DNA from: an uncultured Verrucomicrobia subdivision 3 bacterium
GTDB lineage: Bacteria; Verrucomicrobiota; Verrucomicrobiia; Limisphaerales; UBA11358
Direction: 5' to 3'
Assembly: GCA_903922735.1 (NCBI GenBank)
Contig: CAIXUZ010000011.1
Coordinates: 1 to 64,000 of the forward strand
DNA length: 64,000 bases
In this document: positions 1 to 64,000 of the stretch, in pieces
Layout of the letters: the number at the start of each line of letters is the position of its first letter
Position numbering within the stretch: position 1 is the stretch's first letter
Translations under genes and position numbers: made by a program
Notes under the pieces: generated by a model
Told to the model about the DNA's origin: nothing
Databases searched by the model: none
What the model saw: only the letters and a program-made list of their open reading frames with translations

Positions 1-80
1 CCTGAGCAAATGATAAAACTGGGTGCGCTGGAATGAAGGGAATATCCGCAGAGAATTATTGCCGGTTTTCATCCGCAAAC

Positions 81-1268
81 TTACTGCAACCAGTGTTCAG
101 CCGGTTTCAACAAAAACTCATCGAGTGGAATTCCTTGTCCGCCAACAAGCAGTTTGCGCTTCGGTTTGAATTGTTTGGCAAAGGCCTCCATTCCTGGCAG
201 GGCTTCGGGGCGGCGTCCGCTTTTCACTTCGATGGCGGTGATGGTCTTGCCCCGGCGTAAAATGAAATCCACTTCCTGACTGCGTTCCCGCCAATACGTT
301 AATTCTATGTCGCTTCCAAAACTGGTGTTGAGCAAGTGCGCGCCCACACTGGATTCCACCAATCGTCCCCAATAATCGCTGTCCCGACGGGCTTCAGTTA
401 TTGTCCGGCTGTCCTGTGCTGTCATTAAAGCGGTGTTTAGCACTTGTAGTTTGGGACTCGATCCCCGTTGGCGAATGATCCCGTGGGCATATTTGGAAAG
501 CCCTGCCACCATGCCTGCACCTTGCAGTAAATCGAGATAGTGTGCCAACGTGACGGTATTGCCGGCATCTGTCAGCTGGCCCAGCATCTTCTGATACGAG
601 AGAATCTGACCGGAATAAGCGCAGCCCAGATGAAATAAACGCCGTAGCAACGCGGGTTTGTCCACGCGCGTCATCAGCAGAATGTCGCGTGAGATGGTGG
701 TTTCAATCAACGAATCCGTGACGTAACGCCGCCAGCGTTCAGGGCTAGCAATTAGTTCCGCCGAGCCAGGATACGCACCGTAAAAAATGTATTGCTCCAA
801 ATTCCAGCCAAACGCCTCGTGCATTTCACCGAATGACCAGTGGGGCACTGGAATCAACTCGAATCGTCCGGCGAGGCTTTCCGTCAAACCGCTTTGAATT
901 AAAAGCGGTGCAGAACCGAGCAGAACAACTTTCAGCGGCACACCCGCATGGGTGTCGGCATCCCAAAGCAACTTCACCACATTGGACCAGTCAGAAACTT
1001 TTTGCACCTCGTCTAAAACCAACAGTGCGCCGGTCTTGCCTTCCTTCGCCTTGAGTCGGGCCAGATCCCATTGCTGCTCAATCCAAGTGCGGTCTCGCAG
1101 GCTTGGTTCATCCGCCGAAGCATAATGAGCCGGCATTTTGGTCGCCTGCATAACCTGACGCGCCAAAGTGGTTTTACCTACCTGGCGCGGTCCAGCCAGC
1201 ACCTGAAGGAAACGACGTTTTTCCTTTAGCCGTTTCAGTAATTCGTCATGCAATAATTGGCGCTTCAT
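81..1268 (-). CDS. AAA-family ATPase with DUF4143 C-terminal domain
   Basis: A 395-residue protein. It has a Walker A motif (GPRQVGKTT, residues 26-34) and a hydrophobic strand ending LLVLDEVQ (82-89) as Walker B, so it should bind and hydrolyse ATP. The C-terminal part contains EVDFILRRG followed by AIEVKSGRR (about 331-350), the usual end of the AAA_14/DUF4143 family, which resembles a decayed PD-(D/E)XK nuclease fold. Members are cytosolic and common in accessory DNA, and their substrate is generally unknown. The ATG at 1268 is 25 codons before Walker A, as is normal for the family, so the gene appears complete. It stands alone and points away from the tRNA-Gly fragment at 1440. It may therefore belong to a further element on the left rather than to the core chromosome. 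The family call is secure; the function is not. Confidence 0.85.
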   Translation of the reverse strand: MKRQLLHDELLKRLKEKRRFLQVLAGPRQVGKTTLARQVMQATKMPAHYASADEPSLRDRTWIEQQWDLARLKAKEGKTGALLVLDEVQKVSDWSNVVKLLWDADTHAGVPLKVVLLGSAPLLIQSGLTESLAGRFELIPVPHWSFGEMHEAFGWNLEQYIFYGAYPGSAELIASPERWRRYVTDSLIETTISRDILLMTRVDKPALLRRLFHLGCAYSGQILSYQKMLGQLTDAGNTVTLAHYLDLLQGAGMVAGLSKYAHGIIRQRGSSPKLQVLNTALMTAQDSRTITEARRDSDYWGRLVESSVGAHLLNTSFGSDIELTYWRERSQEVDFILRRGKTITAIEVKSGRRPEALPGMEAFAKQFKPKRKLLVGGQGIPLDEFLLKPAEHWLQ

Positions 1269-1439
1269 ACAATTAACTCAATACGTTGAGTAAAAATACT
1301 CAAAATTCGGATGTCGTCAAAATCTTTCCGTAGGGTATCCGACCTGTAAAGCACCAGCATGGCAAATCCGCCCAATTAATCTGAAAGCTGCCAACGAAGA
1401 GGCTTTGTGTTGACAACTGAACACCACTTTACACCACCA

Positions 1440-1474
1440 TAGACACGAGGGTTCGATTCCCTTCACCCGCTCCA
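1440..1474 (+). repeat. attL: tRNA-Gly 3'-end fragment
   Basis: The sequence reads as a T arm (GAGGG, TTCGATT, CCCTT), the 3' acceptor strand CACCCGC, discriminator T and CCA, which fits a tRNA-Gly with a GCGGGTG acceptor. No D arm or anticodon arm precedes it, so it is only the 3' end left by integration. It matches 5544-5578 except at one position. Confidence 0.85.
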
Positions 1475-1534
1475 CCCCTTGTAAACAAATGGTTTTATGA
1501 GTTTTTAAGTCTTTCTAAAACTCACCTTACTACC

Positions 1535-1583
1535 AAAACTTACTACAATCACAAGACGTTTTAAGGTGGTCAGGACGGTCAGG
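1535..1583. repeat. Left arm-type repeats of the small element
   Basis: Two short sequences here recur at the right end. AAAACTTACTACAATCA (1535-1551) matches 5464-5480 with two differences, and GTCAGGACGGTCAGG (1569-1583) matches 5477-5491 with one. They are separate on this side and overlapping on the right. Their position inside both att copies fits arm-binding sites for the integrase; this is inference. Confidence 0.5.
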
Positions 1584-1802
1584 ATGGAAGGTGAATTCGC
1601 GGGAAAGTCCCTCAAAAAACAGCGCAAGCATAATCTTCCTGCTCCCGACCCAACATTTTTTCGCGCCACAATAAAATTTAATTTATTACCGCCAGCCGTT
1701 CCCGCCATTTCACGCCAGAGACGTTTGTCTTTTGGAAGGTAAAATCCCCGCGTATAGCTCCCAAAACTCGCCAGCGGTCAAATGCGGCGCAAGGCTGGCC
1801 GA

Positions 1803-2063
1803 TTATTTAGCATTCTTGGCTTTCGGTAAGCGCACTTTCGGAAAACTCGGCGCAAGCAATTCGTGGACACCGATGCCGTATGCCTTCGCCAGTTTCTCCA
1901 ACGTGGACAGGCGCAAATCAATCCGGTGGCCTGTTTCAATCAGTTGGTAATACTTGTAGGCCACGCCCGAAAGTTCGCTAAATGATTCCTGTGTTAGCGC
2001 ATGGCATTTTCGCAATTCCCGCAACCGTGCAATAAGCGGTTTGCCTGTGATTGATTTCGGCAC
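1803..2063 (-). CDS. XRE-family helix-turn-helix regulator
   Basis: An 86-residue protein that is essentially one Cro/C1-type helix-turn-helix domain (about residues 8-68). It shows the usual pattern: an RLRELRK helix, then ALTQESFSELSGV and a recognition segment ending YKYYQLIETGHR, then LSTLEKLAKAYGI. A basic Lys/Arg tail follows. It is divergent from the LamG gene, with about 140 bp between the starts, and lies inside the integrative element. It is a plausible repressor of itself or of the element's genes. The regulated promoter cannot be identified from the sequence. Confidence 0.85.
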   Translation of the reverse strand: MPKSITGKPLIARLRELRKCHALTQESFSELSGVAYKYYQLIETGHRIDLRLSTLEKLAKAYGIGVHELLAPSFPKVRLPKAKNAK

Positions 2064-2202
2064 TTTTTCATCGTAGTAGCCCCGCTACGAACCAGACACC
2101 CAGTGAATGATAGTGTTTTTCACTTGCAGAAACGTCAGAAACGTCTTCAAATTTCAAACTACGGAAAACCACTGCACGAAATCGGCAACCACAAAAACAA
2201 AA

Positions 2203-3162
2203 ATGAAACGCTTTTTAATCAAAACTTCACGTTTTGCTGCACTGTTTGTTTTGGGTGTTTTTATCATCACAAACTGCAAAGCCCAGTCATTCTTCACAAA
2301 TGGACTGGTTGCCTATTATCCGTTCAATGGAAATGCGAACGACATGGCAGGAACAAATAATGGAGTCGTCAGCAATGCTGTTCTTACGGTTGACCGCTTC
2401 GGAAATCAAAATCGGGCGTTCACCTTTAATGGCACAAACAGTTATATCAGAGTGACAAAACAAATCACAACAAACCGGCCTTGTGCTTGGTCTGTTTGGT
2501 TACGTCCAAACATTTCACAAACCAATTTGCCTTTAGTCCTATTGAATCAAGGCGGAAATCCTGGGGGGCCGACGATTAGCCCAGCATTGGCAATTAACTG
2601 GGGAAATGATGTGCCAACGAGGGCGGCTGGGGCTGGCAGATTTGTATTCTACACCTACAACTCACCTGGCTATTTTGTTAGGTCTCAACAACGCGCTCAA
2701 TACGACACAAATCACTGGTATCATTTAGTTGTCACACTCGATTCAACAAATGGCTCTCTGTATGTAGATGGACAACTTGAGGGAACACTTGGCGGACAAC
2801 CCTTTGGTCAGAATAATGGAAATTTTTACATAGGCGGTTCGGTTTCACAAAACACTGAATATTTTTCAGGTATTATTGATGATGTTCGCATCTACAACCG
2901 CGCCTTGTCATCAAATGAAGTGGCACAGTTGTATTCAATTGAATCCACCCCTGCCCCTAATCTCGGAATTTCCACTTACGGCAGAAGCCCAGTTGTGTTT
3001 TTTCCAACATACACGGGCACAAACTTAACTTTAACAAACTATACTTTGGTAATGGCAACCAATTTGAATTCGCCAGTCTGGGTTGCAGTTACCAACGGTG
3101 TTTCATTCTCCGGTGTTCAAATCACCAACGCGCCAAGCAACGCATTTTTTCAACTGCAATAA
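2203..3162 (+). CDS. Exported LamG/concanavalin A-like protein
   Basis: A protein of 319 residues. The ATG at 2203 is preferred over an in-frame ATG at 2107 because it places a signal peptide at the N-terminus (basic MKRF, hydrophobic core, Ala-rich cut region near residue 27). The LamG jelly-roll fold spans about residues 33-240. It is recognised from GLVAYYPFNGNA, a WYHLVVTLD segment followed by SLYVDGQ, and the closing DDVRIYNRALSSNEV. A C-terminal beta-rich tail ending FFQLQ is typical of verrucomicrobial secreted proteins. The likely role is binding a carbohydrate or surface ligand outside the cytoplasm. It is the only cargo gene of the small integrative element. No enzymatic residues are recognised. 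Confidence 0.8.
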   Translation: MKRFLIKTSRFAALFVLGVFIITNCKAQSFFTNGLVAYYPFNGNANDMAGTNNGVVSNAVLTVDRFGNQNRAFTFNGTNSYIRVTKQITTNRPCAWSVWLRPNISQTNLPLVLLNQGGNPGGPTISPALAINWGNDVPTRAAGAGRFVFYTYNSPGYFVRSQQRAQYDTNHWYHLVVTLDSTNGSLYVDGQLEGTLGGQPFGQNNGNFYIGGSVSQNTEYFSGIIDDVRIYNRALSSNEVAQLYSIESTPAPNLGISTYGRSPVVFFPTYTGTNLTLTNYTLVMATNLNSPVWVAVTNGVSFSGVQITNAPSNAFFQLQ

Positions 3163-4030
3163 CCAAAATTGCTGCCGTAACCGGACACCAGTCATGCCCG
3201 CGCAAGCCGACTGATTCAACGGCCTACCCTACCCCTACCCCTAACGCTTATTTCGACCAATAAAAACAAGCTTTTCCTAATTCAAGGTTAATAAAAAAAG
3301 ACACTTCTCGCCCTCAAAGGAGTTTCTTCCCCGATGATGATTCATCGGAAAGAATTAAAGCTGGCAAACTGATTTACTTGAAGCCCCGTATCTTCTGTGC
3401 GCTTGGTATCTGCGTCGGTAATAAAGTTTGGAAATCGCAGTTCCTTGTGTTCAAGTTGTTGCTTGGCGTGTTCGCATTGGCAGGTCACGCTCCGCCGCAA
3501 ATCCGTGTGGCAGGTATAGACAGACGTTTTTACGTCCAGAAAGCCCCGCGCTAAACTCCTTAAAACCGGTGTTTTGCTAGTTTCAGTTTGCCAACTCGCT
3601 TTTTTCTCGCTCAAGCGGCGTGATTCTTATGTCATCAATCAAAGATGGAAAATCAAAATGAGCCTGATTCTCTAAATATATGATATTAATTCCAGATGGT
3701 TTTATGAATTCTTTCTTATACCCCAGATTATTGGCAGGTGAGATAAAGATAAAACAGCCTGTGCCCCATTCCCACGCTTAACAAATCCTTTAAAAAACCA
3801 AAAATTAGGGGTTGCCCAGAAACATTGCCTATTCGTGCGCTTAATTAATATAATTAAATATATTTACCAGCACATTTGAATAAATCTCAAAGGTAAATCA
3901 CAAGGGCTGGAAACCATATCTGCAAGAGAGAAATTGAATATCTCAAGGGCGTCTTGACAGTTAATAAAACAATTAAACAAAGTTAGACTATCTTCTTTAC
4001 TTAAAGCGAAGTGTCTGGCAAAATGGGAGA
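3163..4030. other. AT-rich non-coding interval of the small element
   Basis: No convincing gene. Contents seen: a short tandem array of CCCTACC-like units (about 3221-3246), a perfect 7-bp stem hairpin at 3331-3348 (CCGATGA/TCATCGG), two pairs of inverted repeats between 3317 and 3593, and very AT-rich sequence from about 3640 to 3990. A TTGACA box at 3954-3959 lies upstream of the excisionase-like gene, but I see no well-placed -10 for it. Confidence 0.5.
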
Positions 4031-4309
4031 ATGGAAAAACCAACTTTAACCAACAACCAAAGGACATTTGCAGACATTGTGCCAGCAAACATCGGCGAAG
4101 TTAAGCCGGAATTCGGCACAAGCGAAGACGTAAGGAAATACTACGGCATCAAAAAAGGGACGCTCTACAATTTACACAAGTGCGGGAAGGTGCGCGGAAA
4201 AGTCTTGCGCGTGACTGGTGAGTTTAAGGGCGTAAGGATATGGGACATGGCGAGCGTCCGCGCTTTCATTTTAACGCAGGGCGACAAATCGCTTGCGCTC
4301 GCTGCCTAG
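4031..4309 (+). CDS. Excisionase-like small DNA-binding protein
   Basis: A protein of 92 residues with a GGGAG ribosome-binding site just before the ATG. The middle (TSEDVRKYYGIKKGTLYNLHKCGKV, about 31-55) reads as a winged helix-turn-helix of the MerR/excisionase type, followed by a beta wing (GEFKGVRIWDMASVRAF). Such proteins usually act as recombination directionality factors or as regulators. It is convergent with the integrase gene and overlaps its 3' end by four bases, as expected for an int-xis pair in a small element. The family call is by pattern only. Confidence 0.65.
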   Translation: MEKPTLTNNQRTFADIVPANIGEVKPEFGTSEDVRKYYGIKKGTLYNLHKCGKVRGKVLRVTGEFKGVRIWDMASVRAFILTQGDKSLALAA

Positions 4310-5454
4310 TTCGCCGTTTTTGGCAAATTCAAACTTGGCAGGTTTTTCATTGCGCCGCGCAACTTGTCCAAATCCAAATGAGTATAATCCGAATTCACCG
4401 CTTTGGTTGTCTGGCCTATCAAAGCCATACGCGTCTCTTGGTTGACGCCATTGTTTGCTAGCAAGGTGTTTGTCGTATGCCGCAAACTGTGGAATGACAA
4501 CTTACTGAAATTGCGTTTGCCCTGTCCCTTTTTCGTCTGCGGGTCAACTCCCGCTTCAACCATGATTCTCTTAAAGGATTCACTCAATCCGCTCTTGCCT
4601 CTGGTTTCCTTGCAGGCAAGTGACGGCGTGATAAATGGATTCGTGCTGTCAGTTGACGCGATGCCTTGCAGGTAATCATCAAACTCCGGCACAATCGGCA
4701 TGACAACACGCTTCTTGCGCTTGCTTTCAATGTAATCAATGACTCCCTTGTTGAAATTCACGTTGTTCCATTGCATTGAAGCGCAATCAGACAGCCGTGC
4801 GCCAGTGAAGTAACCAAACAGAATCACGGTTTTCCACTCTCCTTTTGCCGCCGCAAAAATCTTTGTGACTTGCTCCGGTGTGAATTCCATCCGCACTGAC
4901 GAAACAACATTGATTGGCCGCATTGCCAGAGCCTTTTCAAACGGATTGTGCTCAATAAAGCCAAGCCGTCTTGCCAAATTGAAAACTGAACTCAAAATCT
5001 TGGCATCGGTGCGAATGGTTTTAGAGGCAAGTTTAAGTGCTTCGCGGCTTTTGATGAAACTTGCCGCGTCTCGGTGACTGACTTTCGACAGCAGCATTTT
5101 TGACTTATTGCCAAGATGCTTCAAAAACACTTCGACAACGTGAGCGTAGCGTTCTTGCGTTCCTTCATTAACTTTGCCCTTCAACCATTCCTGCATGAAG
5201 TGTTCAACCGTGTCGCCGTGCATCTGGTCTTCGCCGTGACGCTCCAAAATGTCGTTTAGAGTCCGCCGCGCTGCCGATTCAATAAACCTGCCCGCCTTGG
5301 CGTCTTGCTCCGCCTTCTCAAATTCGTCGGCGATGCGTTGCGCCTCTTTTTTGTCAGCCGTGCCAGTGCTGCGATTGGTGCGCGAGCCGCTTGAAAGCGT
5401 GAAAACGGCAATCCAGTTTTTGCAGTCCTTTTTGAGAGTTAGTGAAGCCATATG
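4306..5454 (-). CDS. Tyrosine recombinase (integrase) of the small element
   Basis: The open frame extends to 5508, but the ATG at 5454 (MASLTLKKDCKNW) gives the normal N-terminus of about 382 residues, starting with an arm-binding domain. A core-binding SAM-like domain follows (EWLKGKVNEGTQERYAHVV). The catalytic domain shows the first Arg in YFTGARLSDCASMQW, HSLRHT for the His-Arg pair, and the nucleophile Tyr in NSDYTHL. It would catalyse insertion and excision at the tRNA-Gly 3' end. The start lies about 90 bp from the right att copy. The putative arm sites overlap its promoter region, so binding could also repress its own transcription. Confidence 0.9.
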   Translation of the reverse strand, partial: HMASLTLKKDCKNWIAVFTLSSGSRTNRSTGTADKKEAQRIADEFEKAEQDAKAGRFIESAARRTLNDILERHGEDQMHGDTVEHFMQEWLKGKVNEGTQERYAHVVEVFLKHLGNKSKMLLSKVSHRDAASFIKSREALKLASKTIRTDAKILSSVFNLARRLGFIEHNPFEKALAMRPINVVSSVRMEFTPEQVTKIFAAAKGEWKTVILFGYFTGARLSDCASMQWNNVNFNKGVIDYIESKRKKRVVMPIVPEFDDYLQGIASTDSTNPFITPSLACKETRGKSGLSESFKRIMVEAGVDPQTKKGQGKRNFSKLSFHSLRHTTNTLLANNGVNQETRMALIGQTTKAVNSDYTHLDLDKLRGAMKNLPSLNLPKTAN

Positions 5455-5463
5455 CTTACAACG

Positions 5464-5491
5464 AAAACTTACCACAGTCAGGACAGTCAGG
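5464..5491. repeat. Right arm-type repeats of the small element
   Basis: Overlapping copies of AAAACTTACCACAGTCA (5464-5480) and GTCAGGACAGTCAGG (5477-5491) match the left-end repeats at 1535-1551 and 1569-1583. They sit between the integrase start and the att core. Confidence 0.5.
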
Positions 5492-5543
5492 CAAGGCAAA
5501 GAAGTCATTAAATAAGGCTAAATGCGGTATTAATAACAAGGGG

Positions 5544-5578
5544 TAGATACGAGGGTTCGATTCCCTTCACCCGCTCCA
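5544..5578 (+). repeat. attR: tRNA-Gly 3'-end fragment
   Basis: The second copy of the tRNA-Gly T arm plus acceptor 3' strand with CCA. It differs from 1440-1474 at one position (GATACG versus GACACG). No tRNA body precedes it. Confidence 0.85.
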
Positions 5579-5880
5579 ATCTTCAGAAATAAAGCAAATA
5601 CGCGGCTTTTATCAACTTCTAGCCCCTATTTTTGCCGTTATGCATAACATATGCATAACACACCCGCTTTCGGTTATTGTGGTTTTGATGGTTATTTCCG
5701 TTTATTTTCGGCCGCCTTTACTCTGGGCGGTTTTGCGGGAGCGTCAGGGGGCTAGCGCCCCTGTTTTGCCCACCCAAAATACTTTTCGCATGGACAGCCA
5801 TTGTCCCACCCTTCCTGTTAGCCTTTGTCCAATCGTGACAATTCATATCCATCTGCGCCATACTCATCGAACTATTTTCC
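5579..5880. other. Junction between the small element and the defence island
   Basis: No gene. A compound palindrome lies at 5637-5659, and a hairpin with a T tract lies at 5745-5767 (stem CAGGGG/CCCCTG followed by TTTT), which could be a rightward terminator. The frame of the jetC remnant can be followed upstream only to a stop at 5836. Confidence 0.5.
5637..5659. promoter_or_regulatory. Palindromic ATGCAT double box
   Basis: GTTATGCATAAC is a perfect 12-bp palindrome (5637-5648), and ATGCATAAC recurs at once on the same strand (5651-5659). Such a pair of dyads is typical of an operator for a dimeric regulator. No regulator can be assigned. Confidence 0.35.
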
Positions 5881-6693
5881 ATGGGTGACGCGGCCACAAC
5901 AATTCAAGGCAGCCACGAGCCGAAAGGTCTCGGCACCAAGCTCTCACCGTTGTTGGGTGGTGGTTTTTTCCGCCCGCTGGCTCGGCCAACCGCCGCCATC
6001 TATGTGGATTGTGCCGCTAGTCTTTGCGAGGCGGCGGATGAAGGTGGTCAGGTTGGTCATGCGGAGGCGCGCTTGCTCATCTGGTCGTTGTTGAACTCCG
6101 GCCTTGAGCCAACCGATCCCCTCATGGCATCCATTCAGGATGGCGAAATTCAAAAGGCCAAAGATGAATTGATGCGGGCCGTGAACGCTACCGAAGCTGA
6201 GGATGGTAAAAAAGACAGACGGTCATTAGACCTGCTCGATTACCGCAACTATCACCACTACGATTTGGAAATGGTGCCGGCGGATAAACCCGATGCCCCG
6301 GCCATTTCCTTGGGTCGCAGCGGGCGCAATCTCAGCGGCGGTGAAAGCCAGGCTCCGTTTTTCATCTCCATGCTCGCTGCCTTCCGCCGCGTTTATGACC
6401 GTGGCAATCGTTCTTCCGTTCGCTCCCAGCGTCTGGGTCTGGTCGTCATGGATGAGGCCTTCTCCAAACTTTCCGGCGATGGCATTGAAGATTGTCTGAC
6501 GTTGGCGCGCAACTTCCAATTGCAGCTCGTCATGGCGTTCCCGCCGGAACGTCTCGGTGTCATGGTGCCGCACTCCCAGACCGTGGTGATGTGCAAAAAG
6601 GACATCGAGCGCGACCATGATGGCTATGTCAACGGCATCACCAACATCCCGCTGATCAGCACCATGGCGGAGGCCTTGGACGCGCTTTCCTGA
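5881..6693 (+). pseudogene. jetC: 5'-truncated jetC (Wadjet SMC-like ATPase), C-terminal remnant
   Basis: This is the C-terminal end of a JetC/MksB-type SMC-like ATPase, about 250 residues where about 1,100 are expected. The recognisable part runs from LDLLDYRNYHHYDLEM through the ABC signature region LSGGESQAPFF to Walker B LGLVVMDEAFSKL and the usual end. The coiled coils and the N-terminal Walker A are missing, so it cannot form an ATPase alone. The first 60 residues of the frame do not look like JetC, so the ATG at 5881 is probably accidental. JetA and JetB are absent. The stop is three bases before jetD. The loss probably accompanied insertion or deletion at the neighbouring tRNA-Gly hotspot. 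Confidence 0.75.
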
Positions 6694-6696
6694 CCG

Positions 6697-7767
6697 ATGA
6701 ATCCGACCCTCCTGCCTGTCGCCTGTGAGCTGTTCACGCAATGGCAGCGCGCTCGCGGCAGTCGGTTGGAGCCGGCCACCCGTCCATTTTCACGCGGTTG
6801 GGAAGATTTGCTGGAGGATGCGGGTCTGGTTTCGGCCACCGACCGGACCGATGCTGAACGCGACGCTTACTTGCTCGCCACGCACGGCTGGATAGAAATT
6901 AAATCTATGCGGTTTAAGGCGCACCTGCTGGATCGCATTGTGATTCCGTTGGCAGCCGAACCGCGTTGGCGCGAGGCTTTTGGCTTTGTGCCGCCATCAG
7001 ACGAAGAGGCCCGCCTCATCCGCGAATTCGTCTGGGAACCGCCTTTGACCTTCCTGCGCGACGCTCGCTTGAACATTCCGTTCGCCGAATTGCGCCGGTT
7101 CAACGATTTCCTCCAGCATAACGTTGGCGAACGTCCTCTTGTCCCCATCAAAGAGCGCTCGCTGGAAATTTTTGGTGATGAAAAACGCTTGGATGAATTG
7201 GCGCGGAGCTCGGCCGTGTTCGGCGAAGGCCGGCTCACGCCTGAAATGTTCCGTTGCTTCATCGTCTCTGAGCCGCTGCCGTGGACGCCGGGGGCAAATC
7301 CAGCCGGGCCGATTATCATCATTGAGAATGCGGCCACGTGGCATTCCTACTGTCGTTACAACGCCGAGTGCAAACTCTTCAGCGCCGTAGTCTATGGTTG
7401 CGGCAATAGGTTTTTGGACGGCATTCGTTCCTTGAACGACATCTTCACGGCGCTCGGCGGTCCGCGCCGCGTGTTCTACTTTGGCGACCTTGATCCGCAA
7501 GGTTTGTTCATTCCCAAAACAGCCTCTGCCCGCGCGCAAGCGCTTGGACTGCCCGCCGTCGAACCGCACCTCTGGAGCTACCGGCAACTGCTTGCCGTTG
7601 CCAACGGCCGTGGCCAGCCATACGACGGCGCCCCGCTCTCATCCGAGCATTGCGACTGGTTGGGCGAATGTGCCGAGCCGGCAAGCCAGCTTTTCGCAGC
7701 CAGCCAGCGCCTCGCTCAGGAACACGTCGGCTGGGAATTTCTTCAACATAAAACGGGAATGGATTGA
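6697..7767 (+). CDS. jetD: JetD-like Toprim nuclease of a Wadjet system
   Basis: A protein of 356 residues matching the JetD (DUF3322 plus DUF2220) layout. The Toprim-type acidic residues are visible as IIIIENAATW (about 205-213) and YFGDLDPQGL (about 261-270). In complete Wadjet systems JetD cleaves DNA that the JetABC SMC complex has extruded, and so removes plasmids. Here the reading frame looks full length, but its partners are reduced to a jetC fragment just upstream. It is therefore either an orphan on its way out or works with a JetABC set encoded elsewhere. The gene begins three bases after the jetC stop, keeping the normal operon arrangement. Confidence 0.8.
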   Translation: MNPTLLPVACELFTQWQRARGSRLEPATRPFSRGWEDLLEDAGLVSATDRTDAERDAYLLATHGWIEIKSMRFKAHLLDRIVIPLAAEPRWREAFGFVPPSDEEARLIREFVWEPPLTFLRDARLNIPFAELRRFNDFLQHNVGERPLVPIKERSLEIFGDEKRLDELARSSAVFGEGRLTPEMFRCFIVSEPLPWTPGANPAGPIIIIENAATWHSYCRYNAECKLFSAVVYGCGNRFLDGIRSLNDIFTALGGPRRVFYFGDLDPQGLFIPKTASARAQALGLPAVEPHLWSYRQLLAVANGRGQPYDGAPLSSEHCDWLGECAEPASQLFAASQRLAQEHVGWEFLQHKTGMD

Positions 7768-7900
7768 CCAAAACGATGAATGCGCACACACCTTCATACT
7801 CGCCGACCGAAGCCGGCTTTGACATAATTCCGAGCAACGATATGACCGCAATTGCCAATAATTCCGGCTGTTTCGCCGCCATCAAGGCGGAGGTCCGCGT

Positions 7901-8899
7901 ATGAGTAAACCCGGCCAGTTTCTCCTCTACACCGCGCCTGACGGCGCGGTCAAGGTGGATGTTTTTATCCAGCAGGAAACCGTCTGGCTCACCCAGAAGG
8001 CGCTGGCGGACTTGTTCGGCGTCAAACGTCCGGCCATCACCAAGCACCTCCTGAACATCTTCAAAACCGTTGAATTACTTGAGGATTCAGTTAGTTCCAT
8101 TTTGGAACATACTGCTGGCGACGGTAAAAAATACGGGACGAAATACTACAACCTGGACGCCATCATCGCCGTGGGCTACCGGGTGAACAGCTACCAAGCC
8201 ACCCAGTTCCGCATCTGGGCCACCAAAACGCTGCGGGAGTTCATCATCAAGGGTTTCGTGCTGGATGACGAGCGGCTCAAGCAGGGCAAACAGGTTTTCG
8301 GCCGGGATTACTTCGATGAATTGCTGGAGCGTATCCGGGAGATTCGGGCCAGCGAGCGGCGTTTTTACCAGAAAATCACAGACATTTACTCGCTGGCGGT
8401 GGATTACAATGCGGATGCGCCACAATCGCAGGAGTTTTTTGCCGCCGTGCAGAACAAGCTGCACTGGGCCATCACCGGCCAGACCGCGGCGGAAATAATC
8501 TACGCCCGCGCCGATGCCACCAAAATTTACATGGGCCTTACCACGTGGAAACACGCGCCGGGCGGGAAGATTTTGAAATCGGATGTGACGGTGGCGAAGA
8601 ATTACTTGAGCGAGGCGCACGTCAAGGAGTTGAACCGCATCGTGTCCGCCTATCTCGATCTCGCCGAGAACCGCGCCCATCGCGGCATCGTCACCAAGAT
8701 GGCGGACTGGGTGAAATTTCTGCACGATTTCCTGACGCTGTCCAACTACCCCATTCTCCAGGACAAAGGCAAGGTCAGCGCGCTGGAGGCGAAGCTCAAA
8801 GCCGAGGGCGAATACGAGATTTACCGGAAACGGCAGGACGCGGAATACATCTCCGACTTCGACCGCGAAATCAAACGTATCGAAGGCAAAAAATCTTGA
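7901..8899 (+). CDS. RhuM-family protein
   Basis: A protein of 332 residues of the virulence RhuM family (pfam13310-like). It begins with the usual segment around VWLTQKALADLFGV and then RPAITKHLLNIF, a winged-helix-like part. The family core follows: YYNLDAIIAVGYRVNS, FRIWATKTLREFIIKGF and a long helical C-terminal half with the KLHWAITGQTAAEII region. Biochemical function is not established; homologues lie in pathogenicity and defence islands. A GGAGG ribosome-binding site precedes the ATG. It is the first of six co-directional genes running to 14690. Confidence 0.85.
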   Translation: MSKPGQFLLYTAPDGAVKVDVFIQQETVWLTQKALADLFGVKRPAITKHLLNIFKTVELLEDSVSSILEHTAGDGKKYGTKYYNLDAIIAVGYRVNSYQATQFRIWATKTLREFIIKGFVLDDERLKQGKQVFGRDYFDELLERIREIRASERRFYQKITDIYSLAVDYNADAPQSQEFFAAVQNKLHWAITGQTAAEIIYARADATKIYMGLTTWKHAPGGKILKSDVTVAKNYLSEAHVKELNRIVSAYLDLAENRAHRGIVTKMADWVKFLHDFLTLSNYPILQDKGKVSALEAKLKAEGEYEIYRKRQDAEYISDFDREIKRIEGKKS

Positions 8900-8916
8900 G
8901 GCCAGCCGCCAGCCCC

Positions 8917-9471
8917 ATGTCTGACCAAACCAAACCAACCTCAAAAACATCCGGCGGCTGGAGCGCTGTCCGCCAACACCTCGGCTCTTGGGGCAAGCCC
9001 GCCTTGCTGGCCTTGGTGAAAGACCTTTACGACACGGATGCTGAAAACCGCGATTTCATTCAGGCGCGCTGTCAAGCCGAGTCGGGCGGCGGCGAGGTGT
9101 TGGAAAAGTATCGCCGCAAGATCGTGGATCGATTCTTCCCGACACGAGGCGAGGGCAAACTCAAGCTGGGCGAGGCGCGCAAAGCCACCGGCAATCTCCC
9201 CGGCACCGTCGAACTGCTGATGACCTACGTCGAGAATGGCGTGAAGTTCACCCACGAGTATGGGGACATCGATGAATGCTTCTACAACAGCGTCGAGTCC
9301 GCGCTGGACGAACTGGCCGCCCTGTTGCAGGGCGAGGCGCGGGAGCTTTATCCAAAGTTTCGCGACCGATTGGCGAGTGTGGAGCAGATGACCGATGGCA
9401 TCGGCTGGGGTTTTCACGATTTTGTCGCCGGCGTCGTCGGCCAGCTGGAAGAAGAACTCGGCACCTCATGA
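8917..9471 (+). CDS. DUF6155-like protein
   Basis: A protein of 184 residues starting at ATG 8917. The longer open frame upstream overlaps the RhuM gene in another frame and is not real. The sequence follows a DUF6155-like pattern: an N-terminal helix LLALVKDLYD, then YRRKIVDRFFP, KLGEARKAT, YVENGVKFTHEYGDIDECFYNS and finally GIGWGFHDFVA. The function is unknown. It lies 17 bases after the RhuM gene, so the two are probably co-transcribed. A 22-codon open frame (9468-9536) overlaps its stop as ATGA but has no support. Confidence 0.7.
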   Translation: MSDQTKPTSKTSGGWSAVRQHLGSWGKPALLALVKDLYDTDAENRDFIQARCQAESGGGEVLEKYRRKIVDRFFPTRGEGKLKLGEARKATGNLPGTVELLMTYVENGVKFTHEYGDIDECFYNSVESALDELAALLQGEARELYPKFRDRLASVEQMTDGIGWGFHDFVAGVVGQLEEELGTS

Positions 9472-9543
9472 CGAAAATCAATCTCCATAATTTGCGCCGC
9501 CATCTCCGCACTGGGCATGAGCGCACGATAATTTGAACTCACC

Positions 9544-10104
9544 ATGCGCACCGCCATTCCAGAAAAAATTCTCAAGATCATTGAGGATATTGACGCGCAG
9601 GGCAACGCATCGCTGACGCGGCTCACTGTGCTGAAGAAATGGTTTGAAGCTCCAGGCCGGCTGTCTGCTTTTGGTCTGTGGCTCGCGCGTCGGGCGGCGG
9701 GTCGCAAGGGCAAGACCAAGGGCGCGGCTGGTGCCTTGCTGGATGAAACCCGCGCCTTACTGGGAACGAGTTCCACTCGGGAAAGCCTTTTCCAGCAAAT
9801 TGATCGGGCGGCCGCGAAAAACCTGCACGACCGGGCGCGTGACTTTCACAATGAGTTTCAAAACCAGCAATGGGGACGGGTGCGAATCATCCACTGCTGG
9901 CCGGTGTTGCTGGTGGAGCAAGGGCTGGCGCTCCACCTCGGCCTCAAACGGCACCCCGGCGACGGCTATAAACTGGCGGCCGACTGGGCCCAAAATTATG
10001 ACTCGCGCCACGGCAACGGATTGAACGGCCCCAGCCGGGGCAAATTGGAAGAGCTCATGCGGTTCATGTTCGCCGTCGAAGCGTTGGAAGATGAGCCAAA
10101 ATAA
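9544..10104 (+). CDS. Hypothetical protein in the defence-like island
   Basis: A protein of 186 residues that I do not recognise. It is predicted soluble, with a basic middle segment (LARRAAGRKGKTKG, about 43-56) and a likely helical N-terminus (EKILKIIEDIDAQ). A more hydrophobic part, VRIIHCWPVLLVEQGLALHL, lies around 118-137. No transmembrane segment or catalytic motif is evident. It follows the DUF6155-like gene by 72 bases and precedes the MazG-like gene by 8, so it is probably in the same transcript. Codon use is like its neighbours, which supports a real gene. Confidence 0.7.
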   Translation: MRTAIPEKILKIIEDIDAQGNASLTRLTVLKKWFEAPGRLSAFGLWLARRAAGRKGKTKGAAGALLDETRALLGTSSTRESLFQQIDRAAAKNLHDRARDFHNEFQNQQWGRVRIIHCWPVLLVEQGLALHLGLKRHPGDGYKLAADWAQNYDSRHGNGLNGPSRGKLEELMRFMFAVEALEDEPK

Positions 10105-10112
10105 AAAAATCT

Positions 10113-10484
10113 ATGAATGAGCTCGATAATATTCGTAACCGCATTCGAAAGTTTCGCGATGAACGGGACTGGATGCAATTCCACAACCCTAAAAATCTCG
10201 CCTGCTCAATTTCCATCGAGGCCAATGAGTTGTTGGAACATTTTCAATGGAGCACACCCGAAGAGAGCCTGACTATCGCCCGCAAGAAGAAAACGGAAAT
10301 CAGCCATGAGATCGCGGATGTTGCGGTTTATTTGATCGAGCTGGCTGATAATCTGGGCATTGACCTGGCCAAGGCGATTGCGGAGAAAATGGCGCATAAT
10401 GAAGCCAAATATCCGGCAGACAAGGTGCGGGGAAGTTCCAAGAAATACACCGAATACAAGACCGCCAAACGATTGCGCCAATAA
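10113..10484 (+). CDS. MazG-like nucleotide pyrophosphohydrolase
   Basis: A protein of 123 residues with the all-alpha NTP pyrophosphohydrolase fold of the MazG/RS21-C6 (dCTPase) group. The metal-binding signature is complete: SIEANELLEHFQW gives the first ExxxE set (about 31-43) and EISHEIADVAVYLIELAD the second ExxxD set (about 67-84). It would hydrolyse (d)NTPs to monophosphates. Such enzymes clean the nucleotide pool and also occur in phage-defence loci. Here it is packed between an unknown gene and an HNH nuclease on the same strand, which suggests an accessory rather than a housekeeping role. Confidence 0.88.
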   Translation: MNELDNIRNRIRKFRDERDWMQFHNPKNLACSISIEANELLEHFQWSTPEESLTIARKKKTEISHEIADVAVYLIELADNLGIDLAKAIAEKMAHNEAKYPADKVRGSSKKYTEYKTAKRLRQ

Positions 10485-10538
10485 TATTTTGCCGAAAGCT
10501 CAGCCACTGCCTATTTTGCTCACCGTCGAGCCACCTAA

Positions 10539-11456
10539 ATGAAATTGTATGTCGGCATAACGGATGGTGACTGGTTCAGATTTCTTCGCGCGCGGAATGC
10601 CGATGAAATGAATTTTTGGCGTCCCCATGGTGGTAATAATTTCGGCGCGATCAATCCCGGGGAACTTTTCCTGTTTAAATCCCGCTATCCTGAAAATCGG
10701 ATTGTCGGGGGTGCTTATTTTGTTCGCCACACCACCCTGCCATTGGATCTTGCCTGGGAGGTCTTCAAGGAAGCCAACGGCGTTGAGTCGCTCGATGCGT
10801 TTCGGCGCAAAATCAGCTCCATTCGCGGCGATAACGAACGCAATCCAGTCATCGGCTGCACCGTGTTGACCCAGCCATTTTACCTCAGAGACGGGGAGTT
10901 TCTTCCCGCGCCGACCGATTGGGGTCGAAGCATCGTCACCGGCAAAAGTTACGATGCCAGCTATGGTGAGGGTGCCAAGCTCTGGGAGAATGCTAGATTG
11001 GCGATGGCCGGTGATAGTTTGCGAGACCAACCAATTCCAGAACAAACTAATCGCTACGGCACCCCGCAACTATTCGCACCACGATTGGGTCAGGGCGGCT
11101 TTCGCGTTGTGGTCATGGAAGGCTATCAACGTCGCTGCGCCGTCACCGGTGAGAAGACTTTGCCCGTCTTGGAAGCGGCGCACATCCGACCTTATTCAGA
11201 CGATGGTCCGCATTCAATCTCGAACGGCATCTTTCTCCGCTCCGATCTGCACACGCTTTTTGACCGTGGATACATAACCATCACCAACGATCTTCACGTT
11301 GCCGTCAGCCGCAGGATTCGCGACGAATTTTCAAACGGCCGTGAATACTACGCGTTAGAGGGAAAGGCACTGCAAATCACTCCCCAGTCCGCCGCCGACC
11401 GCCCATCGAAGGAGTTTTTAGAGTGGCACCAGAACAATTGCTTCCGTAATCAATAA
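10539..11456 (+). CDS. HNH endonuclease
   Basis: A protein of 305 residues. The C-terminal third holds an HNH nuclease motif: RRCAVTGE, then LEAAHIRPYSDDG with the first catalytic His, NGIFLRSDLHTLFDRG with Asn and His. This is the restriction-type HNH seen in modification-dependent nucleases. The N-terminal 190 residues (KLYVGITDGDWF, GELFLFKSRYPENRIVGGAYF) resemble a PUA/EVE-like or SRA-like DNA-reading domain that could sense modified bases; that part is inference. No methyltransferase is encoded nearby, which fits a type IV-like enzyme. Confidence 0.82.
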   Translation: MKLYVGITDGDWFRFLRARNADEMNFWRPHGGNNFGAINPGELFLFKSRYPENRIVGGAYFVRHTTLPLDLAWEVFKEANGVESLDAFRRKISSIRGDNERNPVIGCTVLTQPFYLRDGEFLPAPTDWGRSIVTGKSYDASYGEGAKLWENARLAMAGDSLRDQPIPEQTNRYGTPQLFAPRLGQGGFRVVVMEGYQRRCAVTGEKTLPVLEAAHIRPYSDDGPHSISNGIFLRSDLHTLFDRGYITITNDLHVAVSRRIRDEFSNGREYYALEGKALQITPQSAADRPSKEFLEWHQNNCFRNQ

Positions 11457-11564
11457 ATCGATCGGTATTCCAACCCGGACAGAATTGCCCCACCTTCCAC
11501 CGACTCAGTCGAATTTTCTGCGCAAATTCTTTTCGTCGGAGCTCATTTCTGCCATAAACTAGGC

Positions 11565-14500
11565 GTGGCAAATCTGGCCCATGGCATTTACGAGGCACTT
11601 CTGGATGAGGACCTGTCGGCACTCCTCGCGCAGCATCCAGAATTACGCTCGGTTTTTGCCAAGATTGACCCGGAAGAAGAACCGGCGCGCTATGCGGCAT
11701 TTCTTGCCCGTGTCATTGAAAAAGCCCTTTCCCTTGAAAAGGACCCCGTCGCCCGCCTGCGCCTGTGCAATGAGATCGTGGATCGGATTGCCGGCACCCC
11801 GAGCGCAGAGTTTCTAAGGACCCGCCGGCTGGTAACCATGGCCAAGCCGCTGCTGTTGGAAATAACACCGCCGCACTACGCCGTATCGGGTGTTCCCCGG
11901 CCCGAAACGCCGTTGGCCAAAAGCACCTTGTTCACTGGTTCGCCAAGCGATCCCCAGCTTGTGCATGAATTGCTCCAGGAAATGCAGTCGGCCGACTCGA
12001 TGGATGTTTTAATTTCATTTATAAAATGGTCCGGCCTGCGGTTGCTCATGCGCGGCTTTGAAGAGTTGAGTCAGCGCGGCGGAAAGATTCGAATTATCAC
12101 CACGTCCTACATGGGCGCATCGGATGCGCAAGCGATTGAGTGGCTCGCTAGCCAGGTGAACACCACGGTGCGGGTTTCCTATGACACCGACCGGACGCGC
12201 CTGCATGCGAAAGCGTATTATTTCCATCGCAACACGGGATTTTCCACTGCCTACATTGGCTCGGCCAACATGTCCCAAGCCGCGATGACCAGTGGATTGG
12301 AATGGAATCTCAAGGTGACGGCGCAAGACCAGCCGCACATCGTTGACAAATTCGTGGCGGAGTTTGAAACCTATTGGAACAGCCGGGAATTTCTGCCCTT
12401 CAATCCGGACGAACCACAAGTCCTCCGGGATGCCATCAGTCACGCGCGAAGCCGGACCAGCAGTGTGCCGGTCTTTTTCGACATTCGTCCGCACCCCTTT
12501 CAGGAACGAATTCTCGATGCGCTTGGATCTGAGCGGTTGGTGCACGGGCATTGGCGCAATCTCGTGGTGGCCGCGACCGGCACCGGCAAGACCGTGGTGG
12601 CCGCTTTCGATTTCAAACGGTTCTATGAAAAGAATCAGCGTCAAGCCAAGTTGCTATTCGTTGCCCATCGGCGCGAAATATTGGAACAAGCCGTTGACAC
12701 CTTTCGTCAAGTTTTGCGTCTGCCCGCCTTTGGCGAATTGCTGGTCGGACCGCACTCGGCCTCACGGTTGGAGCACCTGTTCTGTTCGGTGGATATGCTC
12801 CAATCTCGGAGACTCTGGGAGCAGGTGGGCGCGGAGTTTTACGATTTCATCGTCGTGGACGAAGTCCATCACGGCCCGGCGGCCAGTTACCGTGCCATCT
12901 TCGACAAATTTGAAGCGCGCATCCTCTTAGGCCTGACCGCGACGCCGGAGCGCATGGACGGTGGGAGTGTGGCGGCGGACTTCGGCGATCGGTTTGCTGC
13001 CGAGATTCGCTTGCCCGAGGCATTGGAGGAAAAATTGCTTTGCCCGTTCCACTACTTCGCCGTGGCGGACCCGGTGTCGGTCGCCGGCGACAATTTTTGG
13101 AAGAATGGCCGCTACGACGTGCAAGCGTTGGAGAATGCTTACATTGGTTCCAACCCACTGGCCCAACAGCGGGTCGCGACTGTGCTGGATGCGCTTTCCC
13201 GTTACGAGCCTGATCTGGCGCGTGTGCGCGGACTTGGCTTCTGCGGCAGTGTGAAGCACGCCGAATTCATGGCGGCGGAATGCAATCAGCGTGGCATTAA
13301 GTCGGCCGTGCTAGTCGGCGACACGGTGGATCAGGCTCGCGCGCAGCACATTGAAGATCTACGCGCAGGACGGCTCACGCTTTTATTCACCCGAGACGTG
13401 CTCAATGAAGGCCTCGACGTGCCCGAAGTGAATACGGTGCTTTTCCTCCGGCCCACCGAAAGCCTTACGATTTTTCTTCAGCAGTTGGGTCGCGGCTTGC
13501 GCCATTCGCCCGGTAAGGATTGTCTGACCGTCTTGGATTTTGTCGGACAGGTGCACCGTCGCTATCGGATTGACCGCAAGCTCAAAGCCCTGTTGCCCAA
13601 GCGGAGATTCAATATCCAGCGCGAAGTGGAGATGGATTTTCCGCACCTTCCGGCCGGATGCAGCATCCAACTCGATCGCGTGGCCCGTGAGCATGTGTTG
13701 GCCAACATTCGGGAAAATCTGCGCAATCTGGCCGACCAAGTGCCCGACCGGCTGGAATCCTTTGAGCATGAAGCTGGACAACCATTGACGTTTGGCAACT
13801 TCGTCCGCTTCCACGATTACGAGCCGGAAGCCTTGCTTACACGCAAAACCTGGACGCAATGGAAGGCGGGCGCCCGCCTGGCTCCGCCGCCCACCGACCC
13901 GGATATAAACCGATTGCAGGATGCACTGATCAGTGCGGCACAAACGAGCGGACCACGGGAAATTACGCGATTACGGAAAGTTGTCTCCCACTTGAAGACT
14001 GGGAATGCAGCGGCGGCGCTCGTCGATGCCGAAGATTCTGCCTTGGTCACTCACTATCGTATTTGGGGTAAACCTGGCGTCCAACTGGGGATGAAGAGCC
14101 TCGAGGAATCATTCCAGCAAGCGGCCAAAAATCCAACGGTTCTGAATGACCTCGATGAAGTCTTGGCTTGGTCGGATGAAGAGTCCCGGATTGGTGTCGC
14201 CTCGCTGAATCTCCCATTCCCATGTTCGCTGGAACTTCACGCCACCTACGGCAACGATGAAATCAAAGCCGCGCTGGGTGGTGCCACCTTCGAATCCGCC
14301 GGTAGCACCGGCGTGGGTTGGCTACATTTCCGGCCAATTCAAACTATCGTCGCGTTGGTCACGTTTCAGAAAACTGAAAAAGAGTTTTCACCGAGCACGA
14401 TGTATCAGGATTACCCGATCAGCCGGGACTTGCTGCATTGGGAAACTCAAGCGCAGACGACCCAAGCCAGTGAACCTGGACAAAACATGATCCACCACGA

Positions 14501-14690
14501 AGCGCGCGGCTACACCATGCTGTTTTTTGTTCGCGCTCAGAAACGGGTTGATGGCGTCACCGCTCCTTTCACGTTTCTCGGACCTGCCAAACTCGTCAGC
14601 CACCAATCCGATCGTCCCATCCAAATGATCTGGCGACTCGACCATTCGATGCCGGCCGAGATGTTTGAGGAAAACCGGCGCGGTGGTTAA
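11565..14690 (+). CDS. PLD-nuclease / SF2 helicase fusion (DUF3427 type)
   Basis: A protein of 1041 residues starting at GTG 11565. The N-terminal third is a phospholipase D-like nuclease with the HxK motif RLHAKAYYF and GSANMSQAAM (about 213-245). It is followed by a superfamily 2 helicase: Walker A ATGTGKT near 336, DEVHH near 431, LLGLTATPERMDG, and the motif VI region QQLGRGLRHSPGK. The C-terminal 350 residues match the DUF3427-type domain. The architecture is common in defence islands and is thought to attack invading DNA. It is the last gene of the co-directional block and ends convergent with ftsA, 125 bases away. Confidence 0.88.
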   Translation: MANLAHGIYEALLDEDLSALLAQHPELRSVFAKIDPEEEPARYAAFLARVIEKALSLEKDPVARLRLCNEIVDRIAGTPSAEFLRTRRLVTMAKPLLLEITPPHYAVSGVPRPETPLAKSTLFTGSPSDPQLVHELLQEMQSADSMDVLISFIKWSGLRLLMRGFEELSQRGGKIRIITTSYMGASDAQAIEWLASQVNTTVRVSYDTDRTRLHAKAYYFHRNTGFSTAYIGSANMSQAAMTSGLEWNLKVTAQDQPHIVDKFVAEFETYWNSREFLPFNPDEPQVLRDAISHARSRTSSVPVFFDIRPHPFQERILDALGSERLVHGHWRNLVVAATGTGKTVVAAFDFKRFYEKNQRQAKLLFVAHRREILEQAVDTFRQVLRLPAFGELLVGPHSASRLEHLFCSVDMLQSRRLWEQVGAEFYDFIVVDEVHHGPAASYRAIFDKFEARILLGLTATPERMDGGSVAADFGDRFAAEIRLPEALEEKLLCPFHYFAVADPVSVAGDNFWKNGRYDVQALENAYIGSNPLAQQRVATVLDALSRYEPDLARVRGLGFCGSVKHAEFMAAECNQRGIKSAVLVGDTVDQARAQHIEDLRAGRLTLLFTRDVLNEGLDVPEVNTVLFLRPTESLTIFLQQLGRGLRHSPGKDCLTVLDFVGQVHRRYRIDRKLKALLPKRRFNIQREVEMDFPHLPAGCSIQLDRVAREHVLANIRENLRNLADQVPDRLESFEHEAGQPLTFGNFVRFHDYEPEALLTRKTWTQWKAGARLAPPPTDPDINRLQDALISAAQTSGPREITRLRKVVSHLKTGNAAAALVDAEDSALVTHYRIWGKPGVQLGMKSLEESFQQAAKNPTVLNDLDEVLAWSDEESRIGVASLNLPFPCSLELHATYGNDEIKAALGGATFESAGSTGVGWLHFRPIQTIVALVTFQKTEKEFSPSTMYQDYPISRDLLHWETQAQTTQASEPGQNMIHHEARGYTMLFFVRAQKRVDGVTAPFTFLGPAKLVSHQSDRPIQMIWRLDHSMPAEMFEENRRGG

Positions 14691-14815
14691 GCCAATTGGG
14701 AATCACCAGTATTTTGCCTTCGCCGGAATGACCCACCGCACGCCACCGCGTGGATCAGCCGCATCGCCAGTGTGGCGCGGGATGGCGTCGCCATGAAATC
14801 TCTGCCGTCGGCTGC

Positions 14816-16042
14816 CTACCGCACGAGCGACATCAGCTTTTTGATGAGTTCAGTGAAGCGGGCCCACCAGCCCGGCGGCGCCACCGGCTTGCGTTGGTTG
14901 ATCGCGCCGAATCTGATCAAGCCGATGGCGGTGGCGAATTCCGGCTCTTCCAACGCCTCGACCAATCCGCCGGTGTTTTGGACGCGACCGATGACGGCAT
15001 CCATCTGGAAAACTTTTTCTGCCATCTTCACTATGCCTGGCACATGCGTGCAGCCGCCGCCGAGAACCACACCGGCGCGCAAAAGATTCGCTAAGCCGGC
15101 TTTCTCCACCTCCTCGGCGATGATCTTGAACACTTCCTCGATGCGCGCCGACATGATCAAATGCACATGGCCGGCCTTTACCCGTTTGATCTCCAGTCCC
15201 AGCTCATCCGTCACGCTGATGGTCTGGTCGCCGATCTCCTCATTGACGAGGGCAGAGCCGTGTGCCTTTTTTAGTTTTTCCGCCCGGCTCAGGGAAATTT
15301 TCAAACCGTAAGCCAGATCGTTGGTGATATGGTCGCCGCCGACCGCCAGCACGCCGGAATGGCGGATGACGCCCTCAGAATAAACCGCGTATTCCGTGGT
15401 GCCGCCGCCCATGTCGATGACCAGCGCGCCAAGATCCTTCTGCTCGGCGGTGAGCAGCGCCAGCGACGAGGCGAGGCCGTTAAAGACCACATCATCCACC
15501 TTTAATGAGGTGGTCTGGACCAGCCGCAGGACGTTTTGCAGGCGGTTGGTTTTGCCGTGGATGACGTGGAGATTCACCTGCAACTGCGCGGCGTGCATCC
15601 CGACGGGATCAGTCACCCCTTCTTCCCCGTCGACGATGAAGTGCTGCCGGATGGAGTGGAGGATCGAGTTGTCGAAGGGCAGGTTGACGGCCTGGGCATT
15701 CTGGATCACGTCCTCGACATCTTCCTGGGTGATCTCCCGGTCGGCGGAATACACATGGTGAATGCCCCGGTTATTGAAGCAGCGGATGTGGCCGCCGGTC
15801 ACCCCGACATAAAGGCTCCGGATCTCGACATCGGCCATTTTTTCCGCCTGGGCCAGCGCCGCGCGCACATCCTCCGCGACTTCCTTCGGATTGATGAACT
15901 CGCCCTTGCGCACTCCGTTGGAAGGGGATTGCCCAAGGCCGCGAATGCTCAGCGAGCCGTCGGCTTTCAGTTCGCCGATGACGACGCAGATTTTCGAAGT
16001 GCCGATTTCAAGGCCGGCAATGATGTTGGTTCTGTCAAACAT
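14816..16042 (-). CDS. ftsA: Cell division protein FtsA
   Basis: An actin-family ATPase that anchors FtsZ to the membrane at the division site. The open frame reaches 16075, but ATG 16042 (MFDRTNIIAGLEIGTSK) is the normal start, giving 408 residues. Nucleotide-binding loops are visible as GLEIGTSK, VIDMGGGTTEYAV and VVLGGGCTHVPGI. The SHS2/1C domain is present in the first third, and the protein ends in a basic amphipathic helix (RFTELIKKLMSLVR) that would be the membrane target. The usual partners ftsQ and ftsZ are not adjacent: a defence island lies downstream and clpS is divergent upstream. The gene is therefore detached from a dcw cluster. Confidence 0.95.
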   Translation of the reverse strand: MFDRTNIIAGLEIGTSKICVVIGELKADGSLSIRGLGQSPSNGVRKGEFINPKEVAEDVRAALAQAEKMADVEIRSLYVGVTGGHIRCFNNRGIHHVYSADREITQEDVEDVIQNAQAVNLPFDNSILHSIRQHFIVDGEEGVTDPVGMHAAQLQVNLHVIHGKTNRLQNVLRLVQTTSLKVDDVVFNGLASSLALLTAEQKDLGALVIDMGGGTTEYAVYSEGVIRHSGVLAVGGDHITNDLAYGLKISLSRAEKLKKAHGSALVNEEIGDQTISVTDELGLEIKRVKAGHVHLIMSARIEEVFKIIAEEVEKAGLANLLRAGVVLGGGCTHVPGIVKMAEKVFQMDAVIGRVQNTGGLVEALEEPEFATAIGLIRFGAINQRKPVAPPGWWARFTELIKKLMSLVR

Positions 16043-16257
16043 GTTCAGGGCCGCAATACAAGATTGTGTCAGCACGCGCCCACGTCGGAGCGGTGCAGGA
16101 AGGTTTGAGGAACCGTTTCCCAGGGCCTTTCGGCCGAGGGGCAGGGATTAAAAACCCGCTTCATTTAATTGTCAATAGGCATCCGAAAAATCCGATAATT
16201 ATTTGAGAAAAACCGCCAACACCCTCAACTACTAGACAAGCACCTTATCATATTTTC

Positions 16258-16563
16258 ATGCCGACAACTTTGGAACCAGTCGTGAAGCCCGTCATCACGA
16301 AGAAGCCCAAATCTGATGACGACCTGGATCCGGGCTACCTCGTCATTTGTTGGAATGACCCGGTGAATTTGATGGTTTATGTGACGCATGTATTTCAAGT
16401 CGTCTTTGGCTGGGAACGAAAGAAGGCCGAGAAAAAGATGATGGAGGTTCACAACGAAGGGAAAAGCCTGCTTGCGCGTGAGAGCTTGGAAAAGGCCGAA
16501 TTTTACGTCCACCAGCTCCAGAAATACAACCTGCACGCGACCATGGAGCACGATTCGAAATGA
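16258..16563 (+). CDS. clpS: ClpS, N-degron adaptor of ClpAP
   Basis: A protein of 101 residues with a ClpS core that recognises N-terminal destabilising residues and hands substrates to ClpA. The segment around ICWNDPVNLMVYV carries the conserved Asn-Asp pair of the binding pocket, followed by HVFQVVFGW and the C-terminal helix. The first 25 residues form a Lys/Pro-rich extension. Its stop overlaps the next start as ATGA, so it is translationally coupled to the DUF2017-like/Aat gene, linking substrate tagging to substrate delivery. Confidence 0.92.
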   Translation: MPTTLEPVVKPVITKKPKSDDDLDPGYLVICWNDPVNLMVYVTHVFQVVFGWERKKAEKKMMEVHNEGKSLLARESLEKAEFYVHQLQKYNLHATMEHDSK

Positions 16564-17705
16564 AACTCATTCGGGCAGACCAGGATCAATTCCAGTTTAA
16601 ACTGAGCAGAGGGGAAATGCTCCGGCTATTGCATGTCCTGAAGCTTTATCCGCTCGTGCCAGCGGATCATCATCGCTTGAGCAAAGGGCATAAAATTCCT
16701 GATCGCGAGGAAAACCAGAAATTACTGGATGAAGCCTTGAAAACCCAGCGTCAGGAGACCCGCCAACATCTTGAGGCAATGCTCGGCGAAACTCAGCGGT
16801 TCGTGAAATGCGATACCGGTTACCATGCCAGTTTTTCCCGGAATGAAATCGAATGGCTTTTGCAGGTGCTTAACGACGTTCGGGTCGGAAGCTGGATTAC
16901 ATTGGGATCGCCGGAACAGAAGGAGGAAGCAATTAAGAAAATGAACGAGGAGAATGCTCCTCATTTCATGGCTATGGAATTGGCCGGCTTTTTTGAGGGC
17001 TATTTTTTGGATGCCATCAGTGGAGAGCTGAAACCTGGAGAGGATTCGTCCCTTCCAATGGTATTGGGTGAAACCATCGCGTTCCCCAATCCTGAGGTGG
17101 CAGATGCCGAAAGCATGGTGGCTGTGGGTGGTGATCTTTCGGTAGAGCGATTGTTGGCAGCATACCGGCTAGGCATTTTCCCATGGACGGTTAATCCCAT
17201 CACTTGGTGGTCGCCGGATCCACGAGGCATCATCGAACTCGCTGATTTTCATGTCTCAGAAAGTTTGGCGAAGGTCATCCGCAAGCAACCCTTCGAGGTC
17301 ACGATGGATAAAGCATTCCAACAAGTGATGCAGGGTTGCGCCAAACCCGGGCCTAGACGACGAGGCACGTGGATTACGCAAGAATTCATCGAAGCATACA
17401 CTGAGCTCCATAAACAAGGCCATGCCCACAGCGTGGAATGCTGGCAGGCAGGAAAACTAGTGGGAGGTGTTTATGGGGTCGCTATCGGTGGTTTATTCGC
17501 CGGAGAATCCATGTTCCATCTCGTCGACAATGCTTCCAAGGTCGCGCTTTTCCATCTGGTTCAACATTTGCAGAAACACAAGTTTCTGCTGTTCGACATT
17601 CAGATGGTGACCGCTGCCGCCGAGCCGCTGGGGGCCAAGGCAATTTCACGCAGCGAGTATTTGAAACGCTTGTCAGTTGCGGTTGCGAAAAATTGTTCGT
17701 TTTAG
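16560..17705 (+). CDS. aat: DUF2017-like domain fused to leucyl/phenylalanyl-tRNA-protein transferase
   Basis: A protein of 381 residues. The C-terminal part (about 175-381) is Aat, recognised by SMVAVGGDLSVERLLAAYRLG, FPWT and WWSPDPRG (216-223). It transfers Leu or Phe to proteins with N-terminal Lys or Arg, creating degrons for ClpS. The first about 155 residues are all-alpha. They resemble DUF2017, a protein encoded next to clpS in many Actinobacteria, with WLLQVLNDVR (99-108) the best-matching part. The two domains are in one frame with no sign of an error. Coupling to clpS and this fusion suggest a dedicated N-degron operon. The Aat call is firm; the DUF2017 call is by resemblance. Confidence 0.85.
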   Translation: MKLIRADQDQFQFKLSRGEMLRLLHVLKLYPLVPADHHRLSKGHKIPDREENQKLLDEALKTQRQETRQHLEAMLGETQRFVKCDTGYHASFSRNEIEWLLQVLNDVRVGSWITLGSPEQKEEAIKKMNEENAPHFMAMELAGFFEGYFLDAISGELKPGEDSSLPMVLGETIAFPNPEVADAESMVAVGGDLSVERLLAAYRLGIFPWTVNPITWWSPDPRGIIELADFHVSESLAKVIRKQPFEVTMDKAFQQVMQGCAKPGPRRRGTWITQEFIEAYTELHKQGHAHSVECWQAGKLVGGVYGVAIGGLFAGESMFHLVDNASKVALFHLVQHLQKHKFLLFDIQMVTAAAEPLGAKAISRSEYLKRLSVAVAKNCSF

Positions 17706-17988
17706 CCGTTCACGTTGCCGCCGGGCGTTTGCGCGACGTTGAAGCAGCTGGTTTGTGCCATCAAATCGGACTCTACCTTTGGAGCCCGATTACCGTCTTT
17801 ATTCTTCCTTCCGCCCACTGCCATCTGCCATCTGACCTCCGCCCTCCGCCCTCGCTTGGACGTTCGGCGTTGAATGTTGAGTGTTGAATGTTCCTTCCGC
17901 CGCCTCTGACCTCCGACCTCCGACCTCTGATCTCTTTTTTTAGCCTTGGACCGCCAATGTCCCACCCCCTCCCGTAAAGTGATGGCGT
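17706..17988. other. Low-complexity intergenic stretch
   Basis: No gene. The stretch is built from CT-rich microrepeats (CCTCCGACCTC-like units, about 17834-17935) and includes the dispersed repeat at 17862-17885, which recurs at 42379-42402. Confidence 0.5.
17862..17885. repeat. Dispersed intergenic repeat, copy 1
   Basis: A 24-bp sequence beginning GTTCGGCGTTGAATG and ending GTGTT. It recurs at 42379-42402 with a single mismatch. Both copies are intergenic and sit in low-complexity surroundings. Confidence 0.6.
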
Positions 17989-18249
17989 ATGAAACTAAAA
18001 AATCTGATTCCCCAACGCCGTCGCCAACAAGTGGTCCAACAATTTGGACGGGCCAAACTCGTTAAACTTCCCAACGGCCAGCACGAACTCATCGGCGGCA
18101 CCGATGCCGACCGCGCCGCCGCCTTTGAATGGTCCACGCTGTTCGCCCACGAAATCGTCTTCACCCACTTCCACCGTGAATCCAAGCCGCCGGTAGGGCG
18201 TGTCGCCCTGCGACCGCCGTTTTGGAAATGTTGGCCCGTTTCCGCCTGA
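17989..18249 (+). CDS. Small hypothetical protein
   Basis: A protein of 86 residues that I do not recognise. The first about 60 residues look like a real small basic protein (LKNLIPQRRRQQVVQQFGRAKLVKLPNGQHELIGG). The last 25 are Pro-rich and less convincing, so a frameshift near the 3' end is possible. No signal peptide, membrane segment or motif is seen. It lies alone between aat and the SNF2 helicase gene, on the same strand. Confidence 0.5.
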   Translation: MKLKNLIPQRRRQQVVQQFGRAKLVKLPNGQHELIGGTDADRAAAFEWSTLFAHEIVFTHFHRESKPPVGRVALRPPFWKCWPVSA

Positions 18250-18414
18250 TATCCCCAATCGTAATTTGGATTGCGGCACGCACCACTGTGAACATCCACC
18301 TTCGTCTGAGCGCTACTGAGGGAATGACGCAACTGGCCGCACCCCTCGATTTGCTTTGATTGGGACTCCGATTCTTAATTCTCATCCGGACTCGGTATCG
18401 GCATACTGTCGCCA

Positions 18415-21400
18415 ATGTCCGTTGAACTCACCGAAGCATTGCTCGCCCAGGCCGCTGGCTGGGAGGTGATGAAGCACGCCCGCGCCTGTCTCGCGCAAGG
18501 CCAGGTGGTCAGCTCGCATTGGGCGCCGCCGTTGCTGCGGGGCGTGATGCAATCCGGTGGGATGACCTTTCGCGGTTCGCTGGTCATCAACAACGCCGTG
18601 GATGTCGAAAACCTTTGCAATTGTCGCGAATCCCGCGAATGGGGAAAAATCTGCGTCCACGGTGTCGCCGTTGGGCTGCATTGGTTGCAGGCGCAGAAGG
18701 CGGCAGCCGCCCCGGCTCAGGCGCGCCCGGTCGCTGCCTCGCCGGTCCGGAAAACCCCGTCACTGTTGCGCGCAGCGGGCGGCGAACCTGTTGAATTATT
18801 CATCATCCTGCCGCCCAACCTCGATCAGGCGCTCGCCCGCGGCAAGATCATGCTGGTGTTGGAGGGGAAATGGGACGGCGGGCGGTGCCCGCTGAATGCG
18901 CTGCCCAAAGGACGCACCTTTGCTTTTTCACCGGCCGACGACGCCATCATCGAGCAGCTCGAAACTTTGACCCATGGCGAGACGCCCGCGCTGTTGCAGC
19001 TGGACGCGAAGGATTTTGCCGGGCTCATCCCGCTGCTGGTGGGGCATAAGAATATCACGCTCGGAAAATCCACTGCGGTCACGGTCGCCAAAACACCCTT
19101 GATGGTGCCGCTTTGCGCCACGCTGGAGGCTAACGGGGAAATTGTTTTGGCGCTAAAAAACAAATCCACAGCTCTCACCATGGCGGGCGATTGGGTCTGG
19201 CACAACCACACGTTGCAGCCGCTGGGCTTGCCGCTGGCGTTGAAAGATCTGTGGCATGCCCCGGTGCGCGTGACGCGGGCGCAGGTGCCGCAGTTCTTGA
19301 GCCGGGATTGGCCGCAGTTGTCAGCCGCAGGCGGGCTGGTGGCGAATTTCAAACCCGAAGATTTCTCGCTCGAGCCGCAGGCGCCGCGCTTCCTCCTGGC
19401 CTTGAAGGGCGGGCTCACGCAATTGAGCGCCCTGCTGCAATGCGCCTATGGCTCGCGGATCATGACCGTCGGCGTGACGGCGGCGGATGAAGCCGTCTGG
19501 CTGCCCGATCCCGACTCGCCGACCCGTTATTCCACCCGCGATTCGAGTGCGGAGAAAGCGGCGCTGGGGCGGTTGCAGCGCAGCGGCTTTTCCAGCCCCG
19601 ATGCAGGGGGGAAGCTGCAATTGACCGGCCAGAATGCCGTGTTGAACTTCCTGGCGCGGGAATTTCCCCGGCTGCAGCGCGAATGGCAGGTGACGCTCGA
19701 TGAGCAATTGGAAAACCGGACGCTGAAAAATCTCGAGCGGGTCGAGCCGCGGTTCTCGATCACTTCCTCCGGAGTCCAATGGTTCGACCTGGGCGTCGTG
19801 TTCGCTTCCGCGGGCGGCGAAACCTTTTCGGCGGCTGACATTCAGCGGCTGATTTTGTCCGGGCAAAACCACGCGCGGTTGAAGAACGGCCGGATGGCGG
19901 TGATTGACTCCGGCGCGGTGGAGGAATTGCAGGAAGTGCTGCTCGATTGCGCGCCGCAGCAGAACGCGGCCGGCTATCGCATCAACAACACGCAGGCCGG
20001 CTTCCTCGAAGCGACGCTGCGGCAGCATGCCGATTGGAAAGTCCAGGCGCCGGCGGCCTGGCGTGAGCGCGCGGCGAAGCAAAGCGGCGAAGCAAAATTG
20101 GACTGTCCGCCGCTCGGCGACTTGGAGCCGGTGTTGCGCCCCTATCAAAAGCAAGGCGTGGCGTGGCTGCATTTTTTGCGCACGAACGGCTTTGGCGGCA
20201 TTCTCGCCGACGAAATGGGTTTGGGGAAAACCCTGCAAACGCTGGCCTACCTGCGGTTCACCCGGCAGTCGCAGCCCGGCCTCGCCCCCATGCTGGTGAT
20301 TTGTCCGACCAGCCTCGTCTTCAACTGGCAGGCGGAATTGAAGAAGTTCACGCCGGAGCTGAAAGTACTGGCGTTGCACGGACCCGACCGGCATGCCCGC
20401 TTTGCCGACATCGCCGCCAGCGACCTGGTCGTGACCAGCTACGCGCTCATCCGCCGCGATGCGGAAAAATATCGCGGGCTGGAATTCGACACCGTCGTGC
20501 TTGACGAGGCGCAGCACATCAAGAACCGGCAGACCCAGAACGCGCAGGCGGTGAAGGCAGTGCGGGCGAAGCACCGGCTGGTGCTGACCGGCACGCCGCT
20601 GGAAAATTCCGTTTTGGATCTGTGGTCCATTTTTGACTTTCTCATGCCGGGCTATCTGGGCACGGCCAAGGATTTCCGGGAGCGCTATGAGCTGCCCATC
20701 GCCAGGGAGAAAAATGCGGAGGCGCAATCGCGGCTGGCCCGCCGCCTGCGCCCCTTCCTGCTGCGCCGCCTGAAGCGCGAGGTGGCGAAAGATCTGCCGG
20801 CAAAGCTGGAACAGGTTTCATTTTGCGAACTCACGCCGGATCAGCGGGCCGTTTATCAACAGGTCATCGAGGCCAGCCGCAAGGAGATCTTGGAAGCTGA
20901 CGGCCCACAGGGCATCGCGAAGAGCCGCATGGTGGTGCTGACTGCCCTGCTGCGGTTGCGGCAGGTGTGCTGTGATCTGCGGCTGTTGAAGCTGGATAAC
21001 CTCAATCCCGCCACCACTTCCGGCAAGCTCGATTTGTTCGGCGAACTGCTGGAGGAAGTGATCGACGGCGGCCATCGCGTGCTGGTGTTCAGCCAATTTG
21101 TCGGGATGCTGACCCTGTTGAAGGAGCGGCTGGCGGCGGAGAAGATTGAGTTTTGTTATCTCGACGGTTCCACCACCGACCGAGCCGCCGTCGTGGAGCG
21201 CTTTCAAACCCAGGCTGGGATTCCCGTGTTTCTCATCAGCTTGAAAGCCGGCGGCGTGGGTCTTAACCTGACCGGGGCGGACACGGTGATTCATTTTGAT
21301 CCCTGGTGGAATCCGGCCGTGGAAGACCAGGCGACGGATCGCGCCCACCGGATCGGCCAGGCCAGAGTCGTGACGAGCTATAAGCTCATCACCCGCGACA

Positions 21401-21525
21401 CGGTGGAGGAAAAAATCCTGATCCTGCAAAATCGCAAGCGGGCGGTCATCCAGTCCACCATCAGCGGGGAGGAGGAATTTGCCGCGACCCTGAACTGGGA
21501 GGAAATCCAGGAGCTGTTGGCCTGA
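18415..21525 (+). CDS. SWIM-domain SNF2-family helicase
   Basis: A protein of 1036 residues. Near the N-terminus a SWIM zinc finger is visible (CNC, about 69-71, then CVH about 15 residues on). The long middle part is typical of bacterial SNF2 proteins. The C-terminal half holds the ATPase: motif I DEMGLGKTLQ (about 599), motif II DEAQHIKN, motif III LTGTPLENS, motif IV LVFSQF, and motifs V/VI GGVGLNLTGAD with DRAHRIGQ. These enzymes translocate on double-stranded DNA and remodel protein-DNA complexes; the bacterial targets are mostly unknown. ATG 18415 is close to the SWIM domain and fits the family. Confidence 0.9.
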   Translation: MSVELTEALLAQAAGWEVMKHARACLAQGQVVSSHWAPPLLRGVMQSGGMTFRGSLVINNAVDVENLCNCRESREWGKICVHGVAVGLHWLQAQKAAAAPAQARPVAASPVRKTPSLLRAAGGEPVELFIILPPNLDQALARGKIMLVLEGKWDGGRCPLNALPKGRTFAFSPADDAIIEQLETLTHGETPALLQLDAKDFAGLIPLLVGHKNITLGKSTAVTVAKTPLMVPLCATLEANGEIVLALKNKSTALTMAGDWVWHNHTLQPLGLPLALKDLWHAPVRVTRAQVPQFLSRDWPQLSAAGGLVANFKPEDFSLEPQAPRFLLALKGGLTQLSALLQCAYGSRIMTVGVTAADEAVWLPDPDSPTRYSTRDSSAEKAALGRLQRSGFSSPDAGGKLQLTGQNAVLNFLAREFPRLQREWQVTLDEQLENRTLKNLERVEPRFSITSSGVQWFDLGVVFASAGGETFSAADIQRLILSGQNHARLKNGRMAVIDSGAVEELQEVLLDCAPQQNAAGYRINNTQAGFLEATLRQHADWKVQAPAAWRERAAKQSGEAKLDCPPLGDLEPVLRPYQKQGVAWLHFLRTNGFGGILADEMGLGKTLQTLAYLRFTRQSQPGLAPMLVICPTSLVFNWQAELKKFTPELKVLALHGPDRHARFADIAASDLVVTSYALIRRDAEKYRGLEFDTVVLDEAQHIKNRQTQNAQAVKAVRAKHRLVLTGTPLENSVLDLWSIFDFLMPGYLGTAKDFRERYELPIAREKNAEAQSRLARRLRPFLLRRLKREVAKDLPAKLEQVSFCELTPDQRAVYQQVIEASRKEILEADGPQGIAKSRMVVLTALLRLRQVCCDLRLLKLDNLNPATTSGKLDLFGELLEEVIDGGHRVLVFSQFVGMLTLLKERLAAEKIEFCYLDGSTTDRAAVVERFQTQAGIPVFLISLKAGGVGLNLTGADTVIHFDPWWNPAVEDQATDRAHRIGQARVVTSYKLITRDTVEEKILILQNRKRAVIQSTISGEEEFAATLNWEEIQELLA

Positions 21526-21753
21526 ACGGAGCCAGACTCCGTCATTATCTGGGAAACCACCTGGATGATGCACATCCGCGGCTAAATTCCCATTCACCTC
21601 GCAGTGCGAAATGTTTGCCAAACCCGCTCAAGACACACTGTTTTGATGATTGCCATGGCGAAACCGGACGCTTGCCCAGCCCAATTTTAATTGGATATTC
21701 CAGCCAAGCCGGCGCAATAAATGCTATATTTAAACGCATATTCTGGATCCCGA

Positions 21754-23817
21754 ATGAATGTTCACTGCTGCTTTGCATCCCGCACCATAATGGTTGCGCT
21801 GGCTTTTTGTGTCTGGCTTCAGCTTGGCTGCGCTGCCCGTGCCGCGCAGACGTATGATTTTGGGTTCATTCCCATCGGGGCCACCAACAAGGTGAGTGGT
21901 TTCAATTTTGCCGGCGGGACGAACCTCTTCATGGAATCGGAAACGTTCATTGGTTCCAATGCCGCCGATTTCCAGACCAGCACCAACTACGCCGGCCAAT
22001 TTTTGCTGCCGGCCCAGAATCATTTATATGCACTGAGTTTTATCCCGCAATCAGCCGGTTTTGAATCAGCGGCGCTCACCAACTATGAAACCCCAAATCC
22101 GCCGTTCGGCGGCGGCATCCTCTATCTTCAGGGCGTGGGCGTGCCGACCAACCGGCCTGGCACCGGCCCGATAGTGCCGGAACTGGCCCCGCTGGAATCG
22201 GCCATGACCAATTTTCTCGCCACCCACAATTTTTCCGCCGGCACCCTCGCGCTGATGAAGGATGGCAAACTGGTCTTCCGCCAGGGTTACGGCTGGCGCG
22301 ATACCCATTTCAATTCGGTCATCCATCCGGACAATCTGTTCCGGCTGGCGAGCGTTTCCAAAACCCTGACCGCTTCCTGCATCTACAAACTCGTGGCCGC
22401 CGGAAAAATCACCACGGGCACGAGGATTTATGATTATCTCGGCATCGCGCCCTGGGGCGGGACTTTGGGCGACAGCCGCATCACCAATATCACCGTGCAG
22501 CATCTGCTGGATCATGCGGGCGGTTGGAATCAATCCACCTCGCCCATCGGCGATCCCATGTTCCGCACCGTTCAGGTTTCAACCAACCTGGGGCTGGATT
22601 ATCCAGCCGGCCCCACCAATGTCATCAGCTGGGTTTTCTCCAAGCCGCTGGACTTTGCGCCCGGCACTACCAATGTCTATTGCAATCTCGGTTACTCGAT
22701 CTTGGGCCGCGTCATCGAAAAGGCCGGTGGCAAACCGTATCTGGATTTCATCCAGCAAGACCTGCTCGTCAACGCCGGCCTGACGAACCTGCTCGGGTTC
22801 ACCAACGTCGTCCAGTCCCGCAGCCGGCCCGCCGACCTCGACCCTTGGGAAATCTGGTATGCCGATCAGGCCCAGTTCCTAACCCGCTCCTCGGTGGACT
22901 TTCCAACCAACATCAACACGCGCGGGATTGATGGCGTGGATTATTACGAATCCTTCGATTCCTTCGGCGGCTTGAGCGCCTCCGCCATCGGGCTGTGCCA
23001 CTATCTGCAGAATTATCTGGAAGGCTATTACGCGCGGGTTCCCGGCTCTTCCTTCAGTTGGAATTACTTGTTCTACGGCAGCCTGCCGGGGGCCAGTTCT
23101 GTGCTCGCGCAAAACATCACCCAGAATTCTTCCTCGACCAACGGCCTTGAGTTCGCCGCCCTGTTCAATCAACGCTCCGACCTGGTGGAAGGGGCCAACA
23201 TCGCCGCCTACACTGCCATCACGAACGCCGTCGCCAGCATTAGTTCCTGGCCGGCCAGCGGCGGCGGGATGATTCAATGGGGCGCCACCGTCACCAATAT
23301 CAATAAACTTGGCGGCTTCATCAACGTGCCGCTCACCCGCACCGGTGCCAACAGCCTGACGGTGAAAGTCAGTTACACCACCTATGCGATCACGGCGGGC
23401 AGTTCCAATTTCTTTCCCGTTTCCGGGGTCGTCATCTTCGGCTCCGGCGTCACCAGTAAAAACATCACCATTCCCATTCTCAATGACCGCGTCATAGATC
23501 CCACCCGGCAATTCTCCCTTGAACTCATTTCCGCTTCCGGCGGCGCGTGGCTGGGTGACAATGTGACTTGCGTGGTGAACATTTTGGACACCAACACGCC
23601 GCCGGCCTTTACCGGCCATCCCATCCGCCTGCCCAATGGCAATTTTCAATTCCAAACGCTGTGCAGCACCGGCCTGATCCAGACCGTGCAATTTTCCACC
23701 AACCTGACCGACTGGCAGCCATTGCAAACTTTCACCAACGGCACCGCCTTGACCACCTTCACGGACACCAATTCCACCGGACTCGCCGTGGTATTTTATC
23801 GCGTGGTCGTTCCCTAA
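21754..23817 (+). CDS. Exported serine hydrolase (class C beta-lactamase fold) with Calx-beta-like tail
   Basis: About 687 residues from ATG 21754; an upstream in-frame ATG at 21721 adds only 11 residues. A signal peptide is seen, with a hydrophobic core around VALAFCVWLQL and a cut near ARAAQ. After an N-terminal beta domain comes a serine beta-lactamase/DD-peptidase-like domain with LASVSKTL (nucleophile Ser and Lys, near 200) and YCN as the YxN motif near 309. A Calx-beta-like domain follows (NITIPILNDRVIDPTRQFSL), then a C-terminal beta tail ending in FYRVVVP. It probably acts in the periplasm or at the surface on an ester or peptide bond. The true substrate cannot be told. Confidence 0.85.
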   Translation: MNVHCCFASRTIMVALAFCVWLQLGCAARAAQTYDFGFIPIGATNKVSGFNFAGGTNLFMESETFIGSNAADFQTSTNYAGQFLLPAQNHLYALSFIPQSAGFESAALTNYETPNPPFGGGILYLQGVGVPTNRPGTGPIVPELAPLESAMTNFLATHNFSAGTLALMKDGKLVFRQGYGWRDTHFNSVIHPDNLFRLASVSKTLTASCIYKLVAAGKITTGTRIYDYLGIAPWGGTLGDSRITNITVQHLLDHAGGWNQSTSPIGDPMFRTVQVSTNLGLDYPAGPTNVISWVFSKPLDFAPGTTNVYCNLGYSILGRVIEKAGGKPYLDFIQQDLLVNAGLTNLLGFTNVVQSRSRPADLDPWEIWYADQAQFLTRSSVDFPTNINTRGIDGVDYYESFDSFGGLSASAIGLCHYLQNYLEGYYARVPGSSFSWNYLFYGSLPGASSVLAQNITQNSSSTNGLEFAALFNQRSDLVEGANIAAYTAITNAVASISSWPASGGGMIQWGATVTNINKLGGFINVPLTRTGANSLTVKVSYTTYAITAGSSNFFPVSGVVIFGSGVTSKNITIPILNDRVIDPTRQFSLELISASGGAWLGDNVTCVVNILDTNTPPAFTGHPIRLPNGNFQFQTLCSTGLIQTVQFSTNLTDWQPLQTFTNGTALTTFTDTNSTGLAVVFYRVVVP

Positions 23818-23855
23818 GCGCGTGTTCACACTCCGCTTTCCGCTTTAACTCATAT

Positions 23856-23875
23856 GCGGCCGCTACACCATCGCC
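23856..23875. repeat. 20-bp direct repeat, left of the DUF2585 gene
   Basis: GCGGCCGCTACACYATCGCC occurs here and at 24545-24564 with one difference (C here, T there). The two copies flank the DUF2585 gene. In one frame both encode GRYTIA, so they may be remnants of a duplicated coding sequence. Confidence 0.55.
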
Positions 23876-23902
23876 TGTGATCAAAAAGTGCTGGTGTCAA
23901 AG

Positions 23903-24496
23903 CTACAGTAATGGCTGTCCCGCTGCCTGCCAGGCCTTGATGGACTCGAAAGGATGGATCAGCATGAGGATGTTCAGCGTGAGATTGTCCCGAACCCACA
24001 GCAGGCATCCCAATTCCATCACCAGGATGAGGGCGATGGTCACCCTTAATTTCAAACGGTTGGCCAGCCAGAATCCCAGGGTGGCCATCAGGACATCGCA
24101 CGAGGAATTTAGGATGCTGTCCCCGACGTAGCCTTGGGCGATGGTTGCCTCCCGATACCGGTTGATGATGATGGGCGAATTCTCTAGCAGTTCCCAACTC
24201 GCTTCCAGGAGCACCGCGATGAGGAAACGGTAGCGGACCGGCAGCTCCCGGGCGAAGAGCCACAGGCCGCCATAAAAAAGCATCCCGTGGATCATATGCG
24301 AGAACGAATAGACATCCGCCACGCGCTGCGAATTCTCACTTCCCCAGATATTGTTATCCCACCAGCCAAAACGACCATCAGGTCCCAGCGGCGAGCGACC
24401 AAATCCATATTCGATCCCGGCCATCACGGCGATGATCGCCATAAAGCCGCCAATAACCCATCGATGTCGATGAAGTAATTCTGAGATGGAGGTCAC
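23903..24496 (-). CDS. DUF2585 family membrane protein
   Basis: A protein of 197 residues with four to five hydrophobic segments: VIGGFMAIIAVMAGIEYGF, then MIHGMLFYGGLWLFA, FLIAVLLEASWELLEN, VLMATLGFWLA and IALILVMELGCLLWV. The conserved family signatures are SHMIHG, EASWELLENSPIIINRYR and GDSILNSSCDVL. The role is unknown; it lies in the inner membrane. It is isolated and opposite in direction to its neighbours, and a 20-bp direct repeat flanks it on both sides. This suggests the gene may have arrived as a unit. Confidence 0.88.
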   Translation of the reverse strand: MTSISELLHRHRWVIGGFMAIIAVMAGIEYGFGRSPLGPDGRFGWWDNNIWGSENSQRVADVYSFSHMIHGMLFYGGLWLFARELPVRYRFLIAVLLEASWELLENSPIIINRYREATIAQGYVGDSILNSSCDVLMATLGFWLANRLKLRVTIALILVMELGCLLWVRDNLTLNILMLIHPFESIKAWQAAGQPLL

Positions 24497-24735
24497 GGAC
24501 GCATCCTAACGATTTGAAATTTGCTTTGGAAGCTCCGCATCTTCGCGGCCGCTACACTATCGCCACCAATTTTAATGAGCTGGAAAAACTCATCCGGTCA
24601 TCTTCTCCCAAGGTGCCTACCCGGAAGGACCAGTCTGCAATCTCGCCTCGCCCGCCGACTACTCCACCACCGATGAGGTTGCGTGACACCGTACGGTTCT
24701 GGCACCATGTCTTACCGTTCTGAAAACCCCATCAA
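24497..24735. other. Intergenic stretch with the second 20-bp repeat
   Basis: No convincing gene. It contains the second direct repeat (24545-24564). A 69-codon frame at 24514-24723 runs through it and encodes RGRYTIATNFNELEKL, possibly the end of a decayed gene, but has no recognisable family. Confidence 0.4.
24545..24564. repeat. 20-bp direct repeat, right of the DUF2585 gene
   Basis: The second copy of the repeat at 23856-23875, in the same orientation and with one mismatch. Confidence 0.55.
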
Positions 24736-24876
24736 ATGAGATCAGTAATCATTTCTGGTTTACTGTTGGTATGCGCCACCGCTGCATTCGGCCAAACATC
24801 GAAGGACACAATCCCTATGGACTCCATCCAACACTGTGTTTTTCAATTCAGCGTGGACGTCTCGTGCAAATTTTAA
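24736..24876 (+). CDS. Short exported peptide or truncated gene
   Basis: A 46-residue frame whose first 20 residues form a clear signal peptide (MRSVIISGLLLVCATAAFGQ) and whose remaining 26 have no recognised fold. Either it is a small secreted peptide or the 5' remnant of a longer exported protein. It lies 18 bases before the sugar transporter gene on the same strand. Confidence 0.35.
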   Translation: MRSVIISGLLLVCATAAFGQTSKDTIPMDSIQHCVFQFSVDVSCKF

Positions 24877-24894
24877 CATCCTGAGTTTTCAACC

Positions 24895-26409
24895 ATGAAC
24901 AACCCCAGCCTCCCTAACCCAAATTCGCCAGCGCCGGCTGGTGGCTCCCAAACCTATCGCATGCCGTTTGCGATCATGACCACGCTCTTCTTCATGTGGG
25001 GATTCATGACCGTGTGGAATGACATTCTGATTCCGCGTTTCAAGGAGGCTTTCACGCTGGATTATTTCCACGCGATGCTGATTCAATTTGCGTTCTTCGG
25101 TGCCTACACCTTCGGCTCACTGCTCTACTTTGTGATTTCAATGATCTCCGGCGATCCCATCAACCGGATCGGCTATAAAAACGGGGTCATTATCGGCTTA
25201 CTGATCGCCGCTTCGGGCAGTGCGCTGTTCTACCCGGCGGCCATGCTGACTTCTTACCCGTTTTTCCTATTTGCCCTGTTCGTGGTCGGCATGGGCTTTG
25301 CCATGCTGCAAATCGCCGCCAATCCCTATGTGACCATTTTGGGGCCGGAGCGAACTGCTTCCAGCCGGCTCAATTTGTCTCAGGCGTTCAACTCGTTCGG
25401 CACCACCATCGGCCCCATCATTGGCGGCTGGCTGATTTTCACCTTGTTCACCAGCAAGACCGCGCACGGGGCGGATTCGGTTAAAATTCCGTACCTGTGC
25501 TTTGCCGGGGTTTTTGTGCTGCTGGCGGTATTTTTCAAATTCGCCCACCTGCCCAATTTCACCAACCACGACCAGGTCAGCGGCGGCATGGGTGCGCTCA
25601 AACATCCGCACACGGTCCTCGGCATGATTGCCATTTTTATGTATGTCGGCGGCGAGGTGACAGTCGGCAGCGCGGTCATCAACTTTCTGGGCCAGCCCAA
25701 GCTCGGCGGCTTGGAGCACGAGCCCGCCAGCAAATTTCTCGCCTTCTATTGGGGCGGACTGATGATTGGCCGTTTCATGGGCGCGTTTGCATTGAGCGAC
25801 ATGCGAAAACATTTGCGCCATTCCCTGGTGGTGTTCGTGCCAATCCTTGCTTTCTTAGTCATCGCATTATTGCCGAAGATTGCCGCCGGCTTGGGCAGCT
25901 TGCCGGTGTTCAATACTTTTTTTGACCCATCCACCATCGCCAATATCGGTGCGGTTTGCAGTTGGAACAATGTCACCCACTACGGCATTTTGCTGGTCGT
26001 GTTGCTGGTCGTGTTTTTTCTCGGTGAAGCCAGCCCCCAGCGGATGCTTGCCCTCTTCAGCGTGGTCATCATCGCTCTGTTGCTCACCGGCGTGCTGGCT
26101 TCAGGGGAAGCGGCGAAATGGGCCATCCTCGGCATCGGATTGTTCTGTTCGGTGATGTGGTCGAATATTTTCTCGCTGGCCATCGAAGGGTTGGGACCGC
26201 TGAAAAGCCAGGCCTCTTCGTTGCTGATGATGTCGGTTTTCGGGGGCGCATTACTGCCGCCGCTGCAAGGCCTGGTGGCGGATAAAATGGGCGTTCAATT
26301 TTCATTTGTCGTTCCGATGGGAGCCTTCGCCTACATCGCATTCTATGGGCTGTATGGCTATCGCATCGGCAGACAAAAATCGGCGGTCGCCGATGCCAAG
26401 AGCAGCTAG
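24895..26409 (+). CDS. FucP/GluP-type sugar:proton symporter (MFS)
   Basis: A protein of 504 residues with twelve hydrophobic segments. Family signatures are present: FFMWGFMTVWNDILIPRFK near the start, QFAFFGAYTFGSLLYF, and NPYVTILGPERTASSRLNLSQAFNSFGTTIGP. These place it with the fucose/glucose/galactose/N-acetylglucosamine permeases of the major facilitator superfamily. It would bring a hexose or fucose into the cytoplasm with protons. The ROK kinase gene follows after 22 bases on the same strand, so transport and phosphorylation are probably co-expressed. The exact sugar is not decidable from the sequence. Confidence 0.9.
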   Translation: MNNPSLPNPNSPAPAGGSQTYRMPFAIMTTLFFMWGFMTVWNDILIPRFKEAFTLDYFHAMLIQFAFFGAYTFGSLLYFVISMISGDPINRIGYKNGVIIGLLIAASGSALFYPAAMLTSYPFFLFALFVVGMGFAMLQIAANPYVTILGPERTASSRLNLSQAFNSFGTTIGPIIGGWLIFTLFTSKTAHGADSVKIPYLCFAGVFVLLAVFFKFAHLPNFTNHDQVSGGMGALKHPHTVLGMIAIFMYVGGEVTVGSAVINFLGQPKLGGLEHEPASKFLAFYWGGLMIGRFMGAFALSDMRKHLRHSLVVFVPILAFLVIALLPKIAAGLGSLPVFNTFFDPSTIANIGAVCSWNNVTHYGILLVVLLVVFFLGEASPQRMLALFSVVIIALLLTGVLASGEAAKWAILGIGLFCSVMWSNIFSLAIEGLGPLKSQASSLLMMSVFGGALLPPLQGLVADKMGVQFSFVVPMGAFAYIAFYGLYGYRIGRQKSAVADAKSS

Positions 26410-26431
26410 CGACCAAATATTGAATGGTGCC

Positions 26432-27340
26432 ATGACCAACGATTTGCTCGGCTTCGACATTGGCGGCACAAAGTGCGCTGTAATCTTGGGCCATGCCGAT
26501 GGTGATCGTATAGTTATCGCCAAACGAGTCTCCTTTCCCACACCTGTGGGACCCGTAGCTACTTTGGCTCGAATGGAATCCGCCGCGAAAGATCTATTGG
26601 CTCAATGCAAGGCTCGGCCGCAAGCCATCGGCATCAGTTGCGGCGGCCCGCTGGACAGCCGTTGCGGTATGATTTTAAGCCCGCCAAATCTTCCCGGATG
26701 GGATCAGGTGCCCGTGACTGATCACTTCTCCAAAGCCTTTGGCATTCCGGCTTATTTGCAAAACGACGCCAACGCCTGTGCCTATGCCGAATGGAAATGG
26801 GGTGCCGGCAAAGGGGTCAACAGCATGGTTTTCCTCACTTTTGGCACTGGTTTAGGAGCGGGATTGATTCTCGATGGTCGTCTTTACTCCGGTTTTAACG
26901 ACATGGCCGGTGAAGTCGGGCATTTCCGCCTGGCTGAAGATGGCCCCGTTGGTTACGGCAAAGCGGGATCATTTGAGGGCTTTTGTAGCGGTGCTGGCAT
27001 AATTCAGTTGGCACGCCAATTGGGTTTGGAAGTTGGAGATGCGCGACAGGTTTTTGAAGCGGCTGGCGCTGGTCATCCTATCGCCATCAAGGTCGTTGAG
27101 ATCACCGGCCAATACTTGGGACGCGGACTGGCCATGATTGTGGATTTGCTCAATCCCGAACGAATTGTGATTGGCAGCATTTTTGTCCGCCAACGCGACC
27201 AACTCTGGCCGATTGCTGAAAAAGTGCTGCGCTCCGAGGCGCTTCCCCGAAGCTTGGATGTCTGCCGCGTTGTTCCCGCCGCGCTGGGAGAGCAAATTGG
27301 CGACTATGCGGCATTGTCCATCGCAACGTTAAAAGTATGA
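26432..27340 (+). CDS. ROK-family sugar kinase
   Basis: A protein of 302 residues from ATG 26432; the frame is open further upstream but overlaps the transporter gene. The ATP phosphate loop GFDIGGTKCAVILG (7-20), the catalytic Asp region QNDANACAYAEW, FGTGLGAGLI and GEVGHFRL are present. The usual ROK zinc site (CxCGxxGCxE) is not: the equivalent stretch reads GYGKAGSFEGF, so three cysteines are lost. This is known in some ROK subgroups and may change stability or substrate. It is probably a hexokinase-type enzyme acting on the sugar brought in by the preceding transporter. Confidence 0.88.
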   Translation: MTNDLLGFDIGGTKCAVILGHADGDRIVIAKRVSFPTPVGPVATLARMESAAKDLLAQCKARPQAIGISCGGPLDSRCGMILSPPNLPGWDQVPVTDHFSKAFGIPAYLQNDANACAYAEWKWGAGKGVNSMVFLTFGTGLGAGLILDGRLYSGFNDMAGEVGHFRLAEDGPVGYGKAGSFEGFCSGAGIIQLARQLGLEVGDARQVFEAAGAGHPIAIKVVEITGQYLGRGLAMIVDLLNPERIVIGSIFVRQRDQLWPIAEKVLRSEALPRSLDVCRVVPAALGEQIGDYAALSIATLKV

Positions 27341-27548
27341 ACCGTCTTGTCCGCGATGTTCAGATTGCGCCACTGTAGTTTTTCACCTGTCCGCCTGATT
27401 TTGGAAAACGTGCCGTTTCGCTGCTGAAATAAACCCACTGAAACTAATTTCAAGTGTGTTCGCGTTAGAAACCGGTGTGAAAAATTAGAAAATCTCTCGT
27501 AGTGTGAAGAGCCAGATCAGACAAAATCCAGCTAAACAGTTGATTTTA

Positions 27549-27573
27549 AATGGTCGGGGCGGTGAGATTCGAA
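27549..27573 (-). repeat. att core: tRNA-Pro 3'-end copy
   Basis: Twenty-five bases identical to 47438-47462, the CCA end, acceptor 3' strand and part of the T arm of tRNA-Pro(CGG), read on the minus strand. The rest of a tRNA is absent here, which marks the far end of the integrated element. Confidence 0.88.
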
Positions 27574-27694
27574 TTTAAGCAAATTTAGGTGGCGCGATGC
27601 GGTCTATATGGGGCGCGTGCCCGTCCCTATTGTGTGCAATCACTGTTTTATGTTTTTTACAGTTTGTCATTGGACCGCATCAAACCACGTTTTC

Positions 27695-27715
27695 TGTGGT
27701 AGGATTTGGTAGGAT
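27695..27715. repeat. Arm-like repeat, left end
   Basis: TGTGGTAGGATT followed by a second GGTAGGAT. The same arrangement occurs at 47376-47397 next to the integrase start, in the same orientation and with one extra base between the units. Its place inside both ends fits integrase arm-binding sites. Confidence 0.55.
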
Positions 27716-27716
27716 A

Positions 27717-27899
27717 TTAAGGGCCTGAAATCTTGCTCGCCACCGCCTCAATTTCAGTCTTACCCGCATCCACCAGCCCGCGCAAAAGACCGTGCCGATC
27801 TGCGAAAAACCATACACCCACCCCCGCACCAACACCACCCATAATCAGAAGTTCATTAACCTGGTCCGCGTCCAGTATATGAGCCCGCATACAGAACAA
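27717..27899 (-). pseudogene. Remnant of the membrane lipoprotein gene found at 30702-31379
   Basis: The frame encodes NELLIMGGVGAGVGVWFFAD and then RHGLLRGLV. These align with NELLIMAGVAAAVGLWFLAH and RHGQLRGTV at the C-terminus of the protein at 30702-31379. The start codons in this frame lie within a dispersed repeat (R1), so the 5' part has been replaced. The divergence at DNA level shows that it is an old relative or derives from another element, not a fresh duplication. It is probably not expressed as a functional protein. Confidence 0.6.
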
Positions 27900-27911
27900 T
27901 TTCCTGTCAGT
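27858..27911 (+). repeat. Cassette-boundary repeat R1
   Basis: Contains CCAGTATATGAGCCCGCAT and CAATTTCCTGTCAG. It matches R3 (44249-44303) at about 33 of 40 core positions and R2 and R4 less closely. It lies 17 bases after the stop of the ankyrin gene. Confidence 0.65.
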
Positions 27912-27928
27912 CAGCTTGAGTTGTTGTG

Positions 27929-29578
27929 CTATTGCTTAGTGTCCTTGGCTTTTCTCCTTCTGAGATAAACAACCAAGAAAATTAGTAGCACTCCAAGGAA
28001 CACCGGTATCGTTACGTAACCCCAGAAGAATACAACAGGCTTCCGACTTTGGGGCCAGCTAACCTGGTTCCAAGGGCTGTTGGAATCGGCTTTGTTCAGC
28101 AGCAACCGCTCGATCAAATCATATTTTGCAAAACCAGCCGCACCTTTGAATTCATAACCCACACGGACATTATGGGCAAATTCCTCCCAAGATGAAAACC
28201 GGTCTTGCAACGGTTTGAGTCGGGACGTAATGCGATCCCAGCAATCTTTCTCATTCAAAAAGCCACGAGCACGCCCTAGTTGAAGCAGGTGAATATAGCA
28301 GGAGGCTTCCCATCCCGCTAAATCGCCTTTGCCACCTTGCGCCAGATATTTGCGGACAATCTGGCGTTGCTGCCGCTGATGCGGATCAGAAACCAGCAGG
28401 TCCGCCTGTTCCAGTTCAAATTGCTGGTCGGTTAACTTCCCTACCGCTTTGGCGATCTCGGCAAATTCAGCGCCCGCGGATGAGGACTCAAATTGTTTCA
28501 CCGCTTCCATCATATTCGCTTTGTATTTAACCCCCCAATAACCGGTGAGTTTGGGCTGCAGTTCCATGCCGCGAACATAACTGTTTTGGTTTTCTTCCAG
28601 CTTATTGTAACGAAGGCATTCATCCATCACTTGAAAGGCCGTGAGTGCGTAGGGCCACAGTCGGGAGGTGTTCGTTACTGCGGACAAGTGCAAGTCGCAC
28701 AGATGAATCTCATTGGTGTTTGCACCAAGCTTTGTCAGCCGGTCAATCATGACGGATGATGGGGCATTGGCGGCATATAGTATGGCACTGTTGCCCTCCA
28801 AATCCTTAAGCTGCCAGTCGGCTCCAGCATCCAGCAAAGCTTCGGCAGTCGCGACATGACCGTTCTTCAATGCCTCCAAAAGTGCGGTTCGGCCAGCCTT
28901 GTTGGTCGCGTTTATTTCCGCGCCGGCATTTAGCAGCAGGCGCACTGATTGAAGATTGCCAACAGCTCCAATGAGCACTGTATTGCCGGTTATTATTTCC
29001 CGACTATTGGCATCCACCCCGAAATCGAGGAATTGTTTAAGAGTGCCTTCATCCCGCACCGCATAAAAGATAGCCGGGCCAAATTGTGCTGGTATTTCCA
29101 GGTCTGTTTTTGCAGCAAGCAGCAAGGAAGCCATTTCGCGCTGGTAACCATTGCAGGCCAAAACCAGCGGAGTCTCTCCCCACTTGGTCTGGAGATTGAG
29201 TTTCGCCCCATGCTCAATCAAAGATGCCGCCGCCTTCAGACACCCGTATTCGGCGCAATAGTGGAGGGCGGTGCAGCCATTTTGGTTCGTTGCGTTTATA
29301 TCAACCCCGGCCGCGAGCAGTTTGCCGACATACTCGGCATCATTGTTGTAAGCCAAAGCCAGTAATGGCCAGTTGTGGTTCGTGCCCACGTCGAGAGGGC
29401 CAATTTCGGCTTTATCCACCGCCTCCCGTAATTCGTTCAGAGATTTGCCCCAAGCCTTGGCTAACAGGGTTTCAAGCCGGGCTGAATCCATCCGTTGGAC
29501 TTGGCTATGCCCGATGCCGACAAAACCAACCCAAGCTAGCACTACCAAAGCGGAGATTATTCGGATTTTGTTGCCCAT
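27929..29578 (-). CDS. Exported ankyrin-repeat membrane protein
   Basis: A protein of 549 residues. A signal peptide or N-terminal anchor is seen (IISALVVLAWVGFVGIGHSQ). Ankyrin repeats occupy about residues 65-275, with clear units such as GCTALHYCAEYGCLKAAASL, GETPLVLACNGYQREMASLL and GRTALLEALKNGHVATAEAL. A helical middle part follows. Near the C-terminus is one transmembrane segment (PVFLGVLLIFLVVYL) and a basic tail (RRRKAKDTKQ), so the repeats should face outward with the end in the cytoplasm. It probably binds a protein partner. The start overlaps the 3' end of the DUF4034-like gene by 22 bases, so the two are co-translated and sit in one repeat-bounded cargo block. Confidence 0.8.
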   Translation of the reverse strand: MGNKIRIISALVVLAWVGFVGIGHSQVQRMDSARLETLLAKAWGKSLNELREAVDKAEIGPLDVGTNHNWPLLALAYNNDAEYVGKLLAAGVDINATNQNGCTALHYCAEYGCLKAAASLIEHGAKLNLQTKWGETPLVLACNGYQREMASLLLAAKTDLEIPAQFGPAIFYAVRDEGTLKQFLDFGVDANSREIITGNTVLIGAVGNLQSVRLLLNAGAEINATNKAGRTALLEALKNGHVATAEALLDAGADWQLKDLEGNSAILYAANAPSSVMIDRLTKLGANTNEIHLCDLHLSAVTNTSRLWPYALTAFQVMDECLRYNKLEENQNSYVRGMELQPKLTGYWGVKYKANMMEAVKQFESSSAGAEFAEIAKAVGKLTDQQFELEQADLLVSDPHQRQQRQIVRKYLAQGGKGDLAGWEASCYIHLLQLGRARGFLNEKDCWDRITSRLKPLQDRFSSWEEFAHNVRVGYEFKGAAGFAKYDLIERLLLNKADSNSPWNQVSWPQSRKPVVFFWGYVTIPVFLGVLLIFLVVYLRRRKAKDTKQ

Positions 29579-30561
29579 TGTTTTCGCTGGTTGAATTCAT
29601 TCTGTTGCCAGCACTGGGCATGGCGGTTTGAGCCAATACGGTCAAAGAGTTGCTTGGCCGTGGCACGGTCGCCGGCCAGGCAGGCATACCGGCAATAGTT
29701 GTTGAGATTCCAGTTCGAATTGGGGAAGTCCTGGAGGATCTTTTCAAAGCCAGCCTTCATTTTAGGCCACGAAACTCGGCCTTCGGTAAAAAGCTTGTCC
29801 GGCCAATAAGCGGAATTTACCGACCAGGCACAACGCGTATAAATCTCCGGCCCATGCTTTTCCGCTTCACTTTCCGCAAATGCCTGCCATTCGCCTGCGG
29901 CTCCATACCACCGTGGCAACAACGATTGGACACGCGCAAAATACAGCTCATAATAATCCGGAGCCAGTTTCACTCCCTCATTAAATACCTGATCAAACTT
30001 GGCTTTATCCCATCCTTGCCCCAAACCTACTGTTAGCATCGCATCATACCATTCCGGATCGGCTGAACAGCGGTCTTTCGCTTTTTCCAGCACGTCGTTG
30101 GCTGCGGCCAGACACTTTTTGAACTTTACAGAGCCGTCTTTGGTTATGGTGTTCGCGTATCCGGTTCCGCGAAAGAACCAGCCATAGCTGGTGAGGATTT
30201 TCCCTTCTGCAATGGGGGCGCTGATGGAATCAGGATATTTTGCCTGCCAATCCTTCACCTGCTTTTCTGCCGCCAGAAAACTCGCCGCATCGGAACCTTT
30301 GCAATCAAGGCCACGATAATAGCTGGCCAGCTTCCATCCGCCCTCGGTTATCTTTAGCTTCTTGGTTCGCAATTCATTGCCCATGCGTTCCAATGATTCA
30401 AAATCGCCTTGCCGAAAAAGTTCGCCAACCGCGTCGGAAAACTTTTTCCTTTCATCCGGCCCATCTTTAATTTTAGCGGAGCCGGTAACAGCGGTATTGT
30501 TCTGCGCAGGCAAAACGACCATTGAAACCAACAACAGCGCAAGGGTGAAAGAAGCTTTCAT
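29557..30561 (-). CDS. Exported DUF4034-like protein
   Basis: A protein of 334 residues with an N-terminal signal peptide (LALLLVSMVVLPAQ). The rest is helical with TPR-like spacing and aromatic patches (LYFARVQSLLPRWYGAAGEW, FEKILQDFPNSNWNLNNYCRYACLAGD). This resembles DUF4034, a family of bacterial proteins of unknown function. It overlaps the ankyrin gene by 22 bases and precedes it in the transcript, so the pair is probably a functional unit at the cell envelope. The ATG lies about 80 bases from repeat R2, leaving just enough room for a promoter inside the block. Confidence 0.7.
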   Translation of the reverse strand: MKASFTLALLLVSMVVLPAQNNTAVTGSAKIKDGPDERKKFSDAVGELFRQGDFESLERMGNELRTKKLKITEGGWKLASYYRGLDCKGSDAASFLAAEKQVKDWQAKYPDSISAPIAEGKILTSYGWFFRGTGYANTITKDGSVKFKKCLAAANDVLEKAKDRCSADPEWYDAMLTVGLGQGWDKAKFDQVFNEGVKLAPDYYELYFARVQSLLPRWYGAAGEWQAFAESEAEKHGPEIYTRCAWSVNSAYWPDKLFTEGRVSWPKMKAGFEKILQDFPNSNWNLNNYCRYACLAGDRATAKQLFDRIGSNRHAQCWQQNEFNQRKQWATKSE

Positions 30562-30640
30562 GATTGACCGCGATTAAACTGACCGGCAATTGTAATGTCA
30601 ACCAAAGAGGTTGGTGTTAATGCCTAGGTGTTAAACCTCC

Positions 30641-30693
30641 GCACCCGAGCAGCGTTATGTAAATGAGCCCGCAAGAAGACCTATTTCCTGTCA
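30641..30693 (+). repeat. Cassette-boundary repeat R2
   Basis: Contains CACCCGAGCAGCG, AAATGAGCCCGCA and TATTTCCTGTCA. It lies just downstream of the membrane lipoprotein gene and about 80 bases before the first cargo gene of the ankyrin block. Confidence 0.6.
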
Positions 30694-30701
30694 ATATTTC
30701 A

Positions 30702-31379
30702 CTAACTTACCGGACCGGCCGGCTTTGCCATTCCCGAATCCCCATTCTGCTTCGCCTCCACTGTCCCTCTCAACTGCCCATGCCGATGCGCGAGAAACCA
30801 CAGGCCGACTGCCGCAGCGACGCCGGCCATAATCAGAAGTTCGTTCCCGACGATGACGGTTGGCAAGACGATTAACGCCAGACCACCAACGGTGATAGCG
30901 GCGCTGGTAGTGATGCTGCCGATGAGGACCTTGAGCGGTGGATAAAACATCGTCGCCAGGCCAAACAGGAACACGACCACGCCGACCCACACAATGCCCT
31001 TGAGGCTCGCCAGCTTCGCGCTTAATTCGCGCGCCGTGTCCTTCTGAGCCGCGCCAAGCTCGCTCTTGGCTCGCGTCTCCTCATGTTCGGTCACCGGCAT
31101 CGGCGCGCTGATTAGCAGGACTTGCGAATTCGTCACGGGCGCTCCGCCCTCGGTGACAATTCGCGTTTCCATCAATCGCGAACCGGCTGGCACGGTGTAA
31201 GACTTGGTGCGCACAGTTTCCTGATCCTGCTTGGACACAGCGGCCGGGTTATCGGATTGCACAACGGATTGCTCGATGCGTCCACCCGACTGGCTGGTCG
31301 TGGCCTTGCCGCCTTTCAACGGCGCAATGGTGCAGCCGGTCAAAGCCAACAGGCACAGAATAATGATGATGTTTTTCAT
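30702..31379 (-). CDS. Membrane lipoprotein in the head operon
   Basis: A protein of 225 residues. The N-terminus has a lipoprotein signal with lipobox LTGC (Cys16). An extended polar part follows, then three hydrophobic segments in the C-terminal half (IVWVGVVVFLFGLATMF; ITTSAAITVGGLALIVLPTV; NELLIMAGVAAAVGLWFLA). It could be a holin- or spanin-like envelope protein of the phage module, but no family is recognised. It is the last gene of the minus-strand operon, three bases after the small membrane protein gene. A diverged C-terminal copy survives at 27717-27899. Confidence 0.65.
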   Translation of the reverse strand: MKNIIIILCLLALTGCTIAPLKGGKATTSQSGGRIEQSVVQSDNPAAVSKQDQETVRTKSYTVPAGSRLMETRIVTEGGAPVTNSQVLLISAPMPVTEHEETRAKSELGAAQKDTARELSAKLASLKGIVWVGVVVFLFGLATMFYPPLKVLIGSITTSAAITVGGLALIVLPTVIVGNELLIMAGVAAAVGLWFLAHRHGQLRGTVEAKQNGDSGMAKPAGPVS

Positions 31380-31382
31380 AAA

Positions 31383-31676
31383 TTAAGGGCTTGTTGCGCT
31401 GCCACCTTTCGCGTGTTGATCAAACAGAATACTGATGCGGTCCACCGTGCGCGCCATCACCGCCTGATTTTCAGCGAGTGTCGCCAAACTCTTTTTCATG
31501 TCGCGCCGCTCCTCGATGGAATAACTCTCGCGCAATTCTACGGCGGAAATGCGCTTGTCCATGTTCACCCACAAGCCGATGACCGCCGCCGCGATGGACA
31601 GCAATTGCAGCACGTTCCCCAGCGTGATTTCAGGGATAAACCGGAACTTTTTCAGATTTTGAATTTGCTCGGTCAT
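31383..31676 (-). CDS. Small holin-like membrane protein
   Basis: A protein of 97 residues from ATG 31676, which overlaps the stop of the connector gene as ATGA. The longer upstream frame is a shadow of that gene. One transmembrane segment (about 23-42, NVLQLLSIAAAVIGLWV) is followed by a charged helical region (ERRDMKKSLATLAENQAVMART) likely to form a coiled coil. Size and layout are like many phage proteins annotated near holins. The function is not proven. Confidence 0.6.
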   Translation of the reverse strand: MTEQIQNLKKFRFIPEITLGNVLQLLSIAAAVIGLWVNMDKRISAVELRESYSIEERRDMKKSLATLAENQAVMARTVDRISILFDQHAKGGSATSP

Positions 31677-32512
31677 ACGCGCACAAGTTTGATGGAGCCG
31701 CTCTTGCCTTTGATCAGGATTCCGTATTTCGCCAGCAAAGCCTGGACGACGGCGGGAATTATCGGCCGCGTGTCGGCCTTGTTGTAACCCGTCTGCGAGC
31801 TGCCAACGTTTTGAAAACTCAAACCTTCGCCCGGAGGCGCAGCAGTGCGGTCGGCGATAATAAGTTCCCGCGCCAGCTCGCACGTCGCCTGGACGACGGC
31901 CTGCGGCACCACCGTGACCGCGACCAAGTCGCCCGCGTCCGGGTCAGGACAGTTCTCACGCGGCCATTGCAGTGATTGAGTCGCCACGGCGCGAACGCCG
32001 CTAAACTGGTATTCGGCATCAATCAAACGCGTCGCCATCACCAGCGCGGGGATTTTTTTATCCAGCGGCGCAGCGGTCCACGCCTCCGCATACAAATGCC
32101 CGTCGTGATAAATGTCGCCGTCATCGACGCTGGCGTAGCTGTTCGCGTTCGATAGCCCGGCGCCAGTTTCCTTGACGACGACAATCCCATCCCGCAAAAC
32201 GACCTCAACAACATTCGAGAACGGCCCGGCCGGATCGGAATAATTATTGAACCGCAGTTTGACCTGGTAATGAATCGGATCCGGGCTCGCCGCGCAGAGA
32301 TGCCCAATCGTGAAGGCCCGGGCGGCAAAACCAACCGTGCCCCACTTAGAAAAATCCGCGTCCACAAACACCCGGCGAATCCAGATTTCGGTATCGCCCA
32401 TAGTCTGACCGGTCGCATCCCAGGTGAACACACCACGAATGTCCCAGCGGTCCGCCCAGGTTGCCCCAAAAACGCCGGTGTTGGTTGTAATGATTGGTGC
32501 GTTGATGCTCAT
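31673..32512 (-). CDS. Head-tail connector-like protein
   Basis: A protein of 279 residues from ATG 32512; the ORF reaches 32569. The C-terminal half matches phage head-tail adaptors of the gp6/DnaT-like group: NSYASVDDGDIYHDGHLYAEAW, then ALVMATRLIDAEY, SLQWPRENCPDPD and VPQAVVQATCELARELI. These assemble under the portal to join head and tail. The N-terminal about 130 residues are beta-rich and not recognised, and may be an added domain. The stop overlaps the next start as ATGA. Confidence 0.7.
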   Translation of the reverse strand: MSINAPIITTNTGVFGATWADRWDIRGVFTWDATGQTMGDTEIWIRRVFVDADFSKWGTVGFAARAFTIGHLCAASPDPIHYQVKLRFNNYSDPAGPFSNVVEVVLRDGIVVVKETGAGLSNANSYASVDDGDIYHDGHLYAEAWTAAPLDKKIPALVMATRLIDAEYQFSGVRAVATQSLQWPRENCPDPDAGDLVAVTVVPQAVVQATCELARELIIADRTAAPPGEGLSFQNVGSSQTGYNKADTRPIIPAVVQALLAKYGILIKGKSGSIKLVRV

Positions 32513-32754
32513 GCTTCGACGAGTTCGAGCCGCGTCAGAATGGTTTGCTTGATGGTCTCGTCCGTCCACTGACCGAGCGCGTCATAGTCCGCGCCCTCGA
32601 CGACGATCACCATGGAGTTATTGACGAGGATTTGAAGCCGACGGCTAAAACCATCGTCCACCGTCCGCCACGACAGCGTTGTAAATTCCACCGATCGCGC
32701 CGCGCGGGCCGGCATCACTTCCACATTTTTAGGAACCACATTGATTGCATTCAT
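32509..32754 (-). CDS. Small hypothetical head-operon protein
   Basis: A protein of 81 residues that I do not recognise. It is mixed alpha/beta, acidic towards the C-terminus (DYDALGQWTDETIKQTILTRLELVEA) and lacks membrane segments. The stop overlaps the start of the connector gene as ATGA, which supports it as part of the operon. Confidence 0.6.
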   Translation of the reverse strand: MNAINVVPKNVEVMPARAARSVEFTTLSWRTVDDGFSRRLQILVNNSMVIVVEGADYDALGQWTDETIKQTILTRLELVEA

Positions 32755-32776
32755 ATTTTTTTTGGTTGGGAGAGCG

Positions 32777-32863
32777 TTAAAAATTACTGTAAGCCAGCCC
32801 GCTCCCGTTGTTGTAAAGCTGACTCACATCCGGCACCAACAGCGCAAAAATGGTTTTTTTCAT
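32777..32863 (-). CDS. Possible 28-residue peptide
   Basis: A short frame (MKKTIFALLVPDVSQLYNNG and eight more residues) begins two bases after the stop of the preceding operon gene. The position fits coupled translation, but no ribosome-binding site is visible and there is no known relative, so it may be chance. Confidence 0.3.
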   Translation of the reverse strand: MKKTIFALLVPDVSQLYNNGSGLAYSNF

Positions 32864-32865
32864 GA

Positions 32866-33792
32866 TTAAGCGGGGTGAAGTGTAATTGTGGCGACCTCGA
32901 ATAAATCGTTGTTCTCGCCCACATAACAGAGAGTGTAGGTCCCATTGCCGACCCATTCGGCTGAATGGGAAGTCCCATTCCCTCGATAAATTTCCACTGG
33001 GGTTCCGCCGCTGGAAGCAGTAACCCCCATGACTACAAAGGTTGTATTCCCTCCGGTGTTATCCGTCCATGAAAGCCTGTCCTCAGACACGCCTGCATGA
33101 TAGGTGGTCGAGATTGCCTCAATTGAAATCGTGGGCCCGTTGTTATATCTAAAGTTGTAAGTTCCAGACGGGTCGATGGGATTCCAGAAGTCTGACCAAT
33201 ACATATCCGTGTTATATTGCAAACAGATCTGCCAAACCGGATTTCCGTCATTGTCGTTTGACGGAAATAACCAGTCCCCATATTCATTCCATGCCGAACC
33301 CCCGCTGAATGTATAGGTGCCATTGCCGCCGCTGCCATTGGCCGCAACCACAGTCGAACCGTCGTCAATCGTGGTGTAATCCGGTGAATTGTAATAGGAG
33401 CCGGTAAAATCTTGGGCTGGTGGCGGTTGAGGTGGAGAAGCATCGTCCGGCCGCACAAGGTTGCTGCGCTGCGTGATCTCCTTGCCATTCGCATCCACGC
33501 CAACGATGAAATGAAGTTCGCTGCCACCATCAGGCGCAAACTCTCGGGCGTCACCATTCACCCAATAACCCTCCGGCATGGAAAACGTCCCGCCTTCGTC
33601 CAGACTCATCCAGACGGCCCACTTGTCCGGGTCCGCCAGCTCCCAATCCCATTGCAGCAGGTCAGGATACGCGGCACGAAGCACCGGCGCAGGCAGCAAG
33701 GTGGCCTGTGCGGCACGCACCCGGGCGCGGCGATGATCCTGCGCCCAGAGCGCAAGCCAGGTGCGGCGGTTAATTTTTGTTAGCAACAGCAC
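32866..33792 (-). CDS. Beta-rich hypothetical protein in the head operon
   Basis: A protein of 308 residues without a recognised family. The first about 95 residues contain basic and aromatic segments (RRTWLALWAQDHRRARVRAA; WAVWMSLDEGG). The remaining two thirds are rich in Gly, Asn, Thr and Trp and look like a beta sandwich (TYTFSGGSAWNEYGDWLF; TYNFRYNNGPTISIEAIS). It may be a decoration or fibre-type protein. It lies between the capsid and connector genes, where phages often encode head decoration proteins. Its start overlaps the zinc-ribbon-like gene by 23 bases. Confidence 0.6.
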   Translation of the reverse strand: MLLLTKINRRTWLALWAQDHRRARVRAAQATLLPAPVLRAAYPDLLQWDWELADPDKWAVWMSLDEGGTFSMPEGYWVNGDAREFAPDGGSELHFIVGVDANGKEITQRSNLVRPDDASPPQPPPAQDFTGSYYNSPDYTTIDDGSTVVAANGSGGNGTYTFSGGSAWNEYGDWLFPSNDNDGNPVWQICLQYNTDMYWSDFWNPIDPSGTYNFRYNNGPTISIEAISTTYHAGVSEDRLSWTDNTGGNTTFVVMGVTASSGGTPVEIYRGNGTSHSAEWVGNGTYTLCYVGENNDLFEVATITLHPA

Positions 33793-33991
33793 GCGATTTT
33801 TTCGGTTTGGAAATTTCCACCGGTTTTACTTGGGGGACGTCCGCAAGGACCACCGGAACTTGGGGAACCACCAAAGGCACGACCGGCGGCGGTTCGACGG
33901 CGACGGGATCAGACGCCCGCCGCCCGCAATGCGGACACACAAACGGTTGCCCACGACGTTTGCGCCGGATGGTGGATAAAAGTTGGCTCAT
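33770..33991 (-). CDS. Small CxxC protein in the head operon
   Basis: A protein of 73 residues with one CPHCGRR knuckle (Cys19 and Cys22) in a basic N-terminus, then a Pro/Val-rich stretch and a Lys-rich end. A single CxxC pair is only half a zinc ribbon, so it may pair up as a dimer. The Pro/Val-rich part contains one of the three GTCCGCAAGGAC hairpins at DNA level. It lies 50 bases after the capsid gene and overlaps the following gene. Confidence 0.5.
   Translation of the reverse strand: MSQLLSTIRRKRRGQPFVCPHCGRRASDPVAVEPPPVVPLVVPQVPVVLADVPQVKPVEISKPKKSRAVANKN
33839..33850. repeat. GTCCGCAAGGAC mini-hairpin, copy 1
   Basis: A perfect 4-bp stem with a GCAA tetraloop, located inside the CxxC protein gene, where the opposite strand encodes VLADV. 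Identical 12-mers occur at 36819-36830 and 37496-37507. Confidence 0.5.
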
Positions 33992-34041
33992 AATTTTGAA
34001 GAGCGTCGGCGCACGGATGAAACCATGCGCCGACGCCGTGA

Positions 34042-35055
34042 TCAGACGTTGTGGTCAATCGCCACCATGCGGACGTTCTTCGCCTCGAACACCCGGGTCC
34101 AGTTGGCGACCGTTTCCAATTCCGCGTTGGTCGGACTCACGCCCGCCAGGCTGGAGCTGGTGAACTTCACACCGCGAGGGTGAAGCAGGTAGCGGCGGCG
34201 GTTGATGAAGTTCGTGTCGCTGGCCAACGCGTCCCGCGACCACTCCACGGCCTTCGTGCCGAAACCGCCCTCGACGGGCTCGTTAAGCGTGGCGTTGCCA
34301 CGACCGAAGCAGCCGGGGCCGAACAGGAACGACGTATAGACGTAACCGCTCGTGGTGCCCGCGCGAACGGGGAGGCTGTCGTCAATGATGACGCGCCGGC
34401 CTTGGAACACCTTGACCGTCAGCTTGCCCTCGCTGTCGGGCAGATAATCAATCAAGTCCTGCTTGCGCAGCGCGGCCTCCACGGCCGAATGCACCGCCAG
34501 CGCCGTCAGGTTGTCACTGCAATCGCCGAGCTTCACCGTGGCGTCCACGAAGGTGTCGCCGTTCAGCCGGGTCGCCGCCGCGTAACTGCCCGTCGCCTCG
34601 GCGGCGATCGAGAGCTTGTGCGTCGCCGCCAGCGTGCCGCCCGTGCCGAACAAACCTTTCAGCACCGACATGACATATGCCTGGTCCGTGCGCGCCCAAT
34701 AAGAGCCGACCAGATCGAGCAATGCGTTCAGCGGATCGGAACCCGCCAGCGCACCGGCCAGATCGTTCGCACCCCACGCCTGCGCGTCGTTGTTGAGGAT
34801 GGCGACATCTTTGCTCGCCGTGATTTTGTTCACCGTCAGCGCGCCGCTGTCCGACAGGACTTGCCGCGTGGGCGAAATGTCCTGCCAGAACGGCATGTCA
34901 ATCGTCTTGCCGCCGCCGGCTGCCAAAGCGTCGAAATGCGGATTCAATTCGACGATGCCGCTCTGGATCAAAGCGGACTTGGCCGCCGTGAACTCCATTG
35001 CGTAATTTTCAAACACACTCGGAATGATAATGTCCGAGATCAGGGTCTTTGCCAT
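34042..35055 (-). CDS. Major capsid protein
   Basis: A protein of 337 residues matching the phage major coat protein pattern. It opens with TLISDIIIPSVFENYAMEFT and has IDMPFWQDISPTRQVLSDSG, then DLAGALAGSDPLNALLDLVGSYWARTDQ split across the middle. It closes with RRRYLLHPRGVKFTSSSLAG and NWTRVFEAKNVRMVAID. It should form the icosahedral shell with an HK97-like fold. Order and spacing (portal, scaffold, capsid) are canonical, and the reading frame is intact. No separate protease is evident. Confidence 0.85.
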   Translation of the reverse strand: MAKTLISDIIIPSVFENYAMEFTAAKSALIQSGIVELNPHFDALAAGGGKTIDMPFWQDISPTRQVLSDSGALTVNKITASKDVAILNNDAQAWGANDLAGALAGSDPLNALLDLVGSYWARTDQAYVMSVLKGLFGTGGTLAATHKLSIAAEATGSYAAATRLNGDTFVDATVKLGDCSDNLTALAVHSAVEAALRKQDLIDYLPDSEGKLTVKVFQGRRVIIDDSLPVRAGTTSGYVYTSFLFGPGCFGRGNATLNEPVEGGFGTKAVEWSRDALASDTNFINRRRYLLHPRGVKFTSSSLAGVSPTNAELETVANWTRVFEAKNVRMVAIDHNV

Positions 35056-35147
35056 AATGTTGGTCTTTCTGTTTTTGTAGCGGCGGGTTATTGCCGCCGC
35101 AGATTTTTTGTTTTGTCCCGCGCGTCAGCGCAGTGGCCCTGACGCAG

Positions 35148-35867
35148 TCAGGCCGAAGCTTTCAGCCGGGCCGCCAAGCCCGGATTGGTCTTCAGCAGTT
35201 TCACTTGCTCGGTGAGGTTCCAACTTTCCTTGCGGAACGGATTCACCCCGCCGCTACCGGCCCCACGGGAGCCTGAGCCGGCGGCACCGCCACCAGCATT
35301 TGCTTCAAACAGGTGCGGCGCGTCGGACACCAACGCATCCACCCATTCAGCCAAAGTCAAAGGGGACGTGCCGTCCCGGCCATAGCGGGGCACGTCACCG
35401 TCAAAAGCCTGGGGCACACCACCCACCAGCTTGAAAGTCATGCGGGCGCGGCCGGTGATGTCCGTCAGCGCCGTGGGCCGCAGTCCGCGCTTGGTGGCCT
35501 CGGTCACAACGGCCTGATCAATCAGCAGCGCGGAGAGCCGGCCATTCAGCGCGTCGCGTTCAGCAGCCACGGGACCAACCGCCGCTTTAAGCCGGTCCGC
35601 CAACACTTCCTGAAACTTGCCGTCCTTCAACCGCTGCTCTTCTTCGAGGCGCGCTTTTTCCGCCGTGAGCTGACGCACGGCATCGGGGTCAATGCCTTCA
35701 AACCGTTTGAGCAGCGCGTCGCGCTCCTTCATCACGGTGATGTTCGTCTGGCGCAATTCCTCGTTGCGCTCCGAATCCAGAATCCAAGCACCATCGCGCT
35801 CGACGTAGAACGATTTCAGTTCCGCCGGGATTTCATCGGCCTTCGCATATTTGTTTTTCAGTGCCAT
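35148..35867 (-). CDS. Head scaffold-like protein
   Basis: A protein of 239 residues between the portal and capsid genes, the usual place for a scaffold. Residues about 40-120 are a charged coiled coil (TAEKARLEEEQRLKDG, VLADRLKAAVGPVAAERDA). A Gly/Ser/Ala-rich linker and a C-terminal helix follow (NLTEQVKLLKTNPGLAARLK), the last typical of the part that binds the coat protein. It would guide shell assembly and then leave the head. The gene begins six bases after the portal stop. Confidence 0.7.
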   Translation of the reverse strand: MALKNKYAKADEIPAELKSFYVERDGAWILDSERNEELRQTNITVMKERDALLKRFEGIDPDAVRQLTAEKARLEEEQRLKDGKFQEVLADRLKAAVGPVAAERDALNGRLSALLIDQAVVTEATKRGLRPTALTDITGRARMTFKLVGGVPQAFDGDVPRYGRDGTSPLTLAEWVDALVSDAPHLFEANAGGGAAGSGSRGAGSGGVNPFRKESWNLTEQVKLLKTNPGLAARLKASA

Positions 35868-35873
35868 AATTTT

Positions 35874-37454
35874 TTATTGTTGTAGCGTGCGGCCTGTGGC
35901 CGCACTGGGGTTAGTTGCCAGAGACGTTTTTGCGGCCGGGGTAGTTGGTGCCTGACCGGAAGGTCCATTAGGAAGAACCCCGGTCTGATTCTCTTGACCG
36001 ATTTGGCCAATGAGATGCTTCTCTTCATTGTCTGTTCTGCCTGTGGGCAGGACTTCACCTTTACGGAAGAGATCAAACATGGTGGCCTGACTGATGGCGC
36101 CTGCCTGCCAGGCACCAACAATGGCTGTGAGTTCCAGACTGGTCAGACCTTTGGCCGTGAAATCAGTATTAATCTGGAGCAGCACGAGAGATTCACTGAC
36201 GTCTTCTGGATATTGTTCAGTGCTGTTCCACCAATAAACCCAGCGTAATACTTGCGAAATAGAATCGGACAACGAGATGGCCAGTGTCATCAAAACACTG
36301 TTTTCACCAGCCTGACGCAGTTCAATGGCTTGTGCCGTTTCACCAACACGTTTCGTGTCTTCCAACATCCGGGAACCCAGAACCGCCATGAGCCGTTCGT
36401 CTCTGGTCTGCGCGTTTTCAAAAGTGCTTAGACCAAGTCCTTTGAACTCCAGAAAACCTGCCACCGCACCAACCGTGTCCGACACCCATGCCTCGCTGCT
36501 GCCAATGCGCAATTCAGCATTTTTATCAAAACCGGAAACCCATGCGGTGGGCAGAGCGGTGAAATGCAAACCATGTTTGTAATCGGCATCGAGGCGGTAG
36601 TGATCCAGGTTGACGTAAATGATGTCGCCAAGCGGCATCTTATCCACGTCCGGCAAAGCATTGCGCGAACCATGAAACACGAACGGAATAAACGGCAGTG
36701 GCTGCCCCAAACGAAGTGGCATTCGTGTTTCCACCAATGTCCAGTCGTTCTTGGGTTGGCTGGACTTTTGTCCGAAGAAACCAGACCACAGCGAACCACC
36801 ATTACCACCACGGCGGCCGTCCGCAAGGACCCAGACTTCGACGACATACTGGGTGCCGCCATCGGGCAGCACTTCCAATTTCAATACACGAATGGTTTCA
36901 GTTTGCTTTACAACAAACGGATCATTCGCATCCGGACGTTCCACCAATTCCCGAAGTGCGACCATCGTGACCACGTTGCGCCCATTGATACGTTGCGTCT
37001 GCCAATTCAAAATATCTTCAGCCTGATAGCGCACAACATAAGCGCGAGAATCAACACCACCTTGCCAATCGATCAACGTGCCACACCGACCCACAGCCAG
37101 CACTTCACCAACAACAGCTTTGCAGTAGGTGAAAAGCGACGTGCCCATTAAATCCACATCATCAGTGAACACACGCAGCGCACCACCAACACCGGCATGG
37201 CGGTCGGGAAGTTTTACTTCCGGGTCACGACGAAAAAGTAAACCGAGAAAACCATCCGCCGTGCGACTGGTGGCATTGAAGAAACAGGCGCGAGACTTGT
37301 AACCGAGATATTCGATTTCAGATTGGCACTCCAGACGCGGCAGATATTTAATGTTGCCGGCTTTCACGGCATCCTCGCCGGCGATAACATCACGAGCGCG
37401 CAACCAGGCTGGCAGGTTGGCGTCATAATCAGGATGAGTTGAATTTGCTGGCAT
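35874..37454 (-). CDS. Portal protein (DUF4055-like)
   Basis: A protein of 526 residues. It fits DUF4055-type portal proteins: an N-terminal segment with LECQSEIEYLGYKSRACFFN, TADGFLGLLFRRDPEV and GRCGTLIDW, a middle with PFIPFVFHGS and VNLDHYRLDADYKHGLHFTA, and the C-terminal helical part including LMAVLGSRMLE and TAQAIELRQAGENSVL. The portal forms the ring at the vertex through which DNA is packaged. It is the first head gene. The terminase genes that normally precede it are missing; the upstream 2 kb is repeat-rich and non-coding. Confidence 0.85.
   Translation of the reverse strand: MPANSTHPDYDANLPAWLRARDVIAGEDAVKAGNIKYLPRLECQSEIEYLGYKSRACFFNATSRTADGFLGLLFRRDPEVKLPDRHAGVGGALRVFTDDVDLMGTSLFTYCKAVVGEVLAVGRCGTLIDWQGGVDSRAYVVRYQAEDILNWQTQRINGRNVVTMVALRELVERPDANDPFVVKQTETIRVLKLEVLPDGGTQYVVEVWVLADGRRGGNGGSLWSGFFGQKSSQPKNDWTLVETRMPLRLGQPLPFIPFVFHGSRNALPDVDKMPLGDIIYVNLDHYRLDADYKHGLHFTALPTAWVSGFDKNAELRIGSSEAWVSDTVGAVAGFLEFKGLGLSTFENAQTRDERLMAVLGSRMLEDTKRVGETAQAIELRQAGENSVLMTLAISLSDSISQVLRWVYWWNSTEQYPEDVSESLVLLQINTDFTAKGLTSLELTAIVGAWQAGAISQATMFDLFRKGEVLPTGRTDNEEKHLIGQIGQENQTGVLPNGPSGQAPTTPAAKTSLATNPSAATGRTLQQ
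36819..36830. repeat. GTCCGCAAGGAC mini-hairpin, copy 2
   Basis: Lies inside the portal gene, in a Gly/Arg-rich linker segment (VLADGRRGGNGG). It shares 17 bases (GGCCGTCCGCAAGGACC) with copy 3. Confidence 0.5.
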
Positions 37455-37495
37455 AATCGTTTACGCCAAACAAACCAACCCATCGCACGGTGGCC

Positions 37496-37507
37496 GTCCG
37501 CAAGGAC
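37496..37507. repeat. GTCCGCAAGGAC mini-hairpin, copy 3
   Basis: Lies upstream of the portal gene, between its start and a second, diverged copy of its first ten codons (37508-37540). Confidence 0.5.
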
Positions 37508-38707
37508 CGTCGTAATCGGGATGAGTAGAGTTCGCCGGCACGAGCGAACCTTAGCATTGGTTTTCGGGAGAGAATCGCGCACCACTTCATGCCCACCACA
37601 TCCCGCCACCAGTGAAACCATTAGCCCCGAATCCGCCCGCAAAATAAATTATTTATTCTCGCTTGACGGTTTTTTAAATAATTCAAACAGCGACAATTTT
37701 CACCACACAACAACGTGCAACACAAAATTAGTTCGCGTTGCTCAATAGAAATATTTGTTCGCACTGCGCAAGCTCGACGCTCAAACGGTGAACACGAACG
37801 CGCTCAGACACGCGCTTTCCATTTGCGAATGTTGTGCGGAGTTTTTTTGTGTTCGCTTCGCTCAATAACTAAGGCCGCACATCAGGCGCGTGCGCGGACG
37901 CCTGACGCTCATGCCCGGCCAGTCGGCTAACGCCGACTGATGCCGGTCACCGGCACGCCTTCATTGGCTCATGGACGCCAGCTTACGGCGTGCCTTTCGC
38001 TTCTCGCGCACGCATAGATCGTCGTTGGTTGTCGAATGGTTTCAGGTCTCCTCCAGCATTTCTGGTTGGCGGATGATTTTACGCGCGAGACAGGCTAACC
38101 AATGCTCGCCGCTGGCGCGGCTCGGTTCCAGCCCCGCTCCATGCAATGACCGGCTCTGGAATGATGGCGCAACGCTTCGTTCGGCCTCAGTCGGGCATCA
38201 GTCACGCCAGCCGGAAAGGCCCCGGCTGTCATGCCTGCTGCTTTCCTCCTTCGGCCTGCCACTTCGCTCCCGGTTTCAAATTGGTTTACGAACACCTCGC
38301 GGAGATAGACGTTTATTGCCTCGCAGCTTTTCGTTGTGCCAGCAAGCTCCCTGTCTGCCTGTTCGTGGCTGCTCAGGGAATGGTGATGAGCAGCCACTTC
38401 ACATTCAGCCAGGGAGCCCGCAGCTGGGCCGCTACGATTCGCATCAGTTGGTTCCGTTGGCAGTCCAGCGTTGCCAGACTCTACAGCCGGCGCGTTACCA
38501 AGCCCGTCCGGCTTTGGAAGGCTCTCGGACAGCCGTCAGACTGCATGCCCCGGTTGCCGTGGTGGCAGCCCATCGTTTACAAGTATCTCGTGATTACCGG
38601 TTGGCTCCCGGTGCCGTCCCGGCGCCGGCAGCGCCGGTGATTCTCCCGCTCCAGCCCGCCGAAGGGAATTGGGTTCATTGCTGCCTCGCCGCTGCGCGGC
38701 TCGCGAC

Positions 38708-38742
38708 GGCGAACCGGCGCAAGGCTTCCGGTTCGCCTTTTT
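38708..38742 (+). terminator. Hairpin with T tract
   Basis: A ten-base-pair perfect stem (GGCGAACCGG/CCGGTTCGCC) with a 10-base loop, followed by TTTTT. It has the form of a rho-independent terminator on the plus strand, but no plus-strand gene is upstream. It directly follows a GC-rich repeat that is also found before the hairpin at 39008. Confidence 0.55.
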
Positions 38743-39007
38743 AGTTTCAGATATTCCCCAGGCTTCACAGAGCGGATACTTGCGCTCCTGCGTCGCGCCA
38801 AGGATCCGCACTGTTTCGCCCACAGCCGGGAGCGGACTCGTCAGTTTGCTACGGCTCCAATCGCTACCGCATCCGCTGCACAGATTTCGCGGACGCTCCC
38901 GCTCATTCCGCCTGCGCAAATCTGTCGAGACCGCTCTACAAACTCCGGCTGTCCCCAAAATACTGGCAGGTGCGGCACGCACCCTCGCCGCTGGCGCGGC
39001 TCGCGAC

Positions 39008-39039
39008 GGCGAACGGTTGAAAAACAACCGTTCGCCTTT
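39008..39039 (+). terminator. Hairpin with short T tract
   Basis: A twelve-base-pair perfect stem (GGCGAACGGTTG/CAACCGTTCGCC) with an AAAAA loop and TTT after it. It again directly follows the repeat GCGGCTCGCGACGGCGAAC, so repeat and hairpin form a unit. Confidence 0.5.
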
Positions 39040-39476
39040 CACCGAACGCCGGCCGGGCCTTCGTCCCGGTCGGCTCCAGACTCAGCGCTGCGCGCTTCGC
39101 GAGGCTCGAACCTTCACTACGTTCCGGTTCTCGCTATCTCGCTTCGCGCTCCCGGTGCCAGTCCGGAAGGACCTCGTCGCTGGCGCTCCTCGCGAGGCTC
39201 GAACGGCTCACAAGTTCGCCAGTCTCGCTGATCTCGCTCGGAGCGGCGAAAAACGGCGCGACCCTCCGGGTATCGCCGAAAATGAACGCAATAGCCGCGC
39301 GACTTCGTCCGGCCAAGACAGCAATAGCACCGCGAGGCTTTGCCCGGTGCAAGGTAGGCAATAATTATTCGAGTAATCGGGAAGCATCGTCGCTGAACTC
39401 CTCTCCCTGGGGAGAGGACACAGGTGAGGACGGGCGTCCCACTCTTTTTACTCCACTGAAAAATATTTCAAAATAA

Positions 39477-39506
39477 ATGTCTGCTTTTCCGTCCGGCGGA
39501 CATTAT
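39477..39506 (+). promoter_or_regulatory. Promoter shared with the sigma-factor gene (copy 1)
   Basis: ATGTCT, an 18-base spacer and CATTAT, preceded by AAATATTTCAAAATAAA. It aligns base for base with the region before the sigma gene (40602-40631). Only eight bases separate the -10-like box from the ATG, so a transcript would be nearly leaderless. Confidence 0.45.
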
Positions 39507-39514
39507 ATGGGTAG

Positions 39515-40411
39515 ATGACAACCACTCAAAAATTACTGATTGCCGCCGCGCTGGTGGTCAGCGTGGGCGTTGGGCTTTATGAAGCGAAAGAAAACGCCAA
39601 AGCCCGCGCCGAAGTGCGGACGCTCCAGCAACAACAAGCACCGCTGGCCGAACAAATCCGGCAGTTGCAGGCGGAGCGCGACAAGGCGACGAACCGGATT
39701 GCTTGGTTGAATGAGCAGTTGGCGAAGAATACGAAGAATAATTCGGAACTGCTAAGATTGCGCGGACAGGTTGGCGGCTTGCAAACTCAACTTGCGAAAA
39801 CAAAAAACCAACTTGCGAGCGCTAAGCCTAATATTGATCAACCTGCTCTTTCATCAGCGGAAGAGTATTTCCGTCGGGCAGATCTGCACCACTCTAATCA
39901 CGAGTATGAAGCGGAACTACAGGATCTCAACAAAGCCATCGAATTGGATCCAAACATGATCTATGTCTATAAGAATCGTGGTATTCTTTTTGCCATGGAT
40001 CTTCCCGAAGAAAAAGGTGGTTTAAAGCAAGGAGTAGCCGATTTAACCCGTTTTTTGGAAGTTAAACCCGATGATTCTATTGCTCGTTGGAACCGCGCAA
40101 TGGACTATGAACAGTTGAAAGAATACGACAAATCAATTGCAGACTGGACCGCCTACATCCAAGTAGATATCGCCCCCTCGGATAAGGGTGGGCCGAAAAC
40201 CCAAATGCTTGCCGACGCATTGTTTAATCGTGGCAGGATTTATCATACGTATTTAAAAGATTTTTCCAAAGCGATCGCAGACTATACGGCAGCAATTAAA
40301 TTAAACACCAATATGATCGGAGTCCATCGCATGCGCGGGCAATGCTATGAAGCACTCGGTGAAAAAGAAAAAGCCCAGCAAGATTTCGCCATCGAGCCGA
40401 AACCAAATTGA
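39515..40411 (+). CDS. Sigma-factor paralogue lacking the sigma domains: membrane-anchored coiled-coil TPR protein
   Basis: A protein of 298 residues. Its first about 95 residues align closely with residues 232 onward of the neighbouring sigma factor: MTTTQKLLIAAALVVSVGVG against MTTIQKIAVTAALAVSVGVG, then QQQQAPLAE and LQAERDKAT. So it starts exactly at the membrane segment (about 5-22) and continues as a coiled coil. From about residue 118 it has TPR repeats (AEEYFRRADLHHSN, ADLTRFLEVKPDDSIARWN, ALFNRGRIYHTY) instead of the sigma factor's own C-terminal domain. The sigma2 and sigma4 domains are absent, although the upstream promoter-like sequence is the same. It is probably an envelope protein; an interaction with the sigma factor is inference. 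Confidence 0.8.
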   Translation: MTTTQKLLIAAALVVSVGVGLYEAKENAKARAEVRTLQQQQAPLAEQIRQLQAERDKATNRIAWLNEQLAKNTKNNSELLRLRGQVGGLQTQLAKTKNQLASAKPNIDQPALSSAEEYFRRADLHHSNHEYEAELQDLNKAIELDPNMIYVYKNRGILFAMDLPEEKGGLKQGVADLTRFLEVKPDDSIARWNRAMDYEQLKEYDKSIADWTAYIQVDIAPSDKGGPKTQMLADALFNRGRIYHTYLKDFSKAIADYTAAIKLNTNMIGVHRMRGQCYEALGEKEKAQQDFAIEPKPN

Positions 40412-40601
40412 TGAAATACTCGTCGTCGAAAAGGTGAAATAGATTCACGACCTCCCTCACCCAAGCCCCTCCCCACGGAGAGGGCTTTGCGGTTCCCGCG
40501 TCCGTGGCAAAACCAGCACGGCAGTGGCCGGACCGTCATCCCAACAAACCGGAAACCCGACCGCTAAATTCCTCCCCGCCGCAAAAATACTTCAAAATAA
40601 A

Positions 40602-40631
40602 TTGTCCACTTTTGCCATCGGCGGAGATAAT
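40602..40631 (+). promoter_or_regulatory. Promoter of the sigma-factor gene (copy 2)
   Basis: TTGTCC, an 18-base spacer and GATAAT, preceded by AAATACTTCAAAATAAA, matching the sequence before 39515. The ATG is six bases after GATAAT, so the message would start at or next to the start codon. Confidence 0.5.
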
Positions 40632-40637
40632 AAGTAG

Positions 40638-42251
40638 ATGCCCGATGCGAACGACATGGATCTGGTGCGGGAATTTGCCCGCAACCATTCCGAGGCGGCC
40701 TTCACCGAACTGGTGCGGCGGCACGTCAACCTCGTGTATTCCATCGCCCGCCGCTGCACCGGCAGCGACAGCGACGCGAAGGACGTGACGCAGGCCGTCT
40801 TTGTCATACTCGCCCGCAAAGCCGCCGGCCTGCGCGCCCGCACCATGCTCACCGGCTGGCTGGCGGAAACCACCCGCTTCACCGCCGCGTGCATGCTGCG
40901 CACCCACGCCCGCCGCCACGCCCGCGAACAGGAGGCTTATATGCAATCCATTTTGACCGATGCCGCCCCCGCCGACGCCTGGACGCGGCTCGCCCCGCAT
41001 CTGGAAGCCGGCATGGCGCAACTGGGCGAACGCGACCGCACGCTGCTGACGCTCCGGTTTTACGCCAACAAAAGCGGGCCGGAAGCGGCGGCGCTGCTGG
41101 GAATTCAAGAAGCGGCCGCCCACAAACGAACCGCCCGCGCGCTGGAAAAGCTTCGGAAATTCTTCAGCCAGCGGGGAATTGAATTATCCGCCGCAACCAT
41201 TGCCGCAGCCGTCGCGGCAAATTCCGTGCAAGCCGCGCCGGCGGGCCTTGCCGCCGCGATCACTGCCGCCGCACTTTCGGGAACCGCCATCACTACCACG
41301 GCATACCTTGCCGCAACCAAAGCCATAGCCATGACTACGATCCAAAAAATTGCCGTGACCGCCGCGCTGGCCGTGAGCGTGGGCGTGGGGATTTATCAAG
41401 CCAAGGAAGCCGCCAAAGCCCGTGCCGATGCCCAGACGCTCCAGCAACAGCAAGCGCCGCTGGCCGAACTAATCCGGCAGATGCAGGCCGAACGTGACAA
41501 GGCGACGAACATGCTGGCGTGGCGCGATGATGAATTGGCTAAATCAAAGGCGAACAACAATGAATTGTTAAGGTTGCGTGGAGAGATAACGCAATTGAAA
41601 GCGAACGAAAACAATGCTTCCGACCAAGCCGCAACTATTTTGCTGGGAAAAGTAAACAAAATCAAACAACGGATTGAAGCAACTCCAGGCGCTAAAATTC
41701 CAGAACTCCATCTGGCCACGGAAGAAGATTGGTTACAGACTGCTGCCAAAAGATTGGATAGTAATATTGATTATCGTCGAGCAATGGCTCACATACGAAC
41801 CTTGGCAAAAGACAAGGTAGCTAGCGAGTTTGGAAAGGCTCTTAATAACTATTTTCAAGAAAACAAAAATCAATTTCCGACCGACATTACACAATTGAAA
41901 CCTTTCTTCAAATCGCCAATGGATGATGCAATTCTGCAAGGATGGGAAATCAAATCAACCGATAATTTTCCCTTGTTCAAGAACGTGGGGAAGTTGATGA
42001 TTACAGAAAATGGTGCCGCGGATTTTGTATTTGATTCAAGGCACGCAGTCGGCGATGGATGGCAATCGCAAAAACATCTTGACTGTGATCCCGAACAGGT
42101 GAGTTTGTTCTCAACTGTCGTTCGGGCCTATGAAGCGGCAAACAATGGAGCCAAATGGAATAGCGGTATTACATCAGAACTTTTGCCTTATGCAAAAACT
42201 CCTGAACAACAAAATGCAATTCAGAATTTGATGACAAGTCAGTCTGACTAA
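40638..42251 (+). CDS. ECF-type sigma factor with membrane-anchored C-terminal extension
   Basis: A protein of 537 residues. Sigma region 2 is at about 12-95 (AAFTELVRRHVNLVYSIARR, DAKDVTQAVFVILARKA) and region 4 at about 125-180 (LGERDRTLLTLRFY, EAAALLGIQEAAAHKRTARA). An Ala-rich linker follows, then a transmembrane segment (about 235-255), a coiled coil and a C-terminal globular part of about 220 residues. This layout, in which a sigma factor appears tethered to the membrane, is known in Verrucomicrobiota/Planctomycetota lineages; the signal is unknown. The same promoter-like sequence occurs upstream of its sigma-less paralogue, which suggests control by the same or a related sigma factor. 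Confidence 0.85.
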   Translation: MPDANDMDLVREFARNHSEAAFTELVRRHVNLVYSIARRCTGSDSDAKDVTQAVFVILARKAAGLRARTMLTGWLAETTRFTAACMLRTHARRHAREQEAYMQSILTDAAPADAWTRLAPHLEAGMAQLGERDRTLLTLRFYANKSGPEAAALLGIQEAAAHKRTARALEKLRKFFSQRGIELSAATIAAAVAANSVQAAPAGLAAAITAAALSGTAITTTAYLAATKAIAMTTIQKIAVTAALAVSVGVGIYQAKEAAKARADAQTLQQQQAPLAELIRQMQAERDKATNMLAWRDDELAKSKANNNELLRLRGEITQLKANENNASDQAATILLGKVNKIKQRIEATPGAKIPELHLATEEDWLQTAAKRLDSNIDYRRAMAHIRTLAKDKVASEFGKALNNYFQENKNQFPTDITQLKPFFKSPMDDAILQGWEIKSTDNFPLFKNVGKLMITENGAADFVFDSRHAVGDGWQSQKHLDCDPEQVSLFSTVVRAYEAANNGAKWNSGITSELLPYAKTPEQQNAIQNLMTSQSD

Positions 42252-42579
42252 AAAATTGTCTCGCCCCGCCTCGCGCCTTCTTGCCATCACCCGATGACGC
42301 CTAAAACAGCTGCCTCCGCGCCTTCCGCGTTCTGGCCAATTCAAGTTTTCAGTCTCAAGTTTCAAGTTTTTTTTGACCGTTCGGCGTTGAATGTTGAATG
42401 TTCGATGTTCCCGAATTTCAGCTTTCAGCATTTCAGCGTTTCAGCGTTTGATTTCGCCCCCACCGCATTGGCATTTGACATTGCCGCCCGTCTGGAAAGA
42501 CTTCTGGCATCACAGACAACAAATCCAACGCTATGCGTTGCCCTTAAAACTCCGGGCATAAACTAAACGGCCGCTAACC
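42252..42579. other. Intergenic stretch with microrepeats
   Basis: No gene. It holds TTTCAGCGTTTCAG-like microrepeats (about 42417-42450) and the second copy of the dispersed 24-bp repeat (42379-42402). Confidence 0.5.
42379..42402. repeat. Dispersed intergenic repeat, copy 2
   Basis: Matches 17862-17885 except at one position. One copy is on the chromosomal backbone and this one is inside the tRNA-Pro element. Confidence 0.6.
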
Positions 42580-42777
42580 ATGAAAATATCCGAAGATTTT
42601 AGCGTTACCAAGCTCCTTAAGGGTTCGCTTCTTGGACTGACTGGCCTCGCGCTACTTTGTTGCTGCATTTATATCGGATCCAACAACGGCAGTATGGTGT
42701 TGTGCGGATTCTTGATTTTTGGCGGATTGATTGCTTTTGGATTGGGCGTTCTGATGGTTTGTAGATGTTTTGAATGA
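42580..42777 (+). CDS. Small two-helix membrane protein
   Basis: A protein of 65 residues with two hydrophobic segments (LLGLTGLALLCCCIYIG; MVLCGFLIFGGLIAFGLGVLMVC) joined by a short polar turn. It is Cys-rich within the first helix (CCC). No family is recognised. It lies just before the larger membrane-anchored protein gene on the same strand and may be co-transcribed with it. Confidence 0.5.
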   Translation: MKISEDFSVTKLLKGSLLGLTGLALLCCCIYIGSNNGSMVLCGFLIFGGLIAFGLGVLMVCRCFE

Positions 42778-42795
42778 ACATGAATGTGGCTGTTT

Positions 42796-44232
42796 ATGAA
42801 TATTGAAGAACCGAACCTGACGCCCGCCCAGCCGCCGAGTCGGATCCTTCGCCGCGTGCTGATTTCTGTTGGCGTTCTGGCCCTGCTGCTGGCGCTGTTC
42901 TATGCCGAAGAAAACTGGCGTGGCCAGCGCGCCTGGGAAAACTGCAAACGCGAGCTCGAAACCAAAGGCGTAGTATTGGATTGGAACAAATTTATTCCGC
43001 CACCCGTGCCAGACGACCAGAATTTTTTTAAGGCCTCGAAAATGGGCGTTTGGTTTGTCAGAAGTCAATCAGGACTGACCAATGAATTGACGCGACGGCT
43101 GGACAACGTCGTGGACACGATGGCGAACAACTTGAACGAAGCCTTCGCGGTAAAATACCTGGCGTGGAGCGATCAGTTCGCGCCGGATTTCGATTTGGTT
43201 CGCGAGGCGTTGAAACGTCCTTATGCACGGATGGACGGCGATTATTCAAAGCCACACGAGCAACCGATTCCAAATTTCGTGACCGTCCGAAGCGTGGCGC
43301 AGACGCTCGCGCAGCGGGCGAAATGTGAGTTGCTGCTTGGTCAGCCGGACAAAGCTTTGCAGGACTTGACGCTGTTGCATGATATGTGCCGTTTGCTTGA
43401 GGCCGCGCCGACGGGCAAGCCGATGACATTGGTTTCGGCGATGATCAATGTCGCGGTCACCGGACTTTATGTGTATACGCTCGCCAATGGTTTGGAATCA
43501 CATGCCTGGAAAGAATCGCAACTGGTCGTGCTGCAAAAGCAACTTGCGGAAGTCAATTTGGCCCCCTTTATGATTGGTGCGTTCGCGTGTGAACCGGCTG
43601 GTTCAGTTTCTTGGTTGGAACATTATAAGCCGAGTGAGCTTTTTAATTTGTCGGCGATCGTGACCAGATCAAATCGGCCGGAAACGCTTTGGGATAAAAT
43701 CCGCAGCCTAAAAGGTCGCTGGTGGGATTTTGTCCCGCATGGCTGGATCTGCCAAAACATCGTTCACTACCGGAAAATATCTGATGATATTCATGCCAGT
43801 CTTTTTAACGGAACCGGGTTGGTGACACCAAAGAAAGCTGACCGTGCCGCCCTAATGTTGGAAGAAAAGCTCGATCAACCCGGCCTGTTCGATTCATTGG
43901 CTGCAATCGCCATTCCCAATTTCAGCAAGGCGCTTCAAATATTTGCCTTCAATCAAACCAAAGCCAACGAAGCGCAAATCGTCTGCGCGCTGGAACTTCA
44001 CCGGCTGGCGAACGGCAACTATCCCGACTCGCTCGACGCCTTGGTGCCGAAATTCATCGCCAAATTGCCGCACGACATTATCGGCGGCCAGCCGCTGCAT
44101 TATCACCGCGCGCCGGATGGCAAATTCCTGCTCTACTCCGTCGGCTGGAATGAAACGGACGACAACGGCTCCCCCGGAACCTTGGCGGACGTCAAAAAAG
44201 GCGACTGGGTCTGGCAATATCCATTACAATGA
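42796..44232 (+). CDS. Membrane-anchored hypothetical protein with pseudopilin-like C-terminus
   Basis: A protein of about 478 residues from ATG 42796; an in-frame ATG at 42784 is also possible. One transmembrane segment near the N-terminus (VLISVGVLALLLALFYAEE) precedes a helical extracytoplasmic part. The last about 60 residues read AANGNYPD-like (HRLANGNYPDSLDALVPKFI), then LPHDIIGGQPLHYHRAPDG and YSVGWNETDDNG. This is a pattern frequent in verrucomicrobial proteins and shared with the C-terminal domain of type II pseudopilins. The function is unknown. Confidence 0.75.
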   Translation: MNIEEPNLTPAQPPSRILRRVLISVGVLALLLALFYAEENWRGQRAWENCKRELETKGVVLDWNKFIPPPVPDDQNFFKASKMGVWFVRSQSGLTNELTRRLDNVVDTMANNLNEAFAVKYLAWSDQFAPDFDLVREALKRPYARMDGDYSKPHEQPIPNFVTVRSVAQTLAQRAKCELLLGQPDKALQDLTLLHDMCRLLEAAPTGKPMTLVSAMINVAVTGLYVYTLANGLESHAWKESQLVVLQKQLAEVNLAPFMIGAFACEPAGSVSWLEHYKPSELFNLSAIVTRSNRPETLWDKIRSLKGRWWDFVPHGWICQNIVHYRKISDDIHASLFNGTGLVTPKKADRAALMLEEKLDQPGLFDSLAAIAIPNFSKALQIFAFNQTKANEAQIVCALELHRLANGNYPDSLDALVPKFIAKLPHDIIGGQPLHYHRAPDGKFLLYSVGWNETDDNGSPGTLADVKKGDWVWQYPLQ

Positions 44233-44248
44233 CCTACCCACATCAAAC

Positions 44249-44303
44249 TCACACGCGCACCGTCCAGCAAATGAGCCCGCATGAAAAGCAATTTCCTATC
44301 AGT
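44249..44303 (+). repeat. Cassette-boundary repeat R3
   Basis: Contains CACACGCGCACCG, CCAGCAAATGAGCCCGCAT and CAATTTCCTATCAG. The stop codon of the gene at 44299-45471 falls inside its right edge. Confidence 0.65.
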
Positions 44304-45471
44304 TCAATTTGCCTTTTTCAGTTGATAAAGCCGACTCACGCGGGGGTGCGTTATTAACATCCAGAGAAAATTTGTTCTTTAAGTATGTATTATTTGTCGA
44401 AAAAGCAAAATCATTAGTTGTTTTATATATTACGCAGTCTGCACGTTTTATATCGCTCCTGAAGCGGTAGTCCACAATCACTTTAAGGCTATCACCCTGA
44501 ATCAGGCCTAAAGGTTTTTTAGCATCCTTTATAGACAAAATCTTTCCACTGCCTTGATAACCGACATACCAAATGCCATTATCAATATTCTTTTGAAAAA
44601 AATCAAATTTGAGCGGAAAATTCCAACCTAAAAAGTTTGTTGACTCAGAGACTTCATAATGAAATTTAATTAGATTATCTCCAAAGCCTTTTCTATTTTT
44701 TATTTTTTTACCGCGCAATTCATTAAAATCATCTAAAGAAGCAGCAAAAAGGGAGTCCGAAGTGTATAAATCAACTGATTTAGGAAGCCCAAAGTCATCT
44801 TTGAATAGTATTGTCTTATCAGAATAGGCATAGGCGTCAAATGAGATTGGCAAGTCGCCAACTGGCGGCGGAATAACTCTTCCTTTCTCTTTGAGATATG
44901 TTCCCGAGCAAAATGCGAGCCATGGAAGATTAACCCCCTCATCACCAAACGGGTGCCCTCCTTTTATCGGGCGTATATTTATTTGTATATTTGATTTTGC
45001 AATTTCAAATGGAACAGGAGCCACGCCAAATTTTTCAAAAAATAAATCTGTCGTCTCTTTGGCTGCTGGTTTGATCAATTCACTACTATCAAACACATTA
45101 GTGCCATCATAGTAGCGATGAATTAGAGAGTTTTGCGAGTAGTCGTTGTCAATCCGCCATTCATTTTTTCCGACTACACAAACGATATGAATTGGGTTAT
45201 TTTGAATTGGCCTGTTTGTTTGATCCGATTCAAAGTGAACCGATTCAATTAGAGCAGAGATTTCAACATAACGCTCTGACTCTGCGGCTTCTGTTTTTAT
45301 CGTATGTATTGAAGCCACCAACACCATATACCTCAAATAGACTGCCAATAGATTTTTTGGAGGAGTGAGCCAAAACTCGCCGCCTTGGTTGTAATTCAGA
45401 AATTTCCATGAACTGATCCATGGAGATAAGAGCTCATTTAGCAACGGTAGAATGGTTTTTTTGTTGGTCAT
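44299..45471 (-). CDS. AT-rich hypothetical protein (repeat-bounded cargo)
   Basis: A protein of 390 residues with no recognised family. One hydrophobic stretch occurs near the start (LLAVYLRYMVLVASIHTI), and the rest is soluble and rich in Asn, Lys and aromatic residues. The gene is strikingly AT-rich beside its GC-rich neighbours, which points to recent transfer from a different background. It sits between repeats R4 (about 76 bases before the ATG) and R3 (overlapping the stop), the same arrangement as the ankyrin block. Confidence 0.65.
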   Translation of the reverse strand: MTNKKTILPLLNELLSPWISSWKFLNYNQGGEFWLTPPKNLLAVYLRYMVLVASIHTIKTEAAESERYVEISALIESVHFESDQTNRPIQNNPIHIVCVVGKNEWRIDNDYSQNSLIHRYYDGTNVFDSSELIKPAAKETTDLFFEKFGVAPVPFEIAKSNIQINIRPIKGGHPFGDEGVNLPWLAFCSGTYLKEKGRVIPPPVGDLPISFDAYAYSDKTILFKDDFGLPKSVDLYTSDSLFAASLDDFNELRGKKIKNRKGFGDNLIKFHYEVSESTNFLGWNFPLKFDFFQKNIDNGIWYVGYQGSGKILSIKDAKKPLGLIQGDSLKVIVDYRFRSDIKRADCVIYKTTNDFAFSTNNTYLKNKFSLDVNNAPPRESALSTEKGKLN

Positions 45472-45546
45472 TTACACGCAACCAAACTAATTCATGAAAT
45501 TAAACCTTATGAAGAATGTGGAATTCGTCACCCAAAGTCAAATTTT

Positions 45547-45597
45547 TCACCCGCGCAGCGGCCAGTATATGAGCCCCGCATGAGTCAGTTCTTTACC
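45547..45597 (+). repeat. Cassette-boundary repeat R4
   Basis: Contains CACCCGCGCAGCG and CCAGTATATGAGCCCCGCAT (one extra C). The right part is degenerate. It lies about 76 bases upstream of the cargo gene at 44299-45471. Confidence 0.55.
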
Positions 45598-45774
45598 TTG
45601 CCCACTCCACCCGATTCCCGAACGACCTCAAACGTCGCGCCATTCCGGCTTTTCCTTTTAGATTGGTTTTTTGCGCCCTGTCCCCACAACTGGTGACATG
45701 CGGTAAATCCCGCCTCTGGTAAGCTTTCCTCGTTGGGAGTTGTGTCCCGACCGAAAAACAAAGTGTGTTGAAAG

Positions 45775-45801
45775 AGCCCGGCGTAGTGTCCGGGCTTTTT
45801 T
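45775..45801. terminator. Rho-independent terminator, probably bidirectional
   Basis: A seven-base-pair GC-rich stem (AGCCCGG/CCGGGCT), an 8-base loop and a T tract on the plus strand. On the minus strand the stem is followed by CTTT, so it could also end the integrase message, whose stop is at 45881. Confidence 0.6.
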
Positions 45802-45880
45802 CTTTTCCCCAGCGGTCTCATTTTCCGCATGGAGCCCGCCGAGGTCCCAGTCAGATTTCAGCGTTTCAGGTTTCAGGATT

Positions 45881-47365
45881 TCAGGTTTTGGGCGTAATGC
45901 CAAACCACTCTTTCGCGTCCTTCGCCTGCACCAGTTCGCGATAATGCTGGAAAATCATTTGCCCCGAGTTTCCCGCCTCCAGTGCCACTTTCGGCACGTC
46001 CTGCACCTCCGCCACGCGGTAGGAAATATACGAATGCCGTAGCGCGTTTTTCTTCCACGGACACGGCTGGTATTTCACCGGCGTCTGGTCCGGCAGGAAC
46101 GTGAGCCCCGGCCGGGCCTTCGGCTGTTCGGGTTTGACGTGGCTGCGTTTGATTTTCCCCTCCTTCAGAGCGTCCTCGGATCGGGCCGCCTTGCAACACT
46201 TCCGATGGTATTCCAGCAGCGCGTCCGGCTTCCAATCGTCGTTGCCGGCCTTCGCCGCCGCCTTTTTCAGCGCGGCCATGGCCAGCGCTTCGTCCACGTC
46301 CTCCTCCAGCCAGCCGATTTGTTTGTTCACGTTGTCATACGGCACCACGGAGCCGGTCGTTTTGACGCGATCCTTGAGCCACGCCGCCAGATTGTCGCTG
46401 ATTGGCACGATGCGCCGCGATGCTGTCTTGGCCTTCTGCGCCTTGACCTCGATGAACTTGTCGGCCAGATGGACCTCATTCCAGTCCAACCGCTCAATTT
46501 CCGCCGATCGCAGCCCCGCAAACGCGCCAATGGCGAGGAACGGGATCATTTCCACCCGCGCCCTGGTCAGAAATTGCCTGACCTCCCACGGCGTGAAGAT
46601 GGTGATGTCCGTCACCGGCTCCTTGAACTTGGACACCAGTTCAATCCCTTCATGGTCGCGCGGCAGCCAGCCCTGCTCCTTGCAAAACTTGAAAAACGCG
46701 CCGATCGTCGCCCGCGCGTTGTTTTTGCTCCGGGCTCCCACGTCCAACTTGCGCAGATATTCGCTGATCTGTGCCGACGTGATCGAGGTCAGCGGACAGT
46801 TGAAAGCCAGCTTGAGCGGGTTCAGGTAAACCTTCAGCACCTTCAGGTAAGATTTATTGGTGCCGCCCAGCTCGCGTAGTCTGTGCATTTCGCCCACCGC
46901 AAACGGCAGAAGTATCTTGGGTAGCTTGTGCAGGCCCCGCCGCACATGATCCCGGATGACCTCCAGCGGGGTAACCTTGGCATCCTTGCCGCCCAGTGCC
47001 AGCCACAACGCGGCGTATTCCTTGGCCACCAGATCCAGCGGCAAACCGGTGGGCTTGACCGCTTCCTTTGACGTGGCGAGCAGCCTGGCATCGGCGTCCG
47101 TGAACGGCAGGGCGCCCAAATGCCCCGAGTCGATGTTCTCCGCACTTTTAACCGCATACGCCTTGGCCTCGTCCAAGTCGGCGAAATCTTTCTGGAACCG
47201 CCGGCGATTGGCGAAAAAGGAAACCTTGAAACAGAAGCGGGGCTTGGTTTTGACCGTGCCGTTTTTGAGCGTTGTCCGGTAAACCTTGTTCCGGACCTTG
47301 TAGATTTTGACCGAGACCGAGCCAGTCCCGACCACTTTTGGGAACCCTGAATTTTTCGCACTCAT
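45881..47365 (-). CDS. Tyrosine recombinase (integrase) of the tRNA-Pro element
   Basis: A protein of 494 residues. The catalytic Arg is in AIGAFAGLRSAEIERLDW (about 285), the His-Arg box in NALRHSYISYR (about 441) and the Tyr nucleophile in MIFQHYREL (about 477). The first 200 residues hold the arm- and core-binding domains. Its start is 75 bases from the tRNA-Pro 3' end, and the paired GGTAGGAT repeats lie between them, so binding there could regulate the gene. It should insert and remove the 27.5-47.5 kb element. The frame is intact, so the element may still be excisable. Confidence 0.92.
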   Translation of the reverse strand: MSAKNSGFPKVVGTGSVSVKIYKVRNKVYRTTLKNGTVKTKPRFCFKVSFFANRRRFQKDFADLDEAKAYAVKSAENIDSGHLGALPFTDADARLLATSKEAVKPTGLPLDLVAKEYAALWLALGGKDAKVTPLEVIRDHVRRGLHKLPKILLPFAVGEMHRLRELGGTNKSYLKVLKVYLNPLKLAFNCPLTSITSAQISEYLRKLDVGARSKNNARATIGAFFKFCKEQGWLPRDHEGIELVSKFKEPVTDITIFTPWEVRQFLTRARVEMIPFLAIGAFAGLRSAEIERLDWNEVHLADKFIEVKAQKAKTASRRIVPISDNLAAWLKDRVKTTGSVVPYDNVNKQIGWLEEDVDEALAMAALKKAAAKAGNDDWKPDALLEYHRKCCKAARSEDALKEGKIKRSHVKPEQPKARPGLTFLPDQTPVKYQPCPWKKNALRHSYISYRVAEVQDVPKVALEAGNSGQMIFQHYRELVQAKDAKEWFGITPKT

Positions 47366-47375
47366 GGTGCCCCAT

Positions 47376-47397
47376 TGTGGTAGGATTCCGGTAGGAT
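47376..47397. repeat. Arm-like repeat, right end
   Basis: TGTGGTAGGATT, two bases, then a second GGTAGGAT. It matches 27695-27715 at the other end of the element and lies in the integrase promoter region. Confidence 0.55.
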
Positions 47398-47439
47398 TTC
47401 AAGGAAAAACCCTGAAAACCCAGAAAATAAGGGAAATAA

Positions 47440-47517
47440 TGGTCGGGGCGGTGAGATTCGAACTCACGACCTCTTGTACCCGAAACAAGCGCGCTAGCCA
47501 GACTACGCTACGCCCCG
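47440..47517 (-). tRNA. tRNA-Pro (anticodon CGG)
   Basis: A full cloverleaf on the minus strand. The acceptor stem is CGGGGCG paired with CGCCCCG, and the D arm is GCG...CGC. The anticodon stem CTTGT/ACAAG has loop TTCGGGT, with anticodon CGG reading the Pro codon CCG. The T arm has GTTCGAATC, the discriminator is A, and CCA is encoded. The 3' end is the attachment site of the integrated element on its left; 25 bases are duplicated at 27549-27573. Insertion leaves the tRNA functional. Confidence 0.95.
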
Positions 47518-48002
47518 AACCAGTGTAACAAGCGTTTTATTCGCTTTTTGATATCGTCGGCTGACAAGCTGATACTAAAATATGATGCTGGTAGCCGTGA
47601 TTTCAAACCGCCAGCCTATAATTGGTCAAATCCGGTGTGTTAAAAAACACCATACACGAACCTGCTTCACTACAAGCCAGCGCAAGTTTATTTTGCCCGA
47701 TTAAGCGTTAAGGGCAAGCTCATTCGACGCAATTTGAAGATTGCTCATTATACGGTTGTAAAATTGCGACTGGGCGTGCCAGTGTGATAAATGAGAAGCG
47801 GTTTCAGGATCAGGAGGCTTGTTGAACTGCTGCGATGATGCGCTTCGTTGTTGTGTGTGGTGATGGATTAGCGATCTTTTGCAATGGTAGTTTTTACGCC
47901 GGGTTAAGCAATGCGAGGCTTCCCGTCATGTCAACACTGATTAAGATTAAGTAGTGAATAAATTTCGGGCAAAAAGTAAGCTTCGAGAATCGGGAATCAA
48001 TA
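47518..48002. other. AT-rich intergenic stretch before recC
   Basis: No gene is seen. It should hold the promoters of tRNA-Pro (minus) and recCBD (plus). A short hairpin with an A/T-rich loop lies near 47634-47652 (GTGT and ACAC stems). The AT content is higher than in the recCBD genes. Confidence 0.4.
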
Positions 48003-51000
48003 ATGTCGCATTTGAGACTATATACCAGCAACCGGCTGGAAAATCTGGCGGAAGCGCTCTCCGAGTGTATCCGGCAGCCGCTCCGCTCTCCACTAAAGCC
48101 GGAGACGATTTTGGTGCAGAGTCAGGGAATGGCGCGCTGGCTCAAGCTGGAATTGGCCCGGCAGAATGGCGTCTGCGCCAATATTACATTCCCGTTTCCA
48201 AAGCTTTTCTGCTCCCGGATACTGACCGCGAATTTCTCCAACCCTGATGGCAAACCTACGCCGGACCGCAGTGTCATGCGCTGGTCCATCATGCAAGCGC
48301 TGCCCGAAATGCTGGTTCAGCCGGAATTTAGTCCGTTGAACAATTATCTATCCGGTCCGTCGGACATCCGCAAACGGTTCCAGATATCGGGGCAAATCGC
48401 GAACCTCTTCGACCAATATCTGGTGTTCCGGCCCGACTTGATTCTGGCCTGGGATGAAGGCCGGCTGTTTTTTAAGAACACTCAAAAGAACCCGCACGAA
48501 GCCTGGCAGGCGGCGCTTTGGCGGCGTTTACAGCAGGATAAATCAGGGCAACATCTGGCGAGTCTATGGAAGGAAATCGCCGCGAATTTTAAGCTCCCCG
48601 GCTTCCAGCCAGCGGATGTCCCGGAACGGGTTTCGGTCTTCGGAATTTCAGCTTTGCCGCCGATTTACCTTCAGCTTCTCTCTGCGCTAGGCGCCAACAT
48701 TGAAGTTAATTTATTTCTTCTCCACCCCTCGAAAGAATACTGGGGATCCATTGTCAGCGCGCGCGAAGCGGAAAAAATACTCAAGGCGGTCAAGCAAGGT
48801 GAGGCGGCCGGACATGAATTCCACTTGGAAACCGGCAATCGTCTGCTGGCATCCATGGGACAACTGGGAAGGGATTTTCTAAATCTGGTTCTGGAGACCG
48901 ACGACTGGGAAGATTGCAGCCTGTTCTGCGAGCCGGAAGAGAAAAATCTGCTCCAGAATATTCAAGCGGATCTTTTTCATCTGCGAGACCGGGGACGGCA
49001 GGAAGGCGACCGGATCACCATCGCGCCGGATGACAGTTCGGTCCGGGTGCACTCATGCCACAGCCCGTTGCGCGAGGTGGAGGTGCTCTACGACCAGCTG
49101 CTGGACTGGTTTGAGCGCGATCCGAAACTTACGCCGCGCGACGTCCTGGTGATGATGCCGGACATCGAGGCGTATGCCCCGTTCATTCAGGCAATCTTTG
49201 ATTCGCCCGAAGAGGAAGGCAAACGGATTCCCTTCAGCCTCGCCGACCGGGATATCCGCAACGCCAGCCAAATCATTGATGCCTTTCTGAATCTTTTGAG
49301 CCTGCCCGCCACCCGGCTGGAAGCGACCCATCTCCTGCGGCTGTTGGAAATCGCACCGGTCCGTGAAAAATTCAGCCTGACCGAAGGCGACTTGGATCTT
49401 ATCCGCGTATGGATTCGCAAAACCAATATTCGCTGGGGCAAGGATGCCAAATATCGCGAGCATCTGGGATTGCCCGGTTTTTCCGAGAACACCTGGCAGC
49501 AGGGTCTGGACCGATTGTTGCTGGGCTATGCCATGAGCGGCGGCGGCGAGAAAATGTTCCAGAAAAATCTTCCATTCGATGACGTCGAAGGCGGGCGCGT
49601 GGAAGTGCTGGGGCATTTTGCTGAATTTCTAAACCGGGTGTTTGGTTTGGTTGACACGCTTGAAATCCGCCGCCCGGCCGGAGAATGGGAAACGGTTTTA
49701 TTGAAGATGCTGGACGACTTCATCCAGCCCGCCGAAAACCAGATTTCGGATGTGTTGCGACTGCGCCTGGCCCTAAAGGAAATCAGCCGGCAGGCGGCCG
49801 AAGCGCGGTGCGAGGAAGCGGTGGATCTGGCCGTCATCTTGGAATCTTTGAGCCAGAGTCTGGAGGCAGACCGTTTCGGGTCCGGGTTCATCACGGGCGG
49901 GGTCACCTTCTGCGCCCTCAAACCCATGCGCAGCATTCCGTTCAAAATCATCGGCCTCATCGGAATGAATGACGGGGCTTTTCCGCGGTCAGATTCGCAT
50001 TTGAGTTTTGATTTGATGGCGCAGCAGCCGCGGCTGGGCGACCGCTCGTTGCGGGCGGATGACCGTTATCTGTTTCTGGAATCGCTGCTTTCGGCGCGCG
50101 CGCGGCTGCACATCAGTTACGTCGGGCAGGACATTCGTGATAACAGCGAAGCCCCGCCCTCGGTGCTCGTCAGCGAACTTTTGGATTACATCGCCCAAGC
50201 CTGCGAGGTGCCCGGCAAAAACATTCTCAAGGATCAGGTCGTGGTTCGCCACCGGCTGCAGGCTTTCAGCCCGATGTATTTCAAACGGGAGGATGCGCGA
50301 CTGTTCAGCTACTCGGCGGAAAACTGTCGTGCCAGCCATTGCGGCCAGCAGCCCCGCATTGCGCCGGTGCCATTCGTGGACCAACCTTTGAGCGAACCCG
50401 AAGCCGACTGGCGCACAGTGGAGGCCGCAACCTTGGCGGAGTTCTTCTGTAATCCGGCCAAGGCGCTGCTCACCCGCCGGCTGGGACTGCGATTTGAGGA
50501 GGCAGACAAAGCGCTGGAGGAAGTTGAGCCGTTCATCGTGGATGGTCTGAGCGGCTATTTGATTTCGGAGGAGTTGGTTGATTGGGGTCTCAATGGCAAG
50601 GGTTTGATTGACCCGCAGAAGCTGATGAACGCAGCGGGGCGGTTGCCGTCGGGAGAATCCGGAACCATGAAATTCCGCGAGCTTCAGGCGGGTGCTCAGG
50701 CCTTTCTGGAACAGCTCAAGCCTTATCTGGGCGGCGGATACCTTGAACCCATGCAGGTTGACCTGAATATCGGTGAGTTCAGGGTGCGCGGCGAAGTCCG
50801 TAAACTGACGGCGAATGGTCTGTTGCATTATCGTTGCTCGGGTATCAAGGCCAAAGACCGTTTGCGTCTGTGGATCCAGCACCTGCTTCTGTCGGCGACC
50901 TTGCCGGACGACAAATACAAACAGGCGGTCTTGGTGGGTCATGACGAGGTGTTGGAATTTCCGGCGGAAAAAGACGCGCCAGCCATGCTGGCGGAGCTGC

Positions 51001-51299
51001 TGGAACTCTATTGGAAAGGTTTGTGCCAGCCGCTGAAATTTTTTCCGAAAACCTCGTTTGCCTACGCGGAGGCCGTGCGGAAACAGGCAAAAGATCCGAT
51101 GTTAGCCGCCCGGACCAGTTGGGAAGGCGTCTCGTATCGCAACATCAAAGGCGAAGGCGAGGACGATTACTATGATTTGTGTTTCCGCAACACGGAACCG
51201 CTGGATGAAGAATTCCAGCAGACCGCGCTAAGGATTTTCAATCCGCTGTTGCGTGAACCGAAGCCGGCGGCGCCAAGGAAGGCTGGTGACAAGGTATGA
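48003..51299 (+). CDS. recC: Exodeoxyribonuclease V subunit RecC
   Basis: A protein of 1098 residues, close to the usual length. The N-terminus has the RecC signature LRLYTSNRLENLAEALS and ILVQSQGMARWLKLELA (36-52), followed by ITFPFPKLFCSRIL. The rest matches the inactive helicase and nuclease-like folds of the family. RecC holds RecB and RecD together and, in studied systems, reads Chi. It is the first gene of a three-gene operon, and its stop overlaps the recB start as ATGA. Confidence 0.95.
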   Translation: MSHLRLYTSNRLENLAEALSECIRQPLRSPLKPETILVQSQGMARWLKLELARQNGVCANITFPFPKLFCSRILTANFSNPDGKPTPDRSVMRWSIMQALPEMLVQPEFSPLNNYLSGPSDIRKRFQISGQIANLFDQYLVFRPDLILAWDEGRLFFKNTQKNPHEAWQAALWRRLQQDKSGQHLASLWKEIAANFKLPGFQPADVPERVSVFGISALPPIYLQLLSALGANIEVNLFLLHPSKEYWGSIVSAREAEKILKAVKQGEAAGHEFHLETGNRLLASMGQLGRDFLNLVLETDDWEDCSLFCEPEEKNLLQNIQADLFHLRDRGRQEGDRITIAPDDSSVRVHSCHSPLREVEVLYDQLLDWFERDPKLTPRDVLVMMPDIEAYAPFIQAIFDSPEEEGKRIPFSLADRDIRNASQIIDAFLNLLSLPATRLEATHLLRLLEIAPVREKFSLTEGDLDLIRVWIRKTNIRWGKDAKYREHLGLPGFSENTWQQGLDRLLLGYAMSGGGEKMFQKNLPFDDVEGGRVEVLGHFAEFLNRVFGLVDTLEIRRPAGEWETVLLKMLDDFIQPAENQISDVLRLRLALKEISRQAAEARCEEAVDLAVILESLSQSLEADRFGSGFITGGVTFCALKPMRSIPFKIIGLIGMNDGAFPRSDSHLSFDLMAQQPRLGDRSLRADDRYLFLESLLSARARLHISYVGQDIRDNSEAPPSVLVSELLDYIAQACEVPGKNILKDQVVVRHRLQAFSPMYFKREDARLFSYSAENCRASHCGQQPRIAPVPFVDQPLSEPEADWRTVEAATLAEFFCNPAKALLTRRLGLRFEEADKALEEVEPFIVDGLSGYLISEELVDWGLNGKGLIDPQKLMNAAGRLPSGESGTMKFRELQAGAQAFLEQLKPYLGGGYLEPMQVDLNIGEFRVRGEVRKLTANGLLHYRCSGIKAKDRLRLWIQHLLLSATLPDDKYKQAVLVGHDEVLEFPAEKDAPAMLAELLELYWKGLCQPLKFFPKTSFAYAEAVRKQAKDPMLAARTSWEGVSYRNIKGEGEDDYYDLCFRNTEPLDEEFQQTALRIFNPLLREPKPAAPRKAGDKV

Positions 51300-54200
51300 A
51301 GCCGATGCCCGTCTTCAAATTAGGCGAGACGCCGTTGCCGGCCGGCACCAGTCTGATCGAGGCCAGTGCCGGTACCGGCAAAACCTTTACGATCGCCGGG
51401 CTTTTTTTACGACTGATTCTTGAAAAGAATCTTTCCGTCCGGCAAATACTGGTGGTGACTTACACCACGGCGGCAAAGGAGGAATTACGCCACCGCGTTC
51501 GTCAGACTCTGGCGAAAGCCCTACAAGCTTTCACGCAAGGTTCCAGTGCGGATCCGTTTTTACAATCGCTGTTGGCTGCCCACGCCGCCCGGCGGGCCGA
51601 CCTGGTGATCCGGTTGAATAACGCGCTCTACGGTTTTGACGAGGCGCCCATCTACACGATTCACAGTTTCTGCCAGCGGGTGCTCAAGGATCGGGCCTTC
51701 GAAACCGGCAGCCTGTTTGACACCGAACTGATAACGGATCAGAAAGCCATCCTGCGCCAGTTGGTCGAGGATTTCTGGCGCAAGGAATTTTATCCTGCGG
51801 GCAAAATTCCCGTCGTCGTTGCGCTTCAGAATGGATTGATGGGTCCCGAAAACCTGCTGCCTCTGATCAAAAGCAGTATCTGTCATCCGATGTTGAAATT
51901 AATCTCGCCCGGCGGCGAGCGTCCAGTTGTGGTGCTGGCGGCAGAACTGGAGCAGTGTTTTGACGCATTGCGCAAGATATGGCAAGCCGAGGGAAAGATA
52001 ATCTGCAGCCATTTTGGCAGCACGGCCAAGTGGGCCAACCGGCCTTATAACAACTCCGACGTGATGGCGGAGGTTTTCCGGAAAATTGACGGCGCTTTCA
52101 ATACCCCCGATTTCGCGCCGCCGGCAGTGGATGCGCTTTTGTTGTTCAGCCGGTCGGCAATCGTCAAAGCCGTGACCAAACGTGGAAATTATTCGGCGCC
52201 CAAACACGAATTCTTTGACCGGTGCGAGGCCTTGTCACGCGCGGTAAAAACCTTTGTGATCGGCGTCCAGCTTCAGGCGGTGCGGTATGTCGAGCGGGAG
52301 CTGCCGCGCCGGAAGCACGAACTCAAAATCCAGTATTATGACGATTTGCTGACGCGCCTGCACAGCGCGCTGGCCGGACATGGTGGCAAAGCTCTGGCCG
52401 AGGGGCTGCGCCGGCAATATGCCGCGGCGCTGATTGATGAGTTTCAGGATACCGACCCCTTGCAGTATCAGATCTTCCAAGGTGTTTTTGCCGGGAAAGA
52501 GAATTATCTATTCCTCATCGGCGATCCCAAGCAGGCCATCTATGGTTTTCGCGGAGCCGACCTCTTCACCTATCTCAAAGCCGGTCAGCAGGCGGATCAG
52601 ACCTTCACGCTCAAGGAGAATTGGCGGTCGGAAACCGGCTTGGTTCGCGCGGTGAACACGGTGTTCAACACTCCGGATCGGCCGTTCATGTTTCCGGAAA
52701 TTAAATTTCACCCCGTGGAAGCCAGAGGCGAGGCGGACAATCAGCCCCTGCAAGTGGCCGGCCAGCGTGAGCCGGCGCTGCAGTTTTGGTTTTGGCGACG
52801 GAACGGGAAAGAGGCCGGCATCAAGATTGGCGCGGCCGATGGACTGATACCGGACGTGGTGGCCTCGGAAATCGTCGCCCTCTTGCAGGGTGATGTGAAA
52901 TTGGGCGACCGCCGGGTGCGGCCGGAAGATATCGCCGTGCTGGTGCCGAAAAACCGGCAGGCCCAGCTGATTCAGGACGCGTTGAAATCGCGCAACATTC
53001 CCAGCGTGCTTTACACCACCGCCAGCCTGTTCAAATCCCGGGAAATGCTGGAGACGCAACGCGTGTTGACGGCAATCGCGGACCCGGCTCGGGAACCTCG
53101 ATTGCTGGCGGCGCTGGGTACCGATCTGTTGGGGCGCGACGGTTCACAGCTGTCCGCCTTGGTTCAGGAGGAAGCGCCATGGCAGCAGATTCTGGAACGG
53201 TTTCGCGACTACCTTGACCTCTGGGTTGGAAAAGGGTTCATCCAGATGTTTCGCAGTTTCATGCAACGCGAGCTAATCCGGCCGCGACTGCTGGCTTTTC
53301 CCGATGGCGACCGGCGGCTGACCAACCTGCTGCATATCACCGAAGTCTTGCACCGCGCCAGCATTGACCATCGCCTGGGCGTTTCCGGCCTGCTCAAGTG
53401 GATTGGCGAACAACGGCAATCGGAAGACCCGGTGGGGGAGGAACATCAGCTCCGGCTGGAAACCGACGAGCAGGCGGTCAAGCTCGTGACGATTCACAAA
53501 AGCAAAGGGCTGGAATACTCGGTTGTTTTCTGCCCTTATTCATGGCAGGACGCCAGCATTGAGCATCAAGGCGAGGAGCAGGTTTTCTTCCATGAGAACG
53601 CGACGGGAAATCTGGTTCGCGACCTCGGGAGCCAGGGTTACGAGGCCAATAAACAGCGGGCGCTGGTCGAAAAAATGGCCGAGGAAGTGCGGCTCTTGTA
53701 TGTGGCGCTCACGCGGGCCAGGCATCGTTGTTATTTCGTCTGGGGCGCGTTCAATGGCGCTTCCGGTTCGGCGTCCGCGTGGCTGCTGCATCCACCCGCG
53801 AATGCGGAGCCTGATCCGGTGACCGCACTGGCCGAACACTTCAACCAGCTCGATGATGCCAGCCTGCTTCGAGATTTGAACCATCTCGCGGAACAATCCG
53901 AAGGCGCTGATGGCCGCGCCGCGATGGTGGTCAAAGAGTTGCCCGAACCGACGGCGGCGATGTTTGAAGTTTCAAAGATTGCGGGACCAGCGCTCGAACA
54001 TCGGGAATTCGCCGCCCTGATTCCCCGCGACTGGCGCATCAGCAGTTTCACCTCCCTCACGGCGAACCACAGCGAAGAATTGCCGGACCATGATGAGTTG
54101 GGGGCGACGAGCCGTGAGCGCGTGCCCGCCACCGGCATTTTTGCTTTTCCCGGCGGAGCCAAGCCCGGCACCTGTCTGCACTCGATTCTGGAGCAGGTGG

Positions 54201-54901
54201 ATTTCACCCAATGGAATCAACCGGCCACCCGGCGGCTTGTTCAGGAACAACTCAACGCGCATGGGCTTGGCAACCCGGACTTCACGGAGATCATCTTCGA
54301 GATGCTGGGCAAAGTGATGGAGTCGCCGCTCGATGAAAACATCCCCGGTCTGACGCTGTCAAAGGTCACGGCGGCACAGCGGCTGAACGAACTCGAATTT
54401 TATCTTCCGCTGGAGGAGATTTCGCCGCCCCTGATTCAGAGGCTGCTGCAGGAACATCGCTTTTTTGGCGAGTCAACCGCAGCCAGTCGCGAGCCGGAAG
54501 GCCTTTCGTTTGCACCAGTGCGAGGGGTGCTCAAAGGCTTCATTGATTTGGTGTTTGAATTCAATGGACGTTTTTATCTGGTAGATTGGAAATCCAACTG
54601 GCTCGGCCACCGGACGGAGGATTACAGCGCGGCGGCGATGGAGGATGAAATCCGCCGGCGGCATTATTATTTTCAATACCAGCTTTACACCGTCGCGCTG
54701 GACCGCTACCTGCGGCACCGGCTGACGGGCTACAACTACGAGCAGCACTTTGGCGGCGTGTATTACCTGTTTCTGCGTGGCATCGACCCGACCCGACCGG
54801 GCTTGGGCATTTTCCGGGACCGGCCCAAGGAGCCATTCGTGCGCGAATTAAATTTTCTGCTGTCGGGCACGGCGGATGGGAAGGGGGTGCCGCATGAATG
54901 A
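51296..54901 (+). CDS. recB: Exodeoxyribonuclease V subunit RecB
   Basis: A protein of 1201 residues. UvrD-like helicase motifs are complete: Walker A EASAGTGKT (22-30), VVTYTTAAKEELRHRVR, AALIDEFQDTDPLQYQIF (about 375) and TIHKSKGLEYSVVFCPYSW (about 730). The C-terminal nuclease domain has DLVFEFNGRFYLVDWKSNW (about 1080-1100), with the metal-binding Asp and Lys. It unwinds and degrades DNA from double-strand ends and loads RecA. The ATG overlaps recC as ATGA, and recD overlaps its end. Confidence 0.95.
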   Translation: MKPMPVFKLGETPLPAGTSLIEASAGTGKTFTIAGLFLRLILEKNLSVRQILVVTYTTAAKEELRHRVRQTLAKALQAFTQGSSADPFLQSLLAAHAARRADLVIRLNNALYGFDEAPIYTIHSFCQRVLKDRAFETGSLFDTELITDQKAILRQLVEDFWRKEFYPAGKIPVVVALQNGLMGPENLLPLIKSSICHPMLKLISPGGERPVVVLAAELEQCFDALRKIWQAEGKIICSHFGSTAKWANRPYNNSDVMAEVFRKIDGAFNTPDFAPPAVDALLLFSRSAIVKAVTKRGNYSAPKHEFFDRCEALSRAVKTFVIGVQLQAVRYVERELPRRKHELKIQYYDDLLTRLHSALAGHGGKALAEGLRRQYAAALIDEFQDTDPLQYQIFQGVFAGKENYLFLIGDPKQAIYGFRGADLFTYLKAGQQADQTFTLKENWRSETGLVRAVNTVFNTPDRPFMFPEIKFHPVEARGEADNQPLQVAGQREPALQFWFWRRNGKEAGIKIGAADGLIPDVVASEIVALLQGDVKLGDRRVRPEDIAVLVPKNRQAQLIQDALKSRNIPSVLYTTASLFKSREMLETQRVLTAIADPAREPRLLAALGTDLLGRDGSQLSALVQEEAPWQQILERFRDYLDLWVGKGFIQMFRSFMQRELIRPRLLAFPDGDRRLTNLLHITEVLHRASIDHRLGVSGLLKWIGEQRQSEDPVGEEHQLRLETDEQAVKLVTIHKSKGLEYSVVFCPYSWQDASIEHQGEEQVFFHENATGNLVRDLGSQGYEANKQRALVEKMAEEVRLLYVALTRARHRCYFVWGAFNGASGSASAWLLHPPANAEPDPVTALAEHFNQLDDASLLRDLNHLAEQSEGADGRAAMVVKELPEPTAAMFEVSKIAGPALEHREFAALIPRDWRISSFTSLTANHSEELPDHDELGATSRERVPATGIFAFPGGAKPGTCLHSILEQVDFTQWNQPATRRLVQEQLNAHGLGNPDFTEIIFEMLGKVMESPLDENIPGLTLSKVTAAQRLNELEFYLPLEEISPPLIQRLLQEHRFFGESTAASREPEGLSFAPVRGVLKGFIDLVFEFNGRFYLVDWKSNWLGHRTEDYSAAAMEDEIRRRHYYFQYQLYTVALDRYLRHRLTGYNYEQHFGGVYYLFLRGIDPTRPGLGIFRDRPKEPFVRELNFLLSGTADGKGVPHE

Positions 54902-56771
54902 CCTGAATCAATTGATCGACAGCACCGCTTTCAGCGACTTGGATCGTCATTTCGCCCGATTCATTGAATTGCAGGCGGGTGGAAACCGTCCGCTGGTGGC
55001 CTTGGCTGCAGCCTTGACCAGTCGCACCCGGACTGAAGGCCATATTTGTTTGAATCTAGAATCACTGGCGGGAACGGTATTTCCGGACAATCAAGCCGAA
55101 GGGGTTGAACAAGTTCAACTGCCAGACTTATCCGCCTGGACCCAAGATCTGGTAACTTCATCGGTGGTTGGTTCACCCGGCCAATTCAGTCCGCTGGTCA
55201 TGGATGCCCATCATCGGCTTTACCTGCATCGTTATTGGCAATACGAGCAGACGCTGGCGGCCGAAATTCTCAAGCGTTCAAATGAAGCAGTGGATGAATC
55301 CAGCGATGAGGTGCTGCGACGAAAGCTGGAAGATTTATTTCCGGATGCATCCTCCGGGGCCGTAAATTTGCAATTGGTGGCCGCTTTTGCCGCCGCGCGG
55401 GGGAAATTATGCGTTATTTCCGGCGGGCCGGGCACGGGCAAGACCCACACGCTCGTGTTGATCCTGGCGCTGCTTTTGGATTTGGATCCGGCGCGAAAAC
55501 TTCGCATTGCCGTTGCGGCTCCGACCGGGAAGGCCGCAACCCGGATTCAAGATTCGATCCGGAACATCAAGGACAGGCTGGCGTGCCGCGAAGAGATAAA
55601 AGCTCAACTGCCTGAGAACGCCACCACCATCCATCGCTTGCTGGGCTACCTGCCGGATTCGGCGGGTTTCCGGCACCACGCCGATAATCTCCTGCCGTTC
55701 GACGTCGTCGCGGTGGATGAAGCCAGCATGGTGGATCTGGCTTTGATGGCGAAACTGTTTCAAGCCATCCCGCCCGCCGCCCGCGTGATTTTGCTGGGCG
55801 ACAAAGACCAGCTGGCTTCGGTGGAGGCCGGGGCGGTTTTGGGCGATGTTTGCGCGGCAGCGTCCGGTGGCAATTACTCAAAGTCGTTCCGCCAGCATTT
55901 CGAGAAACTCACCGGGCAAAAACTGCCAGTTAATCCGGACGTCCAGAGAACGTCGCTGCCGGGGGATCGGGTCGTGCAGCTGAAAAAGAATTACCGGTTC
56001 GGCGAACACAGCGCGATCTTCCGGTTGAGCACCGCTATCAACGAGGGACGCGCGGAAGATGGTTTAAGCATCCTGCGCAGTGCCGCTGGCGATGTGAAAT
56101 CCGACCTGGTCTCGGCCGTCCTGCCCGGACGCGCAAAGTTGAAAGAAATCTTGAAGGACAAAGTAGTTGCCGGTTTCAGCGAGTTTTTTAAAGCCGCCGA
56201 TCCGCTTCAGGCAATTGCAGCCATGTCCCGGTTCCGTGTCTTGTGCGCCTTGCGGCAGGGACCTTACGGCGTGGCCGGCTTGAACGGGCTGATTGAGGAA
56301 ATTCTTGAAGCGGCGGGGTTGATCAACTGCCAGAGCCCCTGGTATTCCCATCGGCCAATCATGGTCACACGCAACGATTACCAGCTGAAACTTTTCAACG
56401 GCGATAACGGCGTCATCTTAATTGACCACGCCACCGGAGAATCCAGGGCTTTTTTTTCGGGACCGGACAACAGCTTGCGCCAAATTCTCCCGCTTCGCCT
56501 GCCCGAACATGAAACTGCCTTTGCCATGACGGTGCATAAAAGCCAGGGCTCCGAGTTTGACCGCGTCCTGCTGGTTCTGCCGGATCGGGAAAGTCCGGTT
56601 CTAACCCGGGAGCTGCTCTACACCGGAATCACCCGGGCGCGGAAAAGCATCGAGCTTTGGTCGGATGCGGAAATCTTCACCGCCGCCGTCCGCCGCAAAA
56701 TCAGCCGCCAGTCCGGATTGCAGGAAATTTTGCAGGCGGGCTCGGCCAGACGATTTACCATTCCGACTTAA
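54894..56771 (+). CDS. recD: Exodeoxyribonuclease V subunit RecD
   Basis: A protein of 625 residues from ATG 54894; an in-frame ATG at 54876 lies further inside recB and is less likely. Walker A is GGPGTGKT (177-184), Walker B VVAVDEASMVDLALM, and the late motif reads AMTVHKSQGSEFDRVLLVLP, all typical of RecD. It is the 5'-3' helicase of the complex. The start overlaps the recB stop by eight bases. The 3' end overlaps the convergent rhamnosidase gene by 17 bases. Confidence 0.94.
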   Translation: MNDLNQLIDSTAFSDLDRHFARFIELQAGGNRPLVALAAALTSRTRTEGHICLNLESLAGTVFPDNQAEGVEQVQLPDLSAWTQDLVTSSVVGSPGQFSPLVMDAHHRLYLHRYWQYEQTLAAEILKRSNEAVDESSDEVLRRKLEDLFPDASSGAVNLQLVAAFAAARGKLCVISGGPGTGKTHTLVLILALLLDLDPARKLRIAVAAPTGKAATRIQDSIRNIKDRLACREEIKAQLPENATTIHRLLGYLPDSAGFRHHADNLLPFDVVAVDEASMVDLALMAKLFQAIPPAARVILLGDKDQLASVEAGAVLGDVCAAASGGNYSKSFRQHFEKLTGQKLPVNPDVQRTSLPGDRVVQLKKNYRFGEHSAIFRLSTAINEGRAEDGLSILRSAAGDVKSDLVSAVLPGRAKLKEILKDKVVAGFSEFFKAADPLQAIAAMSRFRVLCALRQGPYGVAGLNGLIEEILEAAGLINCQSPWYSHRPIMVTRNDYQLKLFNGDNGVILIDHATGESRAFFSGPDNSLRQILPLRLPEHETAFAMTVHKSQGSEFDRVLLVLPDRESPVLTRELLYTGITRARKSIELWSDAEIFTAAVRRKISRQSGLQEILQAGSARRFTIPT

Positions 56772-59502
56772 AACGATAGCTGCCCGCGCCCACTGCCAGC
56801 ACCGCCAAGCCATTTTCCTGACACAGAAGTTTGGCTTCGCGCACTTTTGCCAGCGGGTTGCCGCTTTCGGTGATGGTTCCAGCGGTCTTGGCCGGAAGAT
56901 AAACCGTGGCGGTCGTGTTCGCGGGAATCTCCACGGCCAGTTCAAATTGGTTTTTGGTGATCCGCCAACTGCTGGCGATACGTCCGTGGATGGAGTTGTA
57001 GCTGGCTTTTACCCAACTGAAGCCATTCCCGGATTTTAAAATTTCCGGGCGGATGATGAGGTGATTGAAAGCCGGCCCATCGGTGTCAATGCCCGCCGCT
57101 TGGGTGATCAACCATTCGCTCACGCAGCCGAGCCAGTAGTGGTTGAACGAGTTCATGCCGGGATCCTGAAAACCCTTGGCCGGCGTCCAGCCGTCCCAAC
57201 GCTCCCACATCGTGGTGGAACCCCAGATGACTTGTTGCAGCCAGGAAGGATAGGTCTTGTTGAGCACCAGCTTGTAAGCCAGTTCAGGATGACCCGCTTT
57301 TTGCAGGGCGAAAAGGATGAACGGCGTCCCCAGAAATCCCGTGGCGATGTGGTCGTCCTGCTTGCGCAGAGAAGCGACGAACTGTTCCGCAACTTTCGCT
57401 TTCATGTCGTCCGGAACCAGATCCAACCCGAAGGCCAGGGCGTAAAACGTCTGTCCCGTTTCATTCTTGGCATCCAAAATCCGGCCGTCGTCCTTCAAAT
57501 AATTGGCGATGAAAGCGGCACGGATGTCGGTCGCGAGCTGGCGATATTTCGCCGCGTCAGCCGATTCGCCCAAAGCCTCGGCGATTTTCGTCATCACCTG
57601 CGCGGTGTAGCAATAATACGCCGTGCCGATGGCTTCCGACTTTTGCGGGCCGGCCAGCCGCAGCCAATCACCGTAAGCGCGGGTGTCGCGAAGGAAGTTG
57701 GTGCTCGTGTTCGCCAGGAATTCCATGTGCCGCACCAAGGCCGGGTAATATTTCCGGAGCACGCGCGTGTCGCCATACATCTCAAACATGCGCCAACTAC
57801 AAATCGGCGCGGCATCCGACCAGCCGGTGTTGCCAAAGCGAACCATGCTGAGATAGGGGGCAACATCACCAAAAGCACCATCGGCCCGCTGCGAATCAAC
57901 GCACAGGTCATCCAGCCACTTCGTGTAAAACGCCGGGGCATTCATGTTCAAACACGCCGTCTTCATGAAGACTTGAGCGTCGCCGGTCCAGCCGGCGCGT
58001 TCATCCCGTTGCGGGCAATCCGTCGGCACATCCAGAAAGTTTCCCTTCTGTCCCCAGAGCGAATTCAAAACCAGTTTGTTGACCAAAGGCTCGGAGCATT
58101 CAAATGTGGAGGCGCGCGGCAAATCGGAATGCACCACGATGCCCGTGACATCCCCCAGTTGCGGCTTGTAACTCAGCCCGGTGACTTCGACATACTGGAA
58201 TCCATGAAAGGTGAAGCTCGGTTCGTAAGCGCGTTTGGATTTGCCGGACAGATAATACGTGTCGGTCGCCTTGGCCGAACGCAGGTTGGTGGTGTAAGCC
58301 GTGCCATTGGTATTCAACATTTCCACGTAACGCACGACAACTTTCTGCCCGATGTCACCCTTCGCCCTGAGTTTCGCCCAGCCAACCAGGTTCTGGCCAA
58401 GGTCAAAAATATAAACCCCCGGTTTGGGCTCCGTTATTTTTTTGGCGGCGATTTCTTCGATCCGCCGCATCGGTTCTCCCGGATGTGCCACCAGATTTGC
58501 TTTCACGCTGGCGTCCACTTGAGCCAGTTTCCAGTTGCGGCTGTCGAAACCATCCTTATCCCAACCGATTAATTCATCGCGGGCGTCATAAATACAGCCC
58601 ATGAGCAAGTCCGCTTCACGGATTGGCCCGACGCTGGCTTCCCAGGATTCATCGGTGCCGACGATTTCCCGGGTGCCGTCCTGATATTCAATCTGCAATT
58701 GCACGAGCAACCGGCAATCACCGCCATAATAATGACGTTTGCCGGTGAACGCCAAAAAGCTGGCATACCAGCCGTCGCCAAGAATCGCGCCGACCACATT
58801 TTCGCCGGAATGAAGCTGCGCTGTGATATCGTAGCTGAAGTAATGCACGCGCTTGTTGAAATCCGTCCAACCCGGCGACAACACATCGGTATCCACCGGC
58901 TTGCCGTTCAGATGCAATTCATACGCACCCAGCGCCGAGGCAAAAGCTGTGGCCCGCTTGATGGGCTTGTCCACGATGAAGCTCTTGCGAAAGAACGGCG
59001 CAGGCTGCATGGCAAAGTTATTAGATTTGCCCGCAATAAAAGAATTTGTCGGCGTCGGAAACCAAATCCACTTTGCTTTCCAATCGGAGGCGTTCAACAA
59101 GCCCATCCCCCACGTCGCTGGTTTGCTCCAGTCAGAAACCTGGCTGGAGCGATCCCAAACCCGCACCTTCCAAAAAACTGCGCCTCCCGAAACCAGCGGC
59201 TTGCCGCCATAAACCAGTTGGATGGACTGGTCAGAAACGACCTTGCCAGTGTCCCACAAATCGCCCTGATTTTTATCCAGCAATTCCCGGCTGCTGGCGA
59301 CGAGCACCTGATAAGCCGTCTGCGCCTGACCCCGCTCGGCAGCTTGCAGTTGCCAACTCAAGCGCGGCTGCGCCTCACCAATGCCCATCGGGTTGACCCG
59401 ATATTCACAACGCAGATTCTGTGCTTGGATTGTCGCTCCATGTGAATTGAGTGCCAGTTGGGTGGCCAGCAGCAAAAGGCCGCCGATTTTGGGAAGGCTC
59501 AT
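56755..59502 (-). CDS. Alpha-L-rhamnosidase, GH78
   Basis: A protein of 915 residues with a signal peptide (LLLLATQLALNSHG). The N-terminal beta domains show PRLSWQLQAAERGQAQTAYQV, and the (alpha/alpha)6 catalytic domain carries DCPQRDERAGWTGDAQVF (about 492-510), which includes the conserved acidic residues of GH78. The C-terminal beta domain has the HGRIASSWR segment. It would release L-rhamnose from pectic rhamnogalacturonan or glycosides in the periplasm or outside the cell. It starts two bases after the stop of the upstream esterase gene, so the two are translationally linked. Confidence 0.93.
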   Translation of the reverse strand: MSLPKIGGLLLLATQLALNSHGATIQAQNLRCEYRVNPMGIGEAQPRLSWQLQAAERGQAQTAYQVLVASSRELLDKNQGDLWDTGKVVSDQSIQLVYGGKPLVSGGAVFWKVRVWDRSSQVSDWSKPATWGMGLLNASDWKAKWIWFPTPTNSFIAGKSNNFAMQPAPFFRKSFIVDKPIKRATAFASALGAYELHLNGKPVDTDVLSPGWTDFNKRVHYFSYDITAQLHSGENVVGAILGDGWYASFLAFTGKRHYYGGDCRLLVQLQIEYQDGTREIVGTDESWEASVGPIREADLLMGCIYDARDELIGWDKDGFDSRNWKLAQVDASVKANLVAHPGEPMRRIEEIAAKKITEPKPGVYIFDLGQNLVGWAKLRAKGDIGQKVVVRYVEMLNTNGTAYTTNLRSAKATDTYYLSGKSKRAYEPSFTFHGFQYVEVTGLSYKPQLGDVTGIVVHSDLPRASTFECSEPLVNKLVLNSLWGQKGNFLDVPTDCPQRDERAGWTGDAQVFMKTACLNMNAPAFYTKWLDDLCVDSQRADGAFGDVAPYLSMVRFGNTGWSDAAPICSWRMFEMYGDTRVLRKYYPALVRHMEFLANTSTNFLRDTRAYGDWLRLAGPQKSEAIGTAYYCYTAQVMTKIAEALGESADAAKYRQLATDIRAAFIANYLKDDGRILDAKNETGQTFYALAFGLDLVPDDMKAKVAEQFVASLRKQDDHIATGFLGTPFILFALQKAGHPELAYKLVLNKTYPSWLQQVIWGSTTMWERWDGWTPAKGFQDPGMNSFNHYWLGCVSEWLITQAAGIDTDGPAFNHLIIRPEILKSGNGFSWVKASYNSIHGRIASSWRITKNQFELAVEIPANTTATVYLPAKTAGTITESGNPLAKVREAKLLCQENGLAVLAVGAGSYRFKSEW

Positions 59503-59504
59503 TT

Positions 59505-61103
59505 TTATTTTGGTTTATTTGCGGTTGTTTGGCTGGCGGCGGGATTGGGTTCAGTAGTCATCTTGAAGTTGTCGGTGCGGAAAGGCGTGACCGGCAGGCC
59601 GTCATTGGAAAAAAGATTGCAAACCGGGTTGTCCGCCCACGCGTAGCGCACGGCAATGGGGTTTGCGACCTTGTCGCAGGTCAACTCCACCTTGTCAGAC
59701 GCGACGAGCTTGCCCTTGGCCCATTGCCACACCTTGTCCTCGCCACAAACGGCGAAACCAATCACATCCTGCACGTCAAACGGACGCAATGTTGGGCTAC
59801 CGAAGAGATCGAAGGTCACCGTCACCTTGTCGCCTTTAATGTTCAAGGATTTGAATTCCGGGCTGCGATAGGGAAACTTCATCCCATAGTCCTTCACGAG
59901 CGCCCAGCGGACCAGGCGTGCCGCAACGTCATGCTTGTTCTTCGGATGGATGTCTTTGCCTTCGCCGAGATCGGTGATGACGCACTGGCCAGTGTTCGGC
60001 AACTTCATCGTCTTCGTCTGCGACTCGCGTAATTCGGCCCAATCGCTGTCGCTGGGCTCAGGCTTTTCGGGTTTGTAGTCCGCGAGCTGCACCCAGTAGA
60101 ATGGAAAATCACCCTGCTTCCACTCCTTGCGCCACTGCTCAATCATGAAGGCGAAGAGCTGAGCATATTCCCAAGCGCGACTTGCGTTGCTTTCACCCTG
60201 ATACCAGATCACGCCTTTGATGCCGTAGCCGAGGGTCGGCAGCAATTCGCCATTGAAAATGTTGCCGGGGCGGGCGTTGCCTTTCAGCCAGTCCTGGGGC
60301 GATTTAGGCTGACGCGGGAGCTGCTGCCCGGGTTTGAGACCGGCGGCTTTCATTTTTTCCACATCCTGTTTCCACTTCGCCATGGCTTTCTCATGGTCGT
60401 CCGCGGCCTTGGTTGTGGCGAAGAGGGCCTCGCGTTTCACAGTGTCTTCCATCAACTGTTTGAATTGCACGTCGCCCTCGAGCGAAGAGCGGCGCATCCA
60501 CGCTTCCGCAGCGGAACCGCCCCAAGCATTGTCAATCAGCCCCACCGGCACATGCAGGATGTTGTGCAGATAGCGACCGTAGAAAAATCCCACCGCGCTG
60601 AAACCGCGCGCAGTCTCCGCGTTCGACTCCTTCCACTCGCCCTTGAAATCGGTCTGCGGCTCTTGCGTGCCCACGTTCGGCACCTTGATCAGGCGCAGGT
60701 TTGGCAGGTCGGACGCGGCCGCCTCGATGTCGCCATTCCAGTCGCTGTTCAACTGGAAGCCCATGTTCGACTGGCCGGAACACATCCACACTTCGCCCAC
60801 CAGCACGTCCTGAATATCGCGCTTCGTGGTGCCCGCAATCGAGATCATCTGCGGCGTCGCGTTGGCATTCACCGGGTCAAGCTTCACTTCCCAGCGGCCA
60901 TCTTTCCCTGCGGTCGCGGATTTCGTCTGCCCGGAGAAAGTAACCGTCACTTTCGTCCCCGGCGTGTCCCAGCCCCAGACGGGGTTCGACTGCTTTTGCT
61001 GCAGCACCATGTGGTCGCCAAAAATGGCGGGCAGTTTTAATTCCGCCCGCAGCGTGGACACCAGCCCGAGGCAGAACGTGAGGAGTAACAGGATTTTTTT
61101 CAT
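59505..61103 (-). CDS. SASA-domain carbohydrate O-acetylesterase
   Basis: A protein of 532 residues with a signal peptide (ILLLLTFCLGLVSTLRA). Family motifs are clear: SGQSNMGF (109-116) with the nucleophile Ser112, GLIDNAWGGSAAEAWM, IWYQGESNA and DIHPKNKHDVAARL with the catalytic Asp and His. These enzymes remove acetyl groups from sialic acid or from plant polysaccharides. Next to rhamnosidases, deacetylation of rhamnogalacturonan is the better guess. It lies between two GH78-type genes on the same strand. Confidence 0.92.
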   Translation of the reverse strand: MKKILLLLTFCLGLVSTLRAELKLPAIFGDHMVLQQKQSNPVWGWDTPGTKVTVTFSGQTKSATAGKDGRWEVKLDPVNANATPQMISIAGTTKRDIQDVLVGEVWMCSGQSNMGFQLNSDWNGDIEAAASDLPNLRLIKVPNVGTQEPQTDFKGEWKESNAETARGFSAVGFFYGRYLHNILHVPVGLIDNAWGGSAAEAWMRRSSLEGDVQFKQLMEDTVKREALFATTKAADDHEKAMAKWKQDVEKMKAAGLKPGQQLPRQPKSPQDWLKGNARPGNIFNGELLPTLGYGIKGVIWYQGESNASRAWEYAQLFAFMIEQWRKEWKQGDFPFYWVQLADYKPEKPEPSDSDWAELRESQTKTMKLPNTGQCVITDLGEGKDIHPKNKHDVAARLVRWALVKDYGMKFPYRSPEFKSLNIKGDKVTVTFDLFGSPTLRPFDVQDVIGFAVCGEDKVWQWAKGKLVASDKVELTCDKVANPIAVRYAWADNPVCNLFSNDGLPVTPFRTDNFKMTTEPNPAASQTTANKPK

Positions 61104-61154
61104 AAAATGGATTTGGAGTCGGATTATCCGGGAGGTTGTAAAACGTGAACCGTT

Positions 61155-62981
61155 TTATTTCAAGCCAGATGTTGGCGTTTTGGTTTCGATCAATGCCGTG
61201 CCGGTGATTTTTTTGTCTAAAATCCACCACGCACCGCGGCGTGTGGCGCGGGCTGGTTTGCCGTCCACCAACACGTTTGAATTTTCGCCGGCGGGAATTT
61301 CCACCTGCGCATTCATTTTTGGCGGGAGCGTAATTGTCAGTTTGAAAGTCCCGCTCTTTTCCCAGCGAACCAGCACGGGGCCGAGCGGGGTGGGAACTTT
61401 TCCTTCGGCGTGATTTAGTGAGCCGGGATTTGGCCGGATCAATGCGCGACTCCAGCCAGGCGCAAGCGGTTGAACGCCCAGAACAAATCGAGGCAAAAGA
61501 TTGGCGGGGGCCGCACCCCAGGCATGATTCCAATCCTGATTGGGCTTGTAGCGCTGGTCCCAGGCTTCCCAGGAAATTGTTGTGCCGCTCTCCACCATGT
61601 GTTTCCAACTGCGGTCGTTGGGCGCGGTCATCAGCGCCAGCGCCTGGGTGGCACAATCGTTTTCAAAAAGACCTTCCATCAGATATTGCGCGGCATAAAC
61701 CGAGCACGCCATGCCCCGGTCAGCCAGCCATTGGGCAACTTGCGCTCGCTTGGCCTCCGGCACCAAACCAAAGGCCAGCGGGAAAAGATTGGCGTGCAGA
61801 GAGGCATGGTCGGTGCCCTCACCATCCCGATAAACGCCGCGCGCAGAATCGAAAAGTTTTTCCTGAAACGCTTTCCGGGCGACTTGTTCACGAGCGGTGT
61901 AATCAGCCGCATCCGCATTGCGATGCAGCGCACGGGCGAGTTCAGCCATCAAGGTGAGGCTGCGCAGATGAAACGCGTTTATCACGGTGTTCACCGGCGT
62001 GAAGGCGAAGCCGTCGCGTTCGCCAGCGGGCCAATCAACAAGATCGCCGCGCTTAATTTGAGCCCGGGTGCTCACAATCAAACCATCCGGCCGGGCCTGG
62101 CTATTGAGCAGTTTGGTTTTCAGGGCGTCATAACGCGGAGCCAGCCAATTGGTGTCGCCCGTCCGCATCCAGTCGGCGTGGGCGATAAAAATCATATGCG
62201 CAGCCCACTCGGTCGGCCAGGTGGGATGCACCATCAGCCGATCAAAAGTGTCCCGCACCATTTGTCCATCCCGATCGGTGTAATACTGGCTGAGCTGGTT
62301 GAGATACGCATCCGCCTCGTACGCAATCCGCTCGCGCTCGCCGTCCACATAAATTCCGGCAAAGGTGGAGGCCTTGATGGAATAGCGGCACAATTCCCAG
62401 ACACGATCAAGCGTTTCGTCGGATGAGTGAAAGTTCGCCGCCTGATCGTCCCAAGTGCTGGCAAACGCCGCACGCCGCCGCAACTGGTCCGGGCGCAATT
62501 CGCCGGACCAGCCTTCAATCTCCACCCACCGGAACGGCAGCACCACGCCCCACTCCGGCGGCGTCAGAACGGCGTCGGGATTAGTCGTGTTACGCAAGCT
62601 GGCGGGCGGGGCAATGACCAGCGGTCTGCTCCCGGCCAGATTGGCGACGGCTTGGGCATAGCGAACACTGCCGGGCGGCTTGCGATTGATGCGTCCATCG
62701 GCGAAGGCTTCGCCGAAGTGAACCGTGATCGGGCCGGTGGCATCCGCCGGCGGATGGAAGAGAAGATTGCCAAAAGCGACGCGCCCGAAATCCACCAGGA
62801 ACACGCCCGGGGCAATATTGGTCATGCTTACCGGCGCTTGCTCAAAAAGCTGCACCGGCGCGCCCGAGGCGGACAATCTGGCCGCCAAAATAAGCACGGT
62901 CAAAATCGCTGCGCGCGAGGAGTTGCGCAACCATGATTTCCAGACGGGCGATATAACGATGGCCTTTTCTGACTGGTTCAT
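61155..62981 (-). CDS. GH78-like six-hairpin glycosidase
   Basis: About 608 residues from ATG 62981 (MNQSEKAIVISPV); the open frame extends to 63068. A membrane-spanning or signal segment (AAILTVLILAARLSASGA) is near the start. The N-terminal beta part contains VDFGRVAFGNLLF and ITVHFGEAFADG, and the (alpha/alpha)6 domain has YVDGERERIAYEADAYL (about 212-228), aligning with the GH78 acidic region. The C-terminal beta domain has GSLNHAEGKVPTPLGPVLVRWEKSG split over its length. It is probably another exported rhamnosidase with a different linkage preference. Confidence 0.85.
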   Translation of the reverse strand: MNQSEKAIVISPVWKSWLRNSSRAAILTVLILAARLSASGAPVQLFEQAPVSMTNIAPGVFLVDFGRVAFGNLLFHPPADATGPITVHFGEAFADGRINRKPPGSVRYAQAVANLAGSRPLVIAPPASLRNTTNPDAVLTPPEWGVVLPFRWVEIEGWSGELRPDQLRRRAAFASTWDDQAANFHSSDETLDRVWELCRYSIKASTFAGIYVDGERERIAYEADAYLNQLSQYYTDRDGQMVRDTFDRLMVHPTWPTEWAAHMIFIAHADWMRTGDTNWLAPRYDALKTKLLNSQARPDGLIVSTRAQIKRGDLVDWPAGERDGFAFTPVNTVINAFHLRSLTLMAELARALHRNADAADYTAREQVARKAFQEKLFDSARGVYRDGEGTDHASLHANLFPLAFGLVPEAKRAQVAQWLADRGMACSVYAAQYLMEGLFENDCATQALALMTAPNDRSWKHMVESGTTISWEAWDQRYKPNQDWNHAWGAAPANLLPRFVLGVQPLAPGWSRALIRPNPGSLNHAEGKVPTPLGPVLVRWEKSGTFKLTITLPPKMNAQVEIPAGENSNVLVDGKPARATRRGAWWILDKKITGTALIETKTPTSGLK

Positions 62982-63150
62982 ATTCAGAACAGTTTTTTCG
63001 GGATGATGGTTGGAAGCTATCAAGGAGCAGCCAGCAATGGCCTTAACAATCGCGCCAAAAATTAGCACTAATTAGCCACCCAATGAATCGCGGCTGAAAT
63101 TCAGGCAATAATTTATTTACCAGCCCGCACTATTTTGCGTAAATGCCCGA

Positions 63151-64000
63151 ATGTCCACTCACTGCCGCAAACTCATCCTGCCTGTCTTCAGTCTGCTGTT
63201 CATCGCCAGCACCTTCGCCGGCGAATTGACCAGCCGGATGGAATTGACCCTTGATCGCGTATTGCACGGCGGGCCGCCGGTTTACACCGATGATTTCGTG
63301 CTGGCCGACGCCGTGCCGGAACACGTGCGCCGTTTTACGGAATTCAGCGGGGACGTGTCCGGTCGCTATATCGGCGCGTTGGCAACGGTCGCCCAGTTCA
63401 ACGGAAAGAAATTTTCCGAACTTGACCAGGTCGTCGCCAAAATCTTGAAGTTGCAGAAAGAAGACGGCCATTTTGGCGATCCATTCAGCACCAACGAAGT
63501 CACCAAAAGCGACATGGCCATCATGTGGGGCAACGGCCGACTGTTGATTGGTCTGCTGGAATATTACCGGCTGAATCCGTCACCCGCCGTGCTCGCTTGC
63601 GCCCGCCGGCTCGGGGATTATTTCGTAAAGGTTGGTCCGCGTTACAACGATCCCGCCATCGTCCAGAAGTTTAGCGGCGACCAAGTCGCCGTCGGCTATA
63701 TCTGTTGGACTCAGATTATCGAAGGCCTGGTGGAGTTGAATCGCATCACGCACGATGAAAAATACCTGAAACTCTCCGGTGAAATCGCGCGAAACACCCA
63801 TCGCCATCCCAAACAGCACAGCCACGGATTTGCGTGCGCCTTGCGCGGCATTCTGGAGCTTTACCGGGTCACCCATGACGACCAGTGGCTGAAGAAAGTG
63901 GAGGCCGAATGGGACGGCATCATTGATTCCGGAAACCTGCTGCCACAAGGCGCGTTGCCGGAAATTTTCAAGCCTCTGATCGCTCGCGACGAAGGCTGCG
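63151..64000 (+). CDS. GH127-like (beta-L-arabinofuranosidase type) enzyme, cut by the window end
   Basis: An open frame from ATG 63151 to the last base with no stop; 283 residues are visible. A signal peptide (LILPVFSLLFIASTFAG) is followed by an (alpha/alpha)6-type segment with FTEFSGDVSGRYIGALATVA, KILKLQKEDGHFGDPF, MWGNGRLLIGLLEYYRL and VGYICWTQIIEGLVELNRIT. This resembles GH127/DUF1680. The last residues DEGC lie where that family has its catalytic Glu and Cys. It is divergent from the GH78-like gene with about 170 bases between, where a shared promoter region should be. Confidence 0.75.
   Translation, partial: MSTHCRKLILPVFSLLFIASTFAGELTSRMELTLDRVLHGGPPVYTDDFVLADAVPEHVRRFTEFSGDVSGRYIGALATVAQFNGKKFSELDQVVAKILKLQKEDGHFGDPFSTNEVTKSDMAIMWGNGRLLIGLLEYYRLNPSPAVLACARRLGDYFVKVGPRYNDPAIVQKFSGDQVAVGYICWTQIIEGLVELNRITHDEKYLKLSGEIARNTHRHPKQHSHGFACALRGILELYRVTHDDQWLKKVEAEWDGIIDSGNLLPQGALPEIFKPLIARDEGC

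What the first reader, a model, noticed from the sequence alone, without database searches (positions are those of the whole stretch)
27858..45597. Two cargo blocks each bracketed by a direct repeat of about 50 bp: a possible gene-cassette system
Four copies (R1 27858, R2 30641, R3 44249, R4 45547) share CCAGTATATGAGCCCGCAT-like and CAATTTCCTGTCAG-like parts in the same orientation. R1/R2 flank the ankyrin and DUF4034-like genes; R3/R4 flank the AT-rich 390-residue gene. In both blocks the first start codon lies about 76-80 bases from the outer repeat, and the last stop lies within about 20 bases of, or inside, the other repeat. Promoter, gene and boundary thus form a unit, much like a cassette, but the repeats are not recognisable attC sites. 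The different base composition of the second block supports independent arrival.
Basis: partly seen in the sequence, partly recalled or inferred. Interest (0 to 1): 0.75.

Follow-up and report, generated by a model that had tools for sequence, protein, structure and literature searches.

The report
Integron-like gene cassettes with unknown repeats
A group of uncultured freshwater bacteria carries genes, many for breaking down sugars, as mostly one-gene cassettes lined up between copies of a 55-letter DNA tag that does not look like a known gene-shuffling site, which hints at a gene-capture system separate from the integron.

Summary
Confirmed, and larger than the window. R1-R4 belong to a sharply bounded 55-bp repeat with 37 collected copies in this genome and 100 in six congeneric MAGs (Limisphaerales). 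Of 55 neighbouring pairs, all 50 lying 5 kb apart or less are co-oriented (256-4352 bp). The intervals mostly hold one gene, in either orientation, so R is not a promoter. Eleven of 43 cassette proteins scanned are glycan-degrading.

Cassettes differ in place between species. One 2.1-kb heparinase cassette lies in unrelated surroundings in two species, its homology ending at its two Rs. The gene beside it in one species is followed by another cassette in the other. A 15.7-kb array is absent from the same backbone site here. Some arrays begin with a conserved ~78-bp leader.

The window's copies lie inside a ~20-kb prophage-like element in tRNA-Pro. R does not resemble attC or dif. An integron integrase passes its cut-off in one of seven R-bearing genomes, on a contig without R. 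No recombinase could be linked to R; several enzyme classes were not tested.

Best reading: integron-like cassettes exchanged by site-specific recombination at R, enzyme unknown. Architecture and changed cassette order are shown; the mechanism is inferred.

The parts
27858..27912 (+). R1, 55-bp repeat with a degenerate 5' end
   Evidence: E 1.1e-12
30642..30696 (+). R2
   Evidence: E 1.1e-12
44250..44304 (+). R3, closest of the four to the consensus
   Evidence: E 2.3e-17
45548..45583 (+). R4, 3'-truncated copy
   Evidence: E 3.9e-8, model positions 3-38
27929..29578 (-). cargo gene, block 1: ankyrin repeats plus DUF1266 (549 aa)
29557..30561 (-). cargo gene, block 1: DUF4034 (334 aa)
44299..45471 (-). 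cargo gene, block 2: 390 aa, no Pfam family at E<=0.001, AT-rich
42784..44232 (+). 482-aa gene ending just left of R3; 31% identical to the gene that ends left of R at G000:C3:20473
40638..42251 (+). sigma-70-type gene left of the 482-aa gene; the G000:C3 cassette also has a sigma gene before the related gene
27549..27573 (.). left copy of the tRNA-Pro 3' end, left end of the prophage-like element
47438..47462 (.). right copy, inside tRNA-Pro (47440-47517, minus)
45881..47365 (-). tyrosine integrase (494 aa) of the element
31673..37454 (-). phage head genes: head-tail adaptor, major head protein, scaffold, portal
30702..31379 (-). 225-aa protein, lipoprotein-like by my reading, right of R2; relatives lie on several other R-bearing stretches
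27765..27857 (-). second, partial copy (73% identity) of the end of the 225-aa gene, abutting R1
   Evidence: D3

Best explanation
R is the recombination site of an integron-like gene-cassette system. Shown: mostly single-gene units lie between directly repeated, co-oriented 55-bp sites; units and a whole array differ in place between related species with breaks at or near R; some arrays begin with a conserved ~78-bp leader fused to the first R. Inferred: a recombinase acting in trans on double-stranded R excises a cassette between two Rs and re-inserts it at another R or at a leader-R. The crossover is probably in the lineage-variable centre of R, between a conserved 5' arm (CACCCGCGCAGCG) and 3' arm (AAAAGCAATTTCCTATCAGT). 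The window shows two cassette blocks inside a tRNA-Pro prophage-like element, which could carry them between cells.
For: 50 of 50 neighbouring pairs <=5 kb apart are co-oriented although the genes between them are not (37 with R, 23 against, ORFs >=120 aa). Clustering: 17 close pairs in G000 against 1.45 expected. Same 2.1-kb cassette, 91% identical, in unrelated surroundings in G000 and G003, homology from base 6 of one R to base 57 of the next. The gene left of it in G003 is followed by a different cassette in G000. A 15.7-kb array in G003 is absent from the syntenic G000 site. Leader: 17 places in the fetched stretches, 16 beside R. Genome-specific consensus.
Against: No enzyme linked to R; serine, DDE, HUH and IS110-type enzymes untested. 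27 of 100 copies are solitary. At the heparinase junctions the middle of both R pairs is poorly conserved, so no crossover point can be read (my comparison of the sequences). Truncated Rs break at several points. In G002 the insert between ctaA and ctaB has R on one side only. In the G003/G000 array comparison both sides carry unique DNA, so it is not a clean empty site. No circles were seen; read data were not available.
Confidence: 0.6

Rival explanations
1. R is one end of, or the whole of, a small mobile element moved by a transposase (one-ended or tandem-targeting, as in IS91/ISCR or Helitron-like elements). Co-oriented arrays arise because each new insertion lands beside an older R and carries the adjacent gene along.
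For: 27 of 100 copies are solitary; the G002 insertion between ctaA and ctaB has R on one side only; a shared stretch in two contigs starts at the left edge of R; copies look like independent decay from one master per genome, with little linkage inside R.
Against: The one cassette compared between two species has its homology ending at R on both sides. No terminal inverted repeats in R. HUH and DDE enzymes were not looked for.
Confidence: 0.2
2. R is an old dispersed repeat and cassettes are moved by ordinary homologous recombination between R copies.
For: Recombination between direct repeats would keep orientation; R copies are similar within a genome; no dedicated enzyme found.
Against: 55 bp of imperfectly matching sequence is short for RecA-type recombination (recalled knowledge); it does not explain how mostly single genes came to lie between Rs.
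Confidence: 0.13
3. R is a regulatory or RNA element placed between the genes of sugar-degradation clusters.
For: Some plus-strand ORFs start at an ATG inside R (6 of 51 plus ORFs); cargo is rich in glycan enzymes.
Against: R keeps its orientation while genes turn; no conserved RNA structure; no Rfam match at R in the window at gathering thresholds.
Confidence: 0.04
4. R arrays are integron cassette arrays with odd attC sites.
For: Array logic alike; G000 encodes one integron integrase above its curated cut-off (C49:1127-2050) and G016 a below-cut-off fragment (C152, 101 bits).
Against: 0 of 100 copies show an attC core pair, though the control stretches also gave 0 and only 95 bases around each R were looked at. 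11 of 12 single-strand folds are unremarkable; one strand of the G310 site is matched by 7 of 200 shuffles. Above cut-off, IntI is in 1 of 7 R-bearing genomes, and no R was listed on its contig.
Confidence: 0.03

Closest known systems
Integrons / chromosomal superintegrons and CALINs (IntI, attI, attC; recalled)
   Same: Arrays of mostly one-gene cassettes separated by directly repeated, genome-specific sites; a leader-type site at the start of some arrays; cassettes differ between relatives.
   Different: R shows no attC core pair or conserved hairpin; IntI above cut-off in only 1 of 7 R-bearing genomes and not near R; genes in both orientations; intervals up to 4.35 kb; glycan-enzyme cargo.
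dif (pdif) modules of Acinetobacter plasmids (listing and abstract starts only)
   Same: Modules bounded by short double-stranded recombination sites, without an own recombinase.
   Different: R has no similarity to the E. coli dif site beyond shuffles and is 55 bp; arrays here are chromosomal and all close pairs are direct repeats.
IS91/ISCR and Helitron-like one-ended transposition (recalled)
   Same: Co-oriented element ends with different adjacent genes.
   Different: The one cassette compared between two species has R at both ends; the enzyme class was not looked for, so the comparison is open.

Membership tests
Integron | integron integrase (IntI) present and linked to the array | tested here: not met
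   TIGR02249 above cut-off in 1 of 7 R-bearing genomes, on a contig with no R listed
Integron | attC sites: RYYYAAC/GTTRRRY core pair and folded single strand (motifs recalled) | tested here: not met
   0 of 100 copies with a core pair within 95 bases, control also 0; no conserved fold; 12 strand folds, z -1.70 to +1.42
Integron | array of direct-repeat sites with mostly single-gene cassettes | tested here: met
   50 of 50 close pairs co-oriented; 50 intervals, mostly one ORF
Integron | primary site (attI) with promoter at the array start | tested here: inconclusive
   ~78-bp leader at the start of 7 of 23 arrays; promoter function not tested
Integron | excision and integration of circular cassettes | not testable with these tools
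   needs reads or an assay
dif module (XerCD) | 28-bp dif-like site | tested here: not met
dif module (XerCD) | XerC and XerD present | tested here: inconclusive
   two recombinase families common to G003, G005 and G016, Xer-type by my inference; R-free relatives have similar high-scoring hits
Transposable element / MITE | terminal inverted repeats | tested here: not met
   no pairing in 25 copies, 5 weak pairs in 11 diverse copies
Transposable element / MITE | target-site duplication and a matching transposase | not tested
   no clean empty site; transposase families not searched
Integrated prophage-like element (host of R1-R4) | integrase beside a tRNA, duplicated tRNA end, phage structural genes | tested here: met
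   no terminase or tail family among the 9 ORFs searched, so completeness is open

The most novel reading that the evidence does not exclude
A gene-capture and shuffling system separate from integrons: a still unknown recombinase works on a short, unfolded double-stranded site, turns genes such as glycan-degrading enzymes into mostly one-gene cassettes in either orientation, stores them in arrays with a leader site, and moves them between loci, species and prophages in Limisphaerales.
Probability: 0.5. Interest if true: 0.92.

Novelty: new variant of a known kind. Interest (0 to 1): 0.77.

Why it matters
Integrons are the textbook cassette-array system of bacteria. A second array system with an unrelated, unfolded site would suggest that gene stockpiling and shuffling evolved more than once, and would offer a route by which freshwater Verrucomicrobiota build and exchange polysaccharide-degrading repertoires gene by gene. 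The sites, leader and flanks are defined well enough here for direct tests: a search for circular cassettes, or recombination assays in laboratory strains.

Tried and rejected
RNA element: RNAalifold found no pairs over 25 copies and 5 weak ones over 11 diverse copies; of 12 DNA folds none was extreme (z -1.70 to +1.42; the lowest, a G310 copy, was matched by 7 of 200 shuffles). Coding role of R: open frames exist, but the column conservation shows no codon pattern (my reading). Replication-oriented motif: copies more than 5 kb apart share orientation in 2 of 5 pairs. Dedicated tyrosine recombinase: all PF00589 hits of G003 (6), G005 (4) and G016 (8) were compared, and only two families, Xer-type by my inference, are common to all three. 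The integrase 2 kb from one leader-R (G000:C15) does not track R: at 49% identity or more over most of its length it is in 6 of 49 genus genomes, of which only G000 and G005 are R-rich, plus a fragment in G040; it has no match at E<=1e-20 in G002, G016 and G018 and only 27% in G003. Crossover by linkage inside R: no signal in G000; in G003 one of six segment pairs reached p=0.01 and the odd/even column split p=0.048; in G016 plus G018 the odd/even split reached p=0.016. Leader as a second R: in 14 of 15 leaders the best match is to R bases ~33-48, but each score lies within its own shuffle range or at its upper edge, so this stays a suggestion. A second split ctaA-ctaB case in G005 looked like a general rearrangement. 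Phage and plasmid records: no match to one leader-R query. IMG/VR: no exact match to one degenerate R pattern. Papers: eight searches, listings and abstract starts only, no paper opened; nothing listed describes such repeats in Verrucomicrobiota; most subscription journals and all preprints are outside the library.
Full report
OBSERVATION. Aligning 25 copies from this genome shows information content falling off sharply at both ends of a ~55-bp unit, consensus TCACCCGCGCMGCGTCCAGTAAATGAGCCCGCATGAAAAGCAATTTCCTATCAGT. R4 lacks its 3' third and R1 has a degenerate 5' end. A 19-base core has 16 places in the genome (<=3 mismatches) against 1 for the reversed control; a sequence-only model finds 38 at E<=0.01.

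CONTEXT IN THE WINDOW. tRNA-Pro (47440-47517, minus) has its 3' end duplicated at 27549-27573. An integrase sits beside the tRNA (45881-47365), and portal, scaffold, major head protein and head-tail adaptor genes lie at 31.7-37.5 kb. The finding therefore lies inside a ~20-kb prophage-like element. Relatives of its 225-aa gene lie on R-bearing stretches at G000:C52, G005:C6, G002:C25, G002:C187 and G003:C57 (the last two partial), with short fragments at G000:C44 and G003:C129; relatives of its head genes are at G005:C6 (portal, scaffold, head protein, adaptor) and G000:C52 (adaptor). Only fetched, mostly R-centred stretches were compared, so this does not show that the association is exclusive. 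A partial copy of the 225-aa gene also abuts R1.

DISTRIBUTION. R is in 9 of 49 genus genomes at E<=1e-4, six of them with 7 or more copies. Named contigs of the same numbers and lengths identify four R-bearing genomes as 'uncultured Verrucomicrobia subdivision 3' MAGs; one further hit lies in a MAG labelled Lentisphaerae. Subdivision 3 is Limisphaerales. At class level, with stricter filters, 4 of 384 sampled genomes match at E<=1e-5: three in this genus and G310 of another family. G310 has two full copies with the conserved arms and a different centre; one is preceded by a leader-like stretch by eye, which the leader profile did not report. An exact degenerate pattern found 0 viral contigs; phage and plasmid collections gave no match to one leader-R query.

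ARCHITECTURE. I collected 100 copies at E<=1e-3 from stretches fetched around search hits in six genomes: G000 37, G003 22, G016 13, G002 11, G018 10, G005 7. Consensus sequences differ between genomes. 73 copies fall into 23 arrays of 2 to 10 and 27 are solitary. Of 55 neighbouring pairs, the 50 that are <=5 kb apart are all co-oriented, spaced 256-4352 bp; of the 5 farther pairs 2 are co-oriented. In G000, 17 close pairs compare with 1.45 expected by random placement. The 50 intervals mostly hold one long ORF; among ORFs >=120 aa (mechanical calls), 37 run with R and 23 against it. A promoter or UTR would turn with its gene.

CARGO. Of these 60 ORFs I scanned 43 against Pfam: 3 and 40. Of the 40, 27 have a family at E<=1e-5. 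Eleven are glycan-degrading: heparinase II/III, GH26, GH28, alpha-L-fucosidase, GH31, GH116, GH106, GH2, GH120, bacterial alpha-L-rhamnosidase and a pectate-lyase-like protein. A PfkB kinase, a D-lyxose isomerase and a xylose-isomerase-like protein come besides. Others include an S1 nuclease, a PIN domain, a sigma factor, a Rieske/desaturase fusion and DUFs; 13 of the 40 have no family. The window's cargo is nearly private: the 390-aa protein has only weak partial matches in 2 other genus genomes, the DUF4034 protein a best identity of 34% in another genome. Homologues of the 390-aa protein exist more widely (best 54%); one is named Pedosphaera sp..

EVIDENCE OF MOVEMENT. (1) A 2.1-kb heparinase cassette is 91% identical in G000:C32 and G003:C136; homology runs from base 6 of the left R to base 57 of the right R, and no other protein is shared between the two fetched surroundings. 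The two genomes are 88.5-94% identical over syntenic backbone, so the cassette may be as old as their split but sits elsewhere. (2) The gene left of it in G003 is found in G000:C56 (88%). There it is followed by an R remnant (TTTACCCGC), a thioredoxin-like cassette and another R (the thioredoxin-like label is my reading of the sequence). (3) G003:C100 carries a 15.7-kb stretch with seven Rs between blocks that in G000:C11 are separated by 1.1 kb of unrelated DNA. Both sides carry unique DNA, so this is presence/absence, not a clean empty site. (4) In G002 a leader-R plus a 497-aa gene lies between two genes that I recognise as ctaA and ctaB (no family search). Of 29 relatives' loci fetched, 24 have the second gene within 400 bp of the first; in 5 it was not in the fetched stretch. 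The right boundary there is not an R. (5) Contig G003:C129 and the end of the Lentisphaerae-labelled contig share 141 identical bases starting at the left edge of R, with different left flanks. I take this as an assembly-graph branch, i.e. alternative neighbours (141 is a common assembler word length, recalled), but mis-binning or chimerism is possible. R is far shorter than such words, so the arrays are unlikely to be assembly artefacts (inference).

LEADER. A conserved ~78-bp sequence precedes R in 15 of the 100 copies. A profile of these 15 finds 17 places in 1.04 Mb of fetched sequence, 16 of them next to R; the 15 are among them by construction. Seven of the 23 arrays begin with one; in three of these the second R has one too, and the other five are solitary Rs. 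The place without a detected R, G002:C143, has the leader followed by only the first ~18 bases of R, then a cassette and a full R. No integrase or other common gene was seen upstream of the leaders (ORF listing by eye).

SITE. Across lineages the 5' and 3' arms stay nearly constant while the centre differs. Truncated copies break at various points, several near bases 15-22 (G002:C143, G005:C121, G000:C20, G016:C19), others not (G000:C32 near 30, G000:C56 near 7, window R4 near 30). A crossover in the centre is therefore suggested, not shown.

ENZYME. All ten genomes searched have tyrosine recombinases. Among G003, G005 and G016, only two families, Xer-type by inference, are common to all three. 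High-scoring hits of that kind also occur in the four R-free relatives, so Xer alone would not explain the distribution. Integron integrase above cut-off is in 1 of 7 R-bearing genomes. Serine, DDE, HUH and IS110-type enzymes were not tested. The MAGs are incomplete and G000 is listed with 5.6% contamination; copies on long syntenic contigs (C11, C100) argue that R belongs to the organism.

VERDICT. A cassette-array architecture and changed cassette order between species are supported by tests that could have failed. It works like an integron but fails the tests made for integron membership, and does not resemble dif modules. The recombination mechanism and the enzyme remain open. I rate it a new variant of a known kind (cassette arrays), with an even chance that it is a separate kind.

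Noticed in passing
G000:C49:1127-2050 (L160): A full-length integron integrase above the curated cut-off (423.5 bits), followed by a stretch of 21-bp tandem repeats; no R on that contig.
   Followed up: partly
G310:C88:1939-1980 (L158): A partial R (E 0.011) lies inside an ORF whose start I recognise as infC (translation initiation factor IF-3), as if R had landed in or captured part of it.
   Followed up: no
window 39515-39769 and 41331-41585: A 255-bp direct repeat (75%) inside a TPR gene and a sigma-factor gene, which share a similar membrane/coiled stretch.
   Followed up: no
window 27549-47462: The prophage-like element has portal, scaffold, head and adaptor genes, but no terminase or tail family was seen among the 9 ORFs searched; it may be a remnant or satellite.
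   Followed up: partly
G000:C11:64261-65377 (L148): Where G003 has its array, G000 has a fragment that reads like a PocR-type sensory domain (my recognition, no family search).
   Followed up: no
Lentisphaerae-labelled MAG contig CAITZM010000052.1 (L082, L109): One R at the very end of a 169-kb contig, sharing 141 identical bases with G003:C129; cross-phylum copy, mis-binning or chimera.
   Followed up: partly
G000:C56:3770, G000:C3:23452, G000:C52:98326, G061:C288:26250: A recurring stretch TTATTGAAGAAATCGTTGAAGG beside R copies, to the right of R in some and to the left in others.
   Followed up: no
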